A stretch of DNA of 64,000 nucleotides, taken from the NCBI GenBank assembly GCA_017520185.1, contig JAFXGO010000008.1, positions 124,001-188,000 of the forward strand, in the 5' to 3' direction. Within the stretch, counting starts at the first letter, position 1. Each line of letters starts with the position of its first letter. This document shows positions 1 through 64,000 of this stretch, one piece after another. The position numbers and the translations under genes were made by a program. The notes below the pieces were generated by a model. It was not told the origin of the DNA. It saw only the letters and a list, made by a program, of their open reading frames with translations, and searched no databases. The DNA is from Elusimicrobiaceae bacterium. Its GTDB lineage: Bacteria; Elusimicrobiota; Elusimicrobia; Elusimicrobiales; Elusimicrobiaceae.

Positions 1-1
1 C

Positions 2-1420
2 CCTTGGCTGCGTCAGGCGCAGGGCGGAGCGGATAAAGCGCAATTTCTGACAGATTTATTCAATGCAAAAATGGTTGAAAAAACACGTCAGGAAACGGAA
101 AAAGAATTGAGCAAATATCAAACTTCTTCCGGCGGATACAGTTGGTTAGCAGGCGGAAATGCCAGCCAATACCTTACCATGAATGTCCTGTCCGGCTTTG
201 CGCAAGTTTTGCGTTATGGAGGGAAAATCCCCCAGAAAAGCGCTCAAAAAGCATTGGCCTGGTTGGCCCCGCGCATTGAAGAAGATTTGCAGAAAAATCC
301 CCCCTCTTTTCATGGGGTGGCCCATGCATTGTATGCGGCCTATGTCTATACCGCATTTCCGCAAGAGTGGAAGGAAGTTTCCTCCGCACCTGTACGCAAA
401 TGGTTAGATTATGCAGACAAGCATAGCGCTTTTATGACTCCTCTGGGGCAAACGTATGCGGCGGCAGCCTATTTCCGCTTGCAAGAGGATACCAAAGCGC
501 AAAATTATATGGGTCTGGTGCTTTCCACCATGAAAACCGACCCTGTGACGGGTGCTTATTTTGCGCCGGAAGCGCAAAGTTGGCTATGGTACAACGATAC
601 CATTGCTACGCAAGCGGTCACCTTGCGCACTTTATTAGAACTCCGTCCCGAAGCCACCGAGCAAGCCAGTGCTATGGTTAAGTGGTTGTTGTTTAACCGC
701 AAAGCCCAAGCATGGAACTCCACTACACAAACGGCAGAAGCCATCTATGCTTTGCTGGAATATATGACCAGAAACGGCATTTTGGACGACCCTGCCGAAT
801 ATACCATCACATGGGGTGACGAACACAAAAAAATTGCTTTTGAACCGTTTGATTGGACGGAACAACTGGTTTGGACACAGCAAGCCTCTGACGTAAACCC
901 TCAGTATTATTCCGCACAAGTGACCAAACGCGCCGGTTTAACGGGCTTTGCCACCTTAGATGCTATATACACAACGCAAAAAGCCTTACCTTCGCCAAAA
1001 GGGGTGCTGAATGTATCGCGCAGATATTTACTCAAATATACGGAAAACGGAATAGAAAAAGTGCGTGAAATTTTGCCCGAAGAAGAAATACCCGTCGGGG
1101 CGGAAATAGAGGTACGTTTGACTTTACAAACCGCCTCTGCCTTTGACTTTGTAGTATTAACAGACCCCAAACCGGCCGGTTTTGAAAATACCGAATTATT
1201 AAGCGGTTGGAGTTGGGACATCTTGCCCACGTACCGCGAGTATAGAGATGCCTCCACCCACTTCTTTTTAGACCGCGTACCGGCGGGTGAATATAGTTTC
1301 TCCTACACATTGCGTCCCACTCTGCAGGGAGAATATCACATCTTGCCCGCACAAGTACAGTCTATGTACGCACCGGAATTTTCCGCCCATACAGACGGTG
1401 ACAAAATCTACATTAAATAA
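2..1420 (+). CDS. Alpha-2-macroglobulin family protein, C-terminal part (5' end outside window)
   Basis: The reading frame is open from base 2, so the gene starts before the window; only about 472 C-terminal residues are visible. The visible part has the alpha-helical thioester-domain repeats (stretches such as SSGGYSWLAGG and TQTAEAIYALLEY) and then the receptor-binding-like end (DRVPAGEYSFSYTLRPTLQGEY...MYAPEFSAHT). The same two regions occur at the end of the complete paralogue at 3935-9586. The family consists of large periplasmic protease-trapping proteins. The CxEQ thioester segment would lie upstream, so whether this copy can form a thioester is unknown. It converges on the pilin remnant and pbpC and ends at a strong terminator. 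Confidence 0.85.
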   Translation, partial: PWLRQAQGGADKAQFLTDLFNAKMVEKTRQETEKELSKYQTSSGGYSWLAGGNASQYLTMNVLSGFAQVLRYGGKIPQKSAQKALAWLAPRIEEDLQKNPPSFHGVAHALYAAYVYTAFPQEWKEVSSAPVRKWLDYADKHSAFMTPLGQTYAAAAYFRLQEDTKAQNYMGLVLSTMKTDPVTGAYFAPEAQSWLWYNDTIATQAVTLRTLLELRPEATEQASAMVKWLLFNRKAQAWNSTTQTAEAIYALLEYMTRNGILDDPAEYTITWGDEHKKIAFEPFDWTEQLVWTQQASDVNPQYYSAQVTKRAGLTGFATLDAIYTTQKALPSPKGVLNVSRRYLLKYTENGIEKVREILPEEEIPVGAEIEVRLTLQTASAFDFVVLTDPKPAGFENTELLSGWSWDILPTYREYRDASTHFFLDRVPAGEYSFSYTLRPTLQGEYHILPAQVQSMYAPEFSAHTDGDKIYIK

Positions 1421-1426
1421 AGATAA

Positions 1427-1460
1427 AAAAACCCGAGTTCTTTACAGAACTCGGGTTTTT
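1427..1460. terminator. Bidirectional rho-independent terminator
   Basis: A perfect 15-bp stem (1427-1441 with 1446-1460) with a 4-base loop, A-run on the left and T-run on the right. It lies 6 bases after the macroglobulin stop and just beyond the end of the minus-strand pilin remnant, so it can stop transcription from both sides. Confidence 0.9.
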
Positions 1461-1473
1461 AAATACAGATATT

Positions 1474-1730
1474 TTATTCTACATAACAATTATTGGAAGC
1501 AGTAGTTCCCACACCGGAAGTACACCCCGATCCGCCAATCGACATTCCCAATCTTTTACATAGACTAACATCTTCTGATAAACAATGTCTCTTTCCATTT
1601 ACTAAACTCTATACCGGATATGTAAGTCCACCGGAAGCAGTTCGTCGGAAAGCCACTGAACCGGCATCGGAACCCGAGATATCAATTAGATAACAATTCA
1701 ATCAGCGTAAAACCGCCGACATTTTTAAAT
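1474..1730 (-). pseudogene. Degraded type IV pilin-like gene
   Basis: Read on the minus strand, bases near 1690-1722 encode a prepilin signature (VGGFTLIELL) followed directly by a stop codon. A second frame from about 1680 down to 1474 encodes a cysteine- and glycine-rich tail with one internal stop (SGSDAGSVAFRR..., then GGSGCTSGVGTTASNNCYVE and TAA). Such tails are like the ends of the intact pilins in this window. No ATG precedes the prepilin motif in frame, and the middle of the protein is missing. The simplest reading is a pilin gene that has lost its central part and acquired stops. The rest of the 1421-1817 gap is AT-rich with no other gene seen. Confidence 0.7.
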
Positions 1731-1817
1731 GTTTTTTTTATAAATTTTTATCCTCTTTCATTTTATTTTCACTACCCTTAATTTCTAACAAAAAAGAACC
1801 TTTCAACTCTTTTTCTC

Positions 1818-3938
1818 TTACAATACTTTAAAGTGGGTGTGGGCAATCTCCTCAGCACAAACCACTTGCACCTCAAATTCCCCCTCTTTTAAAGCAAACC
1901 AAACTTCCGTACCATTTTCCGCTAAAGGTTGTCCATTAATTTTCCACTCACAAGAAGCAGCCGTTTTAGAAACCTGCAAAAGTATTTGTTGTGCTTGCGG
2001 CGGTAAAGAGGGGTCATAGTTAAAAATATCATTCTCCGCAGGAAAAACAAAGTGCAACGGGGTTTGTGCCGGCTCATGTTCAGCCCTGCAATATGTTTTT
2101 GGCTGTGTACCCTGTACAAAAAGTTCTTCTTTCACATGCCTACATTCGGGCCCTGCCAGCAAAGCGGTTTCTTGGCAAACAAGCGCAGAAATTACATCAT
2201 AAGGACGCGCAAATTCACCGCCGGGATACTTGGTTTGAGCGTAGGACAAAACATCACGCAAAACAGGTGCCGCGCCCGAAATACCGGACACTTTTTGCAT
2301 GGAAGCGGCATCAAAATTTCCCACCCATACGGCTACGGTAATACGCGGTGTGTATCCAATGGCAAAATTGTCTTTATAATCCTTACTGGTACCCGTTTTT
2401 GAAGCAGCAGCAAAAGGAAAATTCAACGGGGAATTAAGGCCAAAAGCATCGGCGCGGGCGGCATTGTCTGCCAATATATCGGTAAGAATATAGCTGATCG
2501 TTTCCGGCAAGACTCGTTTAACGGTTGTCGGTTGGCTTATCAACGGATTTTGGGCAAAGACCACCGGCCGCAAAATACCTCCGCGTGCTAACGTAGCATA
2601 GGCGTTGGCCAACTCCAACAAAGTCACTTCTCCGCCGCCTAAAGCCAACCCAAGCCCATAAAAATCTGCCGGTTTTGATAAAGAATGAAATCCAAACTCG
2701 TGCAAAAACTCCAAAACCGCTCCCGCCCCCAGCGGTTCGGCCGCTTTGATAACGGGTACATTGTAAGAATTGGCAAGCGCTTTACGCACAGTGACCGCAC
2801 CATGAAAGCGTTCATCATAATTGCGCGGACGATATCCCCCATCAAAAAAGGTATCCTCGTCTTTCAAAAGGCTGGCCGCTGTCAGCCCATGTTGCATAGC
2901 AAGTCCGTATACAAAGGGTTTCAATGCAGAGCCCGGTTGGCGCATGGCACTCACACCGTCCACTTGCCCTTGATTTTTAGTATCAAAAAAATCAGCCGAC
3001 CCTACATAAGCCAGCACCTCACCGCTTGTATTGTCTAACACCACCACTGCGCCATTAGTGACGTGGTTGTCTTTTAATAAAGTCAAATGGTTGCGCAGAG
3101 AGTTTTCAGCATAGAGTTGTAAGTCTTTGTCTAAGGTGCTTTCTACTGTGCCGGAAGGGGCGTCTTTTAAAAGACGGCGGACAAAATGCGGCGCCTGAAA
3201 AGGCCTGTCCCCGCGCTCAACACCCAAAGGCTCTGCCAAAGCCATTTCATATAAAGAAGAAGATATGGCTCCCACCTGTTTCATGGCTTGCAAAACTTTG
3301 TTTCTTTTCTCTAAAGCCCCTTGAGGATTTTGAAGTGGATTTAAGCGAGTAGGGGCCTGTATCAATCCCACCAATAATGCTGCTTGCGCCAAAGAAACTT
3401 CTTTGGCAGGCACTGCAAAATAATATAACGAAGCCGCTTGTACCCCTTGCGTTAAATTTCCCAATGATACAGAATTAAGGTACTGTTCTAAAATTTCTTC
3501 TTTGCTATGTTGATAGTCCCAATATAAAGCCAAAAAAGCCTCTTTTAGTTTTCCGCCCATATTTTTTTTTGTGGAATATTGCATACGCACTACTTGTTGC
3601 GTAATGGTAGACGCACCCGAAATCACCCTGCCTGCTTTGATATTTTGCCACAAGGCGCGCAAAATGGCTTTAGGATCTATTCCATAATGACGGTAAAAAC
3701 GTCGATCTTCCACCGCTACTGACGCCTGCAAAAGCCACACTGACATTCTGTCCAATGAAACCCATTGCTGGTAGGTCTGTTGCGGCGTTAAAGAGCTGCG
3801 CAAAGCAGTACCATAACGGTCTGTGACGGTGACTGAGGGCCGGCCCATTGAAGAAGAACCAAAAGCCTGCCCCAAAGAGACCGTTGATGAGATTAATAAA
3901 AAACCCAATACCGTTAAGAAAAATCTTCTTCCTTTCAT
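1818..3938 (-). CDS. pbpC: Penicillin-binding protein 1C (glycosyltransferase/transpeptidase)
   Basis: A 706-residue bifunctional peptidoglycan synthase. Residues 1-25 form a signal anchor. The family 51 glycosyltransferase domain has its catalytic Glu77 in EDRRFYRH and a GASTITQQ motif near residue 108. The transpeptidase domain has Ser337 in the SALK box, an SYN box and a KTG box. A C-terminal domain of about 90 residues matches the PBP1C-specific extension. The gene overlaps the macroglobulin gene by ATGA (3935-3938), so the two are translationally coupled. This macroglobulin-PBP1C pairing is widespread in Gram-negative bacteria and is thought to link protease defence to wall repair after envelope breach. 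Confidence 0.95.
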   Translation of the reverse strand: MKGRRFFLTVLGFLLISSTVSLGQAFGSSSMGRPSVTVTDRYGTALRSSLTPQQTYQQWVSLDRMSVWLLQASVAVEDRRFYRHYGIDPKAILRALWQNIKAGRVISGASTITQQVVRMQYSTKKNMGGKLKEAFLALYWDYQHSKEEILEQYLNSVSLGNLTQGVQAASLYYFAVPAKEVSLAQAALLVGLIQAPTRLNPLQNPQGALEKRNKVLQAMKQVGAISSSLYEMALAEPLGVERGDRPFQAPHFVRRLLKDAPSGTVESTLDKDLQLYAENSLRNHLTLLKDNHVTNGAVVVLDNTSGEVLAYVGSADFFDTKNQGQVDGVSAMRQPGSALKPFVYGLAMQHGLTAASLLKDEDTFFDGGYRPRNYDERFHGAVTVRKALANSYNVPVIKAAEPLGAGAVLEFLHEFGFHSLSKPADFYGLGLALGGGEVTLLELANAYATLARGGILRPVVFAQNPLISQPTTVKRVLPETISYILTDILADNAARADAFGLNSPLNFPFAAASKTGTSKDYKDNFAIGYTPRITVAVWVGNFDAASMQKVSGISGAAPVLRDVLSYAQTKYPGGEFARPYDVISALVCQETALLAGPECRHVKEELFVQGTQPKTYCRAEHEPAQTPLHFVFPAENDIFNYDPSLPPQAQQILLQVSKTAASCEWKINGQPLAENGTEVWFALKEGEFEVQVVCAEEIAHTHFKVL

Positions 3939-6900
3939 GGTTTTTGTATTTCTAGGGTTCCCGTTTTATTTCTTCCAAAAACCGAAGGATCATACATTTG
4001 GCTGGCCCACAAACTTGGATAAGCAAATCTGCCGGCCGTTCGGGCCTGCACCCAATAACTATACTCATGTTCTCCGGCGGGCAGGTAATCGGCAAAGGCA
4101 ACAAAACGGTCATCATATTTTTCATTTCTGGCAAAATAATTTGGCTTTACGGATTTTTCAGCTGCGGGGACTGCTTGAGTGGCTAACTCTGTTTGCACAA
4201 TTTCAAAACCGGCCGGAATGAAATCTTCCAACACAACAAATGAACGTGAAACGGCAGACTCTACATTAAGCACTACTTTGTAGCGTTGGCCTTCTTGTAA
4301 TTGCTGGACGGGGGTCCCCTGCAAGTCCACTATTTTCCGGCTCACGGCAAACCCTGCGTTTAAAGATTTATCGTAAGACTTGGGGGTATAAACTTGAGAG
4401 AGGGAGTAATACAATGTCCCTGTGCCGGATTTATTCATTTTCACACGTACTTCATCTGTCCCCTGATAAACCGATTGCATGGGCCACTGCGCCTCTTGGC
4501 TTTGGTTATCGCGGCCTTTAAAGGTCTTTTTCAGCACTTCTTTTTCATCAAAAGAAACCGTTGCCTTAAAATTCACCGAACCATTTTCTTTTAAACTATA
4601 GTAGGTATATAAGGCCGAAAATGCCGCCGCGTTAGAATGCGTATTTTGCCAGTGTCCTTGATGATTTAATTGCTCAAGCAACCAACGGACTGCCTGATAA
4701 GGCTGGGGCAAATAATCCCCCGTCTTTAACAAAGCCTGCAAACAAAGAGCCGTCACTTTTTCATCATTAATCGGCAACCAGGTTTGCTCCTGTTTTTCTG
4801 CAAAGTGTAAGGTCTGAGCACCGTAAACAGCATGGTTTAAAAGACCTTGCGCCAGCTCGTCTTGCACCTGTTTGGATTGGTTTAACAAAGGCGCACTTTG
4901 CAACAAATAGGCTTGAGCCGATACGGAGAGAGCATTTCTTTGGCTATAGAGATTATTAAACTGTCCCGTCATTTTTTCTCCGTACAAGGACAACACATAC
5001 ACCGCATAAGCACGCACTGTTTTGTCAGCAGAGGCGGAATAATCAAAAGCATAGTTCCTATCATCTGAGAAAACCCCCTTCAACCAAGATAAGGCCTTCT
5101 TGACGGAACTGTCCGGCAAGCCGTATCCGGCCTTTTGTGCCCAGTATGCAACTTCTAACGCATACGCAGTGACATACGGGTCTGCCGTAAAAGAGGGCCA
5201 ATAAGCATACCCCCCCGAAGATGCCTGATATTGGGGCATTTGGTCCAAACTCTCCTGTACGGTTTTACGATAGGATTCATCTTGCACAAGAGAGAAATCT
5301 TTCAACAATTCCTCCCCCTGTATTAAAGGCCATATTTTAGACATTCGCTGCTCTAAACAATCATAGGGATAATTAAGCAAATACAACAGCCCTCCGCGTA
5401 AATTTAACAAGGCCGTCGATGCCAAAGATAACTCCACTAAAGACGGGGCATCTTTATTAATAGATGAGGGCTTGCCCAAAAGTTGTTCTTCCTCTTTGTC
5501 AGTAGCACTATACAAAGCCAATGTTTGTGGCTTTTCCACTTCTACAATGGCAATCTTTTTCTCCACTGCGTCTTGATAAAGGGCAGATTCCGCCCGAAAA
5601 GACACCTTTGCTTCTTCCTTTTTGGTGGCTTTGCAAGGCCAAGAAATTTCTGCGCTTTTTCCTTTTTCTAAAGAAAGAGAATGTACTTTCTCCGTCAGGG
5701 CAAGGCCCCCTTGCGCATGTGCCCACACTTTTAAAGAAGCTAAATCTTCTGAGTAGTTATGCACGATGGCCGAACAATTAAATGTATCTGTTTCTCTGGC
5801 AAAACGCGGCAATTTAGGGGTAATCATTAAAGGTTTTGAAACGGTAAAGTCTTGCTGTGTGGCGCCGAATTCCGCCACCGTAGCCGCTACCGCCATTACC
5901 CGAAAAGTAGTTAAATTATCCGGCAAAGTAAATTTAATATGGCCTCTGCCTTTGGAATCGGTGCGAAGTTGACCATTGAAGTAGGGCGTAAACTCAAAGT
6001 GACTGCGCAAGTCTGTCCCGTCAAATTTGGAAGATGCAGCACCGCCCCCACCGCGATTTTCCCCTTTTTCGCCAAAATTACGCTGACCGATTAAGAAAAC
6101 TCTGTTATCAGCCGTCAACACAGACAGGGCTTGCATACCATAAAAATCATCTAACAAATTCGGCGTTTTGTATTGCGTCAAGGCCAAAATACCTTCGTCC
6201 ACCACCATCAATGTAATATCTGCCGATACCGGTTTATCCGAACGCGAAGTTTCTATCTTTACATTTACTTCTTCTCCGGGTTGATAGTCAGGTTTATCCA
6301 ATGAAACTCTCGTTTGAATTTCCCGCTCTTTTTGAGAAAGTGTTAAATTGACGTAGCCTGTTTTTCCTTGTGGCTTAGCCAAATCTAAGCCTTGCTCATC
6401 AAATTTAGGCTCTGCCGCGCGACCTTTGATTAAAGTGACCCCTACAAAAACATTGGGCAGATAATTTGACTTCATGGGAACGGATATATAATCAGCTCCG
6501 GCCGATATGGGCACCGTCCATGCATCTAACACGCCTTCTCTTTCCACCGTCACCAAGGCTAGGGCATTTTCGTAAGGGCTTTGTACCAAAATACGGGCTG
6601 TATCCGTAGTGTCATATTGGGTTTTATCTTGCTTTAAAACCAAAATATCATCATCATTTTGTTTCCAATAGGCTTTCCCTTTTCCGTATACGATAAATTC
6701 AAAACCGCCCAGCACCTTTCTTCCGCTTTCATCGACACTTTGCAAAACTACCTGATAAACACCGGCTTCTTCGGGTGTGAAAGAAAAGTCATACCCTTGC
6801 CGCTTTACAGAAAAAGACTGCGTGTGAATTTCTTTTACACGACGTTGCGTAATCCACTCCAGCCTACCAAATAAACCATTTTTTCTAACGCTTAAATATT

Positions 6901-9586
6901 CTTCCTTCTGTATTTTAGCCGTCACTTTAGCAGCCTCTATCGCCTCTGCTTCCAAAGAGACCGCCTGAATATGCGCTTGGGCTGTTTCGCCCAATTCTAT
7001 TTGGGAAGAAGCCATCTTGCTGCCCAGATAAAAAGAGGCCGGATTTACAAAAACCGATTGCCGCGCAAACAATTGCTGACCGGACATATCTTGCACGCTG
7101 ACTTGCGCATGAACGCGCTGAGGCCAGGCAATTTTTGGCAAAGGCACTGAAAAGTTAATTTTCCCCTTTTCATCTAAAGTGGCAGAAGATTGTACCAATA
7201 AATTATTACTTTCCGGCAAATCTTCCGTTAAGAAATAGGGCATAAATTCATAGTCTTCAAACTTGTCAGCAGAAAAGAAAGAACGCGTTTTTCGTACGCT
7301 CCAATTTACTTTTCCCTCTGATACCGGCGCACCGAATAAATAATCAGCCGATACGGAAAATTCGGCCGTTTCACCGCCGATATATTGATCTTTTAGCGCA
7401 CTTACGGAAATGGCAAAATCTGCTTGCTCTACGGCTTCTACACGTACGGAGACATAACCGTCGCTTTGGCCGCCAATCTCCTCAAAATAGATTTGCCAAA
7501 GACCCGTAGGGGCATTTTTAGGCAAGTCAAAACGTGCAGAAAAACTGCCACTGTTTTCTTGGTAAAAAACCTCTTGTTCATAGGCATTGTCGCCACGTGA
7601 GTTGAATATTTTAAGGGTTCCCTTTTTTTGCTGAGGCAAGGTCCATTTTCCGTTCTTTTTATGACGAGAAATACCCTTTATATAGATTGTTTCTTCAGGG
7701 CGATAAATACCTCTGTCTGTAAACAATACCGTTTTAGCGGTGTTTTGCATAGGCTGATAATCATAATTAATTTGAAAGCGCCACGGCTCTAAACCACTAT
7801 TCCAACTGCTGGCCAGTACCGCATCACCGCCACTGCTGGTGACAAAAGCATACAAAGTGGGGTTGGACCATTGATTTTTGCTGCGGGCTTTAAGCGCAGC
7901 AGTGCCCGGTGCCCAAGCCAAACCGTTGGCATCGGTACTTCCTTTCCATAAGGTAGTATTGGTATCGTCTTTTAACTCTATGCTATGACCGCCTTTGGGC
8001 TCACCGCTTTGCAAAGAAGTGACCCAAATCAAGGTATTTTCGGCAGAAGATTTTAAAGTAATGCCCAAATCGGTAATATTATCGGTAGCATTAACCCAAC
8101 AATACCCCTCTTTTCTATGACGGGAAGGTACTTTGACCTGTGAAAAAATAATACTGTTTTGACCGGTGGGATTGAATTTCTTTAGATCCAAATAGGTTTT
8201 TTGTGTTTTGTCTTCTCTGATGTGGAAGGGATAGGCTGCGTTATATTGCAAATCGGCTTGTTTGATTTCTGCCTCACCGCAATAAGGAATATTTTTTTGT
8301 AAAAAGGGAATAAAGTTGGATTTATTGAAACGTGCAGCACGCACATCTAATTGTTTGGCATTAAGCACATCAATCGGATGTTTGGGCGGGAAATAACTTT
8401 CCAACACACCGTTTCCCCCCTGAAAATCAACTGCAGGACAATAGCCGCTATTTTCAAAATTTAATGTTTGTTCTTTCCCTAATGTCTGTCCGTAAATATC
8501 AGGCAACTGCTTATCTATGACTATCGTCAGAGGTTGTTGGGGAGTCATATTTACAAAAGAAAGTGGCATTGCAAAATAGCCACCGCCGGGGATATCCCCA
8601 TTATATTGACGACCTAAAGTTTGTTTTTCTTGTTCGGTTAATGTACGCAAAGCACCTTGTGGCGAAACCCGAATGTGTTTTAGTAAATCTTCCAATCTCA
8701 CCGGAGAAGAAAATTGAATTTGAGCCTCATAGGGCAAACACCCTTGAGAAACGATGGATTTAATAACTAAGGCAGGGTATGTAAAGAAATGAGAAACAAA
8801 AGGATCTTTCAGGCCCAAATCTCCCTGTTTGGCACGTAAGGAAGAATTTATCGTTAAAGTAATTTGAGTCCCAACAGGTAATGATTTTTGTGGTTTAATA
8901 ACAAATAAATTCTCTTCTTTTACCCAAGAGAATTGTTCTTTATGTTCTTCTTTCGTAATACTTCGTACGGCAAAAGGCACCTGCACCGTTTGTTCTTGAC
9001 GTACTATTTTTTCTTGTAGAAAACGCTCTTTTAATTGTTCCCACCAGGTTAATGGTTTTAGGGTTTGATAACTCAGTGTAAGCGATGCGGGCACACTGGC
9101 CAAATCGACCGCTTGGGAAAGGCGAACAAAAATAAGAGGATTTAAGTCTATCCATTGTTCTTGATCGGCAGGCAAAACCCCTTCTACGGTTAAACGAGGG
9201 GTAGTGAAAGTAAAGCAATAATCTTGCGCCAGCCCTTGCCCAGATACCGCAGATTGAAATCCAGCAGCTAAAACAACGTTATACTCCGTTGATAGCGGCC
9301 AGTTGTCTTCCGGCTCAAATTGCAATGTTTGCGTACCCACGTAGCGGCAGCTCCCTTTAACGGAAGGAGTAATCTTAATAGGGCACTGATCCTCGGCAAA
9401 AGCATTTTGCTCGCTCAGCGCAACCACCGGCTGATTAAAGGTAATACTGATAGGCAAACGCCCCTGCGCGCTTTCTTCCCCTTTGGGAGATGCTGCCACC
9501 ACTTTTAAAGGCTCGGCCGTCCAAGCACTTGCCGTAAAAATAAAAAAAGACAACAACACAGATAAAAGACATTTATAAATTTTCAT
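3935..9586 (-). CDS. Alpha-2-macroglobulin with intact thioester motif
   Basis: An 1883-residue secreted protein with an N-terminal signal peptide (hydrophobic core residues 6-20, cleavage likely after SAWTA) and no clear lipobox, unlike the lipoprotein form in E. coli. It has bacterial macroglobulin domains throughout; the MG/bait half precedes the thioester domain. The thioester motif is CLEQ, with Cys1410 and Gln1413 in YPYDCLEQRM, so it should form the covalent protease trap. The C-terminal domain ends near VFGRNKT. Shine-Dalgarno GAGGAA precedes the ATG. It is the first gene of a two-gene unit with pbpC. Assignment is firm; the target protease is unknown. Confidence 0.95.
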   Translation of the reverse strand: MKIYKCLLSVLLSFFIFTASAWTAEPLKVVAASPKGEESAQGRLPISITFNQPVVALSEQNAFAEDQCPIKITPSVKGSCRYVGTQTLQFEPEDNWPLSTEYNVVLAAGFQSAVSGQGLAQDYCFTFTTPRLTVEGVLPADQEQWIDLNPLIFVRLSQAVDLASVPASLTLSYQTLKPLTWWEQLKERFLQEKIVRQEQTVQVPFAVRSITKEEHKEQFSWVKEENLFVIKPQKSLPVGTQITLTINSSLRAKQGDLGLKDPFVSHFFTYPALVIKSIVSQGCLPYEAQIQFSSPVRLEDLLKHIRVSPQGALRTLTEQEKQTLGRQYNGDIPGGGYFAMPLSFVNMTPQQPLTIVIDKQLPDIYGQTLGKEQTLNFENSGYCPAVDFQGGNGVLESYFPPKHPIDVLNAKQLDVRAARFNKSNFIPFLQKNIPYCGEAEIKQADLQYNAAYPFHIREDKTQKTYLDLKKFNPTGQNSIIFSQVKVPSRHRKEGYCWVNATDNITDLGITLKSSAENTLIWVTSLQSGEPKGGHSIELKDDTNTTLWKGSTDANGLAWAPGTAALKARSKNQWSNPTLYAFVTSSGGDAVLASSWNSGLEPWRFQINYDYQPMQNTAKTVLFTDRGIYRPEETIYIKGISRHKKNGKWTLPQQKKGTLKIFNSRGDNAYEQEVFYQENSGSFSARFDLPKNAPTGLWQIYFEEIGGQSDGYVSVRVEAVEQADFAISVSALKDQYIGGETAEFSVSADYLFGAPVSEGKVNWSVRKTRSFFSADKFEDYEFMPYFLTEDLPESNNLLVQSSATLDEKGKINFSVPLPKIAWPQRVHAQVSVQDMSGQQLFARQSVFVNPASFYLGSKMASSQIELGETAQAHIQAVSLEAEAIEAAKVTAKIQKEEYLSVRKNGLFGRLEWITQRRVKEIHTQSFSVKRQGYDFSFTPEEAGVYQVVLQSVDESGRKVLGGFEFIVYGKGKAYWKQNDDDILVLKQDKTQYDTTDTARILVQSPYENALALVTVEREGVLDAWTVPISAGADYISVPMKSNYLPNVFVGVTLIKGRAAEPKFDEQGLDLAKPQGKTGYVNLTLSQKEREIQTRVSLDKPDYQPGEEVNVKIETSRSDKPVSADITLMVVDEGILALTQYKTPNLLDDFYGMQALSVLTADNRVFLIGQRNFGEKGENRGGGGAASSKFDGTDLRSHFEFTPYFNGQLRTDSKGRGHIKFTLPDNLTTFRVMAVAATVAEFGATQQDFTVSKPLMITPKLPRFARETDTFNCSAIVHNYSEDLASLKVWAHAQGGLALTEKVHSLSLEKGKSAEISWPCKATKKEEAKVSFRAESALYQDAVEKKIAIVEVEKPQTLALYSATDKEEEQLLGKPSSINKDAPSLVELSLASTALLNLRGGLLYLLNYPYDCLEQRMSKIWPLIQGEELLKDFSLVQDESYRKTVQESLDQMPQYQASSGGYAYWPSFTADPYVTAYALEVAYWAQKAGYGLPDSSVKKALSWLKGVFSDDRNYAFDYSASADKTVRAYAVYVLSLYGEKMTGQFNNLYSQRNALSVSAQAYLLQSAPLLNQSKQVQDELAQGLLNHAVYGAQTLHFAEKQEQTWLPINDEKVTALCLQALLKTGDYLPQPYQAVRWLLEQLNHQGHWQNTHSNAAAFSALYTYYSLKENGSVNFKATVSFDEKEVLKKTFKGRDNQSQEAQWPMQSVYQGTDEVRVKMNKSGTGTLYYSLSQVYTPKSYDKSLNAGFAVSRKIVDLQGTPVQQLQEGQRYKVVLNVESAVSRSFVVLEDFIPAGFEIVQTELATQAVPAAEKSVKPNYFARNEKYDDRFVAFADYLPAGEHEYSYWVQARTAGRFAYPSLWASQMYDPSVFGRNKTGTLEIQKP

Positions 9587-9663
9587 AGTTTCCTCTGGTT
9601 TAGATAGATATCTTTATTTTATCTTTTTCTCTGCCAAAGAAACGAAACAAAAAAATATTACAT

Positions 9664-9692
9664 AAAAAAGCCCCGCCGTTTGGCGAGGCTTT
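9664..9692 (-). terminator. Rho-independent terminator of the outer-membrane barrel gene
   Basis: An 11-bp stem (9667-9677 with 9682-9692, one T-G wobble) with a 4-base loop, followed on the minus strand by a U-run. It lies 17 bases after the barrel gene stop and upstream of the macroglobulin gene. Confidence 0.8.
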
Positions 9693-9709
9693 GCAGCAAA
9701 CTTAACAAA

Positions 9710-10894
9710 TTAGAATTTCACTAAGATACCCAACTGACCTTTGGTATTATCTCTACCTTCGTCAGCTTTGGTTTCCGTACCAAATTTGGCATAGCCGACA
9801 CCGGCAAACAAGTCCACATATTCATTGTGAGCATATTTGGCAGTCAAGTCAGCTTCCCACGTGGCGGCATGGTGACCATAGCGATCTTGGAAGGCAAAAC
9901 CGTCTAAAGCAAAAGTCCATTTACCGGTATTGAAATCCACACCGATGTTGTATAAGCGAATTTCTTGTGCCAATACATCTTCGAAGTCACCTACGAGCAA
10001 GCCGGGAGTATAGTTGCCAAAACCCAAGAATTCATTGCTATATACAAAAGCGGCGCGCGGGGTGAAGGCATCTAAGTTCAAAGCAGCATCGGCTTTGAGG
10101 AAATAACCGGTACCTTGTTCTTCTTTCACTAAGCGTTCACCGCCAAAGTTGCGGGCATATTCTGCCGCCAAAGTGAAGGCTTCGGGAGCGAAGGTCAATT
10201 TAGTACCATAGAAACCGCTGTTTTGGTGTTCAGCAGCCTTTTCTGCGCTGGTTTCTTCATCGTAGTATTTCAAGTTTTGGAAGTTATAACCATATACTTG
10301 CCATTGCAAGTTGTCTGCCAAGTTTAATTTAAAGTCGGCACCGTATACTTCCCCTTCAAAACCATTCGTCAACGGGGTTTCAGTGCCCAACATTTTACCG
10401 GCCAACATGGTAAAAGATTTATAATCATCGGCATAGTTAAATTTTACAGCATCTAAGGCAGCCCAGTGATCATTGGTTTCGGCATTGTAATGGCCGGGAC
10501 CAAAGTACATAACGGCACTGTCTTCATCGCCATAGAATTGGCGACCGATGGTCAGTTCAAAACAGTCAAACAAATTGGAAAGTACGATGTTAGCTTCAGC
10601 CAAGTCTACATTATCCCAATAATGTTGAACGTTGGAACCTTTCACGCCGTCAGTAGAAGAACCCCAACTATTGGCATAGCCAAATAACAAATTGGCTCTT
10701 ACATCTTCCACTAAGTCAAAAGAAGCACCGGCCAACACACGTAAATTGGTACCGGAGTTATATTCTAAACGATGGTCTCTGACATCAGAGCCGATCACTT
10801 GTACCTCACCTTTGAGGTCTACATTCTTCAGCACATCTGCGCTTACCGGATAACCCATAGTGAGCACTAACAGTAAGCCAAGTAGTTTCTTCAT
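9710..10894 (-). CDS. Outer-membrane beta-barrel (porin-like) protein
   Basis: A 394-residue protein with a clear signal peptide (MKKLLGLLLVLTMGYPVSA). The mature part alternates polar and hydrophobic residues, is rich in Tyr, Phe, Asn and Gly, and ends in LGILVKF. A terminal Phe is the usual Bam recognition signal. Strand pattern and length fit a 16-18-stranded porin or alginate-export-type barrel; I cannot tell the substrate. It is a single-gene unit with its own promoter, a strong AAGGAGGAAG ribosome site and a terminator, as expected of an abundant surface protein. Confidence 0.8.
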   Translation of the reverse strand: MKKLLGLLLVLTMGYPVSADVLKNVDLKGEVQVIGSDVRDHRLEYNSGTNLRVLAGASFDLVEDVRANLLFGYANSWGSSTDGVKGSNVQHYWDNVDLAEANIVLSNLFDCFELTIGRQFYGDEDSAVMYFGPGHYNAETNDHWAALDAVKFNYADDYKSFTMLAGKMLGTETPLTNGFEGEVYGADFKLNLADNLQWQVYGYNFQNLKYYDEETSAEKAAEHQNSGFYGTKLTFAPEAFTLAAEYARNFGGERLVKEEQGTGYFLKADAALNLDAFTPRAAFVYSNEFLGFGNYTPGLLVGDFEDVLAQEIRLYNIGVDFNTGKWTFALDGFAFQDRYGHHAATWEADLTAKYAHNEYVDLFAGVGYAKFGTETKADEGRDNTKGQLGILVKF

Positions 10895-10939
10895 GCAGTA
10901 CTTCCTCCTTAGTTTGTATTTAACCTACCCTACCCCCCT

Positions 10940-10969
10940 ATTTTAAACCAAAATATTTTTTTTTGGCAA
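10940..10969 (-). promoter_or_regulatory. Sigma-70-type promoter for the barrel gene
   Basis: Minus strand: TTGCCA (10969-10964), 18-base spacer, TAAAAT (10945-10940), about 45 bases before the ATG. The fit is moderate, with an A/T-rich spacer. Confidence 0.55.
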
Positions 10970-10988
10970 GTCCTTTTTTAGAAACAGA

Positions 10989-11017
10989 TTGACAAGCCTT
11001 AAAAATACTGATATCCT
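10989..11017 (+). promoter_or_regulatory. Upstream sigma-70 promoter of orphan pilin
   Basis: Perfect TTGACA (10989-10994), 17-base spacer, TATCCT (11012-11017). It lies about 100 bases before the pilin ATG and is the first of two tandem promoters. Confidence 0.65.
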
Positions 11018-11061
11018 ATTACCCATTTATTTTTAGTTAAGCAAAAGTTAAATAAAAAATC

Positions 11062-11090
11062 TTGAAATCCCCTCTTAAAAGCAATATACT
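11062..11090 (+). promoter_or_regulatory. Proximal sigma-70 promoter of orphan pilin
   Basis: TTGAAA (11062-11067), 17-base spacer, TATACT (11085-11090). Transcription would begin near 11097, leaving a leader of about 20 bases with the GGAG ribosome site. Confidence 0.75.
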
Positions 11091-11118
11091 TTAAGTATCT
11101 TAATCGCTTGGAGTGTTT

Positions 11119-11601
11119 ATGAAAAAAGGTTTTACTTTGGTTGAATTATTAGCTGTAGTACTGATTATCGGACTTTTGGCAGGAGTGGCCGTCCCTAAAT
11201 ATACCCGTTCTGTACGCCGCGCTGAAATGATTGAAGGACTTACCAACGGAAAAACAATTTTTGATTCTGTTATCCGCTACAAGGCCGTTAACAGTGTTCT
11301 TCCCTCTTTTGACCAAATAGATGTGGGATTTATCGGCGTAGAAGAAGATACTGAAGGAAATGTTTTTATTGACGGAAATGTTTTTACCGATGTAAACTTT
11401 ACTTATGTAATTCAACCGGAAGAACCGGCACACTTAAAAATACAAAACAACAAAGATGATTATTATCTGCAAATGTTCTTTCCCGTAGTCACCGAACAAG
11501 GCGTTTCCGCCCCCATATATTGTTGTCCGGCTGATAATTGGGTATGTAAGAATGCTTCCACAATTAAGAGTCCGGAGGAGACTTGCACAGAAATAAGATA
11601 A
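11119..11601 (+). CDS. Type IV pilin-like protein (orphan, single-gene unit)
   Basis: A 160-residue prepilin with a very short leader (MKKG, cleaved before Phe), the conserved Glu5 of the mature protein (FTLVE) and one hydrophobic helix (LLAVVLIIGLLAGVAV). The C-terminal third has four cysteines (CC, C, C), which could form disulfides. The ATG at 11119 is preferred over GTG at 11113 because GGAG at 11110-11113 is correctly spaced. The gene lies alone between two promoters and a terminator, far from the pilus assembly operon at 44.8-59.4 kb, which must supply the machinery in trans. Major, minor or secretion pseudopilin cannot be distinguished. Confidence 0.9.
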   Translation: MKKGFTLVELLAVVLIIGLLAGVAVPKYTRSVRRAEMIEGLTNGKTIFDSVIRYKAVNSVLPSFDQIDVGFIGVEEDTEGNVFIDGNVFTDVNFTYVIQPEEPAHLKIQNNKDDYYLQMFFPVVTEQGVSAPIYCCPADNWVCKNASTIKSPEETCTEIR

Positions 11602-11611
11602 GATCTCTTAC

Positions 11612-11639
11612 AAAAACCCCGCTATTAAGCGGGGTTTTT
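11612..11639. terminator. Bidirectional terminator between pilin and helicase genes
   Basis: An 11-bp perfect stem (11612-11622 with 11629-11639), 6-base loop, A-run and T-run flanks. It serves the pilin on the plus strand and overlaps the helicase stop on the minus strand. Confidence 0.85.
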
Positions 11640-13074
11640 ATTTCCTTTTTCTTTTAAAAAACTTATGTTTTCCATGCTTTTTAGCACTCGCGTAAAAATG
11701 TTTTGTAGGTAGGGTTGATGTAGGATTATTGTTCTTTTTCCCTCCTACGCGCACCACATTAAATCCACTTTTTTGAGCCGAATTTTCCACTTTTAATTGG
11801 ATAGATTCTTGTGGTAGAGTAGGTTTAGGTTTAGGCTGAACAGTCGGTTTCTTGGCAGGCTCTTTGGCGCGAATGGGCAAGGCCGAGTCTGTAGGCTTTT
11901 CTACAAAAGCAGCATTTTCCTTTCTCTTACGGCGCACCTGCTCCGGCACAAATTTAGGCGCCGGCAAGTTTTGAGTGGTTTTGGTTAATTCTGTCACTTT
12001 ACCCAAGCGGCATACGCGGCAAATTTCGGTCCATTTTTCCACATCTTCCGTCACAAAAGAGAGCGCCGTTCCTACACTGCCGGCTCGGCCGGTACGGCCG
12101 ATACGGTGGATATAATCTTCGGCACATTGTGGTAAATCATAATTAATGACACAACCGATATCCGCCACGTCTATTCCGCGCGCGGCCACATCTGTAGCCA
12201 CCAACACAGGCACCATGCCTTCTCGGAAACCTTCCATTACTTGACGGCGGCGGTTTTGGCGTAAATCTCCGTGCAAGGCCCCTACTTTACAACCATATTG
12301 CTTCAGTTGTTTGGCCAAACGGTCTGCCCCATGTTTACTTTTTACAAATACAAGCACCGAGCCTTTGCGCAATTTGAGTTCATGCACCAACTGTGGCAAT
12401 TTCTCACGCGTGCTTAAACGTACCATTTGCTGCACCACTAAATCTACAGGGCGTGTCACAGAGCCTATTTGTACGCGCACAGGGTCTTTTAAAAATCCTT
12501 GAGATAAAGCCTCAATTTCTTTAGGAAACGTAGCAGAAAAGAGTAAAGTTTGATGCTCGCTTACGATGGCAGACCCAATTTTTTGCACGTCGGGCATAAA
12601 ACCCATATCCAGCATACGGTCAGCCTCGTCTAACACAAAAAAACCAATATTTTTCAGACTCAGACTTTTACGACCGATATGGTCTATAATACGGCCCGGC
12701 GTACCGATAATCACGCGTGGATGACGGCGCAAATCGGCATACTGTTTATGGATATTATCTCCGCCGATAATCAAAGCACAGGGCATCTGTTTTTTATCTT
12801 CCAGCAAAGATTGCATTGCCTCTTGGGTCTGTTGGGCCAGCTCCCTTGTAGGAGATAAAATAAGGGCCGCCTTATCGGTCTGCTCGGTTAAATAAACTAA
12901 TAACGGCAATAAAAAGGCAAAAGTTTTGCCCGTTCCTGTTTGCGCAGTGGCCAAAATATCACGCCCTTTTAAAGCAGGAGGAAGTGCTGATTGTTGCACT
13001 TGAGTAGGCTCTGTAATGCACAAACGCGTTAATGCTGCCTGCAACCACGCAGGAAGTTGCCGAAAGGCACTCAT
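11638..13074 (-). CDS. DEAD-box ATP-dependent RNA helicase
   Basis: A 478-residue helicase with all classical motifs: Q-motif region near the N-terminus, AQTGTGKT, PTRELAQQ, GTPGR, DEAD, SAT, then in the second RecA fold ATDVAARG and HRIGRTGR. The C-terminal tail of roughly 100 residues is rich in Lys, Pro and Arg, typical of RNA-binding extensions in RhlE-type helicases. The start at 13074 (MSAFRQLP) is chosen because it overlaps the stop of the upstream ABC-F gene by ATGA. Likely roles are rRNA maturation or mRNA turnover; the specific RNA target cannot be inferred. Confidence 0.95.
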   Translation of the reverse strand: MSAFRQLPAWLQAALTRLCITEPTQVQQSALPPALKGRDILATAQTGTGKTFAFLLPLLVYLTEQTDKAALILSPTRELAQQTQEAMQSLLEDKKQMPCALIIGGDNIHKQYADLRRHPRVIIGTPGRIIDHIGRKSLSLKNIGFFVLDEADRMLDMGFMPDVQKIGSAIVSEHQTLLFSATFPKEIEALSQGFLKDPVRVQIGSVTRPVDLVVQQMVRLSTREKLPQLVHELKLRKGSVLVFVKSKHGADRLAKQLKQYGCKVGALHGDLRQNRRRQVMEGFREGMVPVLVATDVAARGIDVADIGCVINYDLPQCAEDYIHRIGRTGRAGSVGTALSFVTEDVEKWTEICRVCRLGKVTELTKTTQNLPAPKFVPEQVRRKRKENAAFVEKPTDSALPIRAKEPAKKPTVQPKPKPTLPQESIQLKVENSAQKSGFNVVRVGGKKNNNPTSTLPTKHFYASAKKHGKHKFFKRKRK

Positions 13075-14909
13075 GCGCCCTCCTTGTCGGACATAATTTC
13101 TTCGCATTGTTCATTAAGCAAAATCCAACGTTCTTCCAAATCCGAAATTTGATCTCCCAACAAAGCCAACTCTATGCTATTATCTGCATCATAGCGCACT
13201 AAAAGTGCATTTTCCAACTCTTGTTTACGGTGGTTTAATTTCTCTAATTTTTTGTCAATTTCTCTAATTTCTTTTTTCAAAGGAGCCAGCTCCGCCCGGC
13301 GTTGAGCCGCATTGCGGCGCCGCGCACCGGCAGCGCTTTCTTTATCATTGTGTTTAAGTAAGCTGGCTTTATAATCTTGCAAATCTCCGCGATAAATCTG
13401 ACAAGTACCGCCCTTGACCAACCATAATGTATCACAGGCCATTTCTATCACATGCAAATCATGCGTAATGAGCACCACCGCACCTTCATAGGCATTGAGC
13501 GCTTCTAAAAGGGCTTGACGGGAAAGAATATCCAAATGGTTGGTCGGCTCGTCTAAAATGAGTAAATTGGGGGCATCTTTGGTAATCAAAGCCAAAAGCA
13601 GGCGGGATTTTTCTCCCCCTGAAAGTTTCCCAATTAAGGTATCTGATTTGCTTTTATTTAAACCAAAAGCGCCCAACTGTGCACGAATTTGAGTTTCGCT
13701 GGCATTGGGCATCAACTGTGAAAGTTGCTCATACGGGGTTTTTTCTACGTCTAATTCTTCCGTCTGATGTTGAGAAAAATAAGCGATTTTAATCTTTTTG
13801 GCAATGGTCATGCGCCCATTCATCAACAATAACCGATGCGATAATATTTTAGCCAACGTAGACTTACCGTTTCCATTGGCACCCAACAAGGCAATACGAT
13901 CATCTGGCTCTATGCGCAGAGTTAAATTTTGCAAAACGGGTTTTTCGTCATATCCGGCCACGCCGTCTTCTATAGTAATCAATGCCTGCGTTAAAGCAGA
14001 CGGAGAAGGAAATTGAAAATGTACCTCAGGGTCTTTAATCACAGCCGGAGGCTCGCCCATTTTTTCAATCATCTTAATACGGCTTTGGGCCTGTTTGGCT
14101 TTCGTGGCTTTATAACGGAAGCGATCTACAAAAGACTGCAAATGCGCCACCACACGCTCATGCTTGGCTGCGGCTAAGCGGGCACCCTCTTGTTCAGCTT
14201 CGCGCGTTCGTTCGTAGCTGTCATAATTTCCGTTATACATGCGCAGCTGGCCGTCCGCCTCCACATGCACGATTTTATCACACAAGCGGTTTAAAATATG
14301 TCTGTCATGACTGATAAGCAAAACGGTTTTATCCGTCTTGGCCAAATAGTTTTCCAGCCAAGTGGCCGTTTCTAAATCCAAGTGGTTGGTCGGTTCGTCT
14401 AAAAGCAAACAATTACTTGGGGCGTATAAAGTGGCCGCCAAATTGGCACGCACTTGCCAACCGCCGGAAAACTCCTTTAAGGGGCGTTCAAAATCACTAT
14501 TTTCAAACCCCAAACCGCTTAAAATAGCGCTGGCACGAGCTTTGGCAGCATGTGCACCTAAAAAGTCTAAACGGTCGTAAATTTCAGCCAATTTTTCGCC
14601 GGACAAATCTTTGGTCAGTTCCCGTTCCAAACGGGTAATTTCCGTATGTGCTTCCAATACAAATTCAAGTAATTTTTTAGAAGGGTCTTTGATTTCTTGT
14701 GCCACAGAAGCAATTTGGGTTCCGCGTGAAATTTCTATTTTTCCCCCGTCGGGAAACAAATCCCCCGTAATGAGTTTAAAGAGTGTGGACTTACCGCACC
14801 CATTCAAACCGACCACCCCCACCTTTAAGCCGTCCGGCAGGAGCAAGTTGGCATCTTCAAACAAGGTGCGCAATCCAAAATGAAAAGATAAATCTTTAAT
14901 CTCAATCAT
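13071..14909 (-). CDS. ABC-F family ATPase (translation factor/ribosome protection type)
   Basis: A 612-residue soluble protein with two ABC cassettes and no membrane segments. The first has Walker A GLNGCGKST and signature FSGGWQ, the second Walker A GANGNGKST and LSGGEK; both have LLLDEPTNHLD or LILDEPTNHLD. An Arg/Lys-rich linker joins them, and a charged coiled-coil of about 80 residues ends the protein, as in Uup/YheS-like members. The start at 14909 (MIEIKDLSF) fits the domain start; the longer frame reads through non-conserved sequence. A TATAAT at 14921-14916 lies 6 bases before the ATG, suggesting a leaderless mRNA. Coupled to the helicase gene. Confidence 0.93.
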   Translation of the reverse strand: MIEIKDLSFHFGLRTLFEDANLLLPDGLKVGVVGLNGCGKSTLFKLITGDLFPDGGKIEISRGTQIASVAQEIKDPSKKLLEFVLEAHTEITRLERELTKDLSGEKLAEIYDRLDFLGAHAAKARASAILSGLGFENSDFERPLKEFSGGWQVRANLAATLYAPSNCLLLDEPTNHLDLETATWLENYLAKTDKTVLLISHDRHILNRLCDKIVHVEADGQLRMYNGNYDSYERTREAEQEGARLAAAKHERVVAHLQSFVDRFRYKATKAKQAQSRIKMIEKMGEPPAVIKDPEVHFQFPSPSALTQALITIEDGVAGYDEKPVLQNLTLRIEPDDRIALLGANGNGKSTLAKILSHRLLLMNGRMTIAKKIKIAYFSQHQTEELDVEKTPYEQLSQLMPNASETQIRAQLGAFGLNKSKSDTLIGKLSGGEKSRLLLALITKDAPNLLILDEPTNHLDILSRQALLEALNAYEGAVVLITHDLHVIEMACDTLWLVKGGTCQIYRGDLQDYKASLLKHNDKESAAGARRRNAAQRRAELAPLKKEIREIDKKLEKLNHRKQELENALLVRYDADNSIELALLGDQISDLEERWILLNEQCEEIMSDKEGA

Positions 14910-14915
14910 ATTTAT

Positions 14916-14921
14916 ATTATA
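14916..14921 (-). promoter_or_regulatory. -10 element of probable leaderless ABC-F transcript
   Basis: TATAAT ends 6 bases before the ATG and no Shine-Dalgarno is present. Transcription should start at or next to the A of the ATG. No convincing -35 is visible. Confidence 0.5.
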
Positions 14922-15014
14922 TGAAATTCCCCCCTCTGCTCGCCGTAAAGGTTGGTTTTTTAGGCGAGGCTTAGGCGAAAGCAGAAGCAAATGTAAATTT
15001 GATAAAATATGAAC

Positions 15015-16175
15015 ATGCAACATCCTTTTATCTCCCTAGATTTTGGTAGCGGGCAAATTTCCGCCGTGCTGACTGTATATGACGAACAAACGCTCTCTTG
15101 CCGCGTTCGCCATGCTTTGCGCGAGCCTTGCCCGTCCGTTAACGGATGCTATATCTTGGATTTTGATAAAACAGTACGTTGTTTGAACAAAATATTCTCT
15201 CAGTTTCAGGAATATATAGATTTTGCACCCACCGTTTCTGTAGGGTTAAGAGGAGACTTTTTAAGTTTTCGCCGTTCCGCCGGATTTAAACCTATTGAAA
15301 ACCAAGACCAAATCATCACATCCAAAGACGTGCAGGAAGTGTTGGATAATTCTATTCCCATTAATTTAAGTGAAATATTGGAAGTGGTAGATTTATTCGC
15401 CCAATCTTATACGGTTGACGGAAATGCCGGTGTACAGAACCCTGTTGGATTATTCGCCAATTGTTTAGATGCGGAAACTTTTTTATCTTTAGGCCTTAAA
15501 ACTCATTTAAATAATTTAAACCGCGTGTTGGCAGCCGCCGGTTGTGAAGATTTTGAAGCTGTCCCTACCATTTTAGCCTTAGCGCATCAGTTGCTTAAAC
15601 CGGAAGAAAAAAAAGGTTCTTTGTTGCTATTAGACATTGGCGCACAAAATAGTTCTGCCTTGCTTTATCACAAGGGAATTATAGAGGCCGCATGGGAAAT
15701 CCCGCAAGGGGCTGATATTGTGGCACAAGAAGTATCCGAAGTATTACAAAACGAACTCAGCCAAGCCAAAGCCATTTTAAAAGATTATACCTATGGCGAT
15801 GATGACGTCATGGACGATTTGTTGGATGAAGCAGCCACCAAAATGTTGCTAACCTTACGCAAGACATTGATTTTAGAGCCACGCTATGCAAAATATGCTC
15901 CCTCTGTAGTGGTATTAACGGGTGGCGGTGTGGGCATACATGTAAAAAATGCCGCCCAAAAAGCACTCGGCATTCGGCGCGCCAGATTGGCCAATTTTGA
16001 GCATTTGATTGCAGACGGAGAAGAAATGTTGGCTGCGCAATATACGTCTGCGTTGGCTTTGGCACGTCATTCTCAACAACATGGCGGACGCAAATTATCC
16101 TCCCCCAAAGAAAAGGTCAGCGGCTTATTAGACCGCATGCTTTCCAAACTTGGGTTAAACTCTTTCTTTTTCTAA
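15015..16175 (+). CDS. ftsA: FtsA-like cell-division actin homologue
   Basis: A 386-residue protein of the FtsA/actin ATPase fold. Phosphate loop 1 is DFGSGQ near the N-terminus, phosphate 2 is LLDIGAQNSS, and the adenosine motif is LTGGGVGIHV. The FtsA-specific 1C domain is recognisable by YTVDGNAGVQNPVGL. It ends with an amphipathic helix (LLDRMLSKLGLNSFFF) like the FtsA membrane-targeting tail. This favours FtsA over PilM or MreB. FtsA tethers FtsZ to the inner membrane; no ftsZ or ftsQ neighbour is present, which is unusual. ATGs occur at 15009 and 15015; 15015 is preferred because TAAAAT (15003-15008) would give a leaderless start there. Confidence 0.8.
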   Translation: MQHPFISLDFGSGQISAVLTVYDEQTLSCRVRHALREPCPSVNGCYILDFDKTVRCLNKIFSQFQEYIDFAPTVSVGLRGDFLSFRRSAGFKPIENQDQIITSKDVQEVLDNSIPINLSEILEVVDLFAQSYTVDGNAGVQNPVGLFANCLDAETFLSLGLKTHLNNLNRVLAAAGCEDFEAVPTILALAHQLLKPEEKKGSLLLLDIGAQNSSALLYHKGIIEAAWEIPQGADIVAQEVSEVLQNELSQAKAILKDYTYGDDDVMDDLLDEAATKMLLTLRKTLILEPRYAKYAPSVVVLTGGGVGIHVKNAAQKALGIRRARLANFEHLIADGEEMLAAQYTSALALARHSQQHGGRKLSSPKEKVSGLLDRMLSKLGLNSFFF

Positions 16176-16215
16176 ATTATTTTTTTATACTTCTAACAAA
16201 TTCAGCAACTGAAAA

Positions 16216-16248
16216 ACACAGGGTAAAACATAAAGTTTTACCCTGTGT
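16216..16248 (-). terminator. Rho-independent terminator of the SpoIID-Etf operon
   Basis: A perfect 14-bp stem (16216-16229 with 16235-16248), 5-base loop, followed on the minus strand by TTTTTC. It lies between the converging ftsA-like and etfA genes. Confidence 0.85.
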
Positions 16249-16278
16249 ATCATTTTCCAATTCCGGCAAAAGCCCTTT

Positions 16279-17268
16279 TTATTTATCCAATGCTTCTAAC
16301 ATCGCGGGAATTACTTCATACAAATCTCCTTCCACCGCGTAATGCGCCATCTTCATAATAGGGGCTTCGGGGTCTTTGTTAATAGCCACCAACACATCTG
16401 CCCCACTGCAGCCGGCCATGTGCTGGATTTGGCCTGAAATACCGCAAGCAATATAAAGTTTGGGCTTAACCGTTCTTCCCGTAAGACCGATTTGACGGCG
16501 ATATTCAATCCACCCACTATCCACCGGCGGTCTGGTAGCAGCCACCGCACCGCCTAAACGTACGGCCAATTTGTTTAACAATTCAAATCCTTCCGCTTTA
16601 CCCAAACCGCGTCCACCGGCCACGATGACTTCGGCTTCAGAAAGGTCCAATCCTTCGCCTTCACTTTTAATAAACTTTAAAAATTTGGCCAAAGAAGTGT
16701 ATTTTTGAGCATCAAAAGCAAACTCAACCAACTCTGCTGTTTTCCCTTCCGTTTTGGCAGCTTTGGGATAAGACATCGGACGCAAAGAACACATTTCCGG
16801 CCGAGTACGCGTACAGGTAATGGTGGCCATGAGGTTTCCGCCAAAAGTAGGGCGCGTGGCATGCATTTGTCCGTCTTCTTTATTAATCACTACTTCGGTG
16901 GCATCAGCCGTTAAACCGGTACCGGCAAAAATAGCCGTTTTGGCAGATAAAGAACGGCCTAAATTGGTGGCAGGAAGCAAAAATTTATTAGGCTTATAGG
17001 CCGAAATCATGGCACTTAATGTTTTGGCCCATACGTCATCTATGTAATTTTCCAACGCAGGACTATCGCACACATACACTGTATCTGCACCATGCTCAAA
17101 CAAATCTTGAGCAAATTTTTTGACATCTTTGCCCAACAAAACGGCACACAGTTTTTCTCCCAAATCAGTGGCCAAATTTTTCCCTGCCGTTAACAGTTCA
17201 TAAGCAGTCGGGCTTATTTTACCTTGCGAAACTTCTGCCAAAATCCATACATTTTTCCATTCGTTCAT
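16279..17268 (-). CDS. etfA: Electron transfer flavoprotein, alpha subunit
   Basis: A 329-residue EtfA. The N-terminal adenine-nucleotide-like domain covers about residues 1-190. The C-terminal FAD domain has GGRGLG, TRPPVDSGW, the GRTVKPKLYIACGISGQIQH motif and the final INKDPEAPI segment. It has no fused ferredoxin domain. It pairs with EtfB, encoded 12 bases upstream, to carry electrons from the acyl-CoA dehydrogenase of the same operon. Its partner EtfB resembles clostridial electron-bifurcating forms, so a bifurcating role is possible but not proven by sequence. Confidence 0.95.
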   Translation of the reverse strand: MNEWKNVWILAEVSQGKISPTAYELLTAGKNLATDLGEKLCAVLLGKDVKKFAQDLFEHGADTVYVCDSPALENYIDDVWAKTLSAMISAYKPNKFLLPATNLGRSLSAKTAIFAGTGLTADATEVVINKEDGQMHATRPTFGGNLMATITCTRTRPEMCSLRPMSYPKAAKTEGKTAELVEFAFDAQKYTSLAKFLKFIKSEGEGLDLSEAEVIVAGGRGLGKAEGFELLNKLAVRLGGAVAATRPPVDSGWIEYRRQIGLTGRTVKPKLYIACGISGQIQHMAGCSGADVLVAINKDPEAPIMKMAHYAVEGDLYEVIPAMLEALDK

Positions 17269-17280
17269 AAATAAACCCTC

Positions 17281-18078
17281 TTAAATATATTTGTTTTCCT
17301 TGAGTAAGGCTACCAATTTGGCCGCTTTTTCTTTGGCATTAGTTCCCTCTATCACAAGGGCATTGGTGCAGCGTGTCGGAGAGAAAGACTTTACCACACG
17401 GGTCGGGCAATTTTTCACCCCTAATTTATTTTTATCGGCAGCAATATCATCGGCCGTCCATTTCACCACTTCGGCACGTTTGGCAGCTATGCGCCCTTTG
17501 ATGCTGCGCACACGAGGATTACTGATTTCCTTCACCACACTGATCACACAGGGAAAAGGCAACTCTATCACGTCGGTACCGGCTTCGGTTAGACGTTCTA
17601 CCGTCAGCCCTTTTTCTCCTACAGAAATGACCTTTTTGACAAAGGCAACATTAGGCCAATGCAACCATGCAGATATTTGAGGGCCGATATGCCCCGTATC
17701 ACTATCGTTGGTTTGCTTTCCACAAATAATGACATCTATTTTTTCAATTTGGTCAATCTTTTCAGCACCCTTTGCTAGTGCATAACTGGTGGACCAAGTA
17801 TCCGAGCCGGCAAAGGCCATATCGGAAAGTTGGTACACTTTATCGGCACCGCGCGCAATACTGTCGCGCAACACATTTTCCGCCGCCGCAGGCCCCATAG
17901 TAATCACAGACACTGTGCCGCCCATTTGTTCCTTCAGCACCACTGCTTCTTCTAAGGCATATTCATCAAACGGATTTATAGCACTTTCGGCACCGGAGCG
18001 AATCAAACAACCGGTGACGGGGTCAATTTTTACATTGTCAGATTTGGGGGTTTGTTTCACACAAGCCAAAATATGCAT
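17281..18078 (-). CDS. etfB: Electron transfer flavoprotein, beta subunit
   Basis: A 265-residue EtfB starting MHILACVKQTP; a start at 18078 has an AGGAGAG ribosome site, whereas the longer frame overlaps the previous gene. Diagnostic stretches are INPFDEYALEEAV, FAGSDTWSTSYAL and a GKQTNDSDTGHIGPQ loop. The first two are close to EtfB of Bcd/Etf bifurcating complexes in anaerobes, where the beta subunit binds FAD and reduces or oxidises ferredoxin/NADH couples. Its ATG lies one base after the stop of the acyl-CoA dehydrogenase gene. Assignment to the family is firm; bifurcation is inferred. Confidence 0.95.
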   Translation of the reverse strand: MHILACVKQTPKSDNVKIDPVTGCLIRSGAESAINPFDEYALEEAVVLKEQMGGTVSVITMGPAAAENVLRDSIARGADKVYQLSDMAFAGSDTWSTSYALAKGAEKIDQIEKIDVIICGKQTNDSDTGHIGPQISAWLHWPNVAFVKKVISVGEKGLTVERLTEAGTDVIELPFPCVISVVKEISNPRVRSIKGRIAAKRAEVVKWTADDIAADKNKLGVKNCPTRVVKSFSPTRCTNALVIEGTNAKEKAAKLVALLKENKYI

Positions 18079-18079
18079 A

Positions 18080-19309
18080 TTACTCTCCTTTAGCGGCATA
18101 TTCTTTAATCAAAGCCGCTATAATTTCATTTTTCTGAATATGCACCGTACCCTCATAAATTTGGGTAATTTTAGCATCGCGCATATATTTTTCTAACGGG
18201 AAATCACGCATATAAGCCACCCCACCGCACAGGGTGACACACTCATCAGCTACTTCCATTGCCGTATTGGCACAAAAGAGTTTGGCCATAGCACTGTATT
18301 TGGTCCAGCGCACCCCTTTTATTTTTTTCAATTCATCATGTACGGTGGTACCGTTTTGCAAAGCGGCTTTCACCGCCGGCAAAAATTCCTCGTCCATACG
18401 ATGCGTCAAATTGTACACCATCGCCCGGCCGGCTTCGGTCTTTGCGGCCAGTTCAGCCACCTTGTGGGCTAAGGCTTGAAAAGTGATAATCGGCTGCCCG
18501 AATTGTTTGCGGGTGCGCAGATAAGGCACCGTTTCGTCCAATGCCCCTTGTGCAATACCTACCGCTTGGGCTGCCACTCCCGGACGGGAATAGTCTAAGG
18601 TTTCCTGTACATACAAAAGTCCACGCCCTTCAGAACCCAACAGGTTTTCTTTAGGGACACGTACATTTTCAAAAATAAGTTCATAGGTCGGATTGGTACG
18701 GATGCCCATCTTTTCTTCTTTTTTACCGAAGGTAAAACCGGGTGTTCCTTTTTCAATCACCAATAAAGAAATACCCCTCGCCCCACGAGAAGGGTTGGTA
18801 TTAACGGCAACCGTATAAAAATCGGCCTCTTTACCGGTGGAAATAAAATGTTTGGTACCGTTTACTATATAATAATCACCCTCTTTAATAGCGGTGGTTT
18901 TCAAAGCAGTGGCATCGGAACCGGCTTCCGGCTCCGTAAGTGCAAAGGCCCATAACTTTTTACCGCTGGCCAAATCATAACACCAGCGTTCTCTTTGCTC
19001 CTGCGTAGCGGCCAAAAACATCGGAATTGCGCCCAAAGCCGTCGTTCCGGGTGTTAAGGCAAGGCCGGCACATACACGAGAAAATTCTTCAAATGCCATC
19101 GCCAAACAAGTAATTCCCCCTCCCAAACCGCCGTATTTTTCCGGCAACCAAACTCCAAACATTCCGCTTTTGCGAAATTCTTCTAAAATCTCCGGAGAAA
19201 AGACTTCCTTTTCGTCCATTTCAGCACGAACGGGTTTTAGTTTTTTCTGAGCAAACTCACGCGTTGCGTTTAAGGTTTCCTGCTCTATTTCGTTGATAGC
19301 GTAGTCCAT
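18080..19309 (-). CDS. Acyl-CoA dehydrogenase (short-chain type, Etf-linked)
   Basis: A 409-residue flavoenzyme with the ALTEPEAGSDA signature, an FAD-binding YIVNGTKHFIS stretch and a C-terminal QIYEGTVHIQ segment carrying the likely catalytic Glu. Compared with ordinary butyryl-CoA dehydrogenases there is an extra loop of roughly 25 residues (around QNGTTVHDELKK) before the final helices. It probably oxidises or reduces short or unusual acyl-CoAs and exchanges electrons with the EtfBA encoded next. Start ATG overlaps the glycosyltransferase stop by one base (TAATG). The acyl substrate cannot be read from sequence. Confidence 0.92.
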   Translation of the reverse strand: MDYAINEIEQETLNATREFAQKKLKPVRAEMDEKEVFSPEILEEFRKSGMFGVWLPEKYGGLGGGITCLAMAFEEFSRVCAGLALTPGTTALGAIPMFLAATQEQRERWCYDLASGKKLWAFALTEPEAGSDATALKTTAIKEGDYYIVNGTKHFISTGKEADFYTVAVNTNPSRGARGISLLVIEKGTPGFTFGKKEEKMGIRTNPTYELIFENVRVPKENLLGSEGRGLLYVQETLDYSRPGVAAQAVGIAQGALDETVPYLRTRKQFGQPIITFQALAHKVAELAAKTEAGRAMVYNLTHRMDEEFLPAVKAALQNGTTVHDELKKIKGVRWTKYSAMAKLFCANTAMEVADECVTLCGGVAYMRDFPLEKYMRDAKITQIYEGTVHIQKNEIIAALIKEYAAKGE

Positions 19310-20547
19310 TATTTATGCTCCCCCTTAGGCTGAAATTTCCGATGGGAATTATGCTTTTTATGACGGAAAAACTTTTTATGACGGCTCTGTTTTTTAGGCG
19401 CTAAAGAGCGGTAAAGCTGCTCTTGGCGGCGAATCATCACCGGCACCGTAAATTCACCAAAATCTCTACGTTCAATATTGTTTTTAAAGCGCTCACGCAA
19501 ACCGTTATTGCGCAGTAAAGTGCGGATTTTTTCCGCCAATGCGGAAATATCTTTTACTTTGACTAAGAAACCGGTGCGATTATCCGTCACCACCTCGCTA
19601 ATGCCGTCTACATCATAGCAAACGGCCGGTACTTGATGGGCCTGCGCCTCCAGCAAAGACATAGGCACCCCTTCACGCAAAGAAGTGCTGGCATAAACAT
19701 CACTAATGGCCAAAAGTTCGTCTGTATCGCCGCGCCAACCCGGAAAGATGACCTGCTTTTCTATCCCCAAATGTTTGGCTAAGTTGGTAGCGGTGGTTTT
19801 TAATTCACCGTCACCGGTATATACGAAATAGACATTTTTCATCTTGCCCAGCACCTTATAAGCAGCTAATACAAAATGAAGCGGATTTTTAAGCGGCTTA
19901 AAATTAGCAATGGCCAGCACCACACGCGCAGTGGCAGGAATTTTTAAAGAAGCTTTTTTAGACGCCGGATTAAAATTAGAAGGAAGTTTACGTTCAAACT
20001 CAATACCTGCGCGAATAATTTCACTCTTGACTCCTTTACCAATACCCAGCTGGGCCGCTTCGGCAGCGTTTTTCTTGGAGACAAACACTAAAACATCTGT
20101 CATAGAGGAGCAAAATTTTTCCGTTTTTACAAAGAAATTAAAATGCTTGGCACCATGCTCTTTGGCAAAACCCAACCCATGAAACGTATGCACCACTTTT
20201 GCCTTTCTGTAAAATATACGCGCGGCAATACGGCCTAAAATACCGGCCTTCGGTGCGTTGGTATGCACAATGTGCGGACGCAGTTTGCGCATTAAAAGAC
20301 CCATTTGAATAATGGCGATGGCATCATGAAAGCAATAGCGGGGGCGTACATCATGGCGCAAAGCAGGGATAAAATGTATATTTTTAAATTCCCGCTTTAC
20401 TTTACCGTCTAAACGACCGCCTTTTCCGGCTGCCAAATGAGTTTCAAACTCACGTCTATCCAAGCGCTTAATTGTGGTAAGCACGCTGTTTTGTGCGCCA
20501 CCTTGATCGAGCGCAGTAATAAAATACAGAATTCTTGTTTTTTCCAT
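19309..20547 (-). CDS. Glycosyltransferase family 4 (GT-B fold)
   Basis: A 412-residue enzyme. The N-terminal Rossmann domain begins RILYFITALDQGGAQ, typical of GT4. The C-terminal domain has a GDGELK segment, the SLREGVPMSLLEAQ donor-binding motif and a GFLVKVKD end. A basic tail of about 40 residues rich in Lys, His and Arg follows, which may hold the protein at the inner membrane. The start at 20547 overlaps the SpoIID-like stop (TAATG). It probably adds a sugar to a cell-surface glycan or lipid carrier; the acceptor is unknown. It sits between a wall-remodelling protein and a flavin dehydrogenase, an odd context. Confidence 0.88.
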   Translation of the reverse strand: MEKTRILYFITALDQGGAQNSVLTTIKRLDRREFETHLAAGKGGRLDGKVKREFKNIHFIPALRHDVRPRYCFHDAIAIIQMGLLMRKLRPHIVHTNAPKAGILGRIAARIFYRKAKVVHTFHGLGFAKEHGAKHFNFFVKTEKFCSSMTDVLVFVSKKNAAEAAQLGIGKGVKSEIIRAGIEFERKLPSNFNPASKKASLKIPATARVVLAIANFKPLKNPLHFVLAAYKVLGKMKNVYFVYTGDGELKTTATNLAKHLGIEKQVIFPGWRGDTDELLAISDVYASTSLREGVPMSLLEAQAHQVPAVCYDVDGISEVVTDNRTGFLVKVKDISALAEKIRTLLRNNGLRERFKNNIERRDFGEFTVPVMIRRQEQLYRSLAPKKQSRHKKFFRHKKHNSHRKFQPKGEHK

Positions 20548-22784
20548 TAGTGTACTTCTCCGGTATGGGTATCTAATATACGGGCATTCGGAAAGTAATA
20601 TTTGATAATACCTTGATAATCGCTGCCTCCGCGCGCCAATCCGTCTGCGCCGTTTACACACAGACCTACCCCGGTGCCGCTATCATAACCGCGCACCAAT
20701 ACGCGCACTACGTTTTTGCCTTTATACATGGGTACAAAATCAAAAAAGGTAGAGCGCATCGTCCCCGCACTCAATATATAACTCACTTCTTGCGGAGTTT
20801 GGGCTTCATAAGTACCTTTACTGCCCGTAAAGCGCATGGCTAACACGCGCCCGTTGGGAGAAAGTTTTGTTGGCGTCATGGCACGCAACGTGCCGAATTT
20901 CCCACGCGCATTCAAGCGCGCTTGTATATCTTTTCCGTCATACAAATAAATCCACTTCACATCCGCCCATTGGGTCTCATCATCAGGACGAGCGTATAAA
21001 TCCGCCGGAGGGCTGGAAAGGATATATTTGGACAAATTGGCTGGGGAATAGGTATAGTTCGGGCGGTTTTGGGTATTGGCCACTTGGTCATAACTTACGC
21101 TGCCACAAGCTCCGTAGTAGCCCAAATCCGTACCGGACAGTTCTAAACCACGAGAGGCTTTGACTGCCTCCAACATGGCCAGCACCGTCAGATTAATTCC
21201 CTTAAACTTAAAATAAACGTCATTATCGGTAATATGATAAACTTGCGTTGCATTTTTTTCAGCAGCTTCTTTTAATGCGGCGCGAAATACCACCGCCAAT
21301 GCCGCCAATGCTTGCGGATGTTGAACGGCTTGGGCCTGAGTGGCCAGCAAAGCCGGAATCAAATCCTCTATATACACATGATTGATAAGCAACATGCCTT
21401 CCTCTTGCGGAATAACTGTCAACGAGCCTTTTAATTCTTTATCGCTAAAATCAGCAGCAAACAAATCCTTTGCTTCAGCCTCTTTTACTACCAAAGTCTT
21501 CACCTCTTTTTCCGTAGCAATCGTAAACGGTTTTCTGGAGGAAAACTCCACATGCCCATACCTATCTTTAAAATCTACGGCTTTCGTCTCCGGATTAAAA
21601 GACAAGGTGCGCGTCACATAAGAAGGAGATTTCAACACCTCCCCCAAATGTTGGCTGCTGATGGTCATGATGCCGGAAGGAATCACATTTACTTTTTGCA
21701 AAGCAACAGGCTCTTGCCAACGGTTGGCATACAAAGCCATTTTGATAAGAGGTGAAGGAACGGAAGGTAAATCCTGCACAATGGGACGGTCTAAACGCAA
21801 GAAAAACAAATAATCGGACAAATTACCCGATAAATCTTTAGCAAAGCGAGACACCTGCTTTTTGGCTTTTTTATCGGCCGGATCTAAACTGTACAAAGTG
21901 GCATAAGATTGAAAAGCAGCAAGTTTATTTTGTTTATTTTTCGCCGCTAATTGCGCCAACATTTGCATAGCCGGGTAGTTATGCCCATCATGGCTCAAAG
22001 ATTGTTGTAAAAAAACGGGGGCCTGATAACGTGAAGATTTTTTCTGTGCGGCCAAGCGGCCCATCATATATGAAGCAAAAGAAATCTTATACGGGTCAGA
22101 GGTATAGATATATTGCAAATCTTCGGCCGTCTTGGTGATATTTCCTTCAAAGTAATAAGATAGGGCTGTGCCTAATTTGGCAGAAGAAGCATACTCAAAA
22201 TCTGCCGTTAAAAACAGCATATCGGCAAAGGATTTGCGTGCTTTTTTGTACTTTCCGGCAGAAAACAATGTCCACCCGCGCGTTAATTCAATAAAAGGAT
22301 CTTCCGGTTCTAAGACGGCCGCTTGATTAATATAAGATAAGGCTTGCTTTACTTGCCCGCGCTGCAAGGATAAAATAGATAATTCCAAATTAGCACGTGC
22401 GGAGACGGATTTGTCAGCAGAATTTTCATATGATTTATAATAAAAGAAACATTCATCCGGATCGGCGGTCAAACATTTTTCAGCCACTTCTTTCAGTTCT
22501 GCCGGTTGAGTATAATCCTGAACAGACGTGTGCAAAATTTTATCGTTCAACTGAAAGTCCATACGGGTCACTAAAGAACTTTTGGTCACCGTACCGGACA
22601 CAAAACCTTCCCCTTCTTTAACGGCTTGTATATTTTCTGCTGCACCTTCGCTCAGGGTAATACTAGCATGCCCCACTGCAGGCACCGCTTTATCAGTCAA
22701 AGAGGGCAACACCGTATTTTCTGCACGTGCTATGCCCGCAGCAAATAAAACAAAAACAGATAAAATAAAGGCACATTTTCTCAT
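20547..22784 (-). CDS. SpoIID/LytB-domain secreted protein with TPR repeats
   Basis: A 745-residue exported protein: signal peptide (cleavage after AARA/IARA near residue 21), TPR-like helices around residues 90-320, a spacer, then a SpoIID domain. The domain is recognised by its final block GYDSGTGVGLCVNGADGLARGG followed by YQGIIKYYFPNA. SpoIID-family proteins act on peptidoglycan glycan strands stripped of peptides, or activate amidases. There is no sign of sporulation here, so a role in wall turnover or division is likelier. It is the first gene of the five-gene operon ending with etfA. Start has no alternative nearby. Confidence 0.85.
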   Translation of the reverse strand: MRKCAFILSVFVLFAAGIARAENTVLPSLTDKAVPAVGHASITLSEGAAENIQAVKEGEGFVSGTVTKSSLVTRMDFQLNDKILHTSVQDYTQPAELKEVAEKCLTADPDECFFYYKSYENSADKSVSARANLELSILSLQRGQVKQALSYINQAAVLEPEDPFIELTRGWTLFSAGKYKKARKSFADMLFLTADFEYASSAKLGTALSYYFEGNITKTAEDLQYIYTSDPYKISFASYMMGRLAAQKKSSRYQAPVFLQQSLSHDGHNYPAMQMLAQLAAKNKQNKLAAFQSYATLYSLDPADKKAKKQVSRFAKDLSGNLSDYLFFLRLDRPIVQDLPSVPSPLIKMALYANRWQEPVALQKVNVIPSGIMTISSQHLGEVLKSPSYVTRTLSFNPETKAVDFKDRYGHVEFSSRKPFTIATEKEVKTLVVKEAEAKDLFAADFSDKELKGSLTVIPQEEGMLLINHVYIEDLIPALLATQAQAVQHPQALAALAVVFRAALKEAAEKNATQVYHITDNDVYFKFKGINLTVLAMLEAVKASRGLELSGTDLGYYGACGSVSYDQVANTQNRPNYTYSPANLSKYILSSPPADLYARPDDETQWADVKWIYLYDGKDIQARLNARGKFGTLRAMTPTKLSPNGRVLAMRFTGSKGTYEAQTPQEVSYILSAGTMRSTFFDFVPMYKGKNVVRVLVRGYDSGTGVGLCVNGADGLARGGSDYQGIIKYYFPNARILDTHTGEVH

Positions 22785-22939
22785 ATACAGATTATACCAA
22801 ATTCAACTCTATTTCCTGAGCAAAAAAGCAACTCCCTTTTAGGTTTTACATAATTGCTTTTCAGATGGCACGAAAAAAGATACAATATATCCACTATTTT
22901 AAACACTTCCTCTATGGAAGTCAAAAGGAGACCCGAAAC

Positions 22940-23593
22940 ATGAAAAAACTGATTCTGTTAGGCAGTGCCGTATGTTTGTTGTGTGCTGCTTGTACTACTC
23001 CGGGCAAACGTACTGCTTGGGGTGCCGGTGGCGGTGCTGCCGTAGGTGCTTTGGCTGGGGCTATTATCGCCAATAATACCGGCGGTCAAAGCCATCAAGG
23101 CGCCATTTACGGTGCTTTGGCTGGTGCAACAGCCGGTGGTTTGTTGGGCAACTATTATGATGCTCAAGCCAAAGAATTAGCCGCTATCGCTGACGTGACT
23201 AAAGTAAAAGATGCCAACGGAAAAACCATTCGCTTGGTAATCACTTTGAAAAACGAAATTTTATTCGAAAGCAGCAATGCCGCTTTGTCTGCTGAATCCG
23301 TCACCACTTTGAACGATTTGTTGCGCGTACTTAAAAAATACCCGAAAAACAATATCGTAGTAGCCGGTCACACCGACTCTACCGGTTCTGACGAATTGAA
23401 TAACGCTTTGTCCGTACAACGTGCCAAAGCCGTGTACGACTATTTATTGGCCAATGATTTGCAAACTAAAAGCATTCAATACGTAGGTTATGGCAAAACC
23501 AGCCCCGTAGCAGACAATTCTACTGCTGAAGGCCGCGCCAAAAACCGCCGCGTAGAACTTTTGATTACGGCCAATGAAAAAGATTTGCAATAA
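22940..23593 (+). CDS. OmpA/Pal-type peptidoglycan-binding lipoprotein with glycine zipper
   Basis: A 217-residue protein. The lipoprotein signal is MKKLILLGSAVCLLCAAC, with Cys in place of the usual -3 residue. A glycine-zipper region (GAGGGAAVGALAGA, GAIYGALAGATAGG) spans residues 30-75. The OmpA domain follows, with HTDSTGSDELNNALSVQRA and the GYG...AKNRRVEL end that binds diaminopimelate of peptidoglycan. The start at 22940 has AAAAGGAG in front. Same architecture as YiaD-like proteins; it should anchor the outer membrane to the wall. Single-gene unit with terminator. Confidence 0.92.
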   Translation: MKKLILLGSAVCLLCAACTTPGKRTAWGAGGGAAVGALAGAIIANNTGGQSHQGAIYGALAGATAGGLLGNYYDAQAKELAAIADVTKVKDANGKTIRLVITLKNEILFESSNAALSAESVTTLNDLLRVLKKYPKNNIVVAGHTDSTGSDELNNALSVQRAKAVYDYLLANDLQTKSIQYVGYGKTSPVADNSTAEGRAKNRRVELLITANEKDLQ

Positions 23594-23610
23594 GCCAATC
23601 TTAACTTACA

Positions 23611-23641
23611 AATCCTCCGGAAAACCGGAGGATTTTTTTTT
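23611..23641 (+). terminator. Rho-independent terminator of the OmpA lipoprotein gene
   Basis: A perfect 10-bp stem (23611-23620 with 23625-23634), 4-base loop AAAA, then a long T-run. Confidence 0.9.
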
Positions 23642-23683
23642 ACGAAACGTAAATTTTCTTACACATATCAGCAGTAAATTTGC

Positions 23684-23689
23684 TATAAA
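23684..23689 (+). promoter_or_regulatory. Extended -10 of probable leaderless SirB1-like transcript
   Basis: TATAAA preceded by TGC (extended -10) ends 6 bases before the ATG at 23696. No Shine-Dalgarno is visible. Confidence 0.5.
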
Positions 23690-23695
23690 ATATTC

Positions 23696-24547
23696 ATGGC
23701 TATCACTCAAAAACATCAAATCAAGGCCTTGATTGAACTGCTTGGCAAAGAAAGCGGCGAGCAGGCGGTGTTTTTGCGTACGGAGTTGGCCCGCATCATG
23801 AAAGAACAACCGCAGGCTTTAAGAGATGTTATTGAGCAGGATTTCCATTCCTCTGTACCGGCTGATTTAGTGCATAATATTGAGCAAGCCTGTTGGGAAA
23901 ACTTAGCCCAAGAAATAGAAGTATTTGTGGCCAAAATCAACCCCTCATTGGAAGAAGCTCTTTCCATAGAAACCCGCTTTGTCAATCCGGCTATTAAATC
24001 GGAAGAAATAACGCAAGACTTAGATGTTGTTGCTCGCGGTTTGCAGCCGTTGGCGGCGCGTTCGGCCAATACGGCTGACTTATTGCACGCGATGGAATAT
24101 TTCTTCATTCAAAAACAACAATTAACCCTTGTACCTACTATCAAAGATATCAAGGAAATTTCTTTCGGACGATTTTTACAAAAAAAACGCGGCTCTGCCT
24201 TGTGTTTAGCCTGTTTATATGTATTATGTGCTGAACGTTTCGGCCTAGAAGCCGGCGTGGTGGATTTGGCCGGAAAACTGATGGTTTTTATCCGTTTAAA
24301 TGACTCCAGTGAGAAACTATTTATAGATCCGGTGGAAAAAGGATGTTTGTTCACTGAATTTGATTGTCACCGTTATATTGATTCTCGTAATTTGCAATGG
24401 AATGAATCTTTTCTTTCCCCGTTATCCTCCCGCACCTTACTGCGAAGATTTTTTGGAAATATGATTTTTGCTTTAAATAAATTAAAGGACGAACGGCGCC
24501 TAGATTATTTACGCCGTTATATGGATATTTTAAAAATTAATTTCTAA
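23696..24547 (+). CDS. SirB1/transglutaminase-like protein
   Basis: A 283-residue cytoplasmic protein. The core resembles the SirB1 N-terminal transglutaminase-like family: a helical lead-in with NPSLEEALSIE, and a block GSALCLACLYVLCAERFGLEAGVVDLAGKLMVFI that matches the family pattern around the active-site-like Cys/Ser position and the substrate-pocket strand. Function in this family is not well established. It heads an apparent operon with NfeD and SPFH genes (10 bases to the next). A TATAAA 6 bases before the ATG and no ribosome site suggest leaderless translation. Confidence 0.7.
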   Translation: MAITQKHQIKALIELLGKESGEQAVFLRTELARIMKEQPQALRDVIEQDFHSSVPADLVHNIEQACWENLAQEIEVFVAKINPSLEEALSIETRFVNPAIKSEEITQDLDVVARGLQPLAARSANTADLLHAMEYFFIQKQQLTLVPTIKDIKEISFGRFLQKKRGSALCLACLYVLCAERFGLEAGVVDLAGKLMVFIRLNDSSEKLFIDPVEKGCLFTEFDCHRYIDSRNLQWNESFLSPLSSRTLLRRFFGNMIFALNKLKDERRLDYLRRYMDILKINF

Positions 24548-24557
24548 GGAGAATGTA

Positions 24558-24998
24558 ATGGCTTATCATTTTTACCTAAGTTTGGGGGTATTGTGTTTTG
24601 TGGGAGAAATGTTTACGATGGATTTTTCCCTTGCTTGTTTCGGTGTAGGGCTTTTTGGAGCAGGATTAGTCTCTTTCTTAGGTTTGGGATTTGGTTGGCA
24701 AGTGGCCATTTTTGTAGTTCTTTCTTTGGCCCTGTTCGTAGGGATTCGTCCTATTGCTTTAAAACATCTTTATCAAAAAAGCAAACACATTAAAACCAAT
24801 GTGGACGCCTTAATCGGTCGTGTGGCTTGTGTCACCTCCCAACCGGACGAAGACGGTATCGGACGGGTACAAATAGATGGAGACTCTTGGAGAGCATACT
24901 TTAACCAGCCGGCCTCAGACTCAGATCAGGTGCGCGTAGAAAAACTAGACGGAAATACCCTTTTTGTAGTACCTATTCAAAAGGAGGAAAAGAAATAA
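24558..24998 (+). CDS. NfeD-family membrane protein
   Basis: A 146-residue protein of the short NfeD type: two or three hydrophobic segments in residues 1-70 and a C-terminal OB-fold (residues about 85-146; DALIGRVACVTSQ, GRVQIDGDSWRAYF). Short NfeD proteins form complexes with SPFH/stomatin proteins, which is what follows one base after the stop (TAATATG). AAGGAG ribosome site in front. Role is membrane-domain organisation or quality control. Confidence 0.9.
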   Translation: MAYHFYLSLGVLCFVGEMFTMDFSLACFGVGLFGAGLVSFLGLGFGWQVAIFVVLSLALFVGIRPIALKHLYQKSKHIKTNVDALIGRVACVTSQPDEDGIGRVQIDGDSWRAYFNQPASDSDQVRVEKLDGNTLFVVPIQKEEKK

Positions 24999-24999
24999 T

Positions 25000-26001
25000 A
25001 TGGACTTGTATACCACATTTCTGGTAATGATCGTATTTTTTGCAATCGTACTCATTGCAAAAGGTATTCGCGTCGTTGATCAAGCGCAAGTAGTCATCAT
25101 CGAGCGATTTGGTAAATATCATAGGGTTCTAAAACCGGGCATCAACTGGATTATCCCCATTATGGATAAACCCCACATCATGGAATGGCGCGAAAACCAT
25201 GAATATATCGACGGCGCCGGCCGCACGCACATGATTCCGCGCAAAGAAGCACGTACGGTGATCGATATGCGCGAAACGGTGTATGACTTTCCACGCCAAA
25301 GCGTTATCACCAAAGATAATGCTACCATTGAAATCAGCGCTGTTTTGTATTTCCAGATCACCGATCCCGTTAAAGCCGCCTACGAAGTGGAATCTTTGCC
25401 GGTAGCTATTGAAAAATTAACCCAAACCACCTTGCGCAATATTTTTGGTGAGTTGGATTTGGACCAAACTTATACCGCACGCGAAAAAATTAATAGCAAA
25501 CTTTTAGTGACTTTGGATAATGCCGCCAACAAATGGGGTGTAAAAGTAAACCGCGTAGAATTGCAAGACATTATCCCCCCCACCGCTATTCGCGAAGCAA
25601 TGGAAAAACAAATGAAGGCTGAGCGCGACCGCCGGGCCACCGTCACGGAAGCGGAAGGGTTGAAAACTTCTCAAATTTTAAAAGCCGAAGCTATTCGCGA
25701 AGCCGAAATCAAAAAAGCTGAAGGTATGAAACAGGCCGCTATTTTGGAAGCGGAAGGTATTGCCGAAGCCAAGATAAAAGTAGCCAGTGCTGAAGCCGAA
25801 TCTATTAAAATTTTGGCAGCAGGTGTGGGAGACAGAGCCAACCCAGCCAATTATCAGGTTTCTTTAAAATATATTGAAGCCTTATCCAAAATGACCGAAG
25901 GTAAAGATAATAAAGTTATTTATATGCCTTACGAAGCCAGCAATGTCTTAGGAGCGGTAGCTGCTATTAAAGACTTGACCGGCGGAGCACCGCAAAAATA
26001 A
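25000..26001 (+). CDS. SPFH/band 7 (stomatin-like) membrane protein
   Basis: A 333-residue protein. One N-terminal membrane helix (residues 5-22), then an SPFH domain (VVIIERFGKYHRVLKPGINWIIPI) to about residue 180, then an Ala/Glu-rich coiled coil (repeated KAEA/EAEG units) that drives ring oligomerisation, and a short tail. This is the QmcA/stomatin type usually encoded with NfeD, as here. It is probably an inner-membrane scaffold regulating protease access or membrane microdomains. Followed by a terminator. Confidence 0.93.
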   Translation: MDLYTTFLVMIVFFAIVLIAKGIRVVDQAQVVIIERFGKYHRVLKPGINWIIPIMDKPHIMEWRENHEYIDGAGRTHMIPRKEARTVIDMRETVYDFPRQSVITKDNATIEISAVLYFQITDPVKAAYEVESLPVAIEKLTQTTLRNIFGELDLDQTYTAREKINSKLLVTLDNAANKWGVKVNRVELQDIIPPTAIREAMEKQMKAERDRRATVTEAEGLKTSQILKAEAIREAEIKKAEGMKQAAILEAEGIAEAKIKVASAEAESIKILAAGVGDRANPANYQVSLKYIEALSKMTEGKDNKVIYMPYEASNVLGAVAAIKDLTGGAPQK

Positions 26002-26015
26002 TAAGATTTCCTTCA

Positions 26016-26046
26016 AAAAAACCCTCGCTTTTCAAGTGAGGGTTTT
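26016..26046 (+). terminator. Rho-independent terminator of the NfeD-SPFH operon
   Basis: A stem of about 13 bp with one G-T wobble around AACCCTCGCTT/AAGTGAGGGTT, 3-base loop, then a T-run. Confidence 0.85.
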
Positions 26047-26136
26047 TTATTGATTTATTTATAAAATAAAGAAAAAAGTGCAAAAGTATTTTGTTTTTTG
26101 TAAAATATATTTATCACAGTTCTTTTCCTTTTTTAC

Positions 26137-26209
26137 GCCAAGATAGCTCAGCTGGTAGAGCAACCGCTTCGTAAGCGGTAGGTCGGGGGTTCGATCCCCC
26201 CTCTTGGCT
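26137..26209 (+). tRNA. tRNA-Thr (anticodon CGU)
   Basis: A 73-base cloverleaf. Acceptor GCCAAGA (26137-26143) pairs with TCTTGGC (26202-26208). D-arm contains AGCTGGTAGAG. The anticodon stem ACCGC/GCGGT encloses loop TTCGTAA with anticodon CGT, reading the Thr codon ACG. The T-arm is GGGGGTTCGATCCCCC. CCA is not encoded. The remainder of the 26002-26383 gap holds terminators on both sides of the tRNA and about 140 bases (26243-26383) in which I see no gene. Confidence 0.95.
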
Positions 26210-26219
26210 AAACTTTAAG

Positions 26220-26242
26220 CCCTCCGACGGAGGGTTTTTTTT
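26220..26242 (+). terminator. Terminator of tRNA-Thr
   Basis: CCCTCC (26220-26225) pairs with GGAGGG (26229-26234) across a 3-base loop, followed by eight T. Confidence 0.85.
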
Positions 26243-26383
26243 CGTCTAAAAAACACTTTTTTTGCTTGCTTCTCGTCGTAAAACTACTTACGCAATAAGC
26301 GCGGTTGATGATGATTTGCGTGTCAGCAAAATGTCAGCATAAATATGGATGGATGGACCACTCTCTTTTAATGAGAGAGAGTT

Positions 26384-28735
26384 CTATTTTTTATCCGGGA
26401 AGTAATTAAACGGCGGTTGCCACAAACGCATCTGTAATTGGTCCAATTTACCGGAGCGTTTATGACTGTCTAAAAATGCAGGCTCCGTCACTTCTTTAGG
26501 TCCTCGACGATAGGCATCTATCCATGCTTGCGCTTGAGCCGGCTGATGTTCCATTAAGGCAATGCTGGTTAAATATACATAAGTAGCTTCGTTAACGGGG
26601 TCTAAGAGTAAGGAGTGTTGAAAACTTTTTTTGGCCTGTTCCATATTTTCTACCGCTTTTTGATGATAGTCCGCTTGCTCAAAACCCAACCGCGCCGTTT
26701 GTGAAAGTTTACTAAAGTACACAGCATAGGTATAATAAAACTCCCCAAAAGCCTGATGCAACATTGCATGATTGGGGACGTGTTTTTCTACATATTTTAA
26801 GTCCTTTAAAGCGCGGTCATAATCGTTAGAAGGTTCTTTTTTATCACCTTTGAGAGGAGAAAAAGTTTTGCTTAAATCCATCGTTTGGCGCAAAATATAC
26901 GCCCGATACTGCCGATAACTGGGGACTAAAGGATTGGCAACAATGGCTTTATTATAAAAATCTAAAGCACCGTCTAACAAACCTTTACCAGAAAAAGCCG
27001 CCGCAATACCATAATAATGGTCTGACAAAAAGAAACCGAACACAACATAAACGGGCAACAAACTCATCAATAGTATCACAGGTACCCGTACCCAACGGGC
27101 TATCCAAGAAACCTTGATATAAAGCCAACCCACAGCCACAACAACCCCTATAAGCACCGTCCAAGCGCAACATTTCAATAGCCATTCGCCTAGTCCTTTG
27201 GCTGCTATATTGGCAGCGGTTTGCCCAAACATATAAATCACATAATACCCCACATAACACACCCCCGCCACCAACACAAACCGACTAATCCCCAACCACA
27301 GCCCACTTGATGAAGCAGGCAAACGATCCGATTCTTGCTGCGCCGGCATCACCAAGCGCACAATAAGCGCGGCAAAAACAGCAAAGAAAAGCCCCGTAGA
27401 TACAAACCGGATACTGATATCAAAAAAACTATGAACCAAAATACCAAAAAATGCACTTGTATATCCCAGCAACCACCAAGTTTGAGCAGCAAGTTTGTGA
27501 CCGCTTTTGCGTGCCTCTTGTGCCATACTTTTAATGCCACACGAACCGACATAAATCACAAAAAACAAAAGCCCTAAAAATAGCACCAACCCCACTGTAC
27601 CGGCAGTGGCCCATTGTTCTAAAAATTCATTTTCAGCATGTTGCGTTTCATTATTATGGGCTTTTTCAATATAAAAAATTTGCGGTTTGCGATAGGCCGG
27701 ATAAATCGCTTTAAAACTGCCTACTCCCGTACCCATGATAGGGCTTTGCTGTACCATAGAAAATGTAGACGCCCATGTATAAGCGCGGAAACTGACAGAT
27801 TGAAAACGCTTTGCCGCATATACACCCGTTAAAATCACCGCACCCAATAAAAGCAGTGCAGCGGCTATATGCGCTTTGCGCAGATGTTTTTTAACCCCTG
27901 TTATGCCATAGGTGTAAAGAGCGGAAAAAAACGTCACAGACGCGGCACACCCTATCCAGGCACCTTTACTTTCACTGAAAAACAAATCAATGGAGGCAAC
28001 GGCCAAAAGAGCTAAAAGGCTTTTTTGTTTCGTTCTAAGATACTCTGCTGTGACGATACAAGAAGAAAAAACCACAAAATCAGCAAAGAAGTTAGGATTA
28101 GCATGGGTAGAAAAAATCCGCGTACCGAAAAACCCTCTCCAAGGCATAATATCCACCCCCACTATCCAGCGGTCCAGCACTTGCACTATACCATACAGAC
28201 AGGATATCCATGCCGCCCAGATGATACATTTCGTTAACACTTTGGCGGAATTTTCATTAAAACGATCTAAAATAATAATAGATAGGAAAAAATATAACAC
28301 ATATCGGAAAAATTCATCAAACCCGACGAGTTTATAAGGGTTAAAAGCATAGCCCAAAAAATTCCAACCGAAATACAAAAGGAAAGGCAAAAACCATACT
28401 GCATTTTTACGCGTAAAGGGCCACCGTTTTTGTACCGCCAGCAAACTCAGCCATAGAGCGCTGAGCACTAATCCTCCTGTTTGAAACAGGGTAATCTTAA
28501 CAAAAGCGGTATCATATGTACCCGTATAAAAAGAAATAGATACCAATAAACACAAAAAACCCACTCCCCAAGACAAAGCCTTATCTACAAAAGACACAAA
28601 TCTGCCCGTCTTTTGCTTGGTTTGGCAAACTGTATGCGGAGATTCTTGGCCTCTGAAAGGCACCCAACCTGCCCCTCTTTGAGCGGATTGATTCGCAATT
28701 TTCTTAAGATTTTTGGAGGTACGTTTGGCTGACAT
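26384..28735 (-). CDS. O-antigen ligase/polymerase (Wzy_C)-like membrane protein with TPR tail
   Basis: A 783-residue inner-membrane protein with about a dozen hydrophobic segments between residues 55 and 560. A large periplasmic loop carries the ligase signature GTGVGSFKAIYP followed by an AHNNE...NEFLEQWATAG segment. From about residue 570 the protein is soluble with TPR-like helices. The family includes WaaL, Wzy and PglL, which move lipid-linked glycans onto lipid A, polysaccharide or pilins. It is divergently transcribed from an orphan pilin gene, and a paralogue at 59543 sits beside the pilus operon, so pilin O-glycosylation is a reasonable but unproven role. No ribosome site is seen; TGC-TACCAT lies 6 bases before the ATG. 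Confidence 0.85.
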   Translation of the reverse strand: MSAKRTSKNLKKIANQSAQRGAGWVPFRGQESPHTVCQTKQKTGRFVSFVDKALSWGVGFLCLLVSISFYTGTYDTAFVKITLFQTGGLVLSALWLSLLAVQKRWPFTRKNAVWFLPFLLYFGWNFLGYAFNPYKLVGFDEFFRYVLYFFLSIIILDRFNENSAKVLTKCIIWAAWISCLYGIVQVLDRWIVGVDIMPWRGFFGTRIFSTHANPNFFADFVVFSSCIVTAEYLRTKQKSLLALLAVASIDLFFSESKGAWIGCAASVTFFSALYTYGITGVKKHLRKAHIAAALLLLGAVILTGVYAAKRFQSVSFRAYTWASTFSMVQQSPIMGTGVGSFKAIYPAYRKPQIFYIEKAHNNETQHAENEFLEQWATAGTVGLVLFLGLLFFVIYVGSCGIKSMAQEARKSGHKLAAQTWWLLGYTSAFFGILVHSFFDISIRFVSTGLFFAVFAALIVRLVMPAQQESDRLPASSSGLWLGISRFVLVAGVCYVGYYVIYMFGQTAANIAAKGLGEWLLKCCAWTVLIGVVVAVGWLYIKVSWIARWVRVPVILLMSLLPVYVVFGFFLSDHYYGIAAAFSGKGLLDGALDFYNKAIVANPLVPSYRQYRAYILRQTMDLSKTFSPLKGDKKEPSNDYDRALKDLKYVEKHVPNHAMLHQAFGEFYYTYAVYFSKLSQTARLGFEQADYHQKAVENMEQAKKSFQHSLLLDPVNEATYVYLTSIALMEHQPAQAQAWIDAYRRGPKEVTEPAFLDSHKRSGKLDQLQMRLWQPPFNYFPDKK

Positions 28736-28777
28736 ACATACATGGTAGCAATTTTCATTAAGATTTAAAAAATTTAC

Positions 28778-28805
28778 TTGTTTTTAGAGTCTGATTTGCT
28801 ATACT
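28778..28805 (+). promoter_or_regulatory. Promoter of second orphan pilin
   Basis: TTGTTT (28778-28783), 16-base spacer ending TTGC (extended -10 TGC), TATACT (28800-28805). The leader of about 40 bases ends in AAGGAG before the ATG. Confidence 0.75.
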
Positions 28806-28853
28806 ATGTGTACGGACTAGCAATAGTACCCATTTGGATTTAAGGAGACATTT

Positions 28854-29345
28854 ATGAAGAAAGGTTTTACTTTAATTGAATTGTTGGTAGTGGTACTCAT
28901 TATCGGCATTTTATCGGCGGTGGCATTGCCTCAATACACTACTTCCGTAGAAAAAGCCCGCGCTACTGAAGCAGTGACCCTGTTGGGCAATATTCGTCAT
29001 GCGGCGGAGCGGTTTCGTTTACAAACCAACGCATGGCCTACTTCTTTTGACGATTTAGACCTCGAGGTTCCCGATGAATCGGCTGATGCCGGTGCCCAAA
29101 CCAAAAACTTTAGCATCACCATGCAATCTTTAGACAGCGGGGATTTCTTGATTACGGCGGAAAGAGCTACCGGCGGTAATGCCTACAAATTATATACAGC
29201 CGTCGATACCAGCGGAGAGGCTGTTCGTTGTTGTGGAAGTACGGCTCCGTCCTCTGCCAGCGCCTGCGGAACAGCCGCCAGCGGTGAAATTTTGAAGATG
29301 TGCAAAGCCATCACCGGCGGACATGACTCTGACGGAAAATGGTAA
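28854..29345 (+). CDS. Type IV pilin-like protein (orphan, single-gene unit)
   Basis: A 163-residue prepilin with leader MKKG, mature start FTLIELLVVVLIIGILSAVALPQY containing Glu5, and a globular domain. The C-terminal part has four cysteines (CC at about 129, then two more) within a Ser/Ala/Gly-rich stretch. Promoter, AAGGAG site and a private terminator make it an independent unit. Very similar N-terminus and layout to the gene at 11119. It directly abuts the phage-like block, sharing its terminator with the last phage gene. Confidence 0.93.
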   Translation: MKKGFTLIELLVVVLIIGILSAVALPQYTTSVEKARATEAVTLLGNIRHAAERFRLQTNAWPTSFDDLDLEVPDESADAGAQTKNFSITMQSLDSGDFLITAERATGGNAYKLYTAVDTSGEAVRCCGSTAPSSASACGTAASGEILKMCKAITGGHDSDGKW

Positions 29346-29356
29346 AAGTTGTTTTT

Positions 29357-29384
29357 AAAAAGCCGCCTTTTTAGGCGGCTTTTT
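29357..29384. terminator. Bidirectional terminator shared by orphan pilin and phage lysis genes
   Basis: A perfect 10-bp or longer stem (AAAAGCCGCC with GGCGGCTTTT), 6-base loop, A-run left and T-run right. The pilin stop is 12 bases to the left and the stop of the o-spanin-like gene begins at 29387 on the right. Confidence 0.88.
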
Positions 29385-29579
29385 TTATGGACAGATTTGC
29401 TGAAAACTCAGCAAAGCGCGAAGATTTTGAATATTTAACTGTCCGATTGCTTCATCTTGATAATCAAAACGTACCCGACAAACAGGTGCATTATTTTTGA
29501 TATTTCCCGCACAAGCGCTGCATACACTCATCATAAGAAAGATGAGCATTAGCGCGTAATATTTGTTGAATTTGTTCAT
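29385..29579 (-). CDS. Rz1-like outer-membrane spanin lipoprotein
   Basis: A 64-residue protein read in a different frame from the i-spanin-like gene. It begins inside that gene (29579) and runs past its end. MNKFNKYYALMLIFLMMSVCSAC is a lipoprotein-like signal with a Cys-containing lipobox; the mature part is short. Nested Rz/Rz1 overlaps are a hallmark of phage spanin pairs that fuse inner and outer membranes at lysis. The longer frame from 29648 is not preferred because it lacks a signal at its start. Confidence 0.7.
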   Translation of the reverse strand: MNKFNKYYALMLIFLMMSVCSACAGNIKNNAPVCRVRFDYQDEAIGQLNIQNLRALLSFQQICP

Positions 29580-29691
29580 TTTCTCGCTCTCGTTGTTGAA
29601 GTGATTTTTTATCAGCAAAGGTTTTTCCGGTCCAAAAACCAAAAACACCGGCTACCAAGACCACTAAAACAAAAATGATTTCCGTTATCAT
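29491..29691 (-). CDS. Rz-like inner-membrane spanin
   Basis: A 66-residue protein with one N-terminal membrane helix (IIFVLVVLVAGVFGFWTG) and a charged helical periplasmic tail, as in Rz i-spanins but short. Its ATG overlaps the holin-like stop (ATGA at 29688-29691). The o-spanin-like gene is nested in its 3' half. Confidence 0.7.
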   Translation of the reverse strand: MITEIIFVLVVLVAGVFGFWTGKTFADKKSLQQRERENEQIQQILRANAHLSYDECMQRLCGKYQK

Positions 29692-29867
29692 TTGCTAAAA
29701 GACCCATCCGGATTACACAAAGACAAAGCCGAAAGAACTTTGATTACTTTTTGTAAAACACGATCATCTTTAGACGTAGGGGTTAACTTTACTATCATCG
29801 TACTCAGTGTCACTACCACCCCCAATATGGCCAAAAGATCTTTTGCATTATTCTGTATCCATTCCAT
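29688..29867 (-). CDS. Holin-like small membrane protein
   Basis: A 59-residue protein, MEWIQNNAKDLL..., with one hydrophobic helix (LLAILGVVVTLSTMIVKL) followed by a charged amphipathic segment TPTSKDDRVLQK and the end LSLCNPDGSFSK. This layout is familiar from small phage holin-like proteins encoded beside spanins. TTAGGAG lies 7 bases before the ATG. Translationally coupled to the i-spanin-like gene. Confidence 0.7.
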   Translation of the reverse strand: MEWIQNNAKDLLAILGVVVTLSTMIVKLTPTSKDDRVLQKVIKVLSALSLCNPDGSFSK

Positions 29868-29876
29868 ATTTTTCTC

Positions 29877-30101
29877 CTAATTACTGCGTCTGAATTGCAT
29901 TAAAATAGATTTGATAGTTTTAACATCATCTATCACGATGTCCATTTTGACGTCTTGACGAGCCAATTGGTCTTCGTGTTGTTGTACACGTGCCTCCAAT
30001 TTATCTACACGCGGTGGCAAGCCATACATCGTAAAAAACCAAAACAACACCGCCCCCAATATGCTTAATACATATACCCAGCCTTGTATTTTTTCACTCA
30101 T
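29877..30101 (-). CDS. Small membrane/coiled-coil protein in lysis cassette
   Basis: A 74-residue protein: one membrane helix (residues 8-28), then a heptad-like coiled coil (VDKLEARVQQHEDQLARQDVKMD) and a short basic end. It could be a second holin component or an anti-holin, or an XhlA-like membrane protein. ATGA overlap with the upstream gene at 30098-30101. Function not assigned. Confidence 0.6.
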   Translation of the reverse strand: MSEKIQGWVYVLSILGAVLFWFFTMYGLPPRVDKLEARVQQHEDQLARQDVKMDIVIDDVKTIKSILMQFRRSN

Positions 30102-30394
30102 TTTTCCCCCTCACGCAACTCGGCAGCCAAGTCCTCAATCTCTTGGGCTTTGGCTTTGGTGTAGTCGGAATACAAAGAGCCTTCTGCCAAAATACCTTCG
30201 CGTTGCCAACGGCTCATGCCATAGTCTTGCTCAAGTTTAGCCACCTGTTCTTCTAATGTCGGCTCTTTAGGAGCAGGATTAGCCACGATGACATACTGCG
30301 CTCCTTGTTTTTTAATGTGCGCATTGTTTTGGTTGCACCAAATAGCGGCTTTCGTATAGTTTTCTTTCGTTAAAATTTGTCCGATTTCAAACAT
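30098..30394 (-). CDS. Phage protein of unknown function downstream of tail fibre
   Basis: A 98-residue soluble protein. The N-terminal half (FEIGQILTKENYTKAAIWCNQNNAHI) forms a compact alpha/beta unit resembling small proteins encoded just after tail-fibre genes in other phages. The C-terminal half is charged and helical. Starts 2 bases after the fibre stop and overlaps the next gene by ATGA. Possibly a fibre chaperone; no enzymatic motif is visible, so I do not call it the missing endolysin. Confidence 0.55.
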   Translation of the reverse strand: MFEIGQILTKENYTKAAIWCNQNNAHIKKQGAQYVIVANPAPKEPTLEEQVAKLEQDYGMSRWQREGILAEGSLYSDYTKAKAQEIEDLAAELREGEK

Positions 30395-30396
30395 TT

Positions 30397-31593
30397 TTAT
30401 GCTCCTTGTCCACAGGCATAATATTTTCTTACGTATGCCAATGAAAGAGTTTTAAAGTATGTATTACTTTCTGACTTTGCTGTAATCGCGCCCCACACAC
30501 TTTGTACAGTAGAATTATCCTGCAAAGAAGGGACAGATACATAATAATTAGTGTCAGCAAAAGGTTTTAAAAAAGAAACAGAGACGTAGGTATTTGAGCC
30601 TGTAGGTACAATCCCGCCTTGTTCCAACCAACCGCTTTTCCAAACTCTATACCAATTTCCATCTTCATCAGAATAACTTTCCACTACATAGTTATAAGCA
30701 GGAGGAATGTTGCTGAAGTCGGCATTGGCTTTATGTTGAATAGATTCTGTTAATAAATCTAATTTTGACGCACTTTCTGCCACCGATTCTGCGCTTTGTT
30801 TAGCTTGGTTTGCACTTTGGGCGGCAGATTCTTGGCTGGCTTGTAAATCTTGTGCAAAAGATTCGGCAGAAATAGCCGCATTTTGCGCTGTTTGCGAAGC
30901 AGATAATGCCTGATAAGCGGCTTCTTGAACGCTTATTTGCGCGTTTAAAATATTCTCTTGGGCTTGGCCGACCGCTTGAGAAGATGCCACCGCCTCATCA
31001 CGCGCATCAGCAGCCTGTTGTGCATATTGCTGCAAATTACCTACGGCCTGTTCTGCCGCCGCACTTGCTTGTAGCGCCGTTTGTGCCGCTGAGGTGGCGG
31101 TAGATAAACTCTGTTGGACTGAGACAGTGATGTTTTGCGCATCTTCTTTGGCGCGGGCCAATTCCTGCAAATATTCCATCGCATCGGTAGAAGTACTTTC
31201 TGCGTTTATAGGAAATTTTACTGCACGCGACAACTGTGCCGCTAATTCCTGTGCAATCAGCATGGCTTTATCGTAGCCTGCTTCTAAAATAGAAGGGTCA
31301 AAACTTTGTTGGGCCAAAAATTCTGTCTCTTGGCACAGGGGTGTTTCTCGCTCCAACAATAATCTTTTTTTTGACGGAAGGGGCAGAGCATCGCTATCCG
31401 GCTGCGGATAATAGAAAATTTTATTTTCCTCATCAATTTCAAAATCTCCCGTCAGAAGATTTTTTTCTCCTTTTTCATCGAGCAAATAAATTTTTATATC
31501 TTCTTTATTTAAAAACGGAAAAGGAATATCCCACCGTACGGTTTCTCCGTTTCCTTGATAGATTACATATGTTTGCGTTGTTCTGATTGTCAT
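30397..31593 (-). CDS. T7-type tail fibre protein
   Basis: A 398-residue fibre. Residues 1-120 match the T7-type fibre N-terminal domain that docks to the tail (TTQTYVIYQGNGETVRWDIPF, then a GDFEIDEEN...LLLERETPL layout). Residues 125-290 are Ala/Gln/Ser-rich heptads, a predicted trimeric coiled-coil shaft. The last 80 residues form a beta-rich tip (GIVPTGSNTYVSVSFLKPF... ending YYACGQGA) that should bind the host surface. The start at 31593 overlaps the previous stop by ATGA. No C-type-lectin tip or reverse transcriptase is present, so this is not a diversified fibre. Confidence 0.85.
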   Translation of the reverse strand: MTIRTTQTYVIYQGNGETVRWDIPFPFLNKEDIKIYLLDEKGEKNLLTGDFEIDEENKIFYYPQPDSDALPLPSKKRLLLERETPLCQETEFLAQQSFDPSILEAGYDKAMLIAQELAAQLSRAVKFPINAESTSTDAMEYLQELARAKEDAQNITVSVQQSLSTATSAAQTALQASAAAEQAVGNLQQYAQQAADARDEAVASSQAVGQAQENILNAQISVQEAAYQALSASQTAQNAAISAESFAQDLQASQESAAQSANQAKQSAESVAESASKLDLLTESIQHKANADFSNIPPAYNYVVESYSDEDGNWYRVWKSGWLEQGGIVPTGSNTYVSVSFLKPFADTNYYVSVPSLQDNSTVQSVWGAITAKSESNTYFKTLSLAYVRKYYACGQGA

Positions 31594-33041
31594 TTTTCTA
31601 CCTCTTGCAGGCGCAAAATTTGGCGGGCGCGTTGCGCTGTTGCTAAAGCATCTTCGCAATTTATCCCTGAAGTATAAATACTGTATTTAAGAGCCTGCCT
31701 TTGCGAGTCCTCCTTTGCTTGTTCTTGTACCAACTGTTCCACCGCTTGTTTTAAAAACACTTCGTCGGATACACTTTCACCTGCCTGTTTTTGACAAAAT
31801 TTATGCTGAAGCAAAAAATATTCTTTAGCGGTCAGTTGTTTTTTTTCAAAAGAACGTTCTATTTCTTTTTCTTCTGCCTTTCCCTCCAGCACTTTTTCAT
31901 ACAAACTGTTAAAAACGACCGGATTGCTAAAAGAGCCCTCCTCTGCCATACGCAAAGAGGCTTTTTGCAATTTATCAAAACTTTCCTTCCCTAACTTATC
32001 CACCTCAAAGTCTATTATCATGGATGAATTTCTTTGGGAAAATAATTTTTTATACAGGTTGGCTCTATCGGCAAAATAGGCCCTTTTCCGCTCTGCCACA
32101 TGAGCCGAAAAAACCTGCCAAAAAATATCTTTATCCTCTGTTTCAGGCTTGATATCTTGGATAAAAGACTCCATTCTCTTGGCAGAAAAATCTTGCTCTT
32201 TTTCCATCTGCTGATATATACTTTTCGGCAAAGAAGCCACCTGCAACTCTGCTTTTTTATAAGAGATTTTAGATGATAAAACCGCTGCTTTTTCTTCAGG
32301 AATTTCATTTAAAAAATGATGAAACACTTCCTCCGCTTGCGAAACAAGACCTTCTTGTAAAGATGTGTGGATATTTTTCAAAACGGCCTCTTGTCGCAAG
32401 GTTTGTTGTGTTTCTTTCCATGCGATTTCCGACATACTTTCACTCCCGTTTTCTTGTGAAGCTGCGGATAAATTGTTTTGAATATATTCTTCCAAAGCGG
32501 CCACCCCCCTAACGGCACTGGCCACCTGCAAGAAAATTTGACGTCCTTGTACTAAACGCATTTGATGAGCCTGCGCATATTTCTTTTGTTCTTGCTCTAG
32601 CGCATGACGGCGCATGACCACATAATCTTGAGAAGCCAAGAAATCCGTTTCCATTCCGGAAGAATGAGATTCTGCGTATTGATCTAATTTTTCTACCGAA
32701 GAAGAATCTTTTTCATTTTCTGCAGAAAATAGATTCTTTTGATAGAAATCAAACAATTCTTTTCTCTGATCAGAAGAAAAAACTCTTTGTTTCGCCGGAT
32801 TTTCCGAGATGGCGTTTTTTTCCGTCTTTTCTGTTTTGCTCTGTTTGGAATATTTATTTTTTTCCAGCAGATTTGTTGCCTGCTGATATGTTTGAGCAAC
32901 GGCTTTCCACTGTTGTCCCACTTTATGCAAATCAAACCAATGCTGATGACCGGAAGCCTCTTTTAAAGGTCTGGCCAAAGGCACCGAACGGGCAAAACTG
33001 CCTTGATATACTACTTTATTTTTATAAACCGGTATTTTCAT
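31590..33041 (-). CDS. Phage internal virion/ejection protein
   Basis: A 483-residue, highly helical, Gln/Glu/Lys-rich protein. The opening MKIPVYKNKVVYQGSF followed by a helical domain resembles the first residues of ejection proteins of other podophages, which sit between the gp14-like protein and the fibre as here. Most of the rest (residues 60-480) is predicted coiled coil. No lytic transglycosylase signature is apparent, unlike T7 gp16. Placement and style support the call; sequence motifs alone would not. Confidence 0.6.
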   Translation of the reverse strand: MKIPVYKNKVVYQGSFARSVPLARPLKEASGHQHWFDLHKVGQQWKAVAQTYQQATNLLEKNKYSKQSKTEKTEKNAISENPAKQRVFSSDQRKELFDFYQKNLFSAENEKDSSSVEKLDQYAESHSSGMETDFLASQDYVVMRRHALEQEQKKYAQAHQMRLVQGRQIFLQVASAVRGVAALEEYIQNNLSAASQENGSESMSEIAWKETQQTLRQEAVLKNIHTSLQEGLVSQAEEVFHHFLNEIPEEKAAVLSSKISYKKAELQVASLPKSIYQQMEKEQDFSAKRMESFIQDIKPETEDKDIFWQVFSAHVAERKRAYFADRANLYKKLFSQRNSSMIIDFEVDKLGKESFDKLQKASLRMAEEGSFSNPVVFNSLYEKVLEGKAEEKEIERSFEKKQLTAKEYFLLQHKFCQKQAGESVSDEVFLKQAVEQLVQEQAKEDSQRQALKYSIYTSGINCEDALATAQRARQILRLQEVEK

Positions 33042-33051
33042 ATTTTCCTCA

Positions 33052-33558
33052 TTATTGGCTAAACCAACTGCTCAACACATTGTTTATTTTGCCCCACCAT
33101 TTAGAGTTTGCTCTTTTAGCTGCTTTTCGATATTGCTCCGCTTCTGTACGTGCTTGCATGGCCTCCAACGTGGCTTGTGTATTTGTTTGCCGGATAGATC
33201 GGCTCATATTCTCAGCCAACATTTCTTGATCCAAAAGCGCATTAAGACGGCTATTTTTCAAGATTTTCTGTACTGTAGCCGAACCGGCAGATAAACCGCT
33301 GGCAGCCAAAGAAGTCTTCTGCTGGCCCAATAAATGGGCATAATCCTTGCCAAGTTCCCTATTTTGATATCCTGCATCTTGAAAAATATATTCCGTATTT
33401 TTTTTGGCATTTTCTTGCGCTTGCTTGGCTTGTTCATCAGCCATTTTAGCCAAAGAGCGGTAATAATCTTTTTCCTGATCATGATCTGTCAATAGTGCCG
33501 CCGCCGTAGATAGAACACTCCCCCCCGTAAATAAAACATTTCCTAAAGCTCCTCCCAT
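33052..33558 (-). CDS. T7 gp14-like internal virion protein
   Basis: A 168-residue protein with a Gly/Ala-rich hydrophobic N-terminus (MGGALGNVLFTGGSVLSTAAALL) and a long Ala/Gln-rich helix with repeated AxxxA spacing, typical of gp14-family virion core proteins that insert in the outer membrane during DNA ejection. The start at 33558 has AAGGAGG at the right distance; the longer frame overlaps the upstream gene with no ribosome site. Confidence 0.7.
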   Translation of the reverse strand: MGGALGNVLFTGGSVLSTAAALLTDHDQEKDYYRSLAKMADEQAKQAQENAKKNTEYIFQDAGYQNRELGKDYAHLLGQQKTSLAASGLSAGSATVQKILKNSRLNALLDQEMLAENMSRSIRQTNTQATLEAMQARTEAEQYRKAAKRANSKWWGKINNVLSSWFSQ

Positions 33559-33583
33559 AATGCCTCCTTGCTGATTTGTAGAC

Positions 33584-34102
33584 CTAACAAGGTCTTTGAA
33601 ATTGATACAACTCAAAAACGGTTTCTTTTCCGGCTAAATGTATTTTTCCTTCTTGTTTACATGCACCTAAACGCAACAAATACCGTTGCGCCTGCCGATA
33701 GCGAACATCGCACAAGGCATATAATTGCGGATAAATACTTAAAAAGTAGCGTAAAACCTCTTTGGACACTTGCCAAAATTTCTTGGGGCTTTGCTCCACT
33801 CCTTTTCCCGTCCAAGACCACACACATCCTCTCGCGCCCAACAAACTGTCTGCCTCTACTCCAGCTGCGCCGCAAATCTTCCCACGATAAAACAAAGCCA
33901 AAGCAATGCTGGACTTTTGATAACATTTCTCCAACACATCTTCTACCGGCAGACGATAGGCCGCCCAGATTTCTGAGCGATCTTGTCTGCGTAAAGATAA
34001 AGCCAACTGCGCTAAATCTTCTTTACAAAGCAACCGCAAACTAATATCATGATAAGAGAGTAGTTTTTTATCTAAGGAGGATATAATGCTTGCATTCATC
34101 AT
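33584..34102 (-). CDS. T7 gp13-like internal virion protein (acetyltransferase-like fold)
   Basis: A 172-residue protein matching the gp13/DUF2833 family: a start ISLRLLCKEDLAQLALSLRRQDRSEI, then LALFYRGKICGAAGV and a C-terminal GNAT-like half. In T7 the homologue is needed for virion assembly. The start is uncertain: ATG at 34102 has AGGA in front but overlaps, head to head, the first 17 bases of the plus-strand gene at 34086. The frame stays open to 34228. The promoter of that plus-strand gene lies inside this gene. Confidence 0.7.
   Translation of the reverse strand: MMNASIISSLDKKLLSYHDISLRLLCKEDLAQLALSLRRQDRSEIWAAYRLPVEDVLEKCYQKSSIALALFYRGKICGAAGVEADSLLGARGCVWSWTGKGVEQSPKKFWQVSKEVLRYFLSIYPQLYALCDVRYRQAQRYLLRLGACKQEGKIHLAGKETVFELYQFQRPC
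34022..34050 (+). promoter_or_regulatory. Promoter of the inserted plus-strand membrane gene
   Basis: TTTACA (34022-34027), 17-base spacer, TATCAT (34045-34050). It lies inside the gp13-like coding region on the opposite strand, 36 bases before the ATG, with TAAGGAGG between. Confidence 0.65.
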
Positions 34103-34814
34103 TCTTGCTATCCTGTTGTTAGGAGCAGTTTCTTTCGGCCTTTTGTTCCTTATTTTTAAGCTCATTTGGATTTTATGCAAAAACAAACGAAACTTTTGGC
34201 CGCTGATTCTTTCCGCCGTATTATCCACTATCCTGATGTTAACGGCGGCATTCTTTAGCTATTCTGTATATCAAAAATACGTAAAACCTTTTGACCCTAT
34301 CATACAAACTGCCAAAACGCAAAAGAGTTTGCAAATAGGAAGTCGCCTTTATACTAATCCCGTAGGTTTTGCCCTTACTTTACATGATGGGACTACCATG
34401 AGTAATTGGATTAAAGTAGAGGATTGGAACTTTTTGGTAGGCTTGGATACTAATATTTTCGTAAACAAAGAAAAGAAAAATCAGCCCTTCTCATTTTACC
34501 TTTTGGGCCACGAAACAGACGATGACCCTCAAAATGTGCATAAAATCATGGAAGATATAACACAAGCTCTTTCTTCTTACGATTCATCCGAAGGTAAAAT
34601 TGAAATAAAACAGGCACAACCTATTGATGTAGGATCCAATACTATAGGAGAAATACTCACCGCAGATATTTACCCATTGGATCAAACCCCTCCGCTGACA
34701 TTTTCTTTAGTAATGGCCACCAAAGGTTATAACACTTATTTCTTAGTAGGGGTTGGCAACTTAGGAAATGAAAAGGTTTTAGATACTGTCAGCAGTTTTG
34801 TTATCACCAAATAA
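34086..34814 (+). CDS. Moron-like membrane protein of unknown function
   Basis: A 242-residue protein on the strand opposite to all virion genes. It has two N-terminal membrane helices (residues 2-28 and 39-62) separated by a short basic loop CKNKRN, then a soluble, probably periplasmic alpha/beta domain of about 175 residues. No family is recognised. It has its own promoter, a strong TAAGGAGG site and a terminator, the usual design of prophage morons expressed in the lysogen. Its N-terminal hairpin resembles the small protein at 42504. Confidence 0.75.
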   Translation: MLAFIILAILLLGAVSFGLLFLIFKLIWILCKNKRNFWPLILSAVLSTILMLTAAFFSYSVYQKYVKPFDPIIQTAKTQKSLQIGSRLYTNPVGFALTLHDGTTMSNWIKVEDWNFLVGLDTNIFVNKEKKNQPFSFYLLGHETDDDPQNVHKIMEDITQALSSYDSSEGKIEIKQAQPIDVGSNTIGEILTADIYPLDQTPPLTFSLVMATKGYNTYFLVGVGNLGNEKVLDTVSSFVITK

Positions 34815-34823
34815 AAACTTCTC

Positions 34824-34849
34824 AAACGCCCGATAAACATCGGGCGTTT
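34824..34849 (+). terminator. Terminator of the 34086 membrane gene
   Basis: A perfect 11-bp stem (34824-34834 with 34839-34849), 4-base loop AAAC, then seven T. On the minus strand it lies just after the tail-tube B stop and could also weaken read-through into the internal virion genes. Confidence 0.85.
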
Positions 34850-34851
34850 TT

Positions 34852-37455
34852 TTAACATATTTGCGCCACCACCGCCAAAACAGTGACGGGAAATGGGTCT
34901 TTTTGGACAAACGTCACTGCCGGAAAGACCGAATGAGCAGAAGATAACACTTTGCAAAACTCGCGCGTCTGCAATGGGGCTGCTTGTCCATATACCTCTG
35001 AAGGCAACGGATACAATGGGTCCAATTTTCCCCCTGATGCTCCTGCTTCCCCACCGCGGCTATCCAACATTTTAAGCGTTATTTTAACTAGACGGCGTCT
35101 TCTGTCTTGCATACTGCCTTCTGATGTTTCAAAAGAAACAGGCAGTGTCTCTAACTGCGCCTGATAAGAAAGCCCCACATGTGCCGTACAAACAGGCTGC
35201 TGAAAGGATATTTTTCCGTCTTTTACTTGCACATCCATCAGTGGATTTCCGTCTGCCAAAACCACCACTTTTTGCCCTTCTAAATGCTCTAATCCGCTCA
35301 TTTGGCTAAAAGGCTGATTGCTTTTTTGCGATACACTGCAATCTAAAAAAATCTGATCTTCCACTGCTTTGCTGGGCATACGGGCCAACATGCGTTCTAT
35401 GAAACAAACTCCATTTCTTTGTGTTAAAAACCAAGTTTCGTCATATCCGCGCGAAGGGATACAGCACACACTAAGAAATTTCCCTTGTGTTTGGTGTTTG
35501 CTCCAGGCCCACATTTCCTCCTCTGCCAAATAGGTTAACGAGAGCAAACTTCCGTCATTTAGTACACACCAAATTAAGTTATCGGGCTCTTGCTGATAAG
35601 AGAGGGCCTTTATCTCCTTGTTAAAAAACAGATGTTTGGCACGTAAGGTTAAATCTCTACCTGTATAACAGTCGCTGCTATAATCGTAGAAAAAATCTCG
35701 TAATACGCCCCCGCGCGATTGTACATACAAAGTGCGATTGCCCACCACCAACGGTGCCACTTTGCTGGCACCGCGTTCTCCCTCTTGAGCAATTTCAATA
35801 TTATACGGAGTTAAGGCCCCATTACAACCCAAACTCCACTCACTTCCTGCCGTAAAAATGAGTAATTTGCTTCCAACAGCCACAGAATGAATGGCATTGA
35901 GTTTTTTGCTGGAAAGATGCAAACTAATAGCATCTGAATCTTCTAAAGTGCGCAAATACCCAAAATTTTCATACTCCCCCGTTTTAGAAAACCAAATTGT
36001 TTGCGGTTCTTTTTTACTACCGGCAAAGCCTAAACGGTCCTGATAAAAAAATACACAACTAGGAAACCCTGCCTCCGAATGGAAAGATCCCTCTGCCCAA
36101 TCTGAGGTCCACTGTTGCATATCTCCCGGTTGACGCTGCACCGATACCAACATTTCTCGAGGGCTGACATAACTTTCCAACTTTACAATTCCTTCTTGCA
36201 TAAAGGCATCCGATTGCAAAATATAACCCATTTCGCCGGAAATGCCCAAACAACGCAAACGCAAATAACGCATCTTGGCCGACAGTTCCAAATTTCCCAA
36301 AGTACTTATATTATCTTCATCTTGGGCTTTGGTAAAGTGCTTCACTTTGTTCCACGTTTGCCCATCTTCAGAAGATTCCAACACTACTTCTCCAAACCAA
36401 TTTCCGGTGGTCCGTAAGCGCCAATCCCCCCCTGTTTTAATAATCGCAGATACGCCGTTGTAGCCTAATGTTCCCGTCTCGTAAAAACTCTCTATACGGT
36501 GATTTAAGGCAAAAAGTCCCCCTACCTGTCCCGGTCTGAAAAAATCAAAATCTGTCTGAAGATAAAGTTTTTCTTCTCCGCTGCTTATCACTTCTCCGGC
36601 ATTCGAGCCACCGCTCATGGTTTGCGTCACGATCAATTTGGGTGCAGACAAAAGTGCTTCTCTATATTCAATGACCAGCTGGGCTCCATTATGACTTCCC
36701 CCCGTCTGCTGAGGTGATTCAATGCGCAATACCCCGCCCTGATTAAATGCTATACAACCACTACTGCTACATCTGAGATTGAAGGCTTGCACCACTTCAT
36801 TAATGTTAAAACCAAATCCGCTGGGGTCATAAAAACGTTCTCCCCGCCAATAAGCCTGAATAAAACAATTTGGATAAATAATAGGCAAAAAAGACAAAGA
36901 GGCCTTTACCCCTTCCGAAACTACCGTTTCGCTTTTGCTCCACAAACGTGCTTTTTTACTTTCGTCTGTATTAGCCAACATAAAAGGGCCGTCTTTTATC
37001 TGCAAATCTTGTAAAGTAAAAAAACCATCCTCCGTTCGTATCAATTTTTTAGGAAAATATTCGCTATGGACCAAAAAAAGAGTTTGGTCATACTGTACAT
37101 AATGAATCAAGTCCAAGTCCTTTGCTAAATACGGAGAAGGTATTTCATAAATCAGCCCCTCTTTTAGCAAAGTGCCGGCCGGAGCATGGACACGAATGTA
37201 TTGCTCTCCCAACTCCAAGACATAGGCTTCTTCTTCAGAGAGCACAAAAGGAATCAAACGGCAGTTTTTATCAGAATATTTAGCCTGATTGATGTAGGCC
37301 GTACCGCAACGGTTAGAGGCACCCCCCTGTGGGTGAACAAAGAAATTGCAGGCTGTTTTCAGCCAAGAAGTATAAGAAGGCACATCTACTCGAGGATAAA
37401 GATGAGGGCTTACTTCCCCACCCGAAAAGTTGGATTGTACTGCATGAAAAACCAT
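34852..37455 (-). CDS. Tail tubular protein B-like (tail nozzle)
   Basis: An 867-residue, beta-rich structural protein. The N-terminus (FSGGEVSPHLYPRVDVPSY...NFFVHPQGGASNRCGT) is the recognisable head of a podovirus tail-nozzle family. The position directly after tail tubular protein A, and the size, match T7 gp12. The start at 37455 lies one base after the stop of that gene (TAATATG). It would form the distal short-tail tube to which fibres attach. Confidence 0.8.
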   Translation of the reverse strand: MVFHAVQSNFSGGEVSPHLYPRVDVPSYTSWLKTACNFFVHPQGGASNRCGTAYINQAKYSDKNCRLIPFVLSEEEAYVLELGEQYIRVHAPAGTLLKEGLIYEIPSPYLAKDLDLIHYVQYDQTLFLVHSEYFPKKLIRTEDGFFTLQDLQIKDGPFMLANTDESKKARLWSKSETVVSEGVKASLSFLPIIYPNCFIQAYWRGERFYDPSGFGFNINEVVQAFNLRCSSSGCIAFNQGGVLRIESPQQTGGSHNGAQLVIEYREALLSAPKLIVTQTMSGGSNAGEVISSGEEKLYLQTDFDFFRPGQVGGLFALNHRIESFYETGTLGYNGVSAIIKTGGDWRLRTTGNWFGEVVLESSEDGQTWNKVKHFTKAQDEDNISTLGNLELSAKMRYLRLRCLGISGEMGYILQSDAFMQEGIVKLESYVSPREMLVSVQRQPGDMQQWTSDWAEGSFHSEAGFPSCVFFYQDRLGFAGSKKEPQTIWFSKTGEYENFGYLRTLEDSDAISLHLSSKKLNAIHSVAVGSKLLIFTAGSEWSLGCNGALTPYNIEIAQEGERGASKVAPLVVGNRTLYVQSRGGVLRDFFYDYSSDCYTGRDLTLRAKHLFFNKEIKALSYQQEPDNLIWCVLNDGSLLSLTYLAEEEMWAWSKHQTQGKFLSVCCIPSRGYDETWFLTQRNGVCFIERMLARMPSKAVEDQIFLDCSVSQKSNQPFSQMSGLEHLEGQKVVVLADGNPLMDVQVKDGKISFQQPVCTAHVGLSYQAQLETLPVSFETSEGSMQDRRRRLVKITLKMLDSRGGEAGASGGKLDPLYPLPSEVYGQAAPLQTREFCKVLSSAHSVFPAVTFVQKDPFPVTVLAVVAQIC

Positions 37456-37456
37456 A

Positions 37457-38044
37457 TTATCTTGCCTCCCAAAAACTACTTTTACCCTGATGGATATCAA
37501 AACTTTCCGTCATATTGCAGCGGCGAGCTTCATCTAAAGCCAACGTATATTTCTGTAAAATACGCTGCGCCAAAGCCCCATCACCGGTCAAAGCCACTGC
37601 CAAATCTGCCGCTAAAGCCAAAGAAAAGGTCTTTACAAAGGCCGGGTCAAACATTCCCTCATCTTTTACATCTTGTGTATACTCGGCTTGAGCCTGAGAT
37701 ATACCGGAAAAAATAACTCTGGCATGAATATCATGCTGATAAATCTCTTTAAAGGCAGTAGATTGAGCATATCCCCCCTGTCCAAAAACGCGGCGAATAA
37801 ATAAACAATCTTGCGGATAAGCATACATATAAGGCCATTCGGATGGGGTTTTTTGCGGTAATAAAGACAAATTTTCAATACAGCCGGCAAAAGCCCAATT
37901 ATGCGTCCGCAGAACCTCTCTTTTTACAGGTTCATAAAATAAATTACATCTGCGAGACTTCTCATCATCTTGTTTCAAAGAAGAAATAGGTTCTTGCCCC
38001 AAATGAGCCAAAGCCATATTACATATATCCGTTTTTGATATCAT
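37457..38044 (-). CDS. Tail tubular protein A-like (portal adaptor)
   Basis: A 195-residue protein beginning MISKTDICNMALAHLGQEPI and followed by RCNLFYEPVKREVLRTHNWAFA, the standard signature of T7 gp11-type adaptors between the portal and the nozzle. A CGGAG site precedes the ATG. It is the first gene after a 400-base AT-rich gap, so it may begin a tail-gene transcript. Confidence 0.85.
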   Translation of the reverse strand: MISKTDICNMALAHLGQEPISSLKQDDEKSRRCNLFYEPVKREVLRTHNWAFAGCIENLSLLPQKTPSEWPYMYAYPQDCLFIRRVFGQGGYAQSTAFKEIYQHDIHARVIFSGISQAQAEYTQDVKDEGMFDPAFVKTFSLALAADLAVALTGDGALAQRILQKYTLALDEARRCNMTESFDIHQGKSSFWEAR

Positions 38045-38062
38045 TTTAAACTCCGATTTTAA

Positions 38063-38090
38063 TTTATATTAAATTTTAAAGGTTTTTCAA
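38063..38090 (-). promoter_or_regulatory. Candidate promoter for phage tail genes
   Basis: Minus strand: TTGAAA (38090-38085), 16-base spacer, TATAAA (38068-38063). Transcription would begin about a dozen bases before the ATG of tail tubular protein A. The very A/T-rich setting makes chance matches likely. Confidence 0.4.
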
Positions 38091-38402
38091 TAAAACTATA
38101 ATATTAAAAATAAATACAATTTTTAAAAATACTTATTTTTTAAGTATTTTTATTTTTATATATATTTTTACACAACTAAAACCTTCTTTAACAAATTTAA
38201 AAAGATTTAGATTCAATTCATTATTGTTTGGATACAAACAGCACATAAAATATCATTTTTCTTTAAAATTTCATCTTTTAAACCTTTTTTTCTCCAAAAA
38301 ACCCTTTATTTTCTGTTTTTTTTGTTCTTGATATATACTTTTACCCTCTTATGCCTTAAAAACCTACCAGACACACTCTTTTTTTCTATAAAATAGCGAT
38401 AT

Positions 38403-38435
38403 AGGGCGCAGGAGACACCCAAAAACCTGCGCCCT
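38403..38435 (-). terminator. GC-rich hairpin after the capsid genes
   Basis: A perfect 10-bp stem AGGGCGCAGG/CCTGCGCCCT with a 13-base loop, beginning 10 bases after the cement-gene stop. No continuous U-run follows (ATATCGCTATTTTATAG), so it may be a weak terminator or an mRNA 3'-end stabiliser. Confidence 0.5.
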
Positions 38436-38445
38436 CTGGCTGCGA

Positions 38446-38823
38446 TTACATATCCGAACAGTCTGTCAGAAACAGAGAGAGTTTCCCTGCCGTAGCAGAT
38501 CCTGTCACATCATAATAACCGCGAATATATCTTTTGGCTCCCAAAGGCAAAACCATTTTCAGTAAGGTTTTTCCTGCTTTTAAATCCTCCGTTTTTAAAG
38601 AAACGGCGGCCAATTCTTCCATTCCGGCAAAATCTGCCTGATTGGAAGTTTGCAAAGAGATTTTTAAACCGGATAATCCGGCAAAATCTTCTGCCACTTG
38701 CGCCACCACCATTACATGTCCGGCCATATCCCCTGCGGCCGTTTGGTCAATGACATGCTCTGATGCGCCGGAAGCGACAACAGCCTGTTTATCTGAAAGA
38801 AGCAAACTGGTATCAATTAACAT
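38446..38823 (-). CDS. Bbp16-like capsid cement protein
   Basis: A 125-residue beta-rich protein. It starts with a short MLIDTSLLLSDKQAV strand and has the run LKISLQTSNQADFAG...LPLGAKRYIRGYYDVTG...TAGKLSLFLTD. This pattern is that of the cement protein family named after Bordetella phage BPP-1 Bbp16. Such proteins decorate and stabilise the capsid lattice. It follows the major capsid gene by 17 bases, the same neighbour order as in BPP-1-type phages. Confidence 0.75.
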   Translation of the reverse strand: MLIDTSLLLSDKQAVVASGASEHVIDQTAAGDMAGHVMVVAQVAEDFAGLSGLKISLQTSNQADFAGMEELAAVSLKTEDLKAGKTLLKMVLPLGAKRYIRGYYDVTGSATAGKLSLFLTDCSDM

Positions 38824-38840
38824 ATTTTCTCCTTAATTTC

Positions 38841-39818
38841 TTAAATAACCACATTTTCCGTATCGGTAATAGCATCACAGATATGGACCGGAATTTCATT
38901 AAACGTCATTAATGGACGGCTGGTAATTTGATCCGGCGTATACTGTACGTTATGTTTATTGCTGGTTAACTTGCGCAAAGCCGCTTTTACGGTGCGGTTC
39001 ATATACCAGAAAGGTTTTCCCAAGTTAAGGCTTTGGATACGTTCTTCCAAATCACACATTTTATCAATCAAATCTTCCGACACATTGGTCACATCAATAT
39101 TGCAGATGCGCCCGGCATAACGCCAATCTTGCACCGCCAGACCTAATTTCCATTCAAAATACTCTTTGTAAGCAGGATATTCGTTGCCTTCGGCATCGGT
39201 ATGATTGATTAAACCATGATCCACCCGCTCAATACCGGCTTTAGAGCCATGCGGGAAAAAGGTAAAGATTTTATCATTATCCCACACAACCAAGTAAATA
39301 GAGGAGTTTTGCCCGTCGGTTTTTCCACCGGCATCAATAACGTTGCGTGCGCTTTCGGCTTCAGTCAGCGTATTATAACGAGCCGCCAAACCGGTAAAGC
39401 GTTCCGGTGTGTGACCGGCATTTCCATAAATCAAATTACTGGCCATTGTATTGGACATACCGGCAATAATGGCTTTGCTTTGCCCTGTACGTACCGCCTG
39501 CAAATTACCGCCTTTTTCCGCCACCAATTTATCCACCACAGAATAAGAAGATAACGTGCCATACCCTTCCACCACCACTTTTGTAGTAGCTTTGGCAGGC
39601 TCAATTCCTTGATAGGCTCTGCGCCAAGTACCTTCCGGAATGCCGGTACGAACGGCATACTCATGACCGGAGTCTAAATTACTTTCCACCACCAACGCAT
39701 CTGCGATGATGTCATTGGATTTACTTAATACCTCAGCAATAGCCAACTCTTGGCCGGATTGGTCAAATTGTTTGGCATAATCTAAGAGGTTGTAATATTT
39801 ATCTGCAATAATCGCCAT
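38841..39818 (-). CDS. Phage major capsid protein
   Basis: A 325-residue protein of the HK97-fold podovirus capsid group related to BPP-1 Bbp17. Conserved spots are the N-terminal SNDIIADALVVESN helix, GHEYAVRTGIPEGTWR and YSVVDKLVAEKGGN, then an AxDxR-like domain ending with TDTENVVI. It lies between scaffold and cement genes as expected. No stop or frameshift disturbs it. Confidence 0.85.
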   Translation of the reverse strand: MAIIADKYYNLLDYAKQFDQSGQELAIAEVLSKSNDIIADALVVESNLDSGHEYAVRTGIPEGTWRRAYQGIEPAKATTKVVVEGYGTLSSYSVVDKLVAEKGGNLQAVRTGQSKAIIAGMSNTMASNLIYGNAGHTPERFTGLAARYNTLTEAESARNVIDAGGKTDGQNSSIYLVVWDNDKIFTFFPHGSKAGIERVDHGLINHTDAEGNEYPAYKEYFEWKLGLAVQDWRYAGRICNIDVTNVSEDLIDKMCDLEERIQSLNLGKPFWYMNRTVKAALRKLTSNKHNVQYTPDQITSRPLMTFNEIPVHICDAITDTENVVI

Positions 39819-39866
39819 AAATTAAATTTCCTTATAAAGTCGGTCCTTTCGGACAAAGAAAACCGT

Positions 39867-40442
39867 CTAGGCGGATTTCCCGTATAAAGCCTCAGCAAAG
39901 GTTTTGTCCATCGTGGTGCGCGCCGAACCGCCGATAGAACAATCTTCGCTGATTTGTTTGCTGATTTCATAAAAAGTCTTAACGATTGTCGGATGACTGC
40001 CCAAACCGGTGGCATCTAATAAGTTTCTCAGTTCTTCTCCGCCAAAACGTTGCACCACAGATAAAGCTGCAGTCAAATGCTTTTGATAGCAGGGTCCCAG
40101 CATTTGTTGGGTCTGTGCCGTCCATTTATCTAGGATTTGTCGACGCGCTTCGTCGGATATTTTCCGTCCGTCCGCCAATATTTGCATCTCCCAATCCAAT
40201 AATTTCTGCACCGTTTCAGCCGGTAGATGTAATTGACCGGCCAATTGCTTAAAAGATTGCCAGTTTTCCTCACAACCTTTTAATTGGGTGGGAAGTTCCA
40301 ATTTTTCATACTCGTCTAACTTTTCTACAGCAGGCAGCTGATCTGCGGCGGAACTTTTTTCCGCTTCGCTCAGCCGGCCGGTTGTTTCGTCGGCCTTCAA
40401 ATCATCTATGGGGGTTGTTTCTAAGGATTGTGTTTCAGACAT
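39867..40442 (-). CDS. Capsid scaffold-like protein
   Basis: A 191-residue acidic, mainly helical protein with a Glu/Asp-rich disordered N-terminus and a C-terminal module (FGGEELRNLLDATGLGSHPTIVKTFYEIS) common to podovirus scaffold proteins. Upstream of the major capsid gene, overlapping the Bbp19-like gene by 8 bases at 40435-40442. The start at 40442 (MSETQ) is favoured over an upstream Met because it fits the overlap and the family. Confidence 0.7.
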   Translation of the reverse strand: MSETQSLETTPIDDLKADETTGRLSEAEKSSAADQLPAVEKLDEYEKLELPTQLKGCEENWQSFKQLAGQLHLPAETVQKLLDWEMQILADGRKISDEARRQILDKWTAQTQQMLGPCYQKHLTAALSVVQRFGGEELRNLLDATGLGSHPTIVKTFYEISKQISEDCSIGGSARTTMDKTFAEALYGKSA

Positions 40443-40740
40443 AAGGCTGCTCCTCTTTTTCTTTATCAATTTTATTTTGCTGGGCCTTCAATTCAGACAA
40501 ATACTCCGCCCGCATTTGTGCCAACAGCAAGGGAGAAACTTCTAAAATTTGGTTTTGCAAAAACAGTCCAATGCTTTTTTGACCGCAGTGAAAAGCCGTT
40601 GCATACGGATCTGCCGGCACAAAGCCGTGATGATCCGGTTGTGCCACCTGTAATAAACGCCATAATAGCCGCCTTCCTTGTGGCAATTTCAATACGGCAG
40701 ATAAATCTGCCAGATTTCTTTTTTCTATCGATTTACTCAT
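40435..40740 (-). CDS. Bbp19-like small phage protein
   Basis: A 101-residue helical protein with DLSAVLKLPQGRRLLWRLL and an ATAFHCGQKSIGLFLQNQIL block. This pattern is shared by small proteins encoded between portal and scaffold genes in BPP-1-like phages (Bbp19). Function is not known. The 114 bases upstream (40741-40854) hold two RNA hairpins. Confidence 0.7.
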   Translation of the reverse strand: MSKSIEKRNLADLSAVLKLPQGRRLLWRLLQVAQPDHHGFVPADPYATAFHCGQKSIGLFLQNQILEVSPLLLAQMRAEYLSELKAQQNKIDKEKEEQPYV

Positions 40741-40761
40741 GCTTCACTCTCTGCTTTTAAC

Positions 40762-40845
40762 GGGGAAGGAAACAACAGCGTATTTCCTTCCCCACTGCGT
40801 AGGGGGGCTCGTTAATTTTAGGCCTCCCCGCGCCGCAGCATTATT
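40762..40845 (-). promoter_or_regulatory. Pair of intercistronic RNA hairpins before capsid genes
   Basis: Hairpin 1 is a perfect 11-bp stem (40762-40772 with 40783-40793) and 10-base loop. Hairpin 2 (about 40794-40845) is imperfect and GC-rich, pairing CTGCG/CGCAG and a G-run with CCTCCCC. No U-run follows on the transcribed (minus) strand, so they look like processing or stability elements between the portal and capsid cistrons rather than terminators. Confidence 0.6.
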
Positions 40846-40854
40846 TTTAGATTT

Positions 40855-42420
40855 TTACTTTTGTTGCATTTGCTCAATCTGAGCCATCGCCACCGTTTGG
40901 CGTTGTGTGCGAATGCGTTGCGTTTCTTCTTCGCTGCGAAGAAGCACCGGCGGCACTCCCAACAAATCCAATCCTTCCTCTACGGCTCTGTCAAAATCAA
41001 TCTTATCTAGTACTTCCGGATGCCCTTGCGCCAACTGTGCAACAAAATTAATCCCCTGTTCGATAGCACTGACTCCGCTTGCTTTTTGCGCCTGTGCTAT
41101 CATGGATACGTACTGAATTTTAATATCTTCTCCCTCTACAATTTGCGGAGGCAAAGGAATTACCCCCCGACGGTACATAATATTAAAGGTGCGCTCAATT
41201 AACGGGTCCAACAGTTCATTTTTCAATCTTTCCAATACCGGCCCCAATACCAACATTTTTTCCTGATGTCTTTCGGCCACTTCTCTAGCAGTCATTTTTG
41301 AAAAATTTTGTGCACTTAACATCAGGAACACATCGGCAAAAAATTGCCCTTTAATCGTCTGTTTTACACGTTCAATACTACTGTCTAGGGCGGCCAAATC
41401 TATAGGCACCTGATAGGCCGGTTTAACGGCGGCATCTGTAGTGCCGTTATAGCGGGTCAAGCCACCTGGTAAAAGGTTTACCTCTCCCTGCACATTGGCA
41501 GATACCATCATCGGAGGATTAATATTTTTATCCAAAGCCACCAATTTGGCTTTTTGCATTTTTTGGAGCATTTTTACATCGCCCAAACTTTTCCAACCTG
41601 GTCCGCGTCCGTAGATATCGGAACTGTTTTTTACTTCCCAACGGGCCGCAATAACGGGAAACTCTTGATATCCTGCTCGTCTGAGCAGATGTCCTTGCGG
41701 TGTAAAATAAGCAGATGCGTATGGCATATGAAGAAAATCTATTTTGCTTGGATCGGCCTGAGGGTTGGGTACAATTACATGAATTACAGGAAAAAATTCT
41801 GCACTTTTTTCTTGGGCACGCAAGGCGATAGAAGCAGGTAAGTTATTTGAGCCAAACTGTTCTAGCATTTGTCCTGCTGTCATAAAAAATTCTCGCCCAA
41901 AAGCATTAATTTTCCCATGACTATCGGCTCCCAACACATATTCTCCGGCCGTAAAACTGCGACAACTGATAATATGGTCAGCATCCTCCTCCAATAGAAA
42001 AGCAGCCGTACCGAAAATAGAAATCTCCTGATAAAAACTGTGCAAAGTATTGTAAAGATTAGAACGGCTTAACACTTCTTCCATTCTGCGTCTTACTTCA
42101 TACAACCAATGACGCACCCCGTCTTGTTTCATCAAATCGGCATCCGATAAGTTTAATTCAAACCAACTGCGGCTGGGACTGGTAAGGCCAGACATCATAC
42201 CGGCGCAAAGCACCTCTACCGCCAGCATCGGATCGGAATCAATTAAAGCGCGATGATCTATTTTCTGCCCGTCATTTACTGCTTCTCCCTCAAAAAAACC
42301 ACGTGTGGGAGCAATAAACTTAGACAACTCTTTCCACGTGTTTTTCCACGTTTTAGATTGGGCTTTCATGCCGTCATACTGTTTGCGGAAAAATTCCGTT
42401 TCTTGTGTTCTGTAAGTCAT
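40855..42420 (-). CDS. Phage portal (head-tail connector) protein
   Basis: A 521-residue podovirus-type portal. Recognisable parts: FIAPTRGFF near the N-terminus, LAVEVLCAGMMSGLTSPSRSWF, then YGRGPGWKSLGDVKMLQKMQ in the middle and MTAREVAERHQEKMLVLGPVLERL before the C-terminal wing. This matches the Bacteriophage head-to-tail connecting family. As dodecamer it forms the DNA gate and packaging site with TerL. Full length for the family and undisturbed. Confidence 0.9.
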   Translation of the reverse strand: MTYRTQETEFFRKQYDGMKAQSKTWKNTWKELSKFIAPTRGFFEGEAVNDGQKIDHRALIDSDPMLAVEVLCAGMMSGLTSPSRSWFELNLSDADLMKQDGVRHWLYEVRRRMEEVLSRSNLYNTLHSFYQEISIFGTAAFLLEEDADHIISCRSFTAGEYVLGADSHGKINAFGREFFMTAGQMLEQFGSNNLPASIALRAQEKSAEFFPVIHVIVPNPQADPSKIDFLHMPYASAYFTPQGHLLRRAGYQEFPVIAARWEVKNSSDIYGRGPGWKSLGDVKMLQKMQKAKLVALDKNINPPMMVSANVQGEVNLLPGGLTRYNGTTDAAVKPAYQVPIDLAALDSSIERVKQTIKGQFFADVFLMLSAQNFSKMTAREVAERHQEKMLVLGPVLERLKNELLDPLIERTFNIMYRRGVIPLPPQIVEGEDIKIQYVSMIAQAQKASGVSAIEQGINFVAQLAQGHPEVLDKIDFDRAVEEGLDLLGVPPVLLRSEEETQRIRTQRQTVAMAQIEQMQQK

Positions 42421-42503
42421 AAATCACCTTTGTTGGAAGATATGTACTGCGTGCAAAGAAAAGAAAAATTTATTAGGATATAAAAAAACCTAAAGGAGTG
42501 TTT

Positions 42504-42683
42504 ATGTTGGGAGTTATTTTTATTTTGATATTTGTACTACTATTGGCTTTTCCGGGATTTTATCTCATCACACGCCAAGTTTTTCCGAGAGGAAGCAAAC
42601 GCAAGGCGGCTTGGATTTCAGGATTGGTAAGTGCAATTTTTTTAGTAGGTTTACTGCTTATGATGTTTGGAACAATGTTGTAA
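42504..42683 (+). CDS. Small two-helix membrane protein (moron-like)
   Basis: A 59-residue protein with two hydrophobic helices (residues 2-24 and 37-57) around a basic turn FPRGSKRKAAW. It lies on the plus strand between the portal and large terminase genes, both on the minus strand. AAGGAG lies 5 bases before the ATG at 42504; the GTG at 42498 is within that site. A terminator follows. Layout resembles the N-terminal hairpin of the 34086 protein. Function unknown. Confidence 0.6.
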   Translation: MLGVIFILIFVLLLAFPGFYLITRQVFPRGSKRKAAWISGLVSAIFLVGLLLMMFGTML

Positions 42684-42719
42684 GTGTTTTTGGTCTAAAA
42701 AGACCTAGATTTAATAGAT

Positions 42720-42770
42720 AAACTTGATAAAACGATTATAGCATATTTTGTTAGTTTTGTCAAGTTTTTT
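42720..42770 (+). terminator. Terminator of the 42504 gene
   Basis: Arms AAACTTGATAAAAC (42720-42733) and GTTTTGTCAAGTTT (42754-42767) pair over 14 bp with one T-G wobble across a 20-base loop, followed by T. It stops plus-strand transcription before it enters the large terminase gene antisense. Confidence 0.6.
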
Positions 42771-42828
42771 GTTAGCATTTTTTATTTTTTCGTCGATAAA
42801 TTATTAAATTTCTTTTTTAAAGTTAGTT

Positions 42829-44148
42829 TTAAATCACATTATATTCTGTTTTGGCAAAACTTGAACTTTCACCTTTTTTCTTCAAAACAGGCATGGCAAA
42901 AGTGAGCGCCAGGGCATCTGCCAAGTCCGGACTTCGGCCACAACGTGCTTTTAAATCTTCCTTACTTTCCAATTTCATTTTGCCGGAAGAATCAAAACTA
43001 TAACGCACCCCGCACAAATCCGCCCTAAGTTGTGCCGATACCGGCAAGGCCCCTCCGTCGTGCAACCACTGTGCCATTTCCCCCCACATTTCAGCTCGTT
43101 TATTGGCATATTGTCCCACTTTTATCGGAGCAGAACCGAAGTTTATTTCACAAACTTCAAAACCAAGTTGTCTCAAGCGGTCTATCACCCCCCCGCCACA
43201 ACCGCTATCTATAAATACTGCATCCGGACGAAAAGAATCTATCGTAGCTGCTACGCGTGAAGCAAGCGTCATGTGGTCTGTTTTGGAAAATATTTCCGGT
43301 GGGAAACCTTGCATTCCCTGACGTCTAAAAATTACACTTCTGTCCGCTCCAAAACGGGCCGGATCAACCCCGATAATTTTAGGCGCATAACGTAATTGAG
43401 CCGAAGAATAATGTCTCTGTTCTGCAGCCAACACCTCACTTACATTAATCAGCACATCATCGGCATCGGCCGTAAAATCACACAAATATTCTTGGCGAAA
43501 TAAATGCTGCGGCGTATGCGCTTTGATATGAGCCAATTCGTCTGCGTCAATCACTCCTGTTTTATCCGCCGGAAAAACACCGCACCACCATTGTTGCGGC
43601 ATAGAAATCATGGCTTTCTGGGCGTGTTGATACAAATCATAAAATTGATTTTGTCCCTTTGGTGTTCCGGTAAACAGAACCCATCCTTGACGAGAAAGAA
43701 GCATTGGGCGGATAATCTCATCAAATACATCTGGCTTAATTTGGGCATATTCGTCCAGCACTACTCCGTCGGCATATGTACCGCGCAAAGCGTCTGGATT
43801 ATCGGCCCCCAACAGCCAAATTTTAGACCCGTTCGGCAATAAAACACTTAGTTCTGTTTCGCACAGTTTAACCTGCGGCAAAGGCATAGTATAACGCTTC
43901 ATATAATCCCAAGCAATGAGTTTGGTTTGTTTTAAAAAAGGAGAAATATAAAAATAACGTCCAGCGGTGCGTTTATTTTTCAAAGCACTTTTTAGTAAAT
44001 GATTAATGGCGCAAACCGTCTTGCCCATTTGCCGATGCGTCACCAAAACATTAAAGCGGTGAGTTTCCAACTGCTCATGAATCAGCGTCTGAGGATAACG
44101 CGGCTTGTAAGGAATAACAATCTCTTCTACCATTCTTTGACGAGGCAT
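42829..44148 (-). CDS. Phage terminase large subunit
   Basis: A 439-residue packaging motor. ATPase: deviant Walker A HRQMGKT (residues 38-44), Walker B VVLDE (Asp132, catalytic Glu133) and the coupling motif FTGTPKG. Nuclease half: GVDPARFGADRS and FIDSGCGGGVIDRL, and the late acidic site in SPDLADALALT. It starts one base after the small subunit stop. Intact length, so packaging activity is plausible. Confidence 0.93.
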   Translation of the reverse strand: MPRQRMVEEIVIPYKPRYPQTLIHEQLETHRFNVLVTHRQMGKTVCAINHLLKSALKNKRTAGRYFYISPFLKQTKLIAWDYMKRYTMPLPQVKLCETELSVLLPNGSKIWLLGADNPDALRGTYADGVVLDEYAQIKPDVFDEIIRPMLLSRQGWVLFTGTPKGQNQFYDLYQHAQKAMISMPQQWWCGVFPADKTGVIDADELAHIKAHTPQHLFRQEYLCDFTADADDVLINVSEVLAAEQRHYSSAQLRYAPKIIGVDPARFGADRSVIFRRQGMQGFPPEIFSKTDHMTLASRVAATIDSFRPDAVFIDSGCGGGVIDRLRQLGFEVCEINFGSAPIKVGQYANKRAEMWGEMAQWLHDGGALPVSAQLRADLCGVRYSFDSSGKMKLESKEDLKARCGRSPDLADALALTFAMPVLKKKGESSSFAKTEYNVI

Positions 44149-44149
44149 T

Positions 44150-44599
44150 TTATTTCTCCCACCGAATCACTAAAGGTACTTCTTTTTTAGAGGTTTCTTC
44201 TTTTCCGTCTTTCCACCCTAATAAATTCTTAGCCGTAAAAACAGCAAAAGAAGCAGAATAATTCCCACGCAAACTATTTTGAATTAAGATATTTCCCTGC
44301 AAATCGCGTGCTTTTTTGGCAGATTGGGCAAAGTCCGGATATTCTTTTTCCCATTGGGTTAATATTTCTTGCGTGACCCCCAAACTTCGTGCAAATGCCG
44401 CAAAGGTAGGCAGTTCTGCCGCCGTTTCTATTAAAGAAACAGAACCGTCCTTTTTTATTACTTCTGTGACGGTAAAAGCCGATATGTCAAAAAATGCCAA
44501 CAAACGTTGGGCATATTCTTCTTGATAAACAAGTGTATCCTTGTCGGAAGATATGTTTTTTCTTTTGGAATTTGTCATTTTTTTGCTACGAGAAGTCAT
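44150..44599 (-). CDS. Phage terminase small subunit
   Basis: About 149 residues. The basic N-terminus (SRSKKMTNSKRKN) is followed by a helix-turn-helix region (FAAFARSLGVTQEILTQWEKEY) and the GNYSASFAVFTAKNLLGW end found in small terminases of the P22 gp3-like group. It selects DNA for packaging. The start is uncertain: ATGs at 44599 and 44578 both lack a good ribosome site, while the frame runs open to 44686. First gene of the phage-like block. Confidence 0.75.
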   Translation of the reverse strand: MTSRSKKMTNSKRKNISSDKDTLVYQEEYAQRLLAFFDISAFTVTEVIKKDGSVSLIETAAELPTFAAFARSLGVTQEILTQWEKEYPDFAQSAKKARDLQGNILIQNSLRGNYSASFAVFTAKNLLGWKDGKEETSKKEVPLVIRWEK

Positions 44600-44619
44600 A
44601 ACGATCGATGAAAAACAAA

Positions 44620-44634
44620 CCCGCTGAGAACGGG
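44620..44634 (-). promoter_or_regulatory. Attenuator-like hairpin in terS leader
   Basis: Six base pairs (CCCGTT/AGCGGG, one T-G) with a 3-base loop, followed on the minus strand by TTTGTTTTT, 15-20 bases before the terS ATG. Short stem, so modest confidence. Confidence 0.4.
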
Positions 44635-44648
44635 CCAAAAAGAAGATA

Positions 44649-44676
44649 ATAATATTTCGGGGAAAAATGAGGACAA
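44649..44676 (-). promoter_or_regulatory. Candidate promoter of the phage packaging genes
   Basis: Minus strand: TTGTCC (44676-44671), 16-base spacer, TATTAT (44654-44649), placed immediately after a terminator and before terS. Confidence 0.4.
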
Positions 44677-44701
44677 AAAAATACAAACTTTTAGTTTGTA
44701 T
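44674..44701 (-). terminator. Minus-strand terminator upstream of terS
   Basis: A 9-bp perfect stem ATACAAACT/AGTTTGTAT with a 3-base loop, followed on the minus strand by seven T. Confidence 0.7.
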
Positions 44702-44765
44702 GTATTTATTATATCATATTTTTTATTGTTTGTCAAATAAATAAAAAATTAGGTCAATTTTTCGA

Positions 44766-44800
44766 GAAAAAAACAGCATAAGATATAATCTTATGCTGTT
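44766..44800 (-). terminator. Terminator of the pilus/protease operon
   Basis: A 13-bp perfect stem (44772-44784 with 44788-44800), 3-base loop, U-run on the minus strand. It lies 23 bases after the metalloprotease stop and closes the operon. Confidence 0.88.
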
Positions 44801-44822
44801 AAAAACTTTCGTTAAGTGGAAA

Positions 44823-46406
44823 TTAACGGAGGGTGTTGACCCATTTCCAAAAAGCATCTTCAAAATTGGCAGCACTGCTATAACGGTAGGCTTTACCTAA
44901 TGCTTTTTCGACGGAATAAGGCTGATACAAGGTTTTTCCGCTCTTATCTTTCATCACAAACCCCGTCGACGGGTCTCTCATAGGTTCTCCTTGTGAAAGC
45001 AGGCGGGTAAACTGCTCAAATTGCATACGATTAGACGGGGAAGAAGTATTGGCCGGATTTAATAAAAACCGCACCATAGCATAGGCTTGGAAATACCACT
45101 CTTGCGTTTTTCCACGCGCTTGCATTGCCTCCAAAGACCCCTCTTGCATAAATTGGCCAAACGGCATCAGCACCAGCGGCTTTGCTCTGCGAGAGGATGA
45201 ACGAAATTTTTTAACGCGACTAGAGCCAAATTCTTCCGTCGGGCTGGATTTACTTCGTTGCAAATTATACGTCTTAAAATCATTGGCCCAAGGACCGCCT
45301 TTCACACCATTATAGGCTTGGTCTTCCATATAAACAGCCAACCCTTCATCCAGCCAAATGGGCGTAGCTAAGCGATTGGTTTTATGCTTGTCAAAATATT
45401 TTTGCGTAAAGATATGCACCAATTCATGCGTAAACACTTCTTTAAGTTCTTGTTGTTTACCCGGCTCATCATAGACCACAATTTCTCCACGAGTCGGATA
45501 AGCTAACGCTCTGGTCCATGCTTTGGCGCTGGGTTCATATTTTAAGTAATTACCATGATCTTGATATACAAACACCCTTACTTTTTCCGTCATCATCCAG
45601 GGAATGTTTCGACGGAGCGTGGCATAGGCAGACTCAAAAGCCATTGACATATTAGAACTTCCGATTCCGCCCGATCTTTTTTGCGTATAAATTACAAAAT
45701 GTGTACTATTGCTTTTGACCCACTCCACTCCCGGTCTAAAGGTATTGGGGTTAAATTTTTTTTCTTTAGGCGAAGGGACGGAAGCATGAGCAGTCTTAGA
45801 AGCCGGTTCTGGAATAAAGCGACCTTGTGTACTGGCTTTTTTGGATTCTTGCAACATGCGCGCGGCATAATCCAATTCAGCCTGTGCGGCTTCTTCTGCT
45901 TCTTTTTTTTGTTTATCTTCTGCTTTTTCCTGCTTATTTTTAGGAGTACCGATGCGTTCACCCTCTTTTAAAGCATTGTTGGTCTCTAATTCTTTTTCAA
46001 TGGCAGTTTTTTGAGGCGTTTGCGCAGGCTTAGGTTGCAAAGATTCTAGAGGAGAAACAACTTTTTTCTTTACCACCTCTTTTGATTGAACAGCGGGCAC
46101 GGCGGATTTCTGAGGTACTAGCGGAGCTGCTGAAGAAGCAGTTTTTTTTGTCTCCACAGTCTGAGAAGGAGCCGATGAGGGCACTTGCGGTTTGGCTTGC
46201 TCTTTTGGGGCAGACGTATCCGTATTAACGGAAGTAGCCGGAGCAGCAATGCCGGAAGTGCCAAAAGATTTTTTCAATAAATCAATATTGGAAGGAGGAG
46301 CATCTACTGCATTACCACCTAAAGATTCTTGCAGAAATGAAGAAGTTTGAGCCTGAAGAAAACCTACAACACAAAAACAGAAAAAGAAAATAAGAATCTT
46401 TTTCAT
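44823..46406 (-). CDS. Secreted gluzincin-type zinc metalloprotease
   Basis: A 527-residue exported protein: signal peptide MKKILIFFFCFCVVGFLQAQ, a low-complexity Pro/Ser/Lys/Glu-rich spacer to about residue 215, then a catalytic domain. VFTHELVHIF gives the HExxH zinc site and WLDEGLAVYME gives the third (Glu) ligand, as in peptidase MA-like families. It is the last gene of the pilin cluster, 16 bases after the PilX-like gene, so it may process pilins, a pilus-secreted substrate or host surface proteins. The substrate is inferred only from position. Confidence 0.8.
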   Translation of the reverse strand: MKKILIFFFCFCVVGFLQAQTSSFLQESLGGNAVDAPPSNIDLLKKSFGTSGIAAPATSVNTDTSAPKEQAKPQVPSSAPSQTVETKKTASSAAPLVPQKSAVPAVQSKEVVKKKVVSPLESLQPKPAQTPQKTAIEKELETNNALKEGERIGTPKNKQEKAEDKQKKEAEEAAQAELDYAARMLQESKKASTQGRFIPEPASKTAHASVPSPKEKKFNPNTFRPGVEWVKSNSTHFVIYTQKRSGGIGSSNMSMAFESAYATLRRNIPWMMTEKVRVFVYQDHGNYLKYEPSAKAWTRALAYPTRGEIVVYDEPGKQQELKEVFTHELVHIFTQKYFDKHKTNRLATPIWLDEGLAVYMEDQAYNGVKGGPWANDFKTYNLQRSKSSPTEEFGSSRVKKFRSSSRRAKPLVLMPFGQFMQEGSLEAMQARGKTQEWYFQAYAMVRFLLNPANTSSPSNRMQFEQFTRLLSQGEPMRDPSTGFVMKDKSGKTLYQPYSVEKALGKAYRYSSAANFEDAFWKWVNTLR

Positions 46407-46422
46407 TCACCAGCCTCCTTTT

Positions 46423-46848
46423 TTACAGAAAATTACTTCCCGTTGTCACTTCATATACAATGGCACGTAAACCGCCATTGTTGGCAGATTCTTTTGTCGC
46501 ATCAGGTTCTATAGTTGCCGTCACTTTAAACTTACCAAATTCACAAACGATGGATTTTACCTGGTCAGCAGCAGGACAAGCAAGAGAAGGATTGCTCCCT
46601 TTGCAATACATAATACCGTCTTTCATATCTCTGCGAAAAGCATCCGGACTTTTGGCCGTCCACAAATCATTTACTCTGGACATACAAGCCTGGATTAACA
46701 CCTGAGCCGATGCCTGCCGACGGGTTTTACGGGCAGAGGCCGTACGGGACAAATTAGCCCGCAAAATCATCGTGGTAATTCCTGCCAGAATAACGGTGAT
46801 TAACAATACCTGCATGAGGGCGGCGCCTCTTTTATTATTTTTAATCAT
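46423..46848 (-). CDS. PilX/GspK-like minor pilin
   Basis: A 141-residue protein with N-terminus MIKNNKRGAALMQVLLIT. The sequence after the processing Gly lacks the usual Glu5, as is common for PilX_N/GspK tip subunits, which cap the filament. The globular part has three cysteines. Its place after PilV- and PilW-like genes copies the order in known minor-pilin operons. Confidence 0.75.
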   Translation of the reverse strand: MIKNNKRGAALMQVLLITVILAGITTMILRANLSRTASARKTRRQASAQVLIQACMSRVNDLWTAKSPDAFRRDMKDGIMYCKGSNPSLACPAADQVKSIVCEFGKFKVTATIEPDATKESANNGGLRAIVYEVTTGSNFL

Positions 46849-46859
46849 CTTCTCCCCCT

Positions 46860-47570
46860 CTAGTAGCCGATAGGCGCAACAAAGGTTTCTTCCACCGTTT
46901 CGTTAACAACGGGGACGGAATCCAATTCCGTAATAATATTTACACGCAACATACTGTTTATCCCTTCCCGACTAAAACTTCTGCGCCCTATCATAGGCAC
47001 GGCATATCCTGCAATAGAGGGAATGTATTTCACGTGAGAGAGTGCCACTTCTTTGGAGACTTCTCCGGAGTTTTTGGCCTCATCACAAGTCAGCACAATA
47101 GCAGTAGGATATTCATAACGATAAATCTTACCGCCTCTGATAGCTCCTTCCGGCACAACATTGCTGGTTTCGGTACCGTTTTCAAAACAATACAAAACCG
47201 TCTTTTTTTCTGTGGAAGAAGTAGAACCGACTTGCGTCGTAATTTGCTCTAAAACAGGATTTCCGTCGCGCATTTGATTTTTCGTCAAGCGCAAAAGTTT
47301 TACGGTGTCTCCTGCACCTACCTCAAACACCCCATTATCTCCGTCTGCAGCACAAAGAGCACATTCATCTACTCTTGTAGCCTCCTGCAAATCAGCACGC
47401 AATGTACGCATAAAGCGAGACAAGTTGTTTCTCATCATTACTTTGCTGCGGCCCACACCGGATTCTCTGGCGGCAGAACGAGTTAATGCTGCCAAAGAGA
47501 TGGAAATAAGGCCCACAATCATCACCGCCAACAACACTTCCGTTAACGTAAACCCTTTTTTATTTTTCAT
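46860..47570 (-). CDS. PilW/GspJ-like minor pilin
   Basis: A 236-residue prepilin: leader MKNKKG, mature FTLTEVLLAVMIVGLISISLAALTRSA with Glu5, a large beta-rich C-terminal domain with a CALC pair. Size and position match PilW/GspJ. Its ATG overlaps the PilV-like stop (ATGA, 47567-47570). Confidence 0.8.
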   Translation of the reverse strand: MKNKKGFTLTEVLLAVMIVGLISISLAALTRSAARESGVGRSKVMMRNNLSRFMRTLRADLQEATRVDECALCAADGDNGVFEVGAGDTVKLLRLTKNQMRDGNPVLEQITTQVGSTSSTEKKTVLYCFENGTETSNVVPEGAIRGGKIYRYEYPTAIVLTCDEAKNSGEVSKEVALSHVKYIPSIAGYAVPMIGRRSFSREGINSMLRVNIITELDSVPVVNETVEETFVAPIGY

Positions 47571-48085
47571 AACGTGTACCCATTACAAGAAATCAAAAAC
47601 TCTACCTGAATTTCCGTCGTCGCTGCGTTATTTACAACAGCATCATCTGTACCATCTTCTTTTTTCTTCTTGGCCAAATCTGTTGTGCGAGGACGCAAAG
47701 CAGCATTGGCAACTTCTGAAACTTTATATATAAAACCGGAATTTTTAACATCGCATTGATGCGGCAACAAACAGTTTATTTCATGTTCGCCCACAGCCAA
47801 AGGGGTGGTATCATCTCCGCACAATCCAGACGAAATCTGCGTAGCATAAGTATCGCCAAAATCACTGCTTATATTGGTTTGATTTGCATTTACATACACT
47901 TGCAACATTTGCTGGGCTCTGTCTACGGCAAGAGCCATTTCTTCACGCATATCCGGAGCTGAACTTTTGCGAGAAGTACTGAGCAAAACGCCAAAGGTAC
48001 CAGTCGCCACAATGGCCAAAAGCATCAGCGCAATCAACCCTTCCAACAACGAAACACCCTTTTTACTTTTTAAAATTCTTTTCAT
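47567..48085 (-). CDS. PilV/GspI-like minor pilin
   Basis: A 172-residue prepilin with leader MKRILKSKKG and mature VSLLEGLIALMLLAIVATGTFGVLL. Position 1 is Val instead of Phe, with Glu5 present. This SLLEGLIAL style is typical of PilV/GspI, which joins the tip complex. Coupled to the PilW-like gene. Confidence 0.8.
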   Translation of the reverse strand: MKRILKSKKGVSLLEGLIALMLLAIVATGTFGVLLSTSRKSSAPDMREEMALAVDRAQQMLQVYVNANQTNISSDFGDTYATQISSGLCGDDTTPLAVGEHEINCLLPHQCDVKNSGFIYKVSEVANAALRPRTTDLAKKKKEDGTDDAVVNNAATTEIQVEFLISCNGYTL

Positions 48086-48088
48086 TTT

Positions 48089-48664
48089 TTACTCCAAATT
48101 CTCATATATTTGCCCATCCCAACCGATAGCCATATAATAATGAGTACTCCCATCTTTTAAAATATAGTATTTATCTCCGCCTAAGCGTCTGTCTGCTTCT
48201 GCTACATAGGCATACATAGCTACCGTCCGGTCGTCATAACTTTTTACTTGGCACAACTCACTGGTATGGCTGGCCGCAGTCCAATGATCACAAAAATAAA
48301 AGGTATAAGGCAAAGAGGAAAAGTCTTTCCAATTAGCAAAACCGCAAGCGAACAATTGGGCGGGTTCTGCCTTTTCTTGAGCAGGAGAAGGGATACCGCT
48401 GGCTGCTTGGTTATTGCATGCCTGAGTAGAGAAACCCTTAGCATTTTTAGCCTCAAACGAAGAGTCCTCCTTGATATCCACCCCTTTTGTATTTTGATAA
48501 AAAGAGCGACGTGCTTCCAACAAGTTTTTTAAAGCATTTTTTGCTTGAGAATTACGAATATCAAAACGTACCGAACGTAAACCCGGCACCGCAAAGCTGA
48601 CAATCGTTGCGATAACCAAAAGCACGAACAAAATTTCCATTAAGGTAAAACCCTTTTTATCCAT
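48089..48664 (-). CDS. Type IV pilin-like protein (FimU/GspH or GspG type)
   Basis: A 191-residue prepilin, MDKKGFTLMEILFVLLVIATIVSFAVPGL, Glu5 present, followed by the alanine-rich helix and a C-terminal domain with several Cys and Tyr residues. The start at 48664 has a GAGGTG site; the longer frame overlaps the previous gene. It stands where FimU/GspH stands in other clusters. Confidence 0.8.
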   Translation of the reverse strand: MDKKGFTLMEILFVLLVIATIVSFAVPGLRSVRFDIRNSQAKNALKNLLEARRSFYQNTKGVDIKEDSSFEAKNAKGFSTQACNNQAASGIPSPAQEKAEPAQLFACGFANWKDFSSLPYTFYFCDHWTAASHTSELCQVKSYDDRTVAMYAYVAEADRRLGGDKYYILKDGSTHYYMAIGWDGQIYENLE

Positions 48665-48674
48665 AATTACACCT

Positions 48675-49217
48675 CTATAAGGACACACATTTTTCTTCAG
48701 AATCTTTTTTACGGCATTCTATACCTTTTCCGGTTTCATACACACAATAGGTATTGGTTTTAAACTGATCCGGCAGTCGGGCTGTGTCTCTTGCTTTCAC
48801 ACAAGCCAAAGGAAAATTCTCTCCGTCTTTTTTCGAACAAATTTCTCCCGTAGGAGTTGTACCGCAAATCATATACTCAAAAGAAGTATTCGTCCAAGCG
48901 CCGCTTTCCATATATCCGCAAGTAGTTAAATCTCCCGCTTGAAAAACTTCAGGAAAAGAACTTTCCTGCATGTCAAATGGGCATTTTCCGTCATAATCAA
49001 CATTTTGCATAATTTCTTCTTTAAAAGATACAGACGGATAATCCATTTTGACACGTTGCAAACTGCCTGCCAATTGATTAGTCATCGCACGCGCCTGCGC
49101 CCAACGATTTTCCGCTACACTATTGCGGTAAGAGGTCGTGGCAAAAACCACCAAAATCCCCAAAATGGTAGACGCAACCAACAACTCCAACAAAGTAAAA
49201 CCTTTTTGATTTTTCAT
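48675..49217 (-). CDS. Type IV pilin-like protein
   Basis: A 180-residue prepilin, MKNQKGFTLLELLVASTILGILVVFATTSYRNS, with Glu5. The C-terminal domain has seven or more cysteines, several in the last 40 residues, suggesting disulfide-bonded loops. Start at 49217 by motif position. Eight bases separate it from the preceding pilin stop. Confidence 0.85.
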   Translation of the reverse strand: MKNQKGFTLLELLVASTILGILVVFATTSYRNSVAENRWAQARAMTNQLAGSLQRVKMDYPSVSFKEEIMQNVDYDGKCPFDMQESSFPEVFQAGDLTTCGYMESGAWTNTSFEYMICGTTPTGEICSKKDGENFPLACVKARDTARLPDQFKTNTYCVYETGKGIECRKKDSEEKCVSL

Positions 49218-49225
49218 ACAATCTC

Positions 49226-49738
49226 TCACCCGTTGCTATTATGCAACATGCCGTCTTCTCGGCTGACCCAAGCACATTTATAAGCATCTATTGTGTGGTC
49301 TTTATTTTCCATACAGGCCAATGCATCTGCTGCTGCGTCCCGTTTACAAGTGCTGGAACAAACCGGCTTTCCAGTGGTGCTAAAAGCATAATTATAGCCT
49401 TTGTATTTACCATCAGACTGAAAATCTACTTTTCCCAAATACTGTTTACCCAACATCCAAGCAGCAGCTGTACTTGCCGTAGGGGCGGAAGAATAATCTG
49501 GCGTGTTGGAAGAAAACGCTGCAGAACTAATCTCCAAATCCGGATATTCCTCCATCAGCATCTGCGTAGCCGTAGCCAACTCCACCAATACTCCGGAAGC
49601 GGACATATATTGAGCACGCGCCTGCGATTTTTTATAAGAAGGCACCGCAAACATCGTAATCGTGACAACAATTACCACCACCACCAGCACTTCCACCAAT
49701 GTAAAACCGCCTCGACAATCCTTCTTTTTTAATGGCAT
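49226..49738 (-). CDS. Type IV pilin-like protein
   Basis: A 170-residue prepilin with a longer leader (MPLKKKDCRGG), mature FTLVEVLVVVVIVVTITMFAVPSYKKS and Glu5. Four cysteines lie in the last third. The start at 49738 is chosen by its AAGGAGG site; upstream frame extends into pilC. First pilin of the cluster, so a candidate for the major subunit of this operon. Confidence 0.85.
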   Translation of the reverse strand: MPLKKKDCRGGFTLVEVLVVVVIVVTITMFAVPSYKKSQARAQYMSASGVLVELATATQMLMEEYPDLEISSAAFSSNTPDYSSAPTASTAAAWMLGKQYLGKVDFQSDGKYKGYNYAFSTTGKPVCSSTCKRDAAADALACMENKDHTIDAYKCAWVSREDGMLHNSNG

Positions 49739-49748
49739 AGACGCCTCC

Positions 49749-50975
49749 TTATTGCCCACCGATTTGAGATAACTTGAAAATCGGCAAGAAAATAGACGCC
49801 ACAATAATACCGATCAAAGCACCCACACCACAAATCAAAATTGGGTCAATAACCGCAGAGAAACGGGCAATAAATTGATCCACGTTGTCGGCATAGAACT
49901 TAGAAAGCGTAGCAATAATGCTGGGCAATTTACCGGATTCTTCACCCATGAGCATCATTTCCGTCATCAATCCGGGAAATACGCCTGCTTCGCGGAAAGA
50001 ATCAGAAATAGACTTACCGCCCGCCACTTGGGTTTTAGCCTGACGCAATGCATTTTGAATAATAACGTTGGTGTTAAAAGAATCTTCCAATACCGATATT
50101 GCGTTCAAAATAGTCACACCGCTACGCAACAACGTAGCCAATGTTGTCAACATTCGAGAATAATAAATGTTGCGCAAAAAATTACCAAACAAGGGTATCG
50201 CTAGCAAGAAGGAATGCCAACGTTTCTTACCTTCCGGTGTTTTGATATAGAAGCGAAAGCCTAAAAAGGCGACTATCATCCCGACAATAAGCAAAATACC
50301 GTTATTGATTAAGAAACCAGAAATGGCCAACACCACTACGGTAATCATCGGCAACTCGATATTAAAATCTTTAAAGATTTGAGCAAACGTAGGCACAATA
50401 CCCAAAATAAAGTACACAAGTACACCCACAGAGGCAAAAGTCAAAATAGCCGGATAAGTGACAGCCGTAATAATTTTGCTTTTCATGCCTTCTTGGGTTT
50501 TAATGTATTGAGAAATTTGACCCAATGTGTCAGCCAAGTTTCCACCTACTTCGCCGGCCTGCACCAAAGACAACCAAATGTTATCAAAAGTCTTTGGATG
50601 GCGCGACAACGCAGAGTGAAAAGAATTACCGGCAGCCACGTCTTTGGCTACTTGGTTTAACACCACACCCAATTTAGGGTTAGAAGCATATTCACTTAAA
50701 AGCGAAACGGCACGCACCAACGGCACACCGCCGGCAATCAGGGTAGAAAGCTGCTCAGCAAAGAAGGCCAACACGTGGCCAGGCACTTTGCCGCCTACCT
50801 TTTTGGTACCGGCTGTTTTACCAAAAAGTCCACTGCTAGAGCCATCGCGTACTTCCAGAATAATATAGCCTTTATTCTGCAACGCAAAAATTACTCTATC
50901 GCGGCTTTCGGCGTTAATACTACCCTTGAGAGTTTTCCCATTTCCATCTTTGACTACATAACTGTATTTTTGCAT
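49749..50975 (-). CDS. pilC: Type IV pilus/type II secretion inner-membrane platform protein
   Basis: A 408-residue PilC/GspF protein with two T2SSF domains (residues about 70-195 and 275-395) and three membrane helices. The signature LSTLIAGGVPLVRA and its repeat LATLLRSGVTILNAI are visible, as is MLMGEESGKLP. It is the rotor-like platform driven by PilB. Located between the ATPase and pilin genes. Confidence 0.95.
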   Translation of the reverse strand: MQKYSYVVKDGNGKTLKGSINAESRDRVIFALQNKGYIILEVRDGSSSGLFGKTAGTKKVGGKVPGHVLAFFAEQLSTLIAGGVPLVRAVSLLSEYASNPKLGVVLNQVAKDVAAGNSFHSALSRHPKTFDNIWLSLVQAGEVGGNLADTLGQISQYIKTQEGMKSKIITAVTYPAILTFASVGVLVYFILGIVPTFAQIFKDFNIELPMITVVVLAISGFLINNGILLIVGMIVAFLGFRFYIKTPEGKKRWHSFLLAIPLFGNFLRNIYYSRMLTTLATLLRSGVTILNAISVLEDSFNTNVIIQNALRQAKTQVAGGKSISDSFREAGVFPGLMTEMMLMGEESGKLPSIIATLSKFYADNVDQFIARFSAVIDPILICGVGALIGIIVASIFLPIFKLSQIGGQ

Positions 50976-50987
50976 AAAACCCCTTTT

Positions 50988-52718
50988 TTATTCATCAGTC
51001 GTAATACTCAAGATTTCCTCAATGGTTGTCAAACCTTTCACCACTTTTCTCCAACCATTTCCACGCAAGTTCAATGCGCCACTTCTATCAATGGCTCGGC
51101 GCATCTCCACCAAGTCTTGCGTTTTATAAATAATATTGCGCACTTCTTCATTGATACGATACACTTCATAAATAGCACGTCGGCCCATAAACCCTGTACC
51201 CACACATTTGGGGCAACCCACTGAACGGTAAAAAGTCCAAGTGTTGGCCTCTTTCGGATTGAAATGACCTTCCGTAATAATTTTCGCAATAATACCCGGA
51301 TCAGGGCGATAAGGAACTTTACAATACGGACACAAAATACGCACCAAACGTTGTGCCGCCACCAAAGCCAAAGAGCTGGACAACAAGAACGGCTCCATCC
51401 CCATATCAATCAAACGGGGAATGGCACCCAAGGCTTCGTTGGTGTGCAAAGTGGAAAGCACCAAGTGACCTGTCAAAGCAGCTTTCAAACAGGCTTCTGC
51501 CGTTTCGTTATCACGCACCTCACCTACCAGAATTACGTCCGGATCTTGACGCAAGAACGAACGCAGACCCGCCGCAAATGTTAAACCAATTTGCGGTTTC
51601 ACCTGTACTTGGCTGATACCGGCTAGTTTATATTCCACAGGATCTTCCAGCGTCATAAAGTTGAGTTCCGGTGTACGAATGGTGGTAAGCACCGCGTTTA
51701 ACGTGGTGGATTTACCAGAACCGGTAGGACCGGTCAAGAAAATCAAACCATGAGGTAAGTTGGCCGCTTCCAAGAAGGCCTTTTTCTGCTCTGGTTCAAA
51801 CCCGAGTTTGTCTACATTCATTTCACCGGTACCGCGGTCCAAAATACGAAGTACCAATTTTTCACCATATACGGCCGGACATACAGACACACGCACTTCA
51901 ATAGCGCGGTTTTGATACTTAATACCAAAACTACCGTCCTGAGGCAAACGTTTTTCGGCGATATCAAGTTTAGATAAAATTTTAATACGTGAAATAATGG
52001 CTGATAAAGAGTCTTTATTAGGCGGAGTACGTTCGTACAAAGACCCGTCAATGCGGAAACGCAAACTCACGCGCTCGTCAAACATTTCCAAGTGAATATC
52101 AGAGGTACGCTCCGCGATGGCTTGCTTCAAAATGGCGTTTACCAATTTAACGTTCTGAGAAGAATTGGCAGAGGTTTTATCCAAATCGAGCGCACCGGAA
52201 ACCTGCACGTCTTCTTCAGAGGCTGTTTGCCCGGCCCCCTTGTCTTTTTCTGCTTCATTTACTACTTCTTCCAAGAGGTTTTTATTACCGTAGAAAACGT
52301 CAATTACCGATAAAATTTGGCTCTTACTGGCAATAAACGGTTGTACCTCACGTCCCACCATCATGCGGATATTGTCCATCAAGAATAAGTTCGTAGGATC
52401 AAAAAAAGCCGCAGCCAACTCATTATCCTCAATAAACAAAGGAACTACTAAATTTTCACGAGCAAACTTTTCAGGAATCAACTTTTGCAAATCTTGATCC
52501 CGTTCCGGATTTAAAATACCGTTTTCTTTGCAAGCGTAAGGGAGAGAATGATGTTTTGCACGGGCAGACGTCACCTGTTCTTCCGTTGCAAATCCAAACG
52601 AAACCAACGCTTCGCCAACACTCACGTTATTTTGGCGTGCGTACAGTTCAGCTCTTTTCAGTTGTTCATCGGACAGGGTCCCCTGTTCCACTAAAATATC
52701 ACCCAGTTCTTTTGCCAT
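50988..52718 (-). CDS. pilB: Type IV pilus assembly ATPase (PilB/GspE type)
   Basis: A 576-residue ATPase. The N-terminal MshEN-like domain (LGDILVEQGTLSDEQLKRAELYARQ, YACKENGI..., residues 1-150) often binds c-di-GMP in this family. The motor has Walker A GPTGSGKST at about 330-338, an Asp box, Walker B ILVGEVRD and His box STLHTNEA. A tetracysteine zinc site CPYC...CPKC follows. Powers pilus extension. No retraction ATPase (PilT) is seen nearby. Confidence 0.95.
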   Translation of the reverse strand: MAKELGDILVEQGTLSDEQLKRAELYARQNNVSVGEALVSFGFATEEQVTSARAKHHSLPYACKENGILNPERDQDLQKLIPEKFARENLVVPLFIEDNELAAAFFDPTNLFLMDNIRMMVGREVQPFIASKSQILSVIDVFYGNKNLLEEVVNEAEKDKGAGQTASEEDVQVSGALDLDKTSANSSQNVKLVNAILKQAIAERTSDIHLEMFDERVSLRFRIDGSLYERTPPNKDSLSAIISRIKILSKLDIAEKRLPQDGSFGIKYQNRAIEVRVSVCPAVYGEKLVLRILDRGTGEMNVDKLGFEPEQKKAFLEAANLPHGLIFLTGPTGSGKSTTLNAVLTTIRTPELNFMTLEDPVEYKLAGISQVQVKPQIGLTFAAGLRSFLRQDPDVILVGEVRDNETAEACLKAALTGHLVLSTLHTNEALGAIPRLIDMGMEPFLLSSSLALVAAQRLVRILCPYCKVPYRPDPGIIAKIITEGHFNPKEANTWTFYRSVGCPKCVGTGFMGRRAIYEVYRINEEVRNIIYKTQDLVEMRRAIDRSGALNLRGNGWRKVVKGLTTIEEILSITTDE

Positions 52719-52762
52719 TATTCTTTCCTTTACGCTTTCAATCTAAATTGCTTATTTCCAGC

Positions 52763-52797
52763 TTGCCCCCTTTTTTCATGATGAGCAAAGGGGGCAA
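52763..52797 (-). promoter_or_regulatory. Intercistronic hairpin between secretin and ATPase genes
   Basis: An 11-bp perfect stem TTGCCCCCTTT/AAAGGGGGCAA with a 13-base loop, in the 108-base space between the pilQ stop and the pilB ATG. No U-run follows on the minus strand, so it probably tunes mRNA stability between envelope-complex and motor cistrons. Confidence 0.6.
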
Positions 52798-52826
52798 GGC
52801 ATTTTCTAAAACTGCTTTTTTAATGC

Positions 52827-54422
52827 TTACTCCGCCAAGATGGTCGGGGTAATAAAGATCACTAAGTCCGTTGTGCTCTTGGATTTAGAACGGCTGGTGA
52901 ACAACCAACCCAATATGGGGATATCACCAAGCAAGGGCACTTTGCGGGTTTGATCTGTTTCACGAGATGTCAACAAACCACCGATAACCACTGTTTGACC
53001 GTTTTTCACGCGAACAAGCGTAGAAGCGGCACGAGTGGTGGTATCTTTGGTATTATCGAAACCGGAGCTGACTACGTCAGAGTAAGAAGGTTGTACATAT
53101 AAAGTGACATAACCTTCACGGTTTACCTGCGGGGTCACTTGTAAGGTCAAACCTACACGTTTTCTTTCCGCAGATTGGGTGGACATACCCGTATCACCGC
53201 TGCCGGACACAGATTGCGTAATACCTACTGTGGCATCGGTAGAAGTGGTGATAGTAGCGGTTTTGTTATTCAAGGTGACCACTTTGGGTTTACCTAAGTA
53301 TTTGGCTTCACCGCGAGTCAACAAACTTCTCAATACAATTTTGAAAGCAGAGAAGTCCAAAATACCGCCTTCACTTTCGCCTTCGCCATTGCTGGAGGAA
53401 CTGCTGCTGGAACCGCCACCGCTGCCGGAACCGCTGCCGCCATTATTTAAATCATTAGTGCTGGGGAAAATCCAATCCCATCCATGAATATCTTGTTTAT
53501 TACCTTCGCCATCCACAGAGAAACCGCGCATAAATTCAGAAGTCACTTGACGTTTCGGACCTGTGAAAGATACAATCGTACCGTCACCGGCACCATATTC
53601 AAAGCCCAAGCTCAAACCGCTGGTCTTGCTGACTTCGACAATTTGTGCTTCAATCAAGATTTGGGGCGGTTTAATATCCAACTCTGCCAAAATATTTTCA
53701 ACCTGAGAAAATACTTCCGCCACGTCCGTAATAATGAGTTTGTTGGTTCTGGGATCAACGGCAATACGGCCCACAGGAGACAACATGCTCTTTACGATGC
53801 CGATAATTTCAGCCGTACCGGAATAAGCATCTCCACCGGTATTTCCGCCAGCAGCAGTACCGCTGTCGCTAGAACCGCCACCGAAAGAAGATCCGGCCGC
53901 GCTGGAAACGTCCTGAGACATAATGTTGCTCATTTCGCTAGACGGAGAGCCAATGGACTGTAAGGAAATATAACTCAACGTATAAATCTTAGTAATCGTA
54001 TCCGGAGCATCATTAGAACGTTTGGTGACCACATAACTGTCACTTTTACCAATGCGCTGATACGTTAAACCATGCACGCGAAGCAAGGTATCCAAAGCTT
54101 CACGGACTGTCACTTTAGTCAGAGAAGCGGTCACCTTTTTATTGGCAAACTCTTCGCTCATGATAAAGTTAATCTGGGCTTGAGTCGTAATACTGTTGAG
54201 GAAGGCCGATATGGGTACGTTAGAAACGCGAATGGACACTTTGCGGTCCAACGGAGAAGCAACTTCCGTTTCTTTGTACAAGTCCGGCTCCCCGGCCAAC
54301 TTTACGGTTTCTTCAGCCGAGATAGTGGTAGCCTCTGCCACAGCATTTTGGGCTGCAACAGGAAGGGCACTTGTTCCGGCCGCTAAAAGCAAAGCCAGAA
54401 AAACTCCTAACCGATTTTTCAT
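52827..54422 (-). CDS. pilQ: Outer-membrane secretin (PilQ/GspD type)
   Basis: A 531-residue secretin: signal peptide, an STN/N0-N1-like part (VSIRVSNVPISAFLN..., residues 60-150), a short N-domain (AVDPRTNKLIITDVAEVFSQVENIL), and the gate-forming secretin domain from about PPQILIEAQIVEV to the terminal STTDLVIFITPTI. Two Ser/Gly-rich low-complexity insertions occur, one before the N-domain (about 180-205) and one within the barrel part (about 315-350). It is shorter than Proteobacterial PilQ; no AMIN domains. Confidence 0.93.
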   Translation of the reverse strand: MKNRLGVFLALLLAAGTSALPVAAQNAVAEATTISAEETVKLAGEPDLYKETEVASPLDRKVSIRVSNVPISAFLNSITTQAQINFIMSEEFANKKVTASLTKVTVREALDTLLRVHGLTYQRIGKSDSYVVTKRSNDAPDTITKIYTLSYISLQSIGSPSSEMSNIMSQDVSSAAGSSFGGGSSDSGTAAGGNTGGDAYSGTAEIIGIVKSMLSPVGRIAVDPRTNKLIITDVAEVFSQVENILAELDIKPPQILIEAQIVEVSKTSGLSLGFEYGAGDGTIVSFTGPKRQVTSEFMRGFSVDGEGNKQDIHGWDWIFPSTNDLNNGGSGSGSGGGSSSSSSSNGEGESEGGILDFSAFKIVLRSLLTRGEAKYLGKPKVVTLNNKTATITTSTDATVGITQSVSGSGDTGMSTQSAERKRVGLTLQVTPQVNREGYVTLYVQPSYSDVVSSGFDNTKDTTTRAASTLVRVKNGQTVVIGGLLTSRETDQTRKVPLLGDIPILGWLFTSRSKSKSTTDLVIFITPTILAE

Positions 54423-54451
54423 CTATCCTCCTATAATATAAACAGCTAATC

Positions 54452-55297
54452 TTACTTCAGTTGTACTTTCTTTGTAAATTTTTGACCTTTGTATGTAAAT
54501 ACAACGGACTCCGGCAATACTTGTACGATACGAGCACCCAACACCGTACTTCCAACACCATACACTCTATCACCGATAAATACTTCCTGTCCGATAATAC
54601 CATTGATGCGGATTTTACCGCGAATCTCACGAGAAGGATCACGCAAACGCTCCAACTCCAGCTGACGCTGACGTTCAATTTCGGCCAAACGTTGACGTTC
54701 TTCTTCAATTTTACGTTGACGTTCTGCCTCTATGGCACGCAAACGTTCTTCTTCACGATGTTTCAACAACAAGGTATCATCAACAGAAAGGGTCGGGTCT
54801 CTATCCGTAGGCGGATTAAATAAGACCTTAATTTCTTTTTTCTCCGGCTCTTGCGCCAATTCCGGATTGGTTTCTCTGGCAGGTTCAAATTTTTCTTCTA
54901 CCTTTTCGGTAGCGGATGCCACTACCACCGGCTCCGCCACTACGGTAGAGGAAGCCAATGTTTCCCCCGTAGTAGCAGGCAACAGATTTTCAACGGCTAT
55001 ATTTTCCGCATTCACTTTGGCTGCAGCCTCCGTGACGGGAGGAACCGTTTTTGTTTTGGCAGCGGATTTTTTCTTCTTTTTAGAAGAAGTTTTTTTAGGA
55101 GCTGCTACAGGGGCAACCTCCGGTTTTACTTCTGCAGGAGCATCTGTTAAAACGGTCGGAATCTGTGAATCTTCTAAAACGTTTTCTTCCGTTGGAAGTT
55201 CCAAATCAGGCACTTCCGGCGCAACATCTACTGCAGCAAAAAGATGCTGTGAAGCAAAGACAACCGCTAAGGTCAAAAAGAAACTAACTTTTCTCAT
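54452..55297 (-). CDS. PilP-like pilotin/HR-domain protein
   Basis: A 281-residue protein: signal peptide, Pro/Ala/Lys-rich linker (residues 40-160), a charged single-helix region of repeated RQRxxEEERQRLAEIERQ (about 190-225), then a beta-sandwich end (IRGKIRINGIIGQEVFIGDRVYGVG...FTKKVQLK). The final domain has the HR/PilP pattern that docks on the secretin N0 domain. The place between pilO and pilQ is that of PilP; the long helical spacer is unusual for it. Confidence 0.75.
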   Translation of the reverse strand: MRKVSFFLTLAVVFASQHLFAAVDVAPEVPDLELPTEENVLEDSQIPTVLTDAPAEVKPEVAPVAAPKKTSSKKKKKSAAKTKTVPPVTEAAAKVNAENIAVENLLPATTGETLASSTVVAEPVVVASATEKVEEKFEPARETNPELAQEPEKKEIKVLFNPPTDRDPTLSVDDTLLLKHREEERLRAIEAERQRKIEEERQRLAEIERQRQLELERLRDPSREIRGKIRINGIIGQEVFIGDRVYGVGSTVLGARIVQVLPESVVFTYKGQKFTKKVQLK

Positions 55298-55935
55298 TTT
55301 TTACCTCCCTTTTTAGTGTCTTTTTTAGCATCTTTAAATAAACTCTTGGCCACTTTTTCCTTCGGGAAAATGGTGTTAATAGTCATACTGACCTCATTTT
55401 CTCCTAAAATTTCATTATTCTTTTTCAGAGAAAATTCAGAAACTTTCAAATATTCTTCCCTATTTTCAATATTTGCTAACAATTGTCCTAACTGATTATA
55501 CGTAAGTGTCGCACTCATGGGAATGCTTACTACCGTATAACCGGCATTGGTAGTGTTTTCGCTTTGTTCAGAGCCCAAACTCGGAGTAATGCCAGAATCA
55601 CGAGATACAGCCACAATCTGGCTTAACAACCAATCGTTCTTGGCTTCCATATCCGGGAAACGAGGCTCTAATTTTAAAAGTTTTTCCTTGTTAGCCAGAT
55701 ACTCTTTTTCGCTTTTTTGCTGTGTGCGAACAGCCTCTATCTGACCGTGTATCTTTGTATCTTGTTTTTGTAAATTTTGGCTATAATAACGGAATCCCAA
55801 AAAAACAATCACAATCACTACGGCTTGCTTAAGAAACAACTTAAAATTGCCTTCCTCAGCAACTACCTTAATATCATTTAGACCTTTTTTAATAGACTCA
55901 AGGATTTTGTTGGGTTTTTTTACACCTTTGCTCAT
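55294..55935 (-). CDS. pilO: PilO-like alignment-complex protein
   Basis: A 213-residue bitopic inner-membrane protein: short cytoplasmic start, one membrane helix (residues about 37-58), a coiled coil, and a ferredoxin-like end (VVSIPMSATLTYNQLGQLLANIENREEYL). Matches PilO/GspM. The start at 55935 overlaps the PilMN stop by ATGA, and its own stop overlaps the PilP-like start by ATGA. Confidence 0.85.
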   Translation of the reverse strand: MSKGVKKPNKILESIKKGLNDIKVVAEEGNFKLFLKQAVVIVIVFLGFRYYSQNLQKQDTKIHGQIEAVRTQQKSEKEYLANKEKLLKLEPRFPDMEAKNDWLLSQIVAVSRDSGITPSLGSEQSENTTNAGYTVVSIPMSATLTYNQLGQLLANIENREEYLKVSEFSLKKNNEILGENEVSMTINTIFPKEKVAKSLFKDAKKDTKKGGKK

Positions 55936-57542
55936 TTTTTCGCCCCTCCTTGACCACAAGTAAACACGAAAGAGGTTTCCTTCTTTGTTTTTTCTTCGTA
56001 CTTTTTAGATTTACTCTTTTTAGTAGCAGAATCCTCTAAGGCTAAATCCTTATATTTGATTTCACCCGTCGTGCCGCACAAATCCTTAATAGCAGGTTGT
56101 TCCAACAGATTATTTCTAAACACACGTCCGAGTGCCAAATCTCTATCAGAGTTGCCTGTTTTCACCGAGCCTTCCAACACCAAACTACGGTCATTTTTAT
56201 TTTTGGAAGGAAACTCCTCTTGATAGGAGATACTGGTAAGCCACACATCTTCCGGAATGGCCGCCACAATATCTATCAACAAAGGTGTAGCCGGAACATT
56301 TTGCAGTAGTTGTTCCAAATTTTTATTTTGAGTTTTCAGTTTACTTAAATTGCTCTGAATTTGAGATGCCGTAAGGCCCTCAAAATCAGAAATCAATTTC
56401 TTACTTTGGCGTTTGGCAGCAACTAAATCTTTTTTGCTGTTTTCCACTTTCCACCAAACTTTACCCAATAACAACAGGAACACCAGCACAACAAGCCCGG
56501 TAATTTTCCAAGCCATCAAACCAGCATTAAACTCATACTCGCTTAAACGATTACGTTTAATAAAGTCCAAGTCCGGCGTTTTGGAGTCATAAAACTTCAT
56601 GCTGGCTCCAATGGCCGCTATCTCTCCTGCAGATTTGGTTTCAATACCATAGACTTCTTTTAAATTCCATTTGCGAACCGGCTTTTTGGATTCTGCTTCC
56701 AACAACGGAGTCCAGTTATCCATATCGCCACCCATAATAACGGCTTCTTCAAAGGGGTCTTTTTCTAATTGTTTGGCCACAAACTCCGTACAATTAGAAA
56801 TTTCCAAACGACGGCGTTCCACCGGTAAAAAGCCTGCGATTTCTACCTCACGCATCAATACCGGCATATTATGATTGGTAAAGATAAAATTAGCCCAGTT
56901 TTGCCCGAAGAAAGAATAGATTCTGCCGCTATCTCCTACCGCTTCTTTATCGCTCTCGCAAAATGCCCGACTCAAAGAAAGCGGAGAAGTTTCAATGGCA
57001 ACCGGATCTAAACCGACAGATTTTAATCCTTTTTCCAATCTTTCTACAATCGTTTTAGGAGTCATCGTAAAGATAACACCCAAACGTTTTTGCTTGGTAG
57101 CGGCCGTTTCAAACTCATACACGTGGTAAGCGTAATGAGTTTTTTCAAAAGGGAAATGAATGTATTTGCGAGCTTGCAGAGGGATAGCCTCTTTCCAGTG
57201 CTTTCGCTCTATCATCGTCGGAATTACAAAGTGACGAAGAATGGAAAAAGACGGGGCCAAAGAAACTACCACCTTCCTGCCGTCCCACTTCTTTTTAGCG
57301 GCAACTTTCGTCAAAGCATCCAACCAGTTTTCCGCCGCAAAGAAACCGTCGTTTAGTTCCAGCGGTTTTAATTGGCTTCGGTCCACAGAAGAAACGGGAA
57401 CACGCAACAAAGACTCCAAGACGATACCGCCGTCTTTTCGGCTACTTTGTGCTATGTACATTTCATCTAGGCCTATGTAAAGCCCCAACGCTTCCGGATG
57501 GGCTTTCATATTTTTGCCTATCAAAGTTTCTGCAATACTCAT
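55932..57542 (-). CDS. PilM-PilN fusion protein
   Basis: A 536-residue fusion. Residues 1-330 are a PilM-type actin-like ATPase (opening LGLYIGLDEMYIAQ; HFVIPTMIERKHWKEAIPLQARKYIHFPF; GGDMDNWT). A membrane helix follows (about 345-365), then a PilN-type coiled coil and ferredoxin-like domain (NVPATPLLIDIVAAIPEDVWLTSISYQEEF). In most bacteria PilM is cytoplasmic and binds the N-terminal tail of PilN; here the two are one chain. A conserved link between the cytoplasmic ring and the periplasmic alignment complex. Confidence 0.85.
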   Translation of the reverse strand: MSIAETLIGKNMKAHPEALGLYIGLDEMYIAQSSRKDGGIVLESLLRVPVSSVDRSQLKPLELNDGFFAAENWLDALTKVAAKKKWDGRKVVVSLAPSFSILRHFVIPTMIERKHWKEAIPLQARKYIHFPFEKTHYAYHVYEFETAATKQKRLGVIFTMTPKTIVERLEKGLKSVGLDPVAIETSPLSLSRAFCESDKEAVGDSGRIYSFFGQNWANFIFTNHNMPVLMREVEIAGFLPVERRRLEISNCTEFVAKQLEKDPFEEAVIMGGDMDNWTPLLEAESKKPVRKWNLKEVYGIETKSAGEIAAIGASMKFYDSKTPDLDFIKRNRLSEYEFNAGLMAWKITGLVVLVFLLLLGKVWWKVENSKKDLVAAKRQSKKLISDFEGLTASQIQSNLSKLKTQNKNLEQLLQNVPATPLLIDIVAAIPEDVWLTSISYQEEFPSKNKNDRSLVLEGSVKTGNSDRDLALGRVFRNNLLEQPAIKDLCGTTGEIKYKDLALEDSATKKSKSKKYEEKTKKETSFVFTCGQGGAKK

Positions 57543-57574
57543 ATTAAACCCTTTTGTATTTTTCTAAAAACAAA

Positions 57575-59362
57575 TTAATATTGTTCAAACGGCATATCGT
57601 ACGGATTGTTAACCCCTTGTGCCGGTACTTGGTGTTGAGTGGCGGCATACGGATCAGACACGCCATAATCATTGGCAGGTACATTCGGCACAGCAGCGGC
57701 AGCCGGTTCAGCAGGCAAAGAATCTGCTAACGGGGCCTCTACTTCCGGCTCAGCTACCACCGGTGTTTCTTCTTTAACGGGATTTACCATCGTACGTCCG
57801 GGACGAGTCCACAAACGAGCCGTTTTATAATCCAAATTTTCTTTTACAGTTGCTTTCGATTGAGATTTTTGAGAGCAAGCCACTTCTACTTGGCGACGAA
57901 GAGTACGCTTTCCACCCTGTACATCCGTAGCCGTCAAAACCAACGTATACGTGCCACAGGCCAATTCAGGTCCGATCACGCCTTTTCTTCCGTTCCACAG
58001 TACTTGGTGATAAACCGGGGCATATCCTTCCAATTGGCGTACCACGTAATAAGTACCGTTGTCAGCGTGTTGAATAATCTGGAATAACCAATTGTCAATC
58101 GGCTCCACCGTTTCAATGACGGAAAAGTCCAACACAAAGGCTTCACCGGAAGCAGGATCAATCTTGTTGCTGACCGGAACAACCGCCATGCTCAACATCG
58201 GCAATTTATTGACAGAAGCGGCTTCCGGTACAGAGGCCGGCAATTCGGCATCAAAATCAAAAACAATGGACACACCGTCTAAATTGGCAAATTTAGCAGG
58301 AGGCTCTTGATCAAACAAGCCCATATTGTAGCTCAATTTACCGGAAGATAAACCTTTGTGCACCAAATAAGAGTTCAAGGCCATTGCTTGGCGGATACCG
58401 GCCAAAGTAATATTATCGGTATAAGAACCCGGAGGCAAAATAGTGTAGCCAGCACCTTGCGTCAAAGCCAACAAGGCATAAACATCATCCAACACCGGCA
58501 AAGATTCAGAACGGAATTTATATCCGTTGAACAAAACTTCACTGTCAATATCGATAGCATCCGGCAATCCGTTGCGGAAATACACTCTTACACCCGGTGT
58601 TTTTTCCAAACGGGCAAGCACAGCCGTTTTCATACTGTCTATTTTTTGGTTGGTATAAATCTGACGTGCTCTTAAAGCAGACGGAGAAGTTAAATCATTA
58701 AACGTAGAAGTAGAGGTGGCAGCTTCTTCCGCTACATCTTCTTCATCGGTTTGGACTGCCGCTACTTCGTCAGCCTCAGTTTCCGCTTCTTCATCCTCTT
58801 CATCTTCTTCCTCTGCTTCAGCGATGAGAGCAGCTTGCAATTTTTGTTGTTCTTTCTGTTGGGCGGCCAATTCTTCGTCTAACTGAGCCTGCAAAGCAAG
58901 AGCATCAGCCTGAGCTTGGGCTTTTTGAGCAACCACTGCTTCCGCTTGTTCTTCTACTGCTTCTTCCACCTCTTCAGCAGCTTCTTCTACTTCTTCTTCT
59001 ATAGCGGCGGCTTCAGCTTCTAATTGCGCTTGCAAAACTGCCGGATCTTGACCCGGTTCCAAACGTTGCTCAACCCCTTCTTTAAAGTTTACATCTACTT
59101 CTATGGGATCTTGAATCCCCCCCATACGGCTGTGAATCAAATTGATGTATTGATTGGCTTCATCAGCTTGAGTACGGGAACCATTGACCAAAACTTCAAT
59201 CAAATATTCCATGGCTTCTTCGTCCTTGTTTTGGGCGTAAAGCTCTTTACCTTTTTCTAATTGTTTGGCCGCAGAAGCAGCAAACAAAGCAGGACCGCCG
59301 GCCAAAATAAAGGCCAGCAGGGTGACGAGAAATTTCACTTTCATTGTATTTAATATTTTCAT
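57575..59362 (-). CDS. Periplasmic TPR/acidic coiled-coil/OmpA-like protein heading the pilus operon
   Basis: A 595-residue exported protein, not a standard pilus component. Signal peptide to about residue 30; one or two TPR-like repeats (30-85); a long Glu/Ala/Gln-rich coiled coil and acidic region (100-215); a degenerate OmpA-like domain (about 255-350, with GSYTDNITLAGIRQAMALNSYLVHKGL matching the HTDxxG...RAxAVxxYL pattern); an Ig-like beta domain; a disordered Pro-rich tail ending in FEQY. It may anchor the secretin or pilus to peptidoglycan, analogous to FimV or TsaP. Start is M1 or M7 (59344). Confidence 0.65.
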   Translation of the reverse strand: MKILNTMKVKFLVTLLAFILAGGPALFAASAAKQLEKGKELYAQNKDEEAMEYLIEVLVNGSRTQADEANQYINLIHSRMGGIQDPIEVDVNFKEGVEQRLEPGQDPAVLQAQLEAEAAAIEEEVEEAAEEVEEAVEEQAEAVVAQKAQAQADALALQAQLDEELAAQQKEQQKLQAALIAEAEEEDEEDEEAETEADEVAAVQTDEEDVAEEAATSTSTFNDLTSPSALRARQIYTNQKIDSMKTAVLARLEKTPGVRVYFRNGLPDAIDIDSEVLFNGYKFRSESLPVLDDVYALLALTQGAGYTILPPGSYTDNITLAGIRQAMALNSYLVHKGLSSGKLSYNMGLFDQEPPAKFANLDGVSIVFDFDAELPASVPEAASVNKLPMLSMAVVPVSNKIDPASGEAFVLDFSVIETVEPIDNWLFQIIQHADNGTYYVVRQLEGYAPVYHQVLWNGRKGVIGPELACGTYTLVLTATDVQGGKRTLRRQVEVACSQKSQSKATVKENLDYKTARLWTRPGRTMVNPVKEETPVVAEPEVEAPLADSLPAEPAAAAVPNVPANDYGVSDPYAATQHQVPAQGVNNPYDMPFEQY

Positions 59363-59408
59363 AGACTAGTCGAGTGCCCCTTGTTTAATTCAACAACATA
59401 CACACTTC

Positions 59409-59436
59409 ATTATATCAATTTACATTTCTTTGTAAA
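59409..59436 (-). promoter_or_regulatory. Promoter of the pilus assembly operon
   Basis: Minus strand: TTTACA (59436-59431), 16-base spacer, consensus TATAAT (59414-59409), about 45 bases before the first ATG. It should drive the 15-kb operon down to the terminator at 44766. Confidence 0.75.
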
Positions 59437-59451
59437 GCAATTTACACGCGA

Positions 59452-59517
59452 AAAAACGGGTGCATGCACCCCATAAAGATTATTAGAGCAAAAAAACACA
59501 TCTTCTTGCAAGAGGAT
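59452..59517 (-). terminator. Tandem terminators after the second ligase/TPR gene
   Basis: The first hairpin is ATCCTCTT/AAGAAGAT (59500-59517), followed on the minus strand by TGTGTTTTTTT. The second is the palindrome GGGTGCATGCACCC (59458-59471), followed by GTTTTTT. Together they separate the ligase gene from the pilus operon promoter. Confidence 0.65.
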
Positions 59518-59542
59518 TTTTTACTTTTTCTTTGAACATTTT

Positions 59543-62149
59543 TTATTTCCCTTCCAAACGCTCCAATCGACGGGTAGCCGTTTGATTTTGAGGATAATAA
59601 AACAATACGTTGTTTAGATATTTTTTAGCATTTTCAAGGTCTTCTGCCTGTTGCAGCAGGGAAGACAGTGCCAAATTGGCTGATAAATCTTCCGGGTGGT
59701 TTTGCAAAATACTTTCTAACAGTTCTTTGGATTTAATATCATTTCCCGTCAACATGAAATATCGCGCCAGCAAGATAGAGCCATTGGTGTCTTGCGGATA
59801 AAGTTGCACATATTGTTCCAATTGACTGCGCAATTTTTTAAGTTTGGCACGAGAAGAACCTTGAATATTATTCACCTGATCGTAATATTGTTGCAATTGT
59901 TTCGCTTGCGACAAAATTTCCGGTTTTTCTTCTTCCTTCCCGTATAATTTAGACAATCTCTTTAGCAATGATTTATCTAAAGTATCAATCGTCAATGCCT
60001 TTTTGTAAACGGTTTTGGCATATTCTTTTTCGCCGCGTTTTAAATAAATATCCCCCACATCATGCCACAAACTGGTATCATACGGAAACAAATCCAATCC
60101 TCTTTCTAAAATAGTCATTGTTTCTTCATCGGAGTAAATCACATCTTCCCGCACCAATTTACCCAATGTTTCATAGGCAGCTAAGTTAAAAGGATCCAAA
60201 CGCAATGTTTCCCTTAAATACCGCACAGACTTGGCATTATCTTTCGATCCCAAAGCCGCGATAGCAGCATGATAATAGACTTGATCATAATAAGCCGCCG
60301 CGGAGATCGATTTTTCAAACGTTTGCAGCGCATCAGCATATTTCTGCTGAGAAAGCAGTAAATTGCCCAATTTAAAACCGGCTTCCGTATTGGCGGGATA
60401 GAGTTTAAGGGCATAGGACAAATCTTTTTCCGCTTGGGCTGTCTGCTGATTAGCCATACTTTTTTGACCGCGAAAAGAATGAAATTGACTAGCCAACACA
60501 ATCCCCTGCCAGGCGGCAATTCCTACCGTTAAAGCCAAAATAGACAAAGCCACCGTTTTCGTCACAGGGTTAGCAGAAACTTCAATATTGGTTTCGGCAC
60601 GCCCCACACCGCTTACTTCCGCCCCTACAATCCACCAAAAAATAAATGCAGGCACAACCGTATGCAAAGAGATATTAAGCATATTGTCAGCCAACATTGC
60701 CAATATACCACAGAACAATGCCTGCAAAAGTTGCTTTTTATCTCCTTCTTTTTTGCGCGCGGCAAAATCGCGCACTTCCAAAAACAGAACCATAAACATA
60801 AAAAGGAATAACCCCACCCCTACGATACCGCCTTGCGCTAACTGAAAAAAGATTTCATTATGCGGAGAATTGGTGACCGTTTTCAACTCACGCAAATTAG
60901 GGTGTGAAAGTAATGTTTGCGGTTGTGTACGAGCAAAAGCCGTTTGGAAATTCCCCAAACCGGCACCCATGACAGGACGATTTAAAAAGATTTCTTTAGA
61001 AACGTCCCACATATACAAACGTTGATGTAAAGAAGTAAAAATTTTATCACGAGAAATATCCAATGTAATACTGGCCGGGGACACTTGGCTCACTTCTGCT
61101 ACGCGGTTAACCAAGGCATCGCGAGAACTTTGCACAAATACCGGTAAATACGTCACCGCTACCCCCAATACAACCAACCAAAACACACGTCCTTTACGCT
61201 GCCAAATCAAACTGCGCAATGTACCAAACATCCACATCATCACTAGCCCCACACAGGCGGCTATCCAACAAGAACGGCAAAGCCCAAAGGACAAATAAAA
61301 CAGATAAACCAATACCAAAAATCCGTACACACAAATATCTTTTCGGCTTTCGGTACGCATATAATATACCAGCAACGCAGGTAATAACATCACAACAAAA
61401 GAAGACAAGAAATTAGGATTTCCAAAAGTAGAAAATGCTTTACTGGCAAACTGTTGCATATCAAACGGCCACAAAAGATCCAGCCCAAACCCTTGAAAAA
61501 CGCCATACATACATGCCAAGGCACAAGCCACAAAACTCAATACCAACACATTTTCCTGTGTTAGTTTACTCAATACGCGCGTGCCCAGCCAAATTCCCAC
61601 TATCCACAACACCAAGCCATACCAATCAAAAATATGCGCCCAAAAACCATCGCCGGAGATATGCGTTTTAAGTTGAGGCAACAACAACCACAAGGCCCCC
61701 CATCCGATAAACAATAGAATGTAATTGGTCTTGCTTTCAATAACGCCGCTGAAAACTACATTTTTACTAATTACATAAGCCCCTAAAGCCACTATCAATA
61801 AGAGGGACCCGAAATCCAACAAATTATAAAACAAAGTTTGGCGCAAATATTGAGGGGCCGCCGATACTGCTGAAAGCCAACTTACGGCTGCAGCCAAGAT
61901 GTAAATGACAAAAGCCAAATCAAAAAAAGTACGCGTAAAATTAATATGCCCCGCCCGCAAAAACCGCACGGCAGACACCCCATACATAGCAGCTAACAAT
62001 ATATACAAAAGCACACTTTGTACGGTAAAAGGATTGGAGGTTAAATCGGTAAAGAAAAGCAGCGGAACCGCCAAAAAACAAGCAGACAGTAGCGCACGCA
62101 TAATTTTGATATAAGGTCCTTCGGCGACGGTTTTGGTAAGTTGGAACAT
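59543..62149 (-). CDS. O-antigen ligase/polymerase (Wzy_C)-like membrane protein with TPR tail
   Basis: An 868-residue paralogue of the 26384 gene. About 12-14 membrane helices lie in residues 15-540, with the ligase loop MGAGLGNFQTAFARTQPQ and a SPHNEIFFQLAQGG motif. TPR repeats follow from about residue 570 to the end (e.g. AEAGFKLGNLLLSQQKYADALQTFEKS). The start at 62149 has GGGAGA in front. It is next to the pilus operon but has its own terminators. Likely an oligosaccharide transferase or polymerase in the periplasm; pilin glycosylation is suggested by context only. Confidence 0.85.
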   Translation of the reverse strand: MFQLTKTVAEGPYIKIMRALLSACFLAVPLLFFTDLTSNPFTVQSVLLYILLAAMYGVSAVRFLRAGHINFTRTFFDLAFVIYILAAAVSWLSAVSAAPQYLRQTLFYNLLDFGSLLLIVALGAYVISKNVVFSGVIESKTNYILLFIGWGALWLLLPQLKTHISGDGFWAHIFDWYGLVLWIVGIWLGTRVLSKLTQENVLVLSFVACALACMYGVFQGFGLDLLWPFDMQQFASKAFSTFGNPNFLSSFVVMLLPALLVYYMRTESRKDICVYGFLVLVYLFYLSFGLCRSCWIAACVGLVMMWMFGTLRSLIWQRKGRVFWLVVLGVAVTYLPVFVQSSRDALVNRVAEVSQVSPASITLDISRDKIFTSLHQRLYMWDVSKEIFLNRPVMGAGLGNFQTAFARTQPQTLLSHPNLRELKTVTNSPHNEIFFQLAQGGIVGVGLFLFMFMVLFLEVRDFAARKKEGDKKQLLQALFCGILAMLADNMLNISLHTVVPAFIFWWIVGAEVSGVGRAETNIEVSANPVTKTVALSILALTVGIAAWQGIVLASQFHSFRGQKSMANQQTAQAEKDLSYALKLYPANTEAGFKLGNLLLSQQKYADALQTFEKSISAAAYYDQVYYHAAIAALGSKDNAKSVRYLRETLRLDPFNLAAYETLGKLVREDVIYSDEETMTILERGLDLFPYDTSLWHDVGDIYLKRGEKEYAKTVYKKALTIDTLDKSLLKRLSKLYGKEEEKPEILSQAKQLQQYYDQVNNIQGSSRAKLKKLRSQLEQYVQLYPQDTNGSILLARYFMLTGNDIKSKELLESILQNHPEDLSANLALSSLLQQAEDLENAKKYLNNVLFYYPQNQTATRRLERLEGK

Positions 62150-62260
62150 AAAAAATCTCCCTTTTTTAATCAAGGTTTTTTATATTGTAGTTTTTTTGAA
62201 GAAAAAGGCAAAATTTTTTACCTCCCCCGCAGAATAGCAGGGGGTTAAAAAAAGGAAGTT

Positions 62261-62557
62261 TTATTTAATACGGGTGTAAGGATCGTCGCAAAGAGAACGG
62301 CAAATGCCAATAAATCGCAAAATGCACCAAAGCACGATGACGGCAAGAAGTATTTTTCCGGCCAAGGGATGAGCTTGGTAAAAACGCATAAATAAGCAGA
62401 TTATTACCATTACCAAAATCACTAACACCACACCCACAAATTTAAGCCCGGCTAGGCTGGCGTTTCTGATAACAGGCACACCGCCGCGGCGCCAAGGCAC
62501 CATAATAATGGGTAAACGTTGCACAAGGCCACTCGTCCATAAGAAAAATAGTTTCAT
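62261..62557 (-). CDS. Small membrane protein of unknown function
   Basis: A 98-residue protein with two hydrophobic helices (residues about 30-56 and 62-84) and a basic N-terminal half with an RRGGVP segment. The start at 62557 has GTGGAG 7 bases upstream. Not recognised. It lies between trigger factor and the ligase gene on the same strand with gaps of over 100 bases, so it is probably separate. Confidence 0.55.
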   Translation of the reverse strand: MKLFFLWTSGLVQRLPIIMVPWRRGGVPVIRNASLAGLKFVGVVLVILVMVIICLFMRFYQAHPLAGKILLAVIVLWCILRFIGICRSLCDDPYTRIK

Positions 62558-62704
62558 AGATTTACTCCACAATTAGTGTACTTTATTTTACCTTAAATTT
62601 TATCCAAAAAACAGATGCACCCTTTTCCCACCCATAGCGCAACCAACTTATCGTGGCCACACTTAGCAAAAAGAGGGACCCGCTCACGCGGCCCCCCTGA
62701 GGTT

Positions 62705-62809
62705 AAACTAATTGCTCTTAAACCGTTAAAGCAAATAGTTTTTCGCCTTTCGGCAAAATTTTAAAACTTCGTTAGACAATCTATCCCGCACCCAAAGATG
62801 CGGGATAGA
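62705..62809. other. Two inverted repeats downstream of trigger factor
   Basis: 62780-62809 is an 11-bp perfect stem (TCTATCCCGCA/TGCGGGATAGA) with an 8-base loop, 19 bases after the tig stop; no U-run follows on the minus strand. 62705-62741 is a long imperfect palindrome (AAACTA, TTGCT and TTAA arms). The first is a probable 3'-end structure of the tig mRNA. No gene is seen in 62573-62828. Confidence 0.5.
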
Positions 62810-62828
62810 ATTTATAGCATTTTACAGA

Positions 62829-64000
62829 TTATTTTACAACGGCTTGTTCTTTGAGGAAGTCAAAAACTTTGCGTTCATTCAAAGTGGCCAAGATATGCTC
62901 TTTGCGTTCTTCGAAGAAAGCGCGGATTTTCTTTTCGTCTTCCTTGTTTTTGGCATTGGTGGTTAAACTCTTGTCCAACTCGGCTTGCCAATCGGCTTGC
63001 GTGGCTTGCAAATTTTCTTTTTTAGCAATAGCGTGAATGATATAACCTACGCGCAAGTCTTTTTCCACCGTAGGGCGAATGCGTTCTTCAAAACTTTTGC
63101 GTTGTTCGGCGGAAAGTTGTTCCGGTTTCATTTGAGTGACATTGCGCACAAAGTTATTTAAAGAACTGTCAGTATATTCTTGTACCAACGTTTCGGGCAA
63201 AGCAAACTCATTGGTTTTCACCAAGTGAGCCTCAATTTGAGCCACCAAGTCACGGGCGGAGTTTTCTTTGGCTTCGGCATTCATACCTTCTTGCACGCGC
63301 GCTTTTAAGGCTTCTAAATTATCAAAACCCATATCTTTGGCAAAACTATCGTCCAAAGTAGGCATAATTTTGTTTTTGATATCATCTACGATAACGTGGA
63401 AAGATAAAGTATCTTCGCCTTCTTTTACTTCATAATCTTTCGTATCGCCTTTTTTAAGACCTAAAATATTTTGGGCCAATTCAGGCATGGTTTGCGGAGC
63501 GGCCATATCAATCAGTTCGCTATCGGCGCTGAGTTTGTAATCGTCTTGACCGTTGCGTTTGCCTTTGTACTGTACTACAGCATACACTTTATCATCAATA
63601 ACGGCACCTTCGGCAGCACTTTCCAAACGGGCATTTCCTTCTAAAATACGTTGCAACTGTGCATTCACTTCTTCTTCGGTAGCGGTTTCCGGTTTTTTGG
63701 TCACTTCAATACCTTTGTAGTCTTTTACGTCAAATTCCGGAGCCACATCAATAGCCAATTCAAAGCTAAAGGCTTTACCATCGTTAAAGGAAGCAAAATC
63801 GGCTTTGGTCAAAGAGGGCAAGGTGACAGGATTTAATTTGGTTTGTTCCAACGCGGCAGAGATGGCACTCTTAACGGCCAAATCCAAAGCGCGTTCTTTA
63901 ATATGTCCGGCAAAATTTTGTTTTACTAAATCAAGGGGTACTTTTCCAGCGCGAAAACCTTGCATTTGGGCGCGAGACTGCACTTGTACAGCGGCGTTTT
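62829..64000 (-). CDS. tig: Trigger factor, N-terminus cut by the window end
   Basis: About 389 residues are visible and the frame is open to the window edge (read VQSRAQMQGFRAGKVPLDLV at the edge). MQGFRAGKVP is the conserved stretch of the ribosome-binding domain. The FKBP-type PPIase domain follows (DDKVYAVVQYKGKRNGQ...), then the helical chaperone arms. Roughly 30-40 N-terminal residues, including the usual start and most of the ribosome-docking region, are missing only because of the window. Ribosome-bound folding chaperone. Confidence 0.93.
   Translation of the reverse strand, partial: NAAVQVQSRAQMQGFRAGKVPLDLVKQNFAGHIKERALDLAVKSAISAALEQTKLNPVTLPSLTKADFASFNDGKAFSFELAIDVAPEFDVKDYKGIEVTKKPETATEEEVNAQLQRILEGNARLESAAEGAVIDDKVYAVVQYKGKRNGQDDYKLSADSELIDMAAPQTMPELAQNILGLKKGDTKDYEVKEGEDTLSFHVIVDDIKNKIMPTLDDSFAKDMGFDNLEALKARVQEGMNAEAKENSARDLVAQIEAHLVKTNEFALPETLVQEYTDSSLNNFVRNVTQMKPEQLSAEQRKSFEERIRPTVEKDLRVGYIIHAIAKKENLQATQADWQAELDKSLTTNAKNKEDEKKIRAFFEERKEHILATLNERKVFDFLKEQAVVK

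Follow-up and report, generated by a model that had tools for sequence, protein, structure and literature searches.

A vertically inherited podovirus-derived gene block in Candidatus Avelusimicrobium as a likely gene transfer agent locus

A block of podovirus-type genes in the 1.4 Mb genome of a species of Candidatus Avelusimicrobium, a genus found in animal guts (Elusimicrobiaceae; genome G000), is likely, with a probability that we place at around 0.84, to be a gene transfer agent (GTA) locus that is inherited vertically and results from an independent domestication, although random packaging, capsid capacity and delivery are not shown by sequence. The window analyzed is the whole stretch of 64,000 nucleotides (G000:C8:124001-188000), and the block occupies its minus strand from position 29385 to approximately 44600, with a complete set of podovirus-type particle, packaging and lysis genes in which all frames are open. 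Only a handful of lineages are known to possess GTAs, former viruses by which cells may pass DNA fragments to one another, and opinions differ on how they arose and what benefit they bring. To our knowledge none has been described in Elusimicrobiota, and a search of the open-access literature for GTAs in Elusimicrobia or Avelusimicrobium returned no paper (subscription journals and preprints were outside its scope).

Gene content and borders of the block

The gene order of the block matches that of Burkholderia phage BcepC6B, and the ancestor can be defined as a podovirus of the BPP-1/epsilon15/BcepC6B type. Coordinates below refer to the minus strand unless stated otherwise. Packaging is represented by a terminase small subunit, TerS, of the GP3_package type (44150-44599; phrog_3064, E 4e-19; PF16677, E 3e-6, just under the cut-off), and by the large subunit TerL, with ATPase and nuclease (42829-44148; phrog_2, E 6e-53). 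The start of TerS is likely to be at 44599 rather than that of a longer TTG frame, because the latter begins in the promoter leader. This gp3-like protein is of another type than the TerS of the prophages of the genus. A TerS without its DNA-binding part, as in RcGTA, was considered and is unsupported: a putative stretch resembling a helix-turn-helix, recognized only by eye, is retained, so that TerS has not been shown to have lost its ability to recognize a DNA site.

The head genes comprise the portal or head-to-tail connector (40855-42420; PF12236, E 2e-157; phrog_332), a small Bbp19-like protein (40435-40740; PF25181; phrog_528), a scaffold/protease-like protein (39867-40469; phrog_458, E 7e-25), the major capsid protein (MCP) of the epsilon15 gp7/BPP-1 type (38841-39818; PF20911, E 1e-113; PDB 3j40 and 3j4u), with about the same length as in BPP-1 and epsilon15, and a Bbp16-like protein presumed to decorate the head (38446-38823; PF21190). 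They are followed by tail protein A (37457-38044; phrog_394, E 2e-51), in the position of the Bbp14-like tail gene of BcepC6B, tail protein B or nozzle (34852-37500; phrog_376, E 3e-185; PF25675), and two internal virion proteins (33584-34228, phrog_308, E 5e-19; 33052-33615, phrog_418, E 1e-8). A large, fast-evolving product without family match (31590-33041; 16-54% identity between species), whose position is kept in relatives, is presumed to be a further internal virion protein. The tail fibre (30397-31659; phrog_1640, E 4e-13) is also fast-evolving, with 16-82% identity between species, a conserved N-terminal part and a variable distal part. Behind it lies a small protein, perhaps for fibre assembly, whose place is kept in relatives and which matches no family (30098-30394).

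The lysis cassette begins with a small protein combining a transmembrane segment and a coiled coil (29877-30101), and continues with a holin-like protein of 59 aa (29688-29867), called by size and position only, its place being conserved and no Pfam match being found. An Rz-type, inner-membrane spanin-like protein with an N-terminal transmembrane segment (29491-29691; weak holin match to phrog_1350, E 0.005) overlaps the frame of an Rz1-type, outer-membrane spanin-like lipoprotein (29385-29586), the start of which was inferred at an internal ATG and which has homologues in the same place in 15 species. The slot following the 29877-type gene is occupied in most species by an endolysin, which belongs either to the peptidases (M15 type, with a weak Pfam score, or M15_3) or to the GH24 lysozymes. 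None is present in that slot in the window species or its relative G043. Within the window genome, the sole close M15 relative (73%) that could replace it belongs to a separate prophage on contig C2; other endolysin families were not covered by this search.

Two genes run against the rest on the plus strand, in the same place across the genus. One encodes a 61-aa membrane protein inverted within the leader of the portal operon (42498-42683; no family match; place kept in 49 species), and the other a 242-aa membrane protein in the gap between tail and internal virion genes (34086-34814), conserved in 27 species and with a dN/dS of 0.16 in the single close pair available. In several clades, the gap between terL and the small inverted gene contains a tandem array of 2-11 genes with weak similarity to ChaN/Tiki (PF04187), or else a gene for a pilin; such non-phage genes between terL and portal indicate that the cluster has ceased to act as the genome of a single phage.

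Integrase, repressor and replication genes were found neither within the block nor adjoining it, and the other half of BcepC6B (integrase, HTH proteins, helicase) is missing. The other phage integrase of the genome sits on contig C2, within a different prophage. Terminator-like hairpins are present at both ends (29359-29385 and 44772-44800), the first being an inverted repeat, AAAGCCGCCTTTTTAGGCGGCTTTTTT, that closes the block as a bidirectional terminator. Direct repeats resembling att sites at the block ends were only chance-like, and no known RNA families were found within the block. An earlier note, made from the window's letters without database searches, had described a compact, intact particle block without integrase, repressor or replication genes and with terminators at both ends, and these claims held. 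Its statement that all genes lie on one strand failed in part, given the two plus-strand genes; the lack of a recognizable endolysin was confirmed for the window species and G043, most sister species having one in the slot; and its gene list had omitted the holin-like gene.

Distribution, inheritance and selection

At least one block gene was found in 65 of the 66 Ca. Avelusimicrobium species, normally as one syntenic copy. A search of 61 genus genomes, each from another species, detected TerL in 55 of them, normally also once and with 62-82% identity. MCP, present in 62 of 66 genomes with 83-97% identity, is as conserved as RpoB. The genomes without MCP are G006 (78% complete), G012 (with a frameshifted TerL), G055 (where a portal-to-dec deletion lies beside intact TerS and TerL) and G060; the first three keep other block genes, and none was found in G060. 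Signs of decay are seen in G012, G029 and G055. Full-length frames were recorded for TerL in 52 of 53 cases and for MCP in all 49. In other genera of the phylum the block is absent, except for distant capsid matches (29-35%) in four genomes of one far family, and no match to the block capsid above 67% identity was obtained in IMG/VR.

Gene order, including the two inverted genes, is common to the approximately 37 loci fetched. The host flanks are shared among relatives: a peptidase gene precedes the block in the clade of the window species, and a type IV pilin gene follows it in about 20 of the 24 loci that reach that far. When the rpoB tree was compared with a TerL, portal, MCP and tail tree for 28 species (the G007 prophage loci being left out), 19 of 25 splits were in common, as opposed to 0.2 on average and at most 3 with shuffled labels, and nearly all disagreements fell at weak nodes. 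These data show that the block has been inherited vertically and has diversified together with its host.

Since synonymous sites were near saturation in most pairs, only close pairs (dS 0.1-1) were used to estimate selection. Median dN/dS values (Nei-Gojobori) were 0.053 for MCP, 0.082 for TerL, 0.146 for portal and 0.075 for tail protein A (few pairs), compared to 0.050 for rpoB. The Walker A (HRQ-M/L-GKT) and Walker B (LDE) motifs of TerL and its three nuclease Asp residues are invariant wherever the alignment covers them, so the motor residues are intact, and purifying selection acts on TerS, TerL, portal and capsid. A lower carbon cost has been reported for alphaproteobacterial GTAs; an RcGTA-like signature of this kind was not seen here, with 4.86 and 4.97 C per residue in MCP and portal, respectively, about equal to or above the viral relatives in a small viral sample.

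True prophages with integrase and replication genes occur sporadically in the genus. Those of G007 and G049 have related portal (52-53%) and capsid (62-71%) proteins plus an integrase, and the one in G007 also a replication initiator. In a tree of capsids, all 49 from the block group together in a single clade (support 84), and the viral capsids fall outside it. The block TerL is closer (44-56%) to the TerL of other prophages in the genus, which could indicate that the packaging and head modules stem from different phages. BcepC6B, BPP-1 and epsilon15 share with the block the order TerS-TerL-portal-Bbp20/19-MCP-Bbp16-tail-tail-internal-fibre-holin/endolysin/spanin, and the BcepC6B capsid is 39% identical to that of the block. 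In contrast to these phages, the block has no integrase or repressor and nothing of the replication half (helicase included), is vertically inherited and has two inverted genes added. The criterion for an active temperate podovirus, namely linked integrase, repressor and replication genes, is thus not met by the block, whereas related prophages of the genus carry such genes.

Conserved promoters and a leader hairpin

Both block operons have near-perfect sigma-70 promoters. That of the terminase operon (44708-44736, minus strand) consists of TTGACA-17-TATAAT with an extended TG and matches the consensus in 12 of 12 positions, as does the promoter of the portal, head and tail operon (42735-42763, minus strand). 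Only nine perfect TTGACA-N16-18-TATAAT sites exist genome-wide, two of them being these promoters. The 12/12 match is retained before terS in 36 of 51 species and before portal in 35 of 49, and in none of the corresponding shuffled sequences (0/51 and 0/49).

Directly 3' of the terS promoter, a hairpin with a 9 bp stem, a 3 nt loop and a U-tract resembles an intrinsic terminator or attenuator (44673-44701, minus strand; -7 kcal/mol, z -4.1 in the window sequence). A hairpin plus U-tract directly follows the promoter in all 41 species with a promoter score of 11-12, under a criterion loose enough for half of AT-rich shuffles to pass. The stronger evidence for the hairpin is its conserved stem (UACAAA...UUUGUA, with variable loop length), compensatory change at two outer pairs and the z value of -4.1, rather than the 41/41 count. 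While conservation of promoters and hairpin is shown, their function is inferred from sequence alone: the hairpin may be a promoter-proximal terminator that requires read-through, keeping the locus off by default under an antitermination-type control. A role of the palindrome as an operator seems the poorer of the two options, because its spacing varies, and is not excluded.

The gene transfer agent reading and its rivals

Of the six published criteria for a GTA (PMC9662315), sequence satisfies three. The particle proteins derive from a caudoviricete (significant matches for TerS, TerL, portal, MCP, tail and fibre; particles unseen). Endogenization is full, the locus being chromosomal, with host flanks, no linked integrase and non-phage genes inside in several species. 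Inheritance is mostly vertical with host co-diversification, according to the distribution and to the number of common splits, well above the chance maximum. The other criteria are that mostly random host DNA is packaged, that the head is too small for the whole genome and that DNA is delivered to other cells. Several points stand against the GTA reading, which has no experiment behind it. If the head, whose size is not known, were a full T=7 one like those of BPP-1 and epsilon15, there would be room in it for all 15 kb of the locus; and the window species has no endolysin in the locus. The helix-turn-helix-like stretch retained by TerS, the carbon cost that is not reduced, the decay in some species and the single species behind the ComEC/DprA link count against it as well.

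In the model we propose, an epsilon15/BPP-1/BcepC6B-type podovirus would have lost the half encoding integration, repressor and replication functions either before Ca. Avelusimicrobium radiated or while it did so, selection keeping the rest. RNA polymerase would start at the consensus promoter before terS and normally halt at the leader hairpin, until an unidentified factor or condition allowed read-through in a few cells, with the second promoter driving the head and tail genes. TerS and TerL are inferred to load host chromosomal DNA into heads built of the conserved capsid and portal; short tails and the fast-changing fibre would attach to relatives; and holin, endolysin and spanins would lyse the producer, the endolysin having to come from elsewhere in the window species. 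Entry of DNA into sister cells by the ComEC/DprA route is likewise an inference, as are random packaging and antitermination.

Of the 66 genus genomes, 65 have ComEC and 63 have DprA, and this near-ubiquity is only permissive for DNA delivery. In G060, ComEC and DprA are missing, as is each of the block genes searched for (TerL, MCP and tail B), and since G060 is nested inside the genus by rpoB these absences represent losses. The joint loss is shown in this species; a link between GTA and competence rests on it alone, in a 93%-complete assembly, and can only be considered possible. A bolder reading, for which the evidence could as well tip either way, is that an independently derived podovirus GTA has existed since the base of the genus, its strong promoters switched by a promoter-proximal terminator and its function tied to natural competence, both being lost together. 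If true, an Elusimicrobiota genome of only 1.4 Mb would encode everything needed to exchange DNA. Free relatives of the podovirus ancestor persist in the same genus, offering a clean before/after view of domestication, and natural losses of the block allow tests of what a GTA is for; the co-loss in G060 and the conserved leader hairpin lead to directly testable predictions.

Among known systems, FpGTA of Faecalibacterium (PMC12946183) is also podovirus-like, with TerS, TerL, portal, scaffold, MCP and lysis genes, and genus-wide in a gut host; it differs in having two separate operons (10.5 and 5.5 kb) and belonging to Bacillota, and homology is untested. Its heads of ~40 nm were found by experiment to contain 8.4-8.9 kb of DNA (PMC12946183). 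RcGTA and CcGTA of Alphaproteobacteria are likewise vertically inherited particle clusters of ~14-15 kb, but siphovirus-derived. CcGTA is known to be controlled by antitermination (PMC11150451); its terminator, made up of GC-rich repeats, is located behind the first gene, whereas the block has an AT-rich hairpin at the transcription start. BhGTA/VSH-1 of Brachyspira and BaGTA of Bartonella each go back to a phage that was domesticated independently and retained for gene transfer (PMC9662315), as is proposed for the block, from other phage ancestors and in other hosts; transfer has been experimentally shown for them, but not for the block.

The best surviving rival, which we still regard as unlikely, is a phage particle that the host retains for some other purpose, for instance to kill related cells by injecting or lysing them, with DNA packaging being incidental. 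Fibre and internal virion proteins diverge fast, as in weapons, and lysis genes are kept in most species. However, killing would not need the invariant motor residues or the purifying selection on TerS, TerL, portal and capsid, and the locus vanished together with the DNA-uptake genes in G060. Less probable still is an active virus or satellite, widespread and co-diverging with its hosts, for which other prophages would supply the replication and integration functions. Related complete prophages and rumen viral contigs do exist, but the block is a single fixed copy within host flanks common to relatives, has no integrase, carries clade-specific non-phage insertions and lacks a close IMG/VR capsid counterpart (none above 67%).

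The GTA reading is preferred. The earlier note had favoured a GTA or captured particle over an active prophage, which is supported: the checks it proposed all point to a GTA-like element kept by the host. Synteny is maintained from species to species, selection is purifying, neither an integrase nor a replication module is linked to the block, and its occurrence is by no means limited to a single strain. Its main alternative, a recently trimmed or decaying prophage, could account for the missing integration and replication half, the lack of an endolysin here and the block genes broken or deleted in a few species, but is rejected as a general explanation by co-divergence with the host across almost all species, with congruent trees, low dN/dS and nearly all frames intact at 60-97% identity, and may apply only to G012, G029 and G055.

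Atypical stretches within the block and the terS leader

In the putative GTA block, the Bbp16-like gene is separated from the tail A gene by a 400-base stretch (window 38045-38445) with a GC content of 24%, in which no ORF longer than 60 aa was found, and whose counterpart in relatives is longer. Two conserved membrane-protein genes (34086-34814 and 42498-42683) are located on the plus strand, inverted within minus-strand operons, and might have an antisense or regulatory role. A second, GC-richer terminator-like hairpin (44618-44636), identified from the window sequence alone, lies between the terS promoter and terS. At loci L298 and L302, genes for CsoR/FrmR-like regulators are preceded by two perfect sigma-70 promoters, each with a CCCCC/GGGGG palindrome as its spacer.

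Genes between terL and portal in relatives

In some clades, the terL-portal gap within the phage-derived locus has gained insertions of 2-11 secreted ChaN/Tiki-like paralogues, which are arranged in tandem and have diverged from one another; examples, among other loci, are L057:3936-14469, L059:2784-17572 and L065:6229-15876.

Endolysins and block neighbours

A separate prophage with an integrase and an M15 endolysin is present on contig G000:C2 of the same genome (loci L073 and L074). This endolysin is 73% identical to the block endolysin of another species, which suggests that endolysins have been exchanged. G060 is the only genome of the genus in which no block gene was found, ComEC and DprA being likewise missing. 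Adjoining the block, type IV pilin-like genes are found in a run (window 46423-49804).
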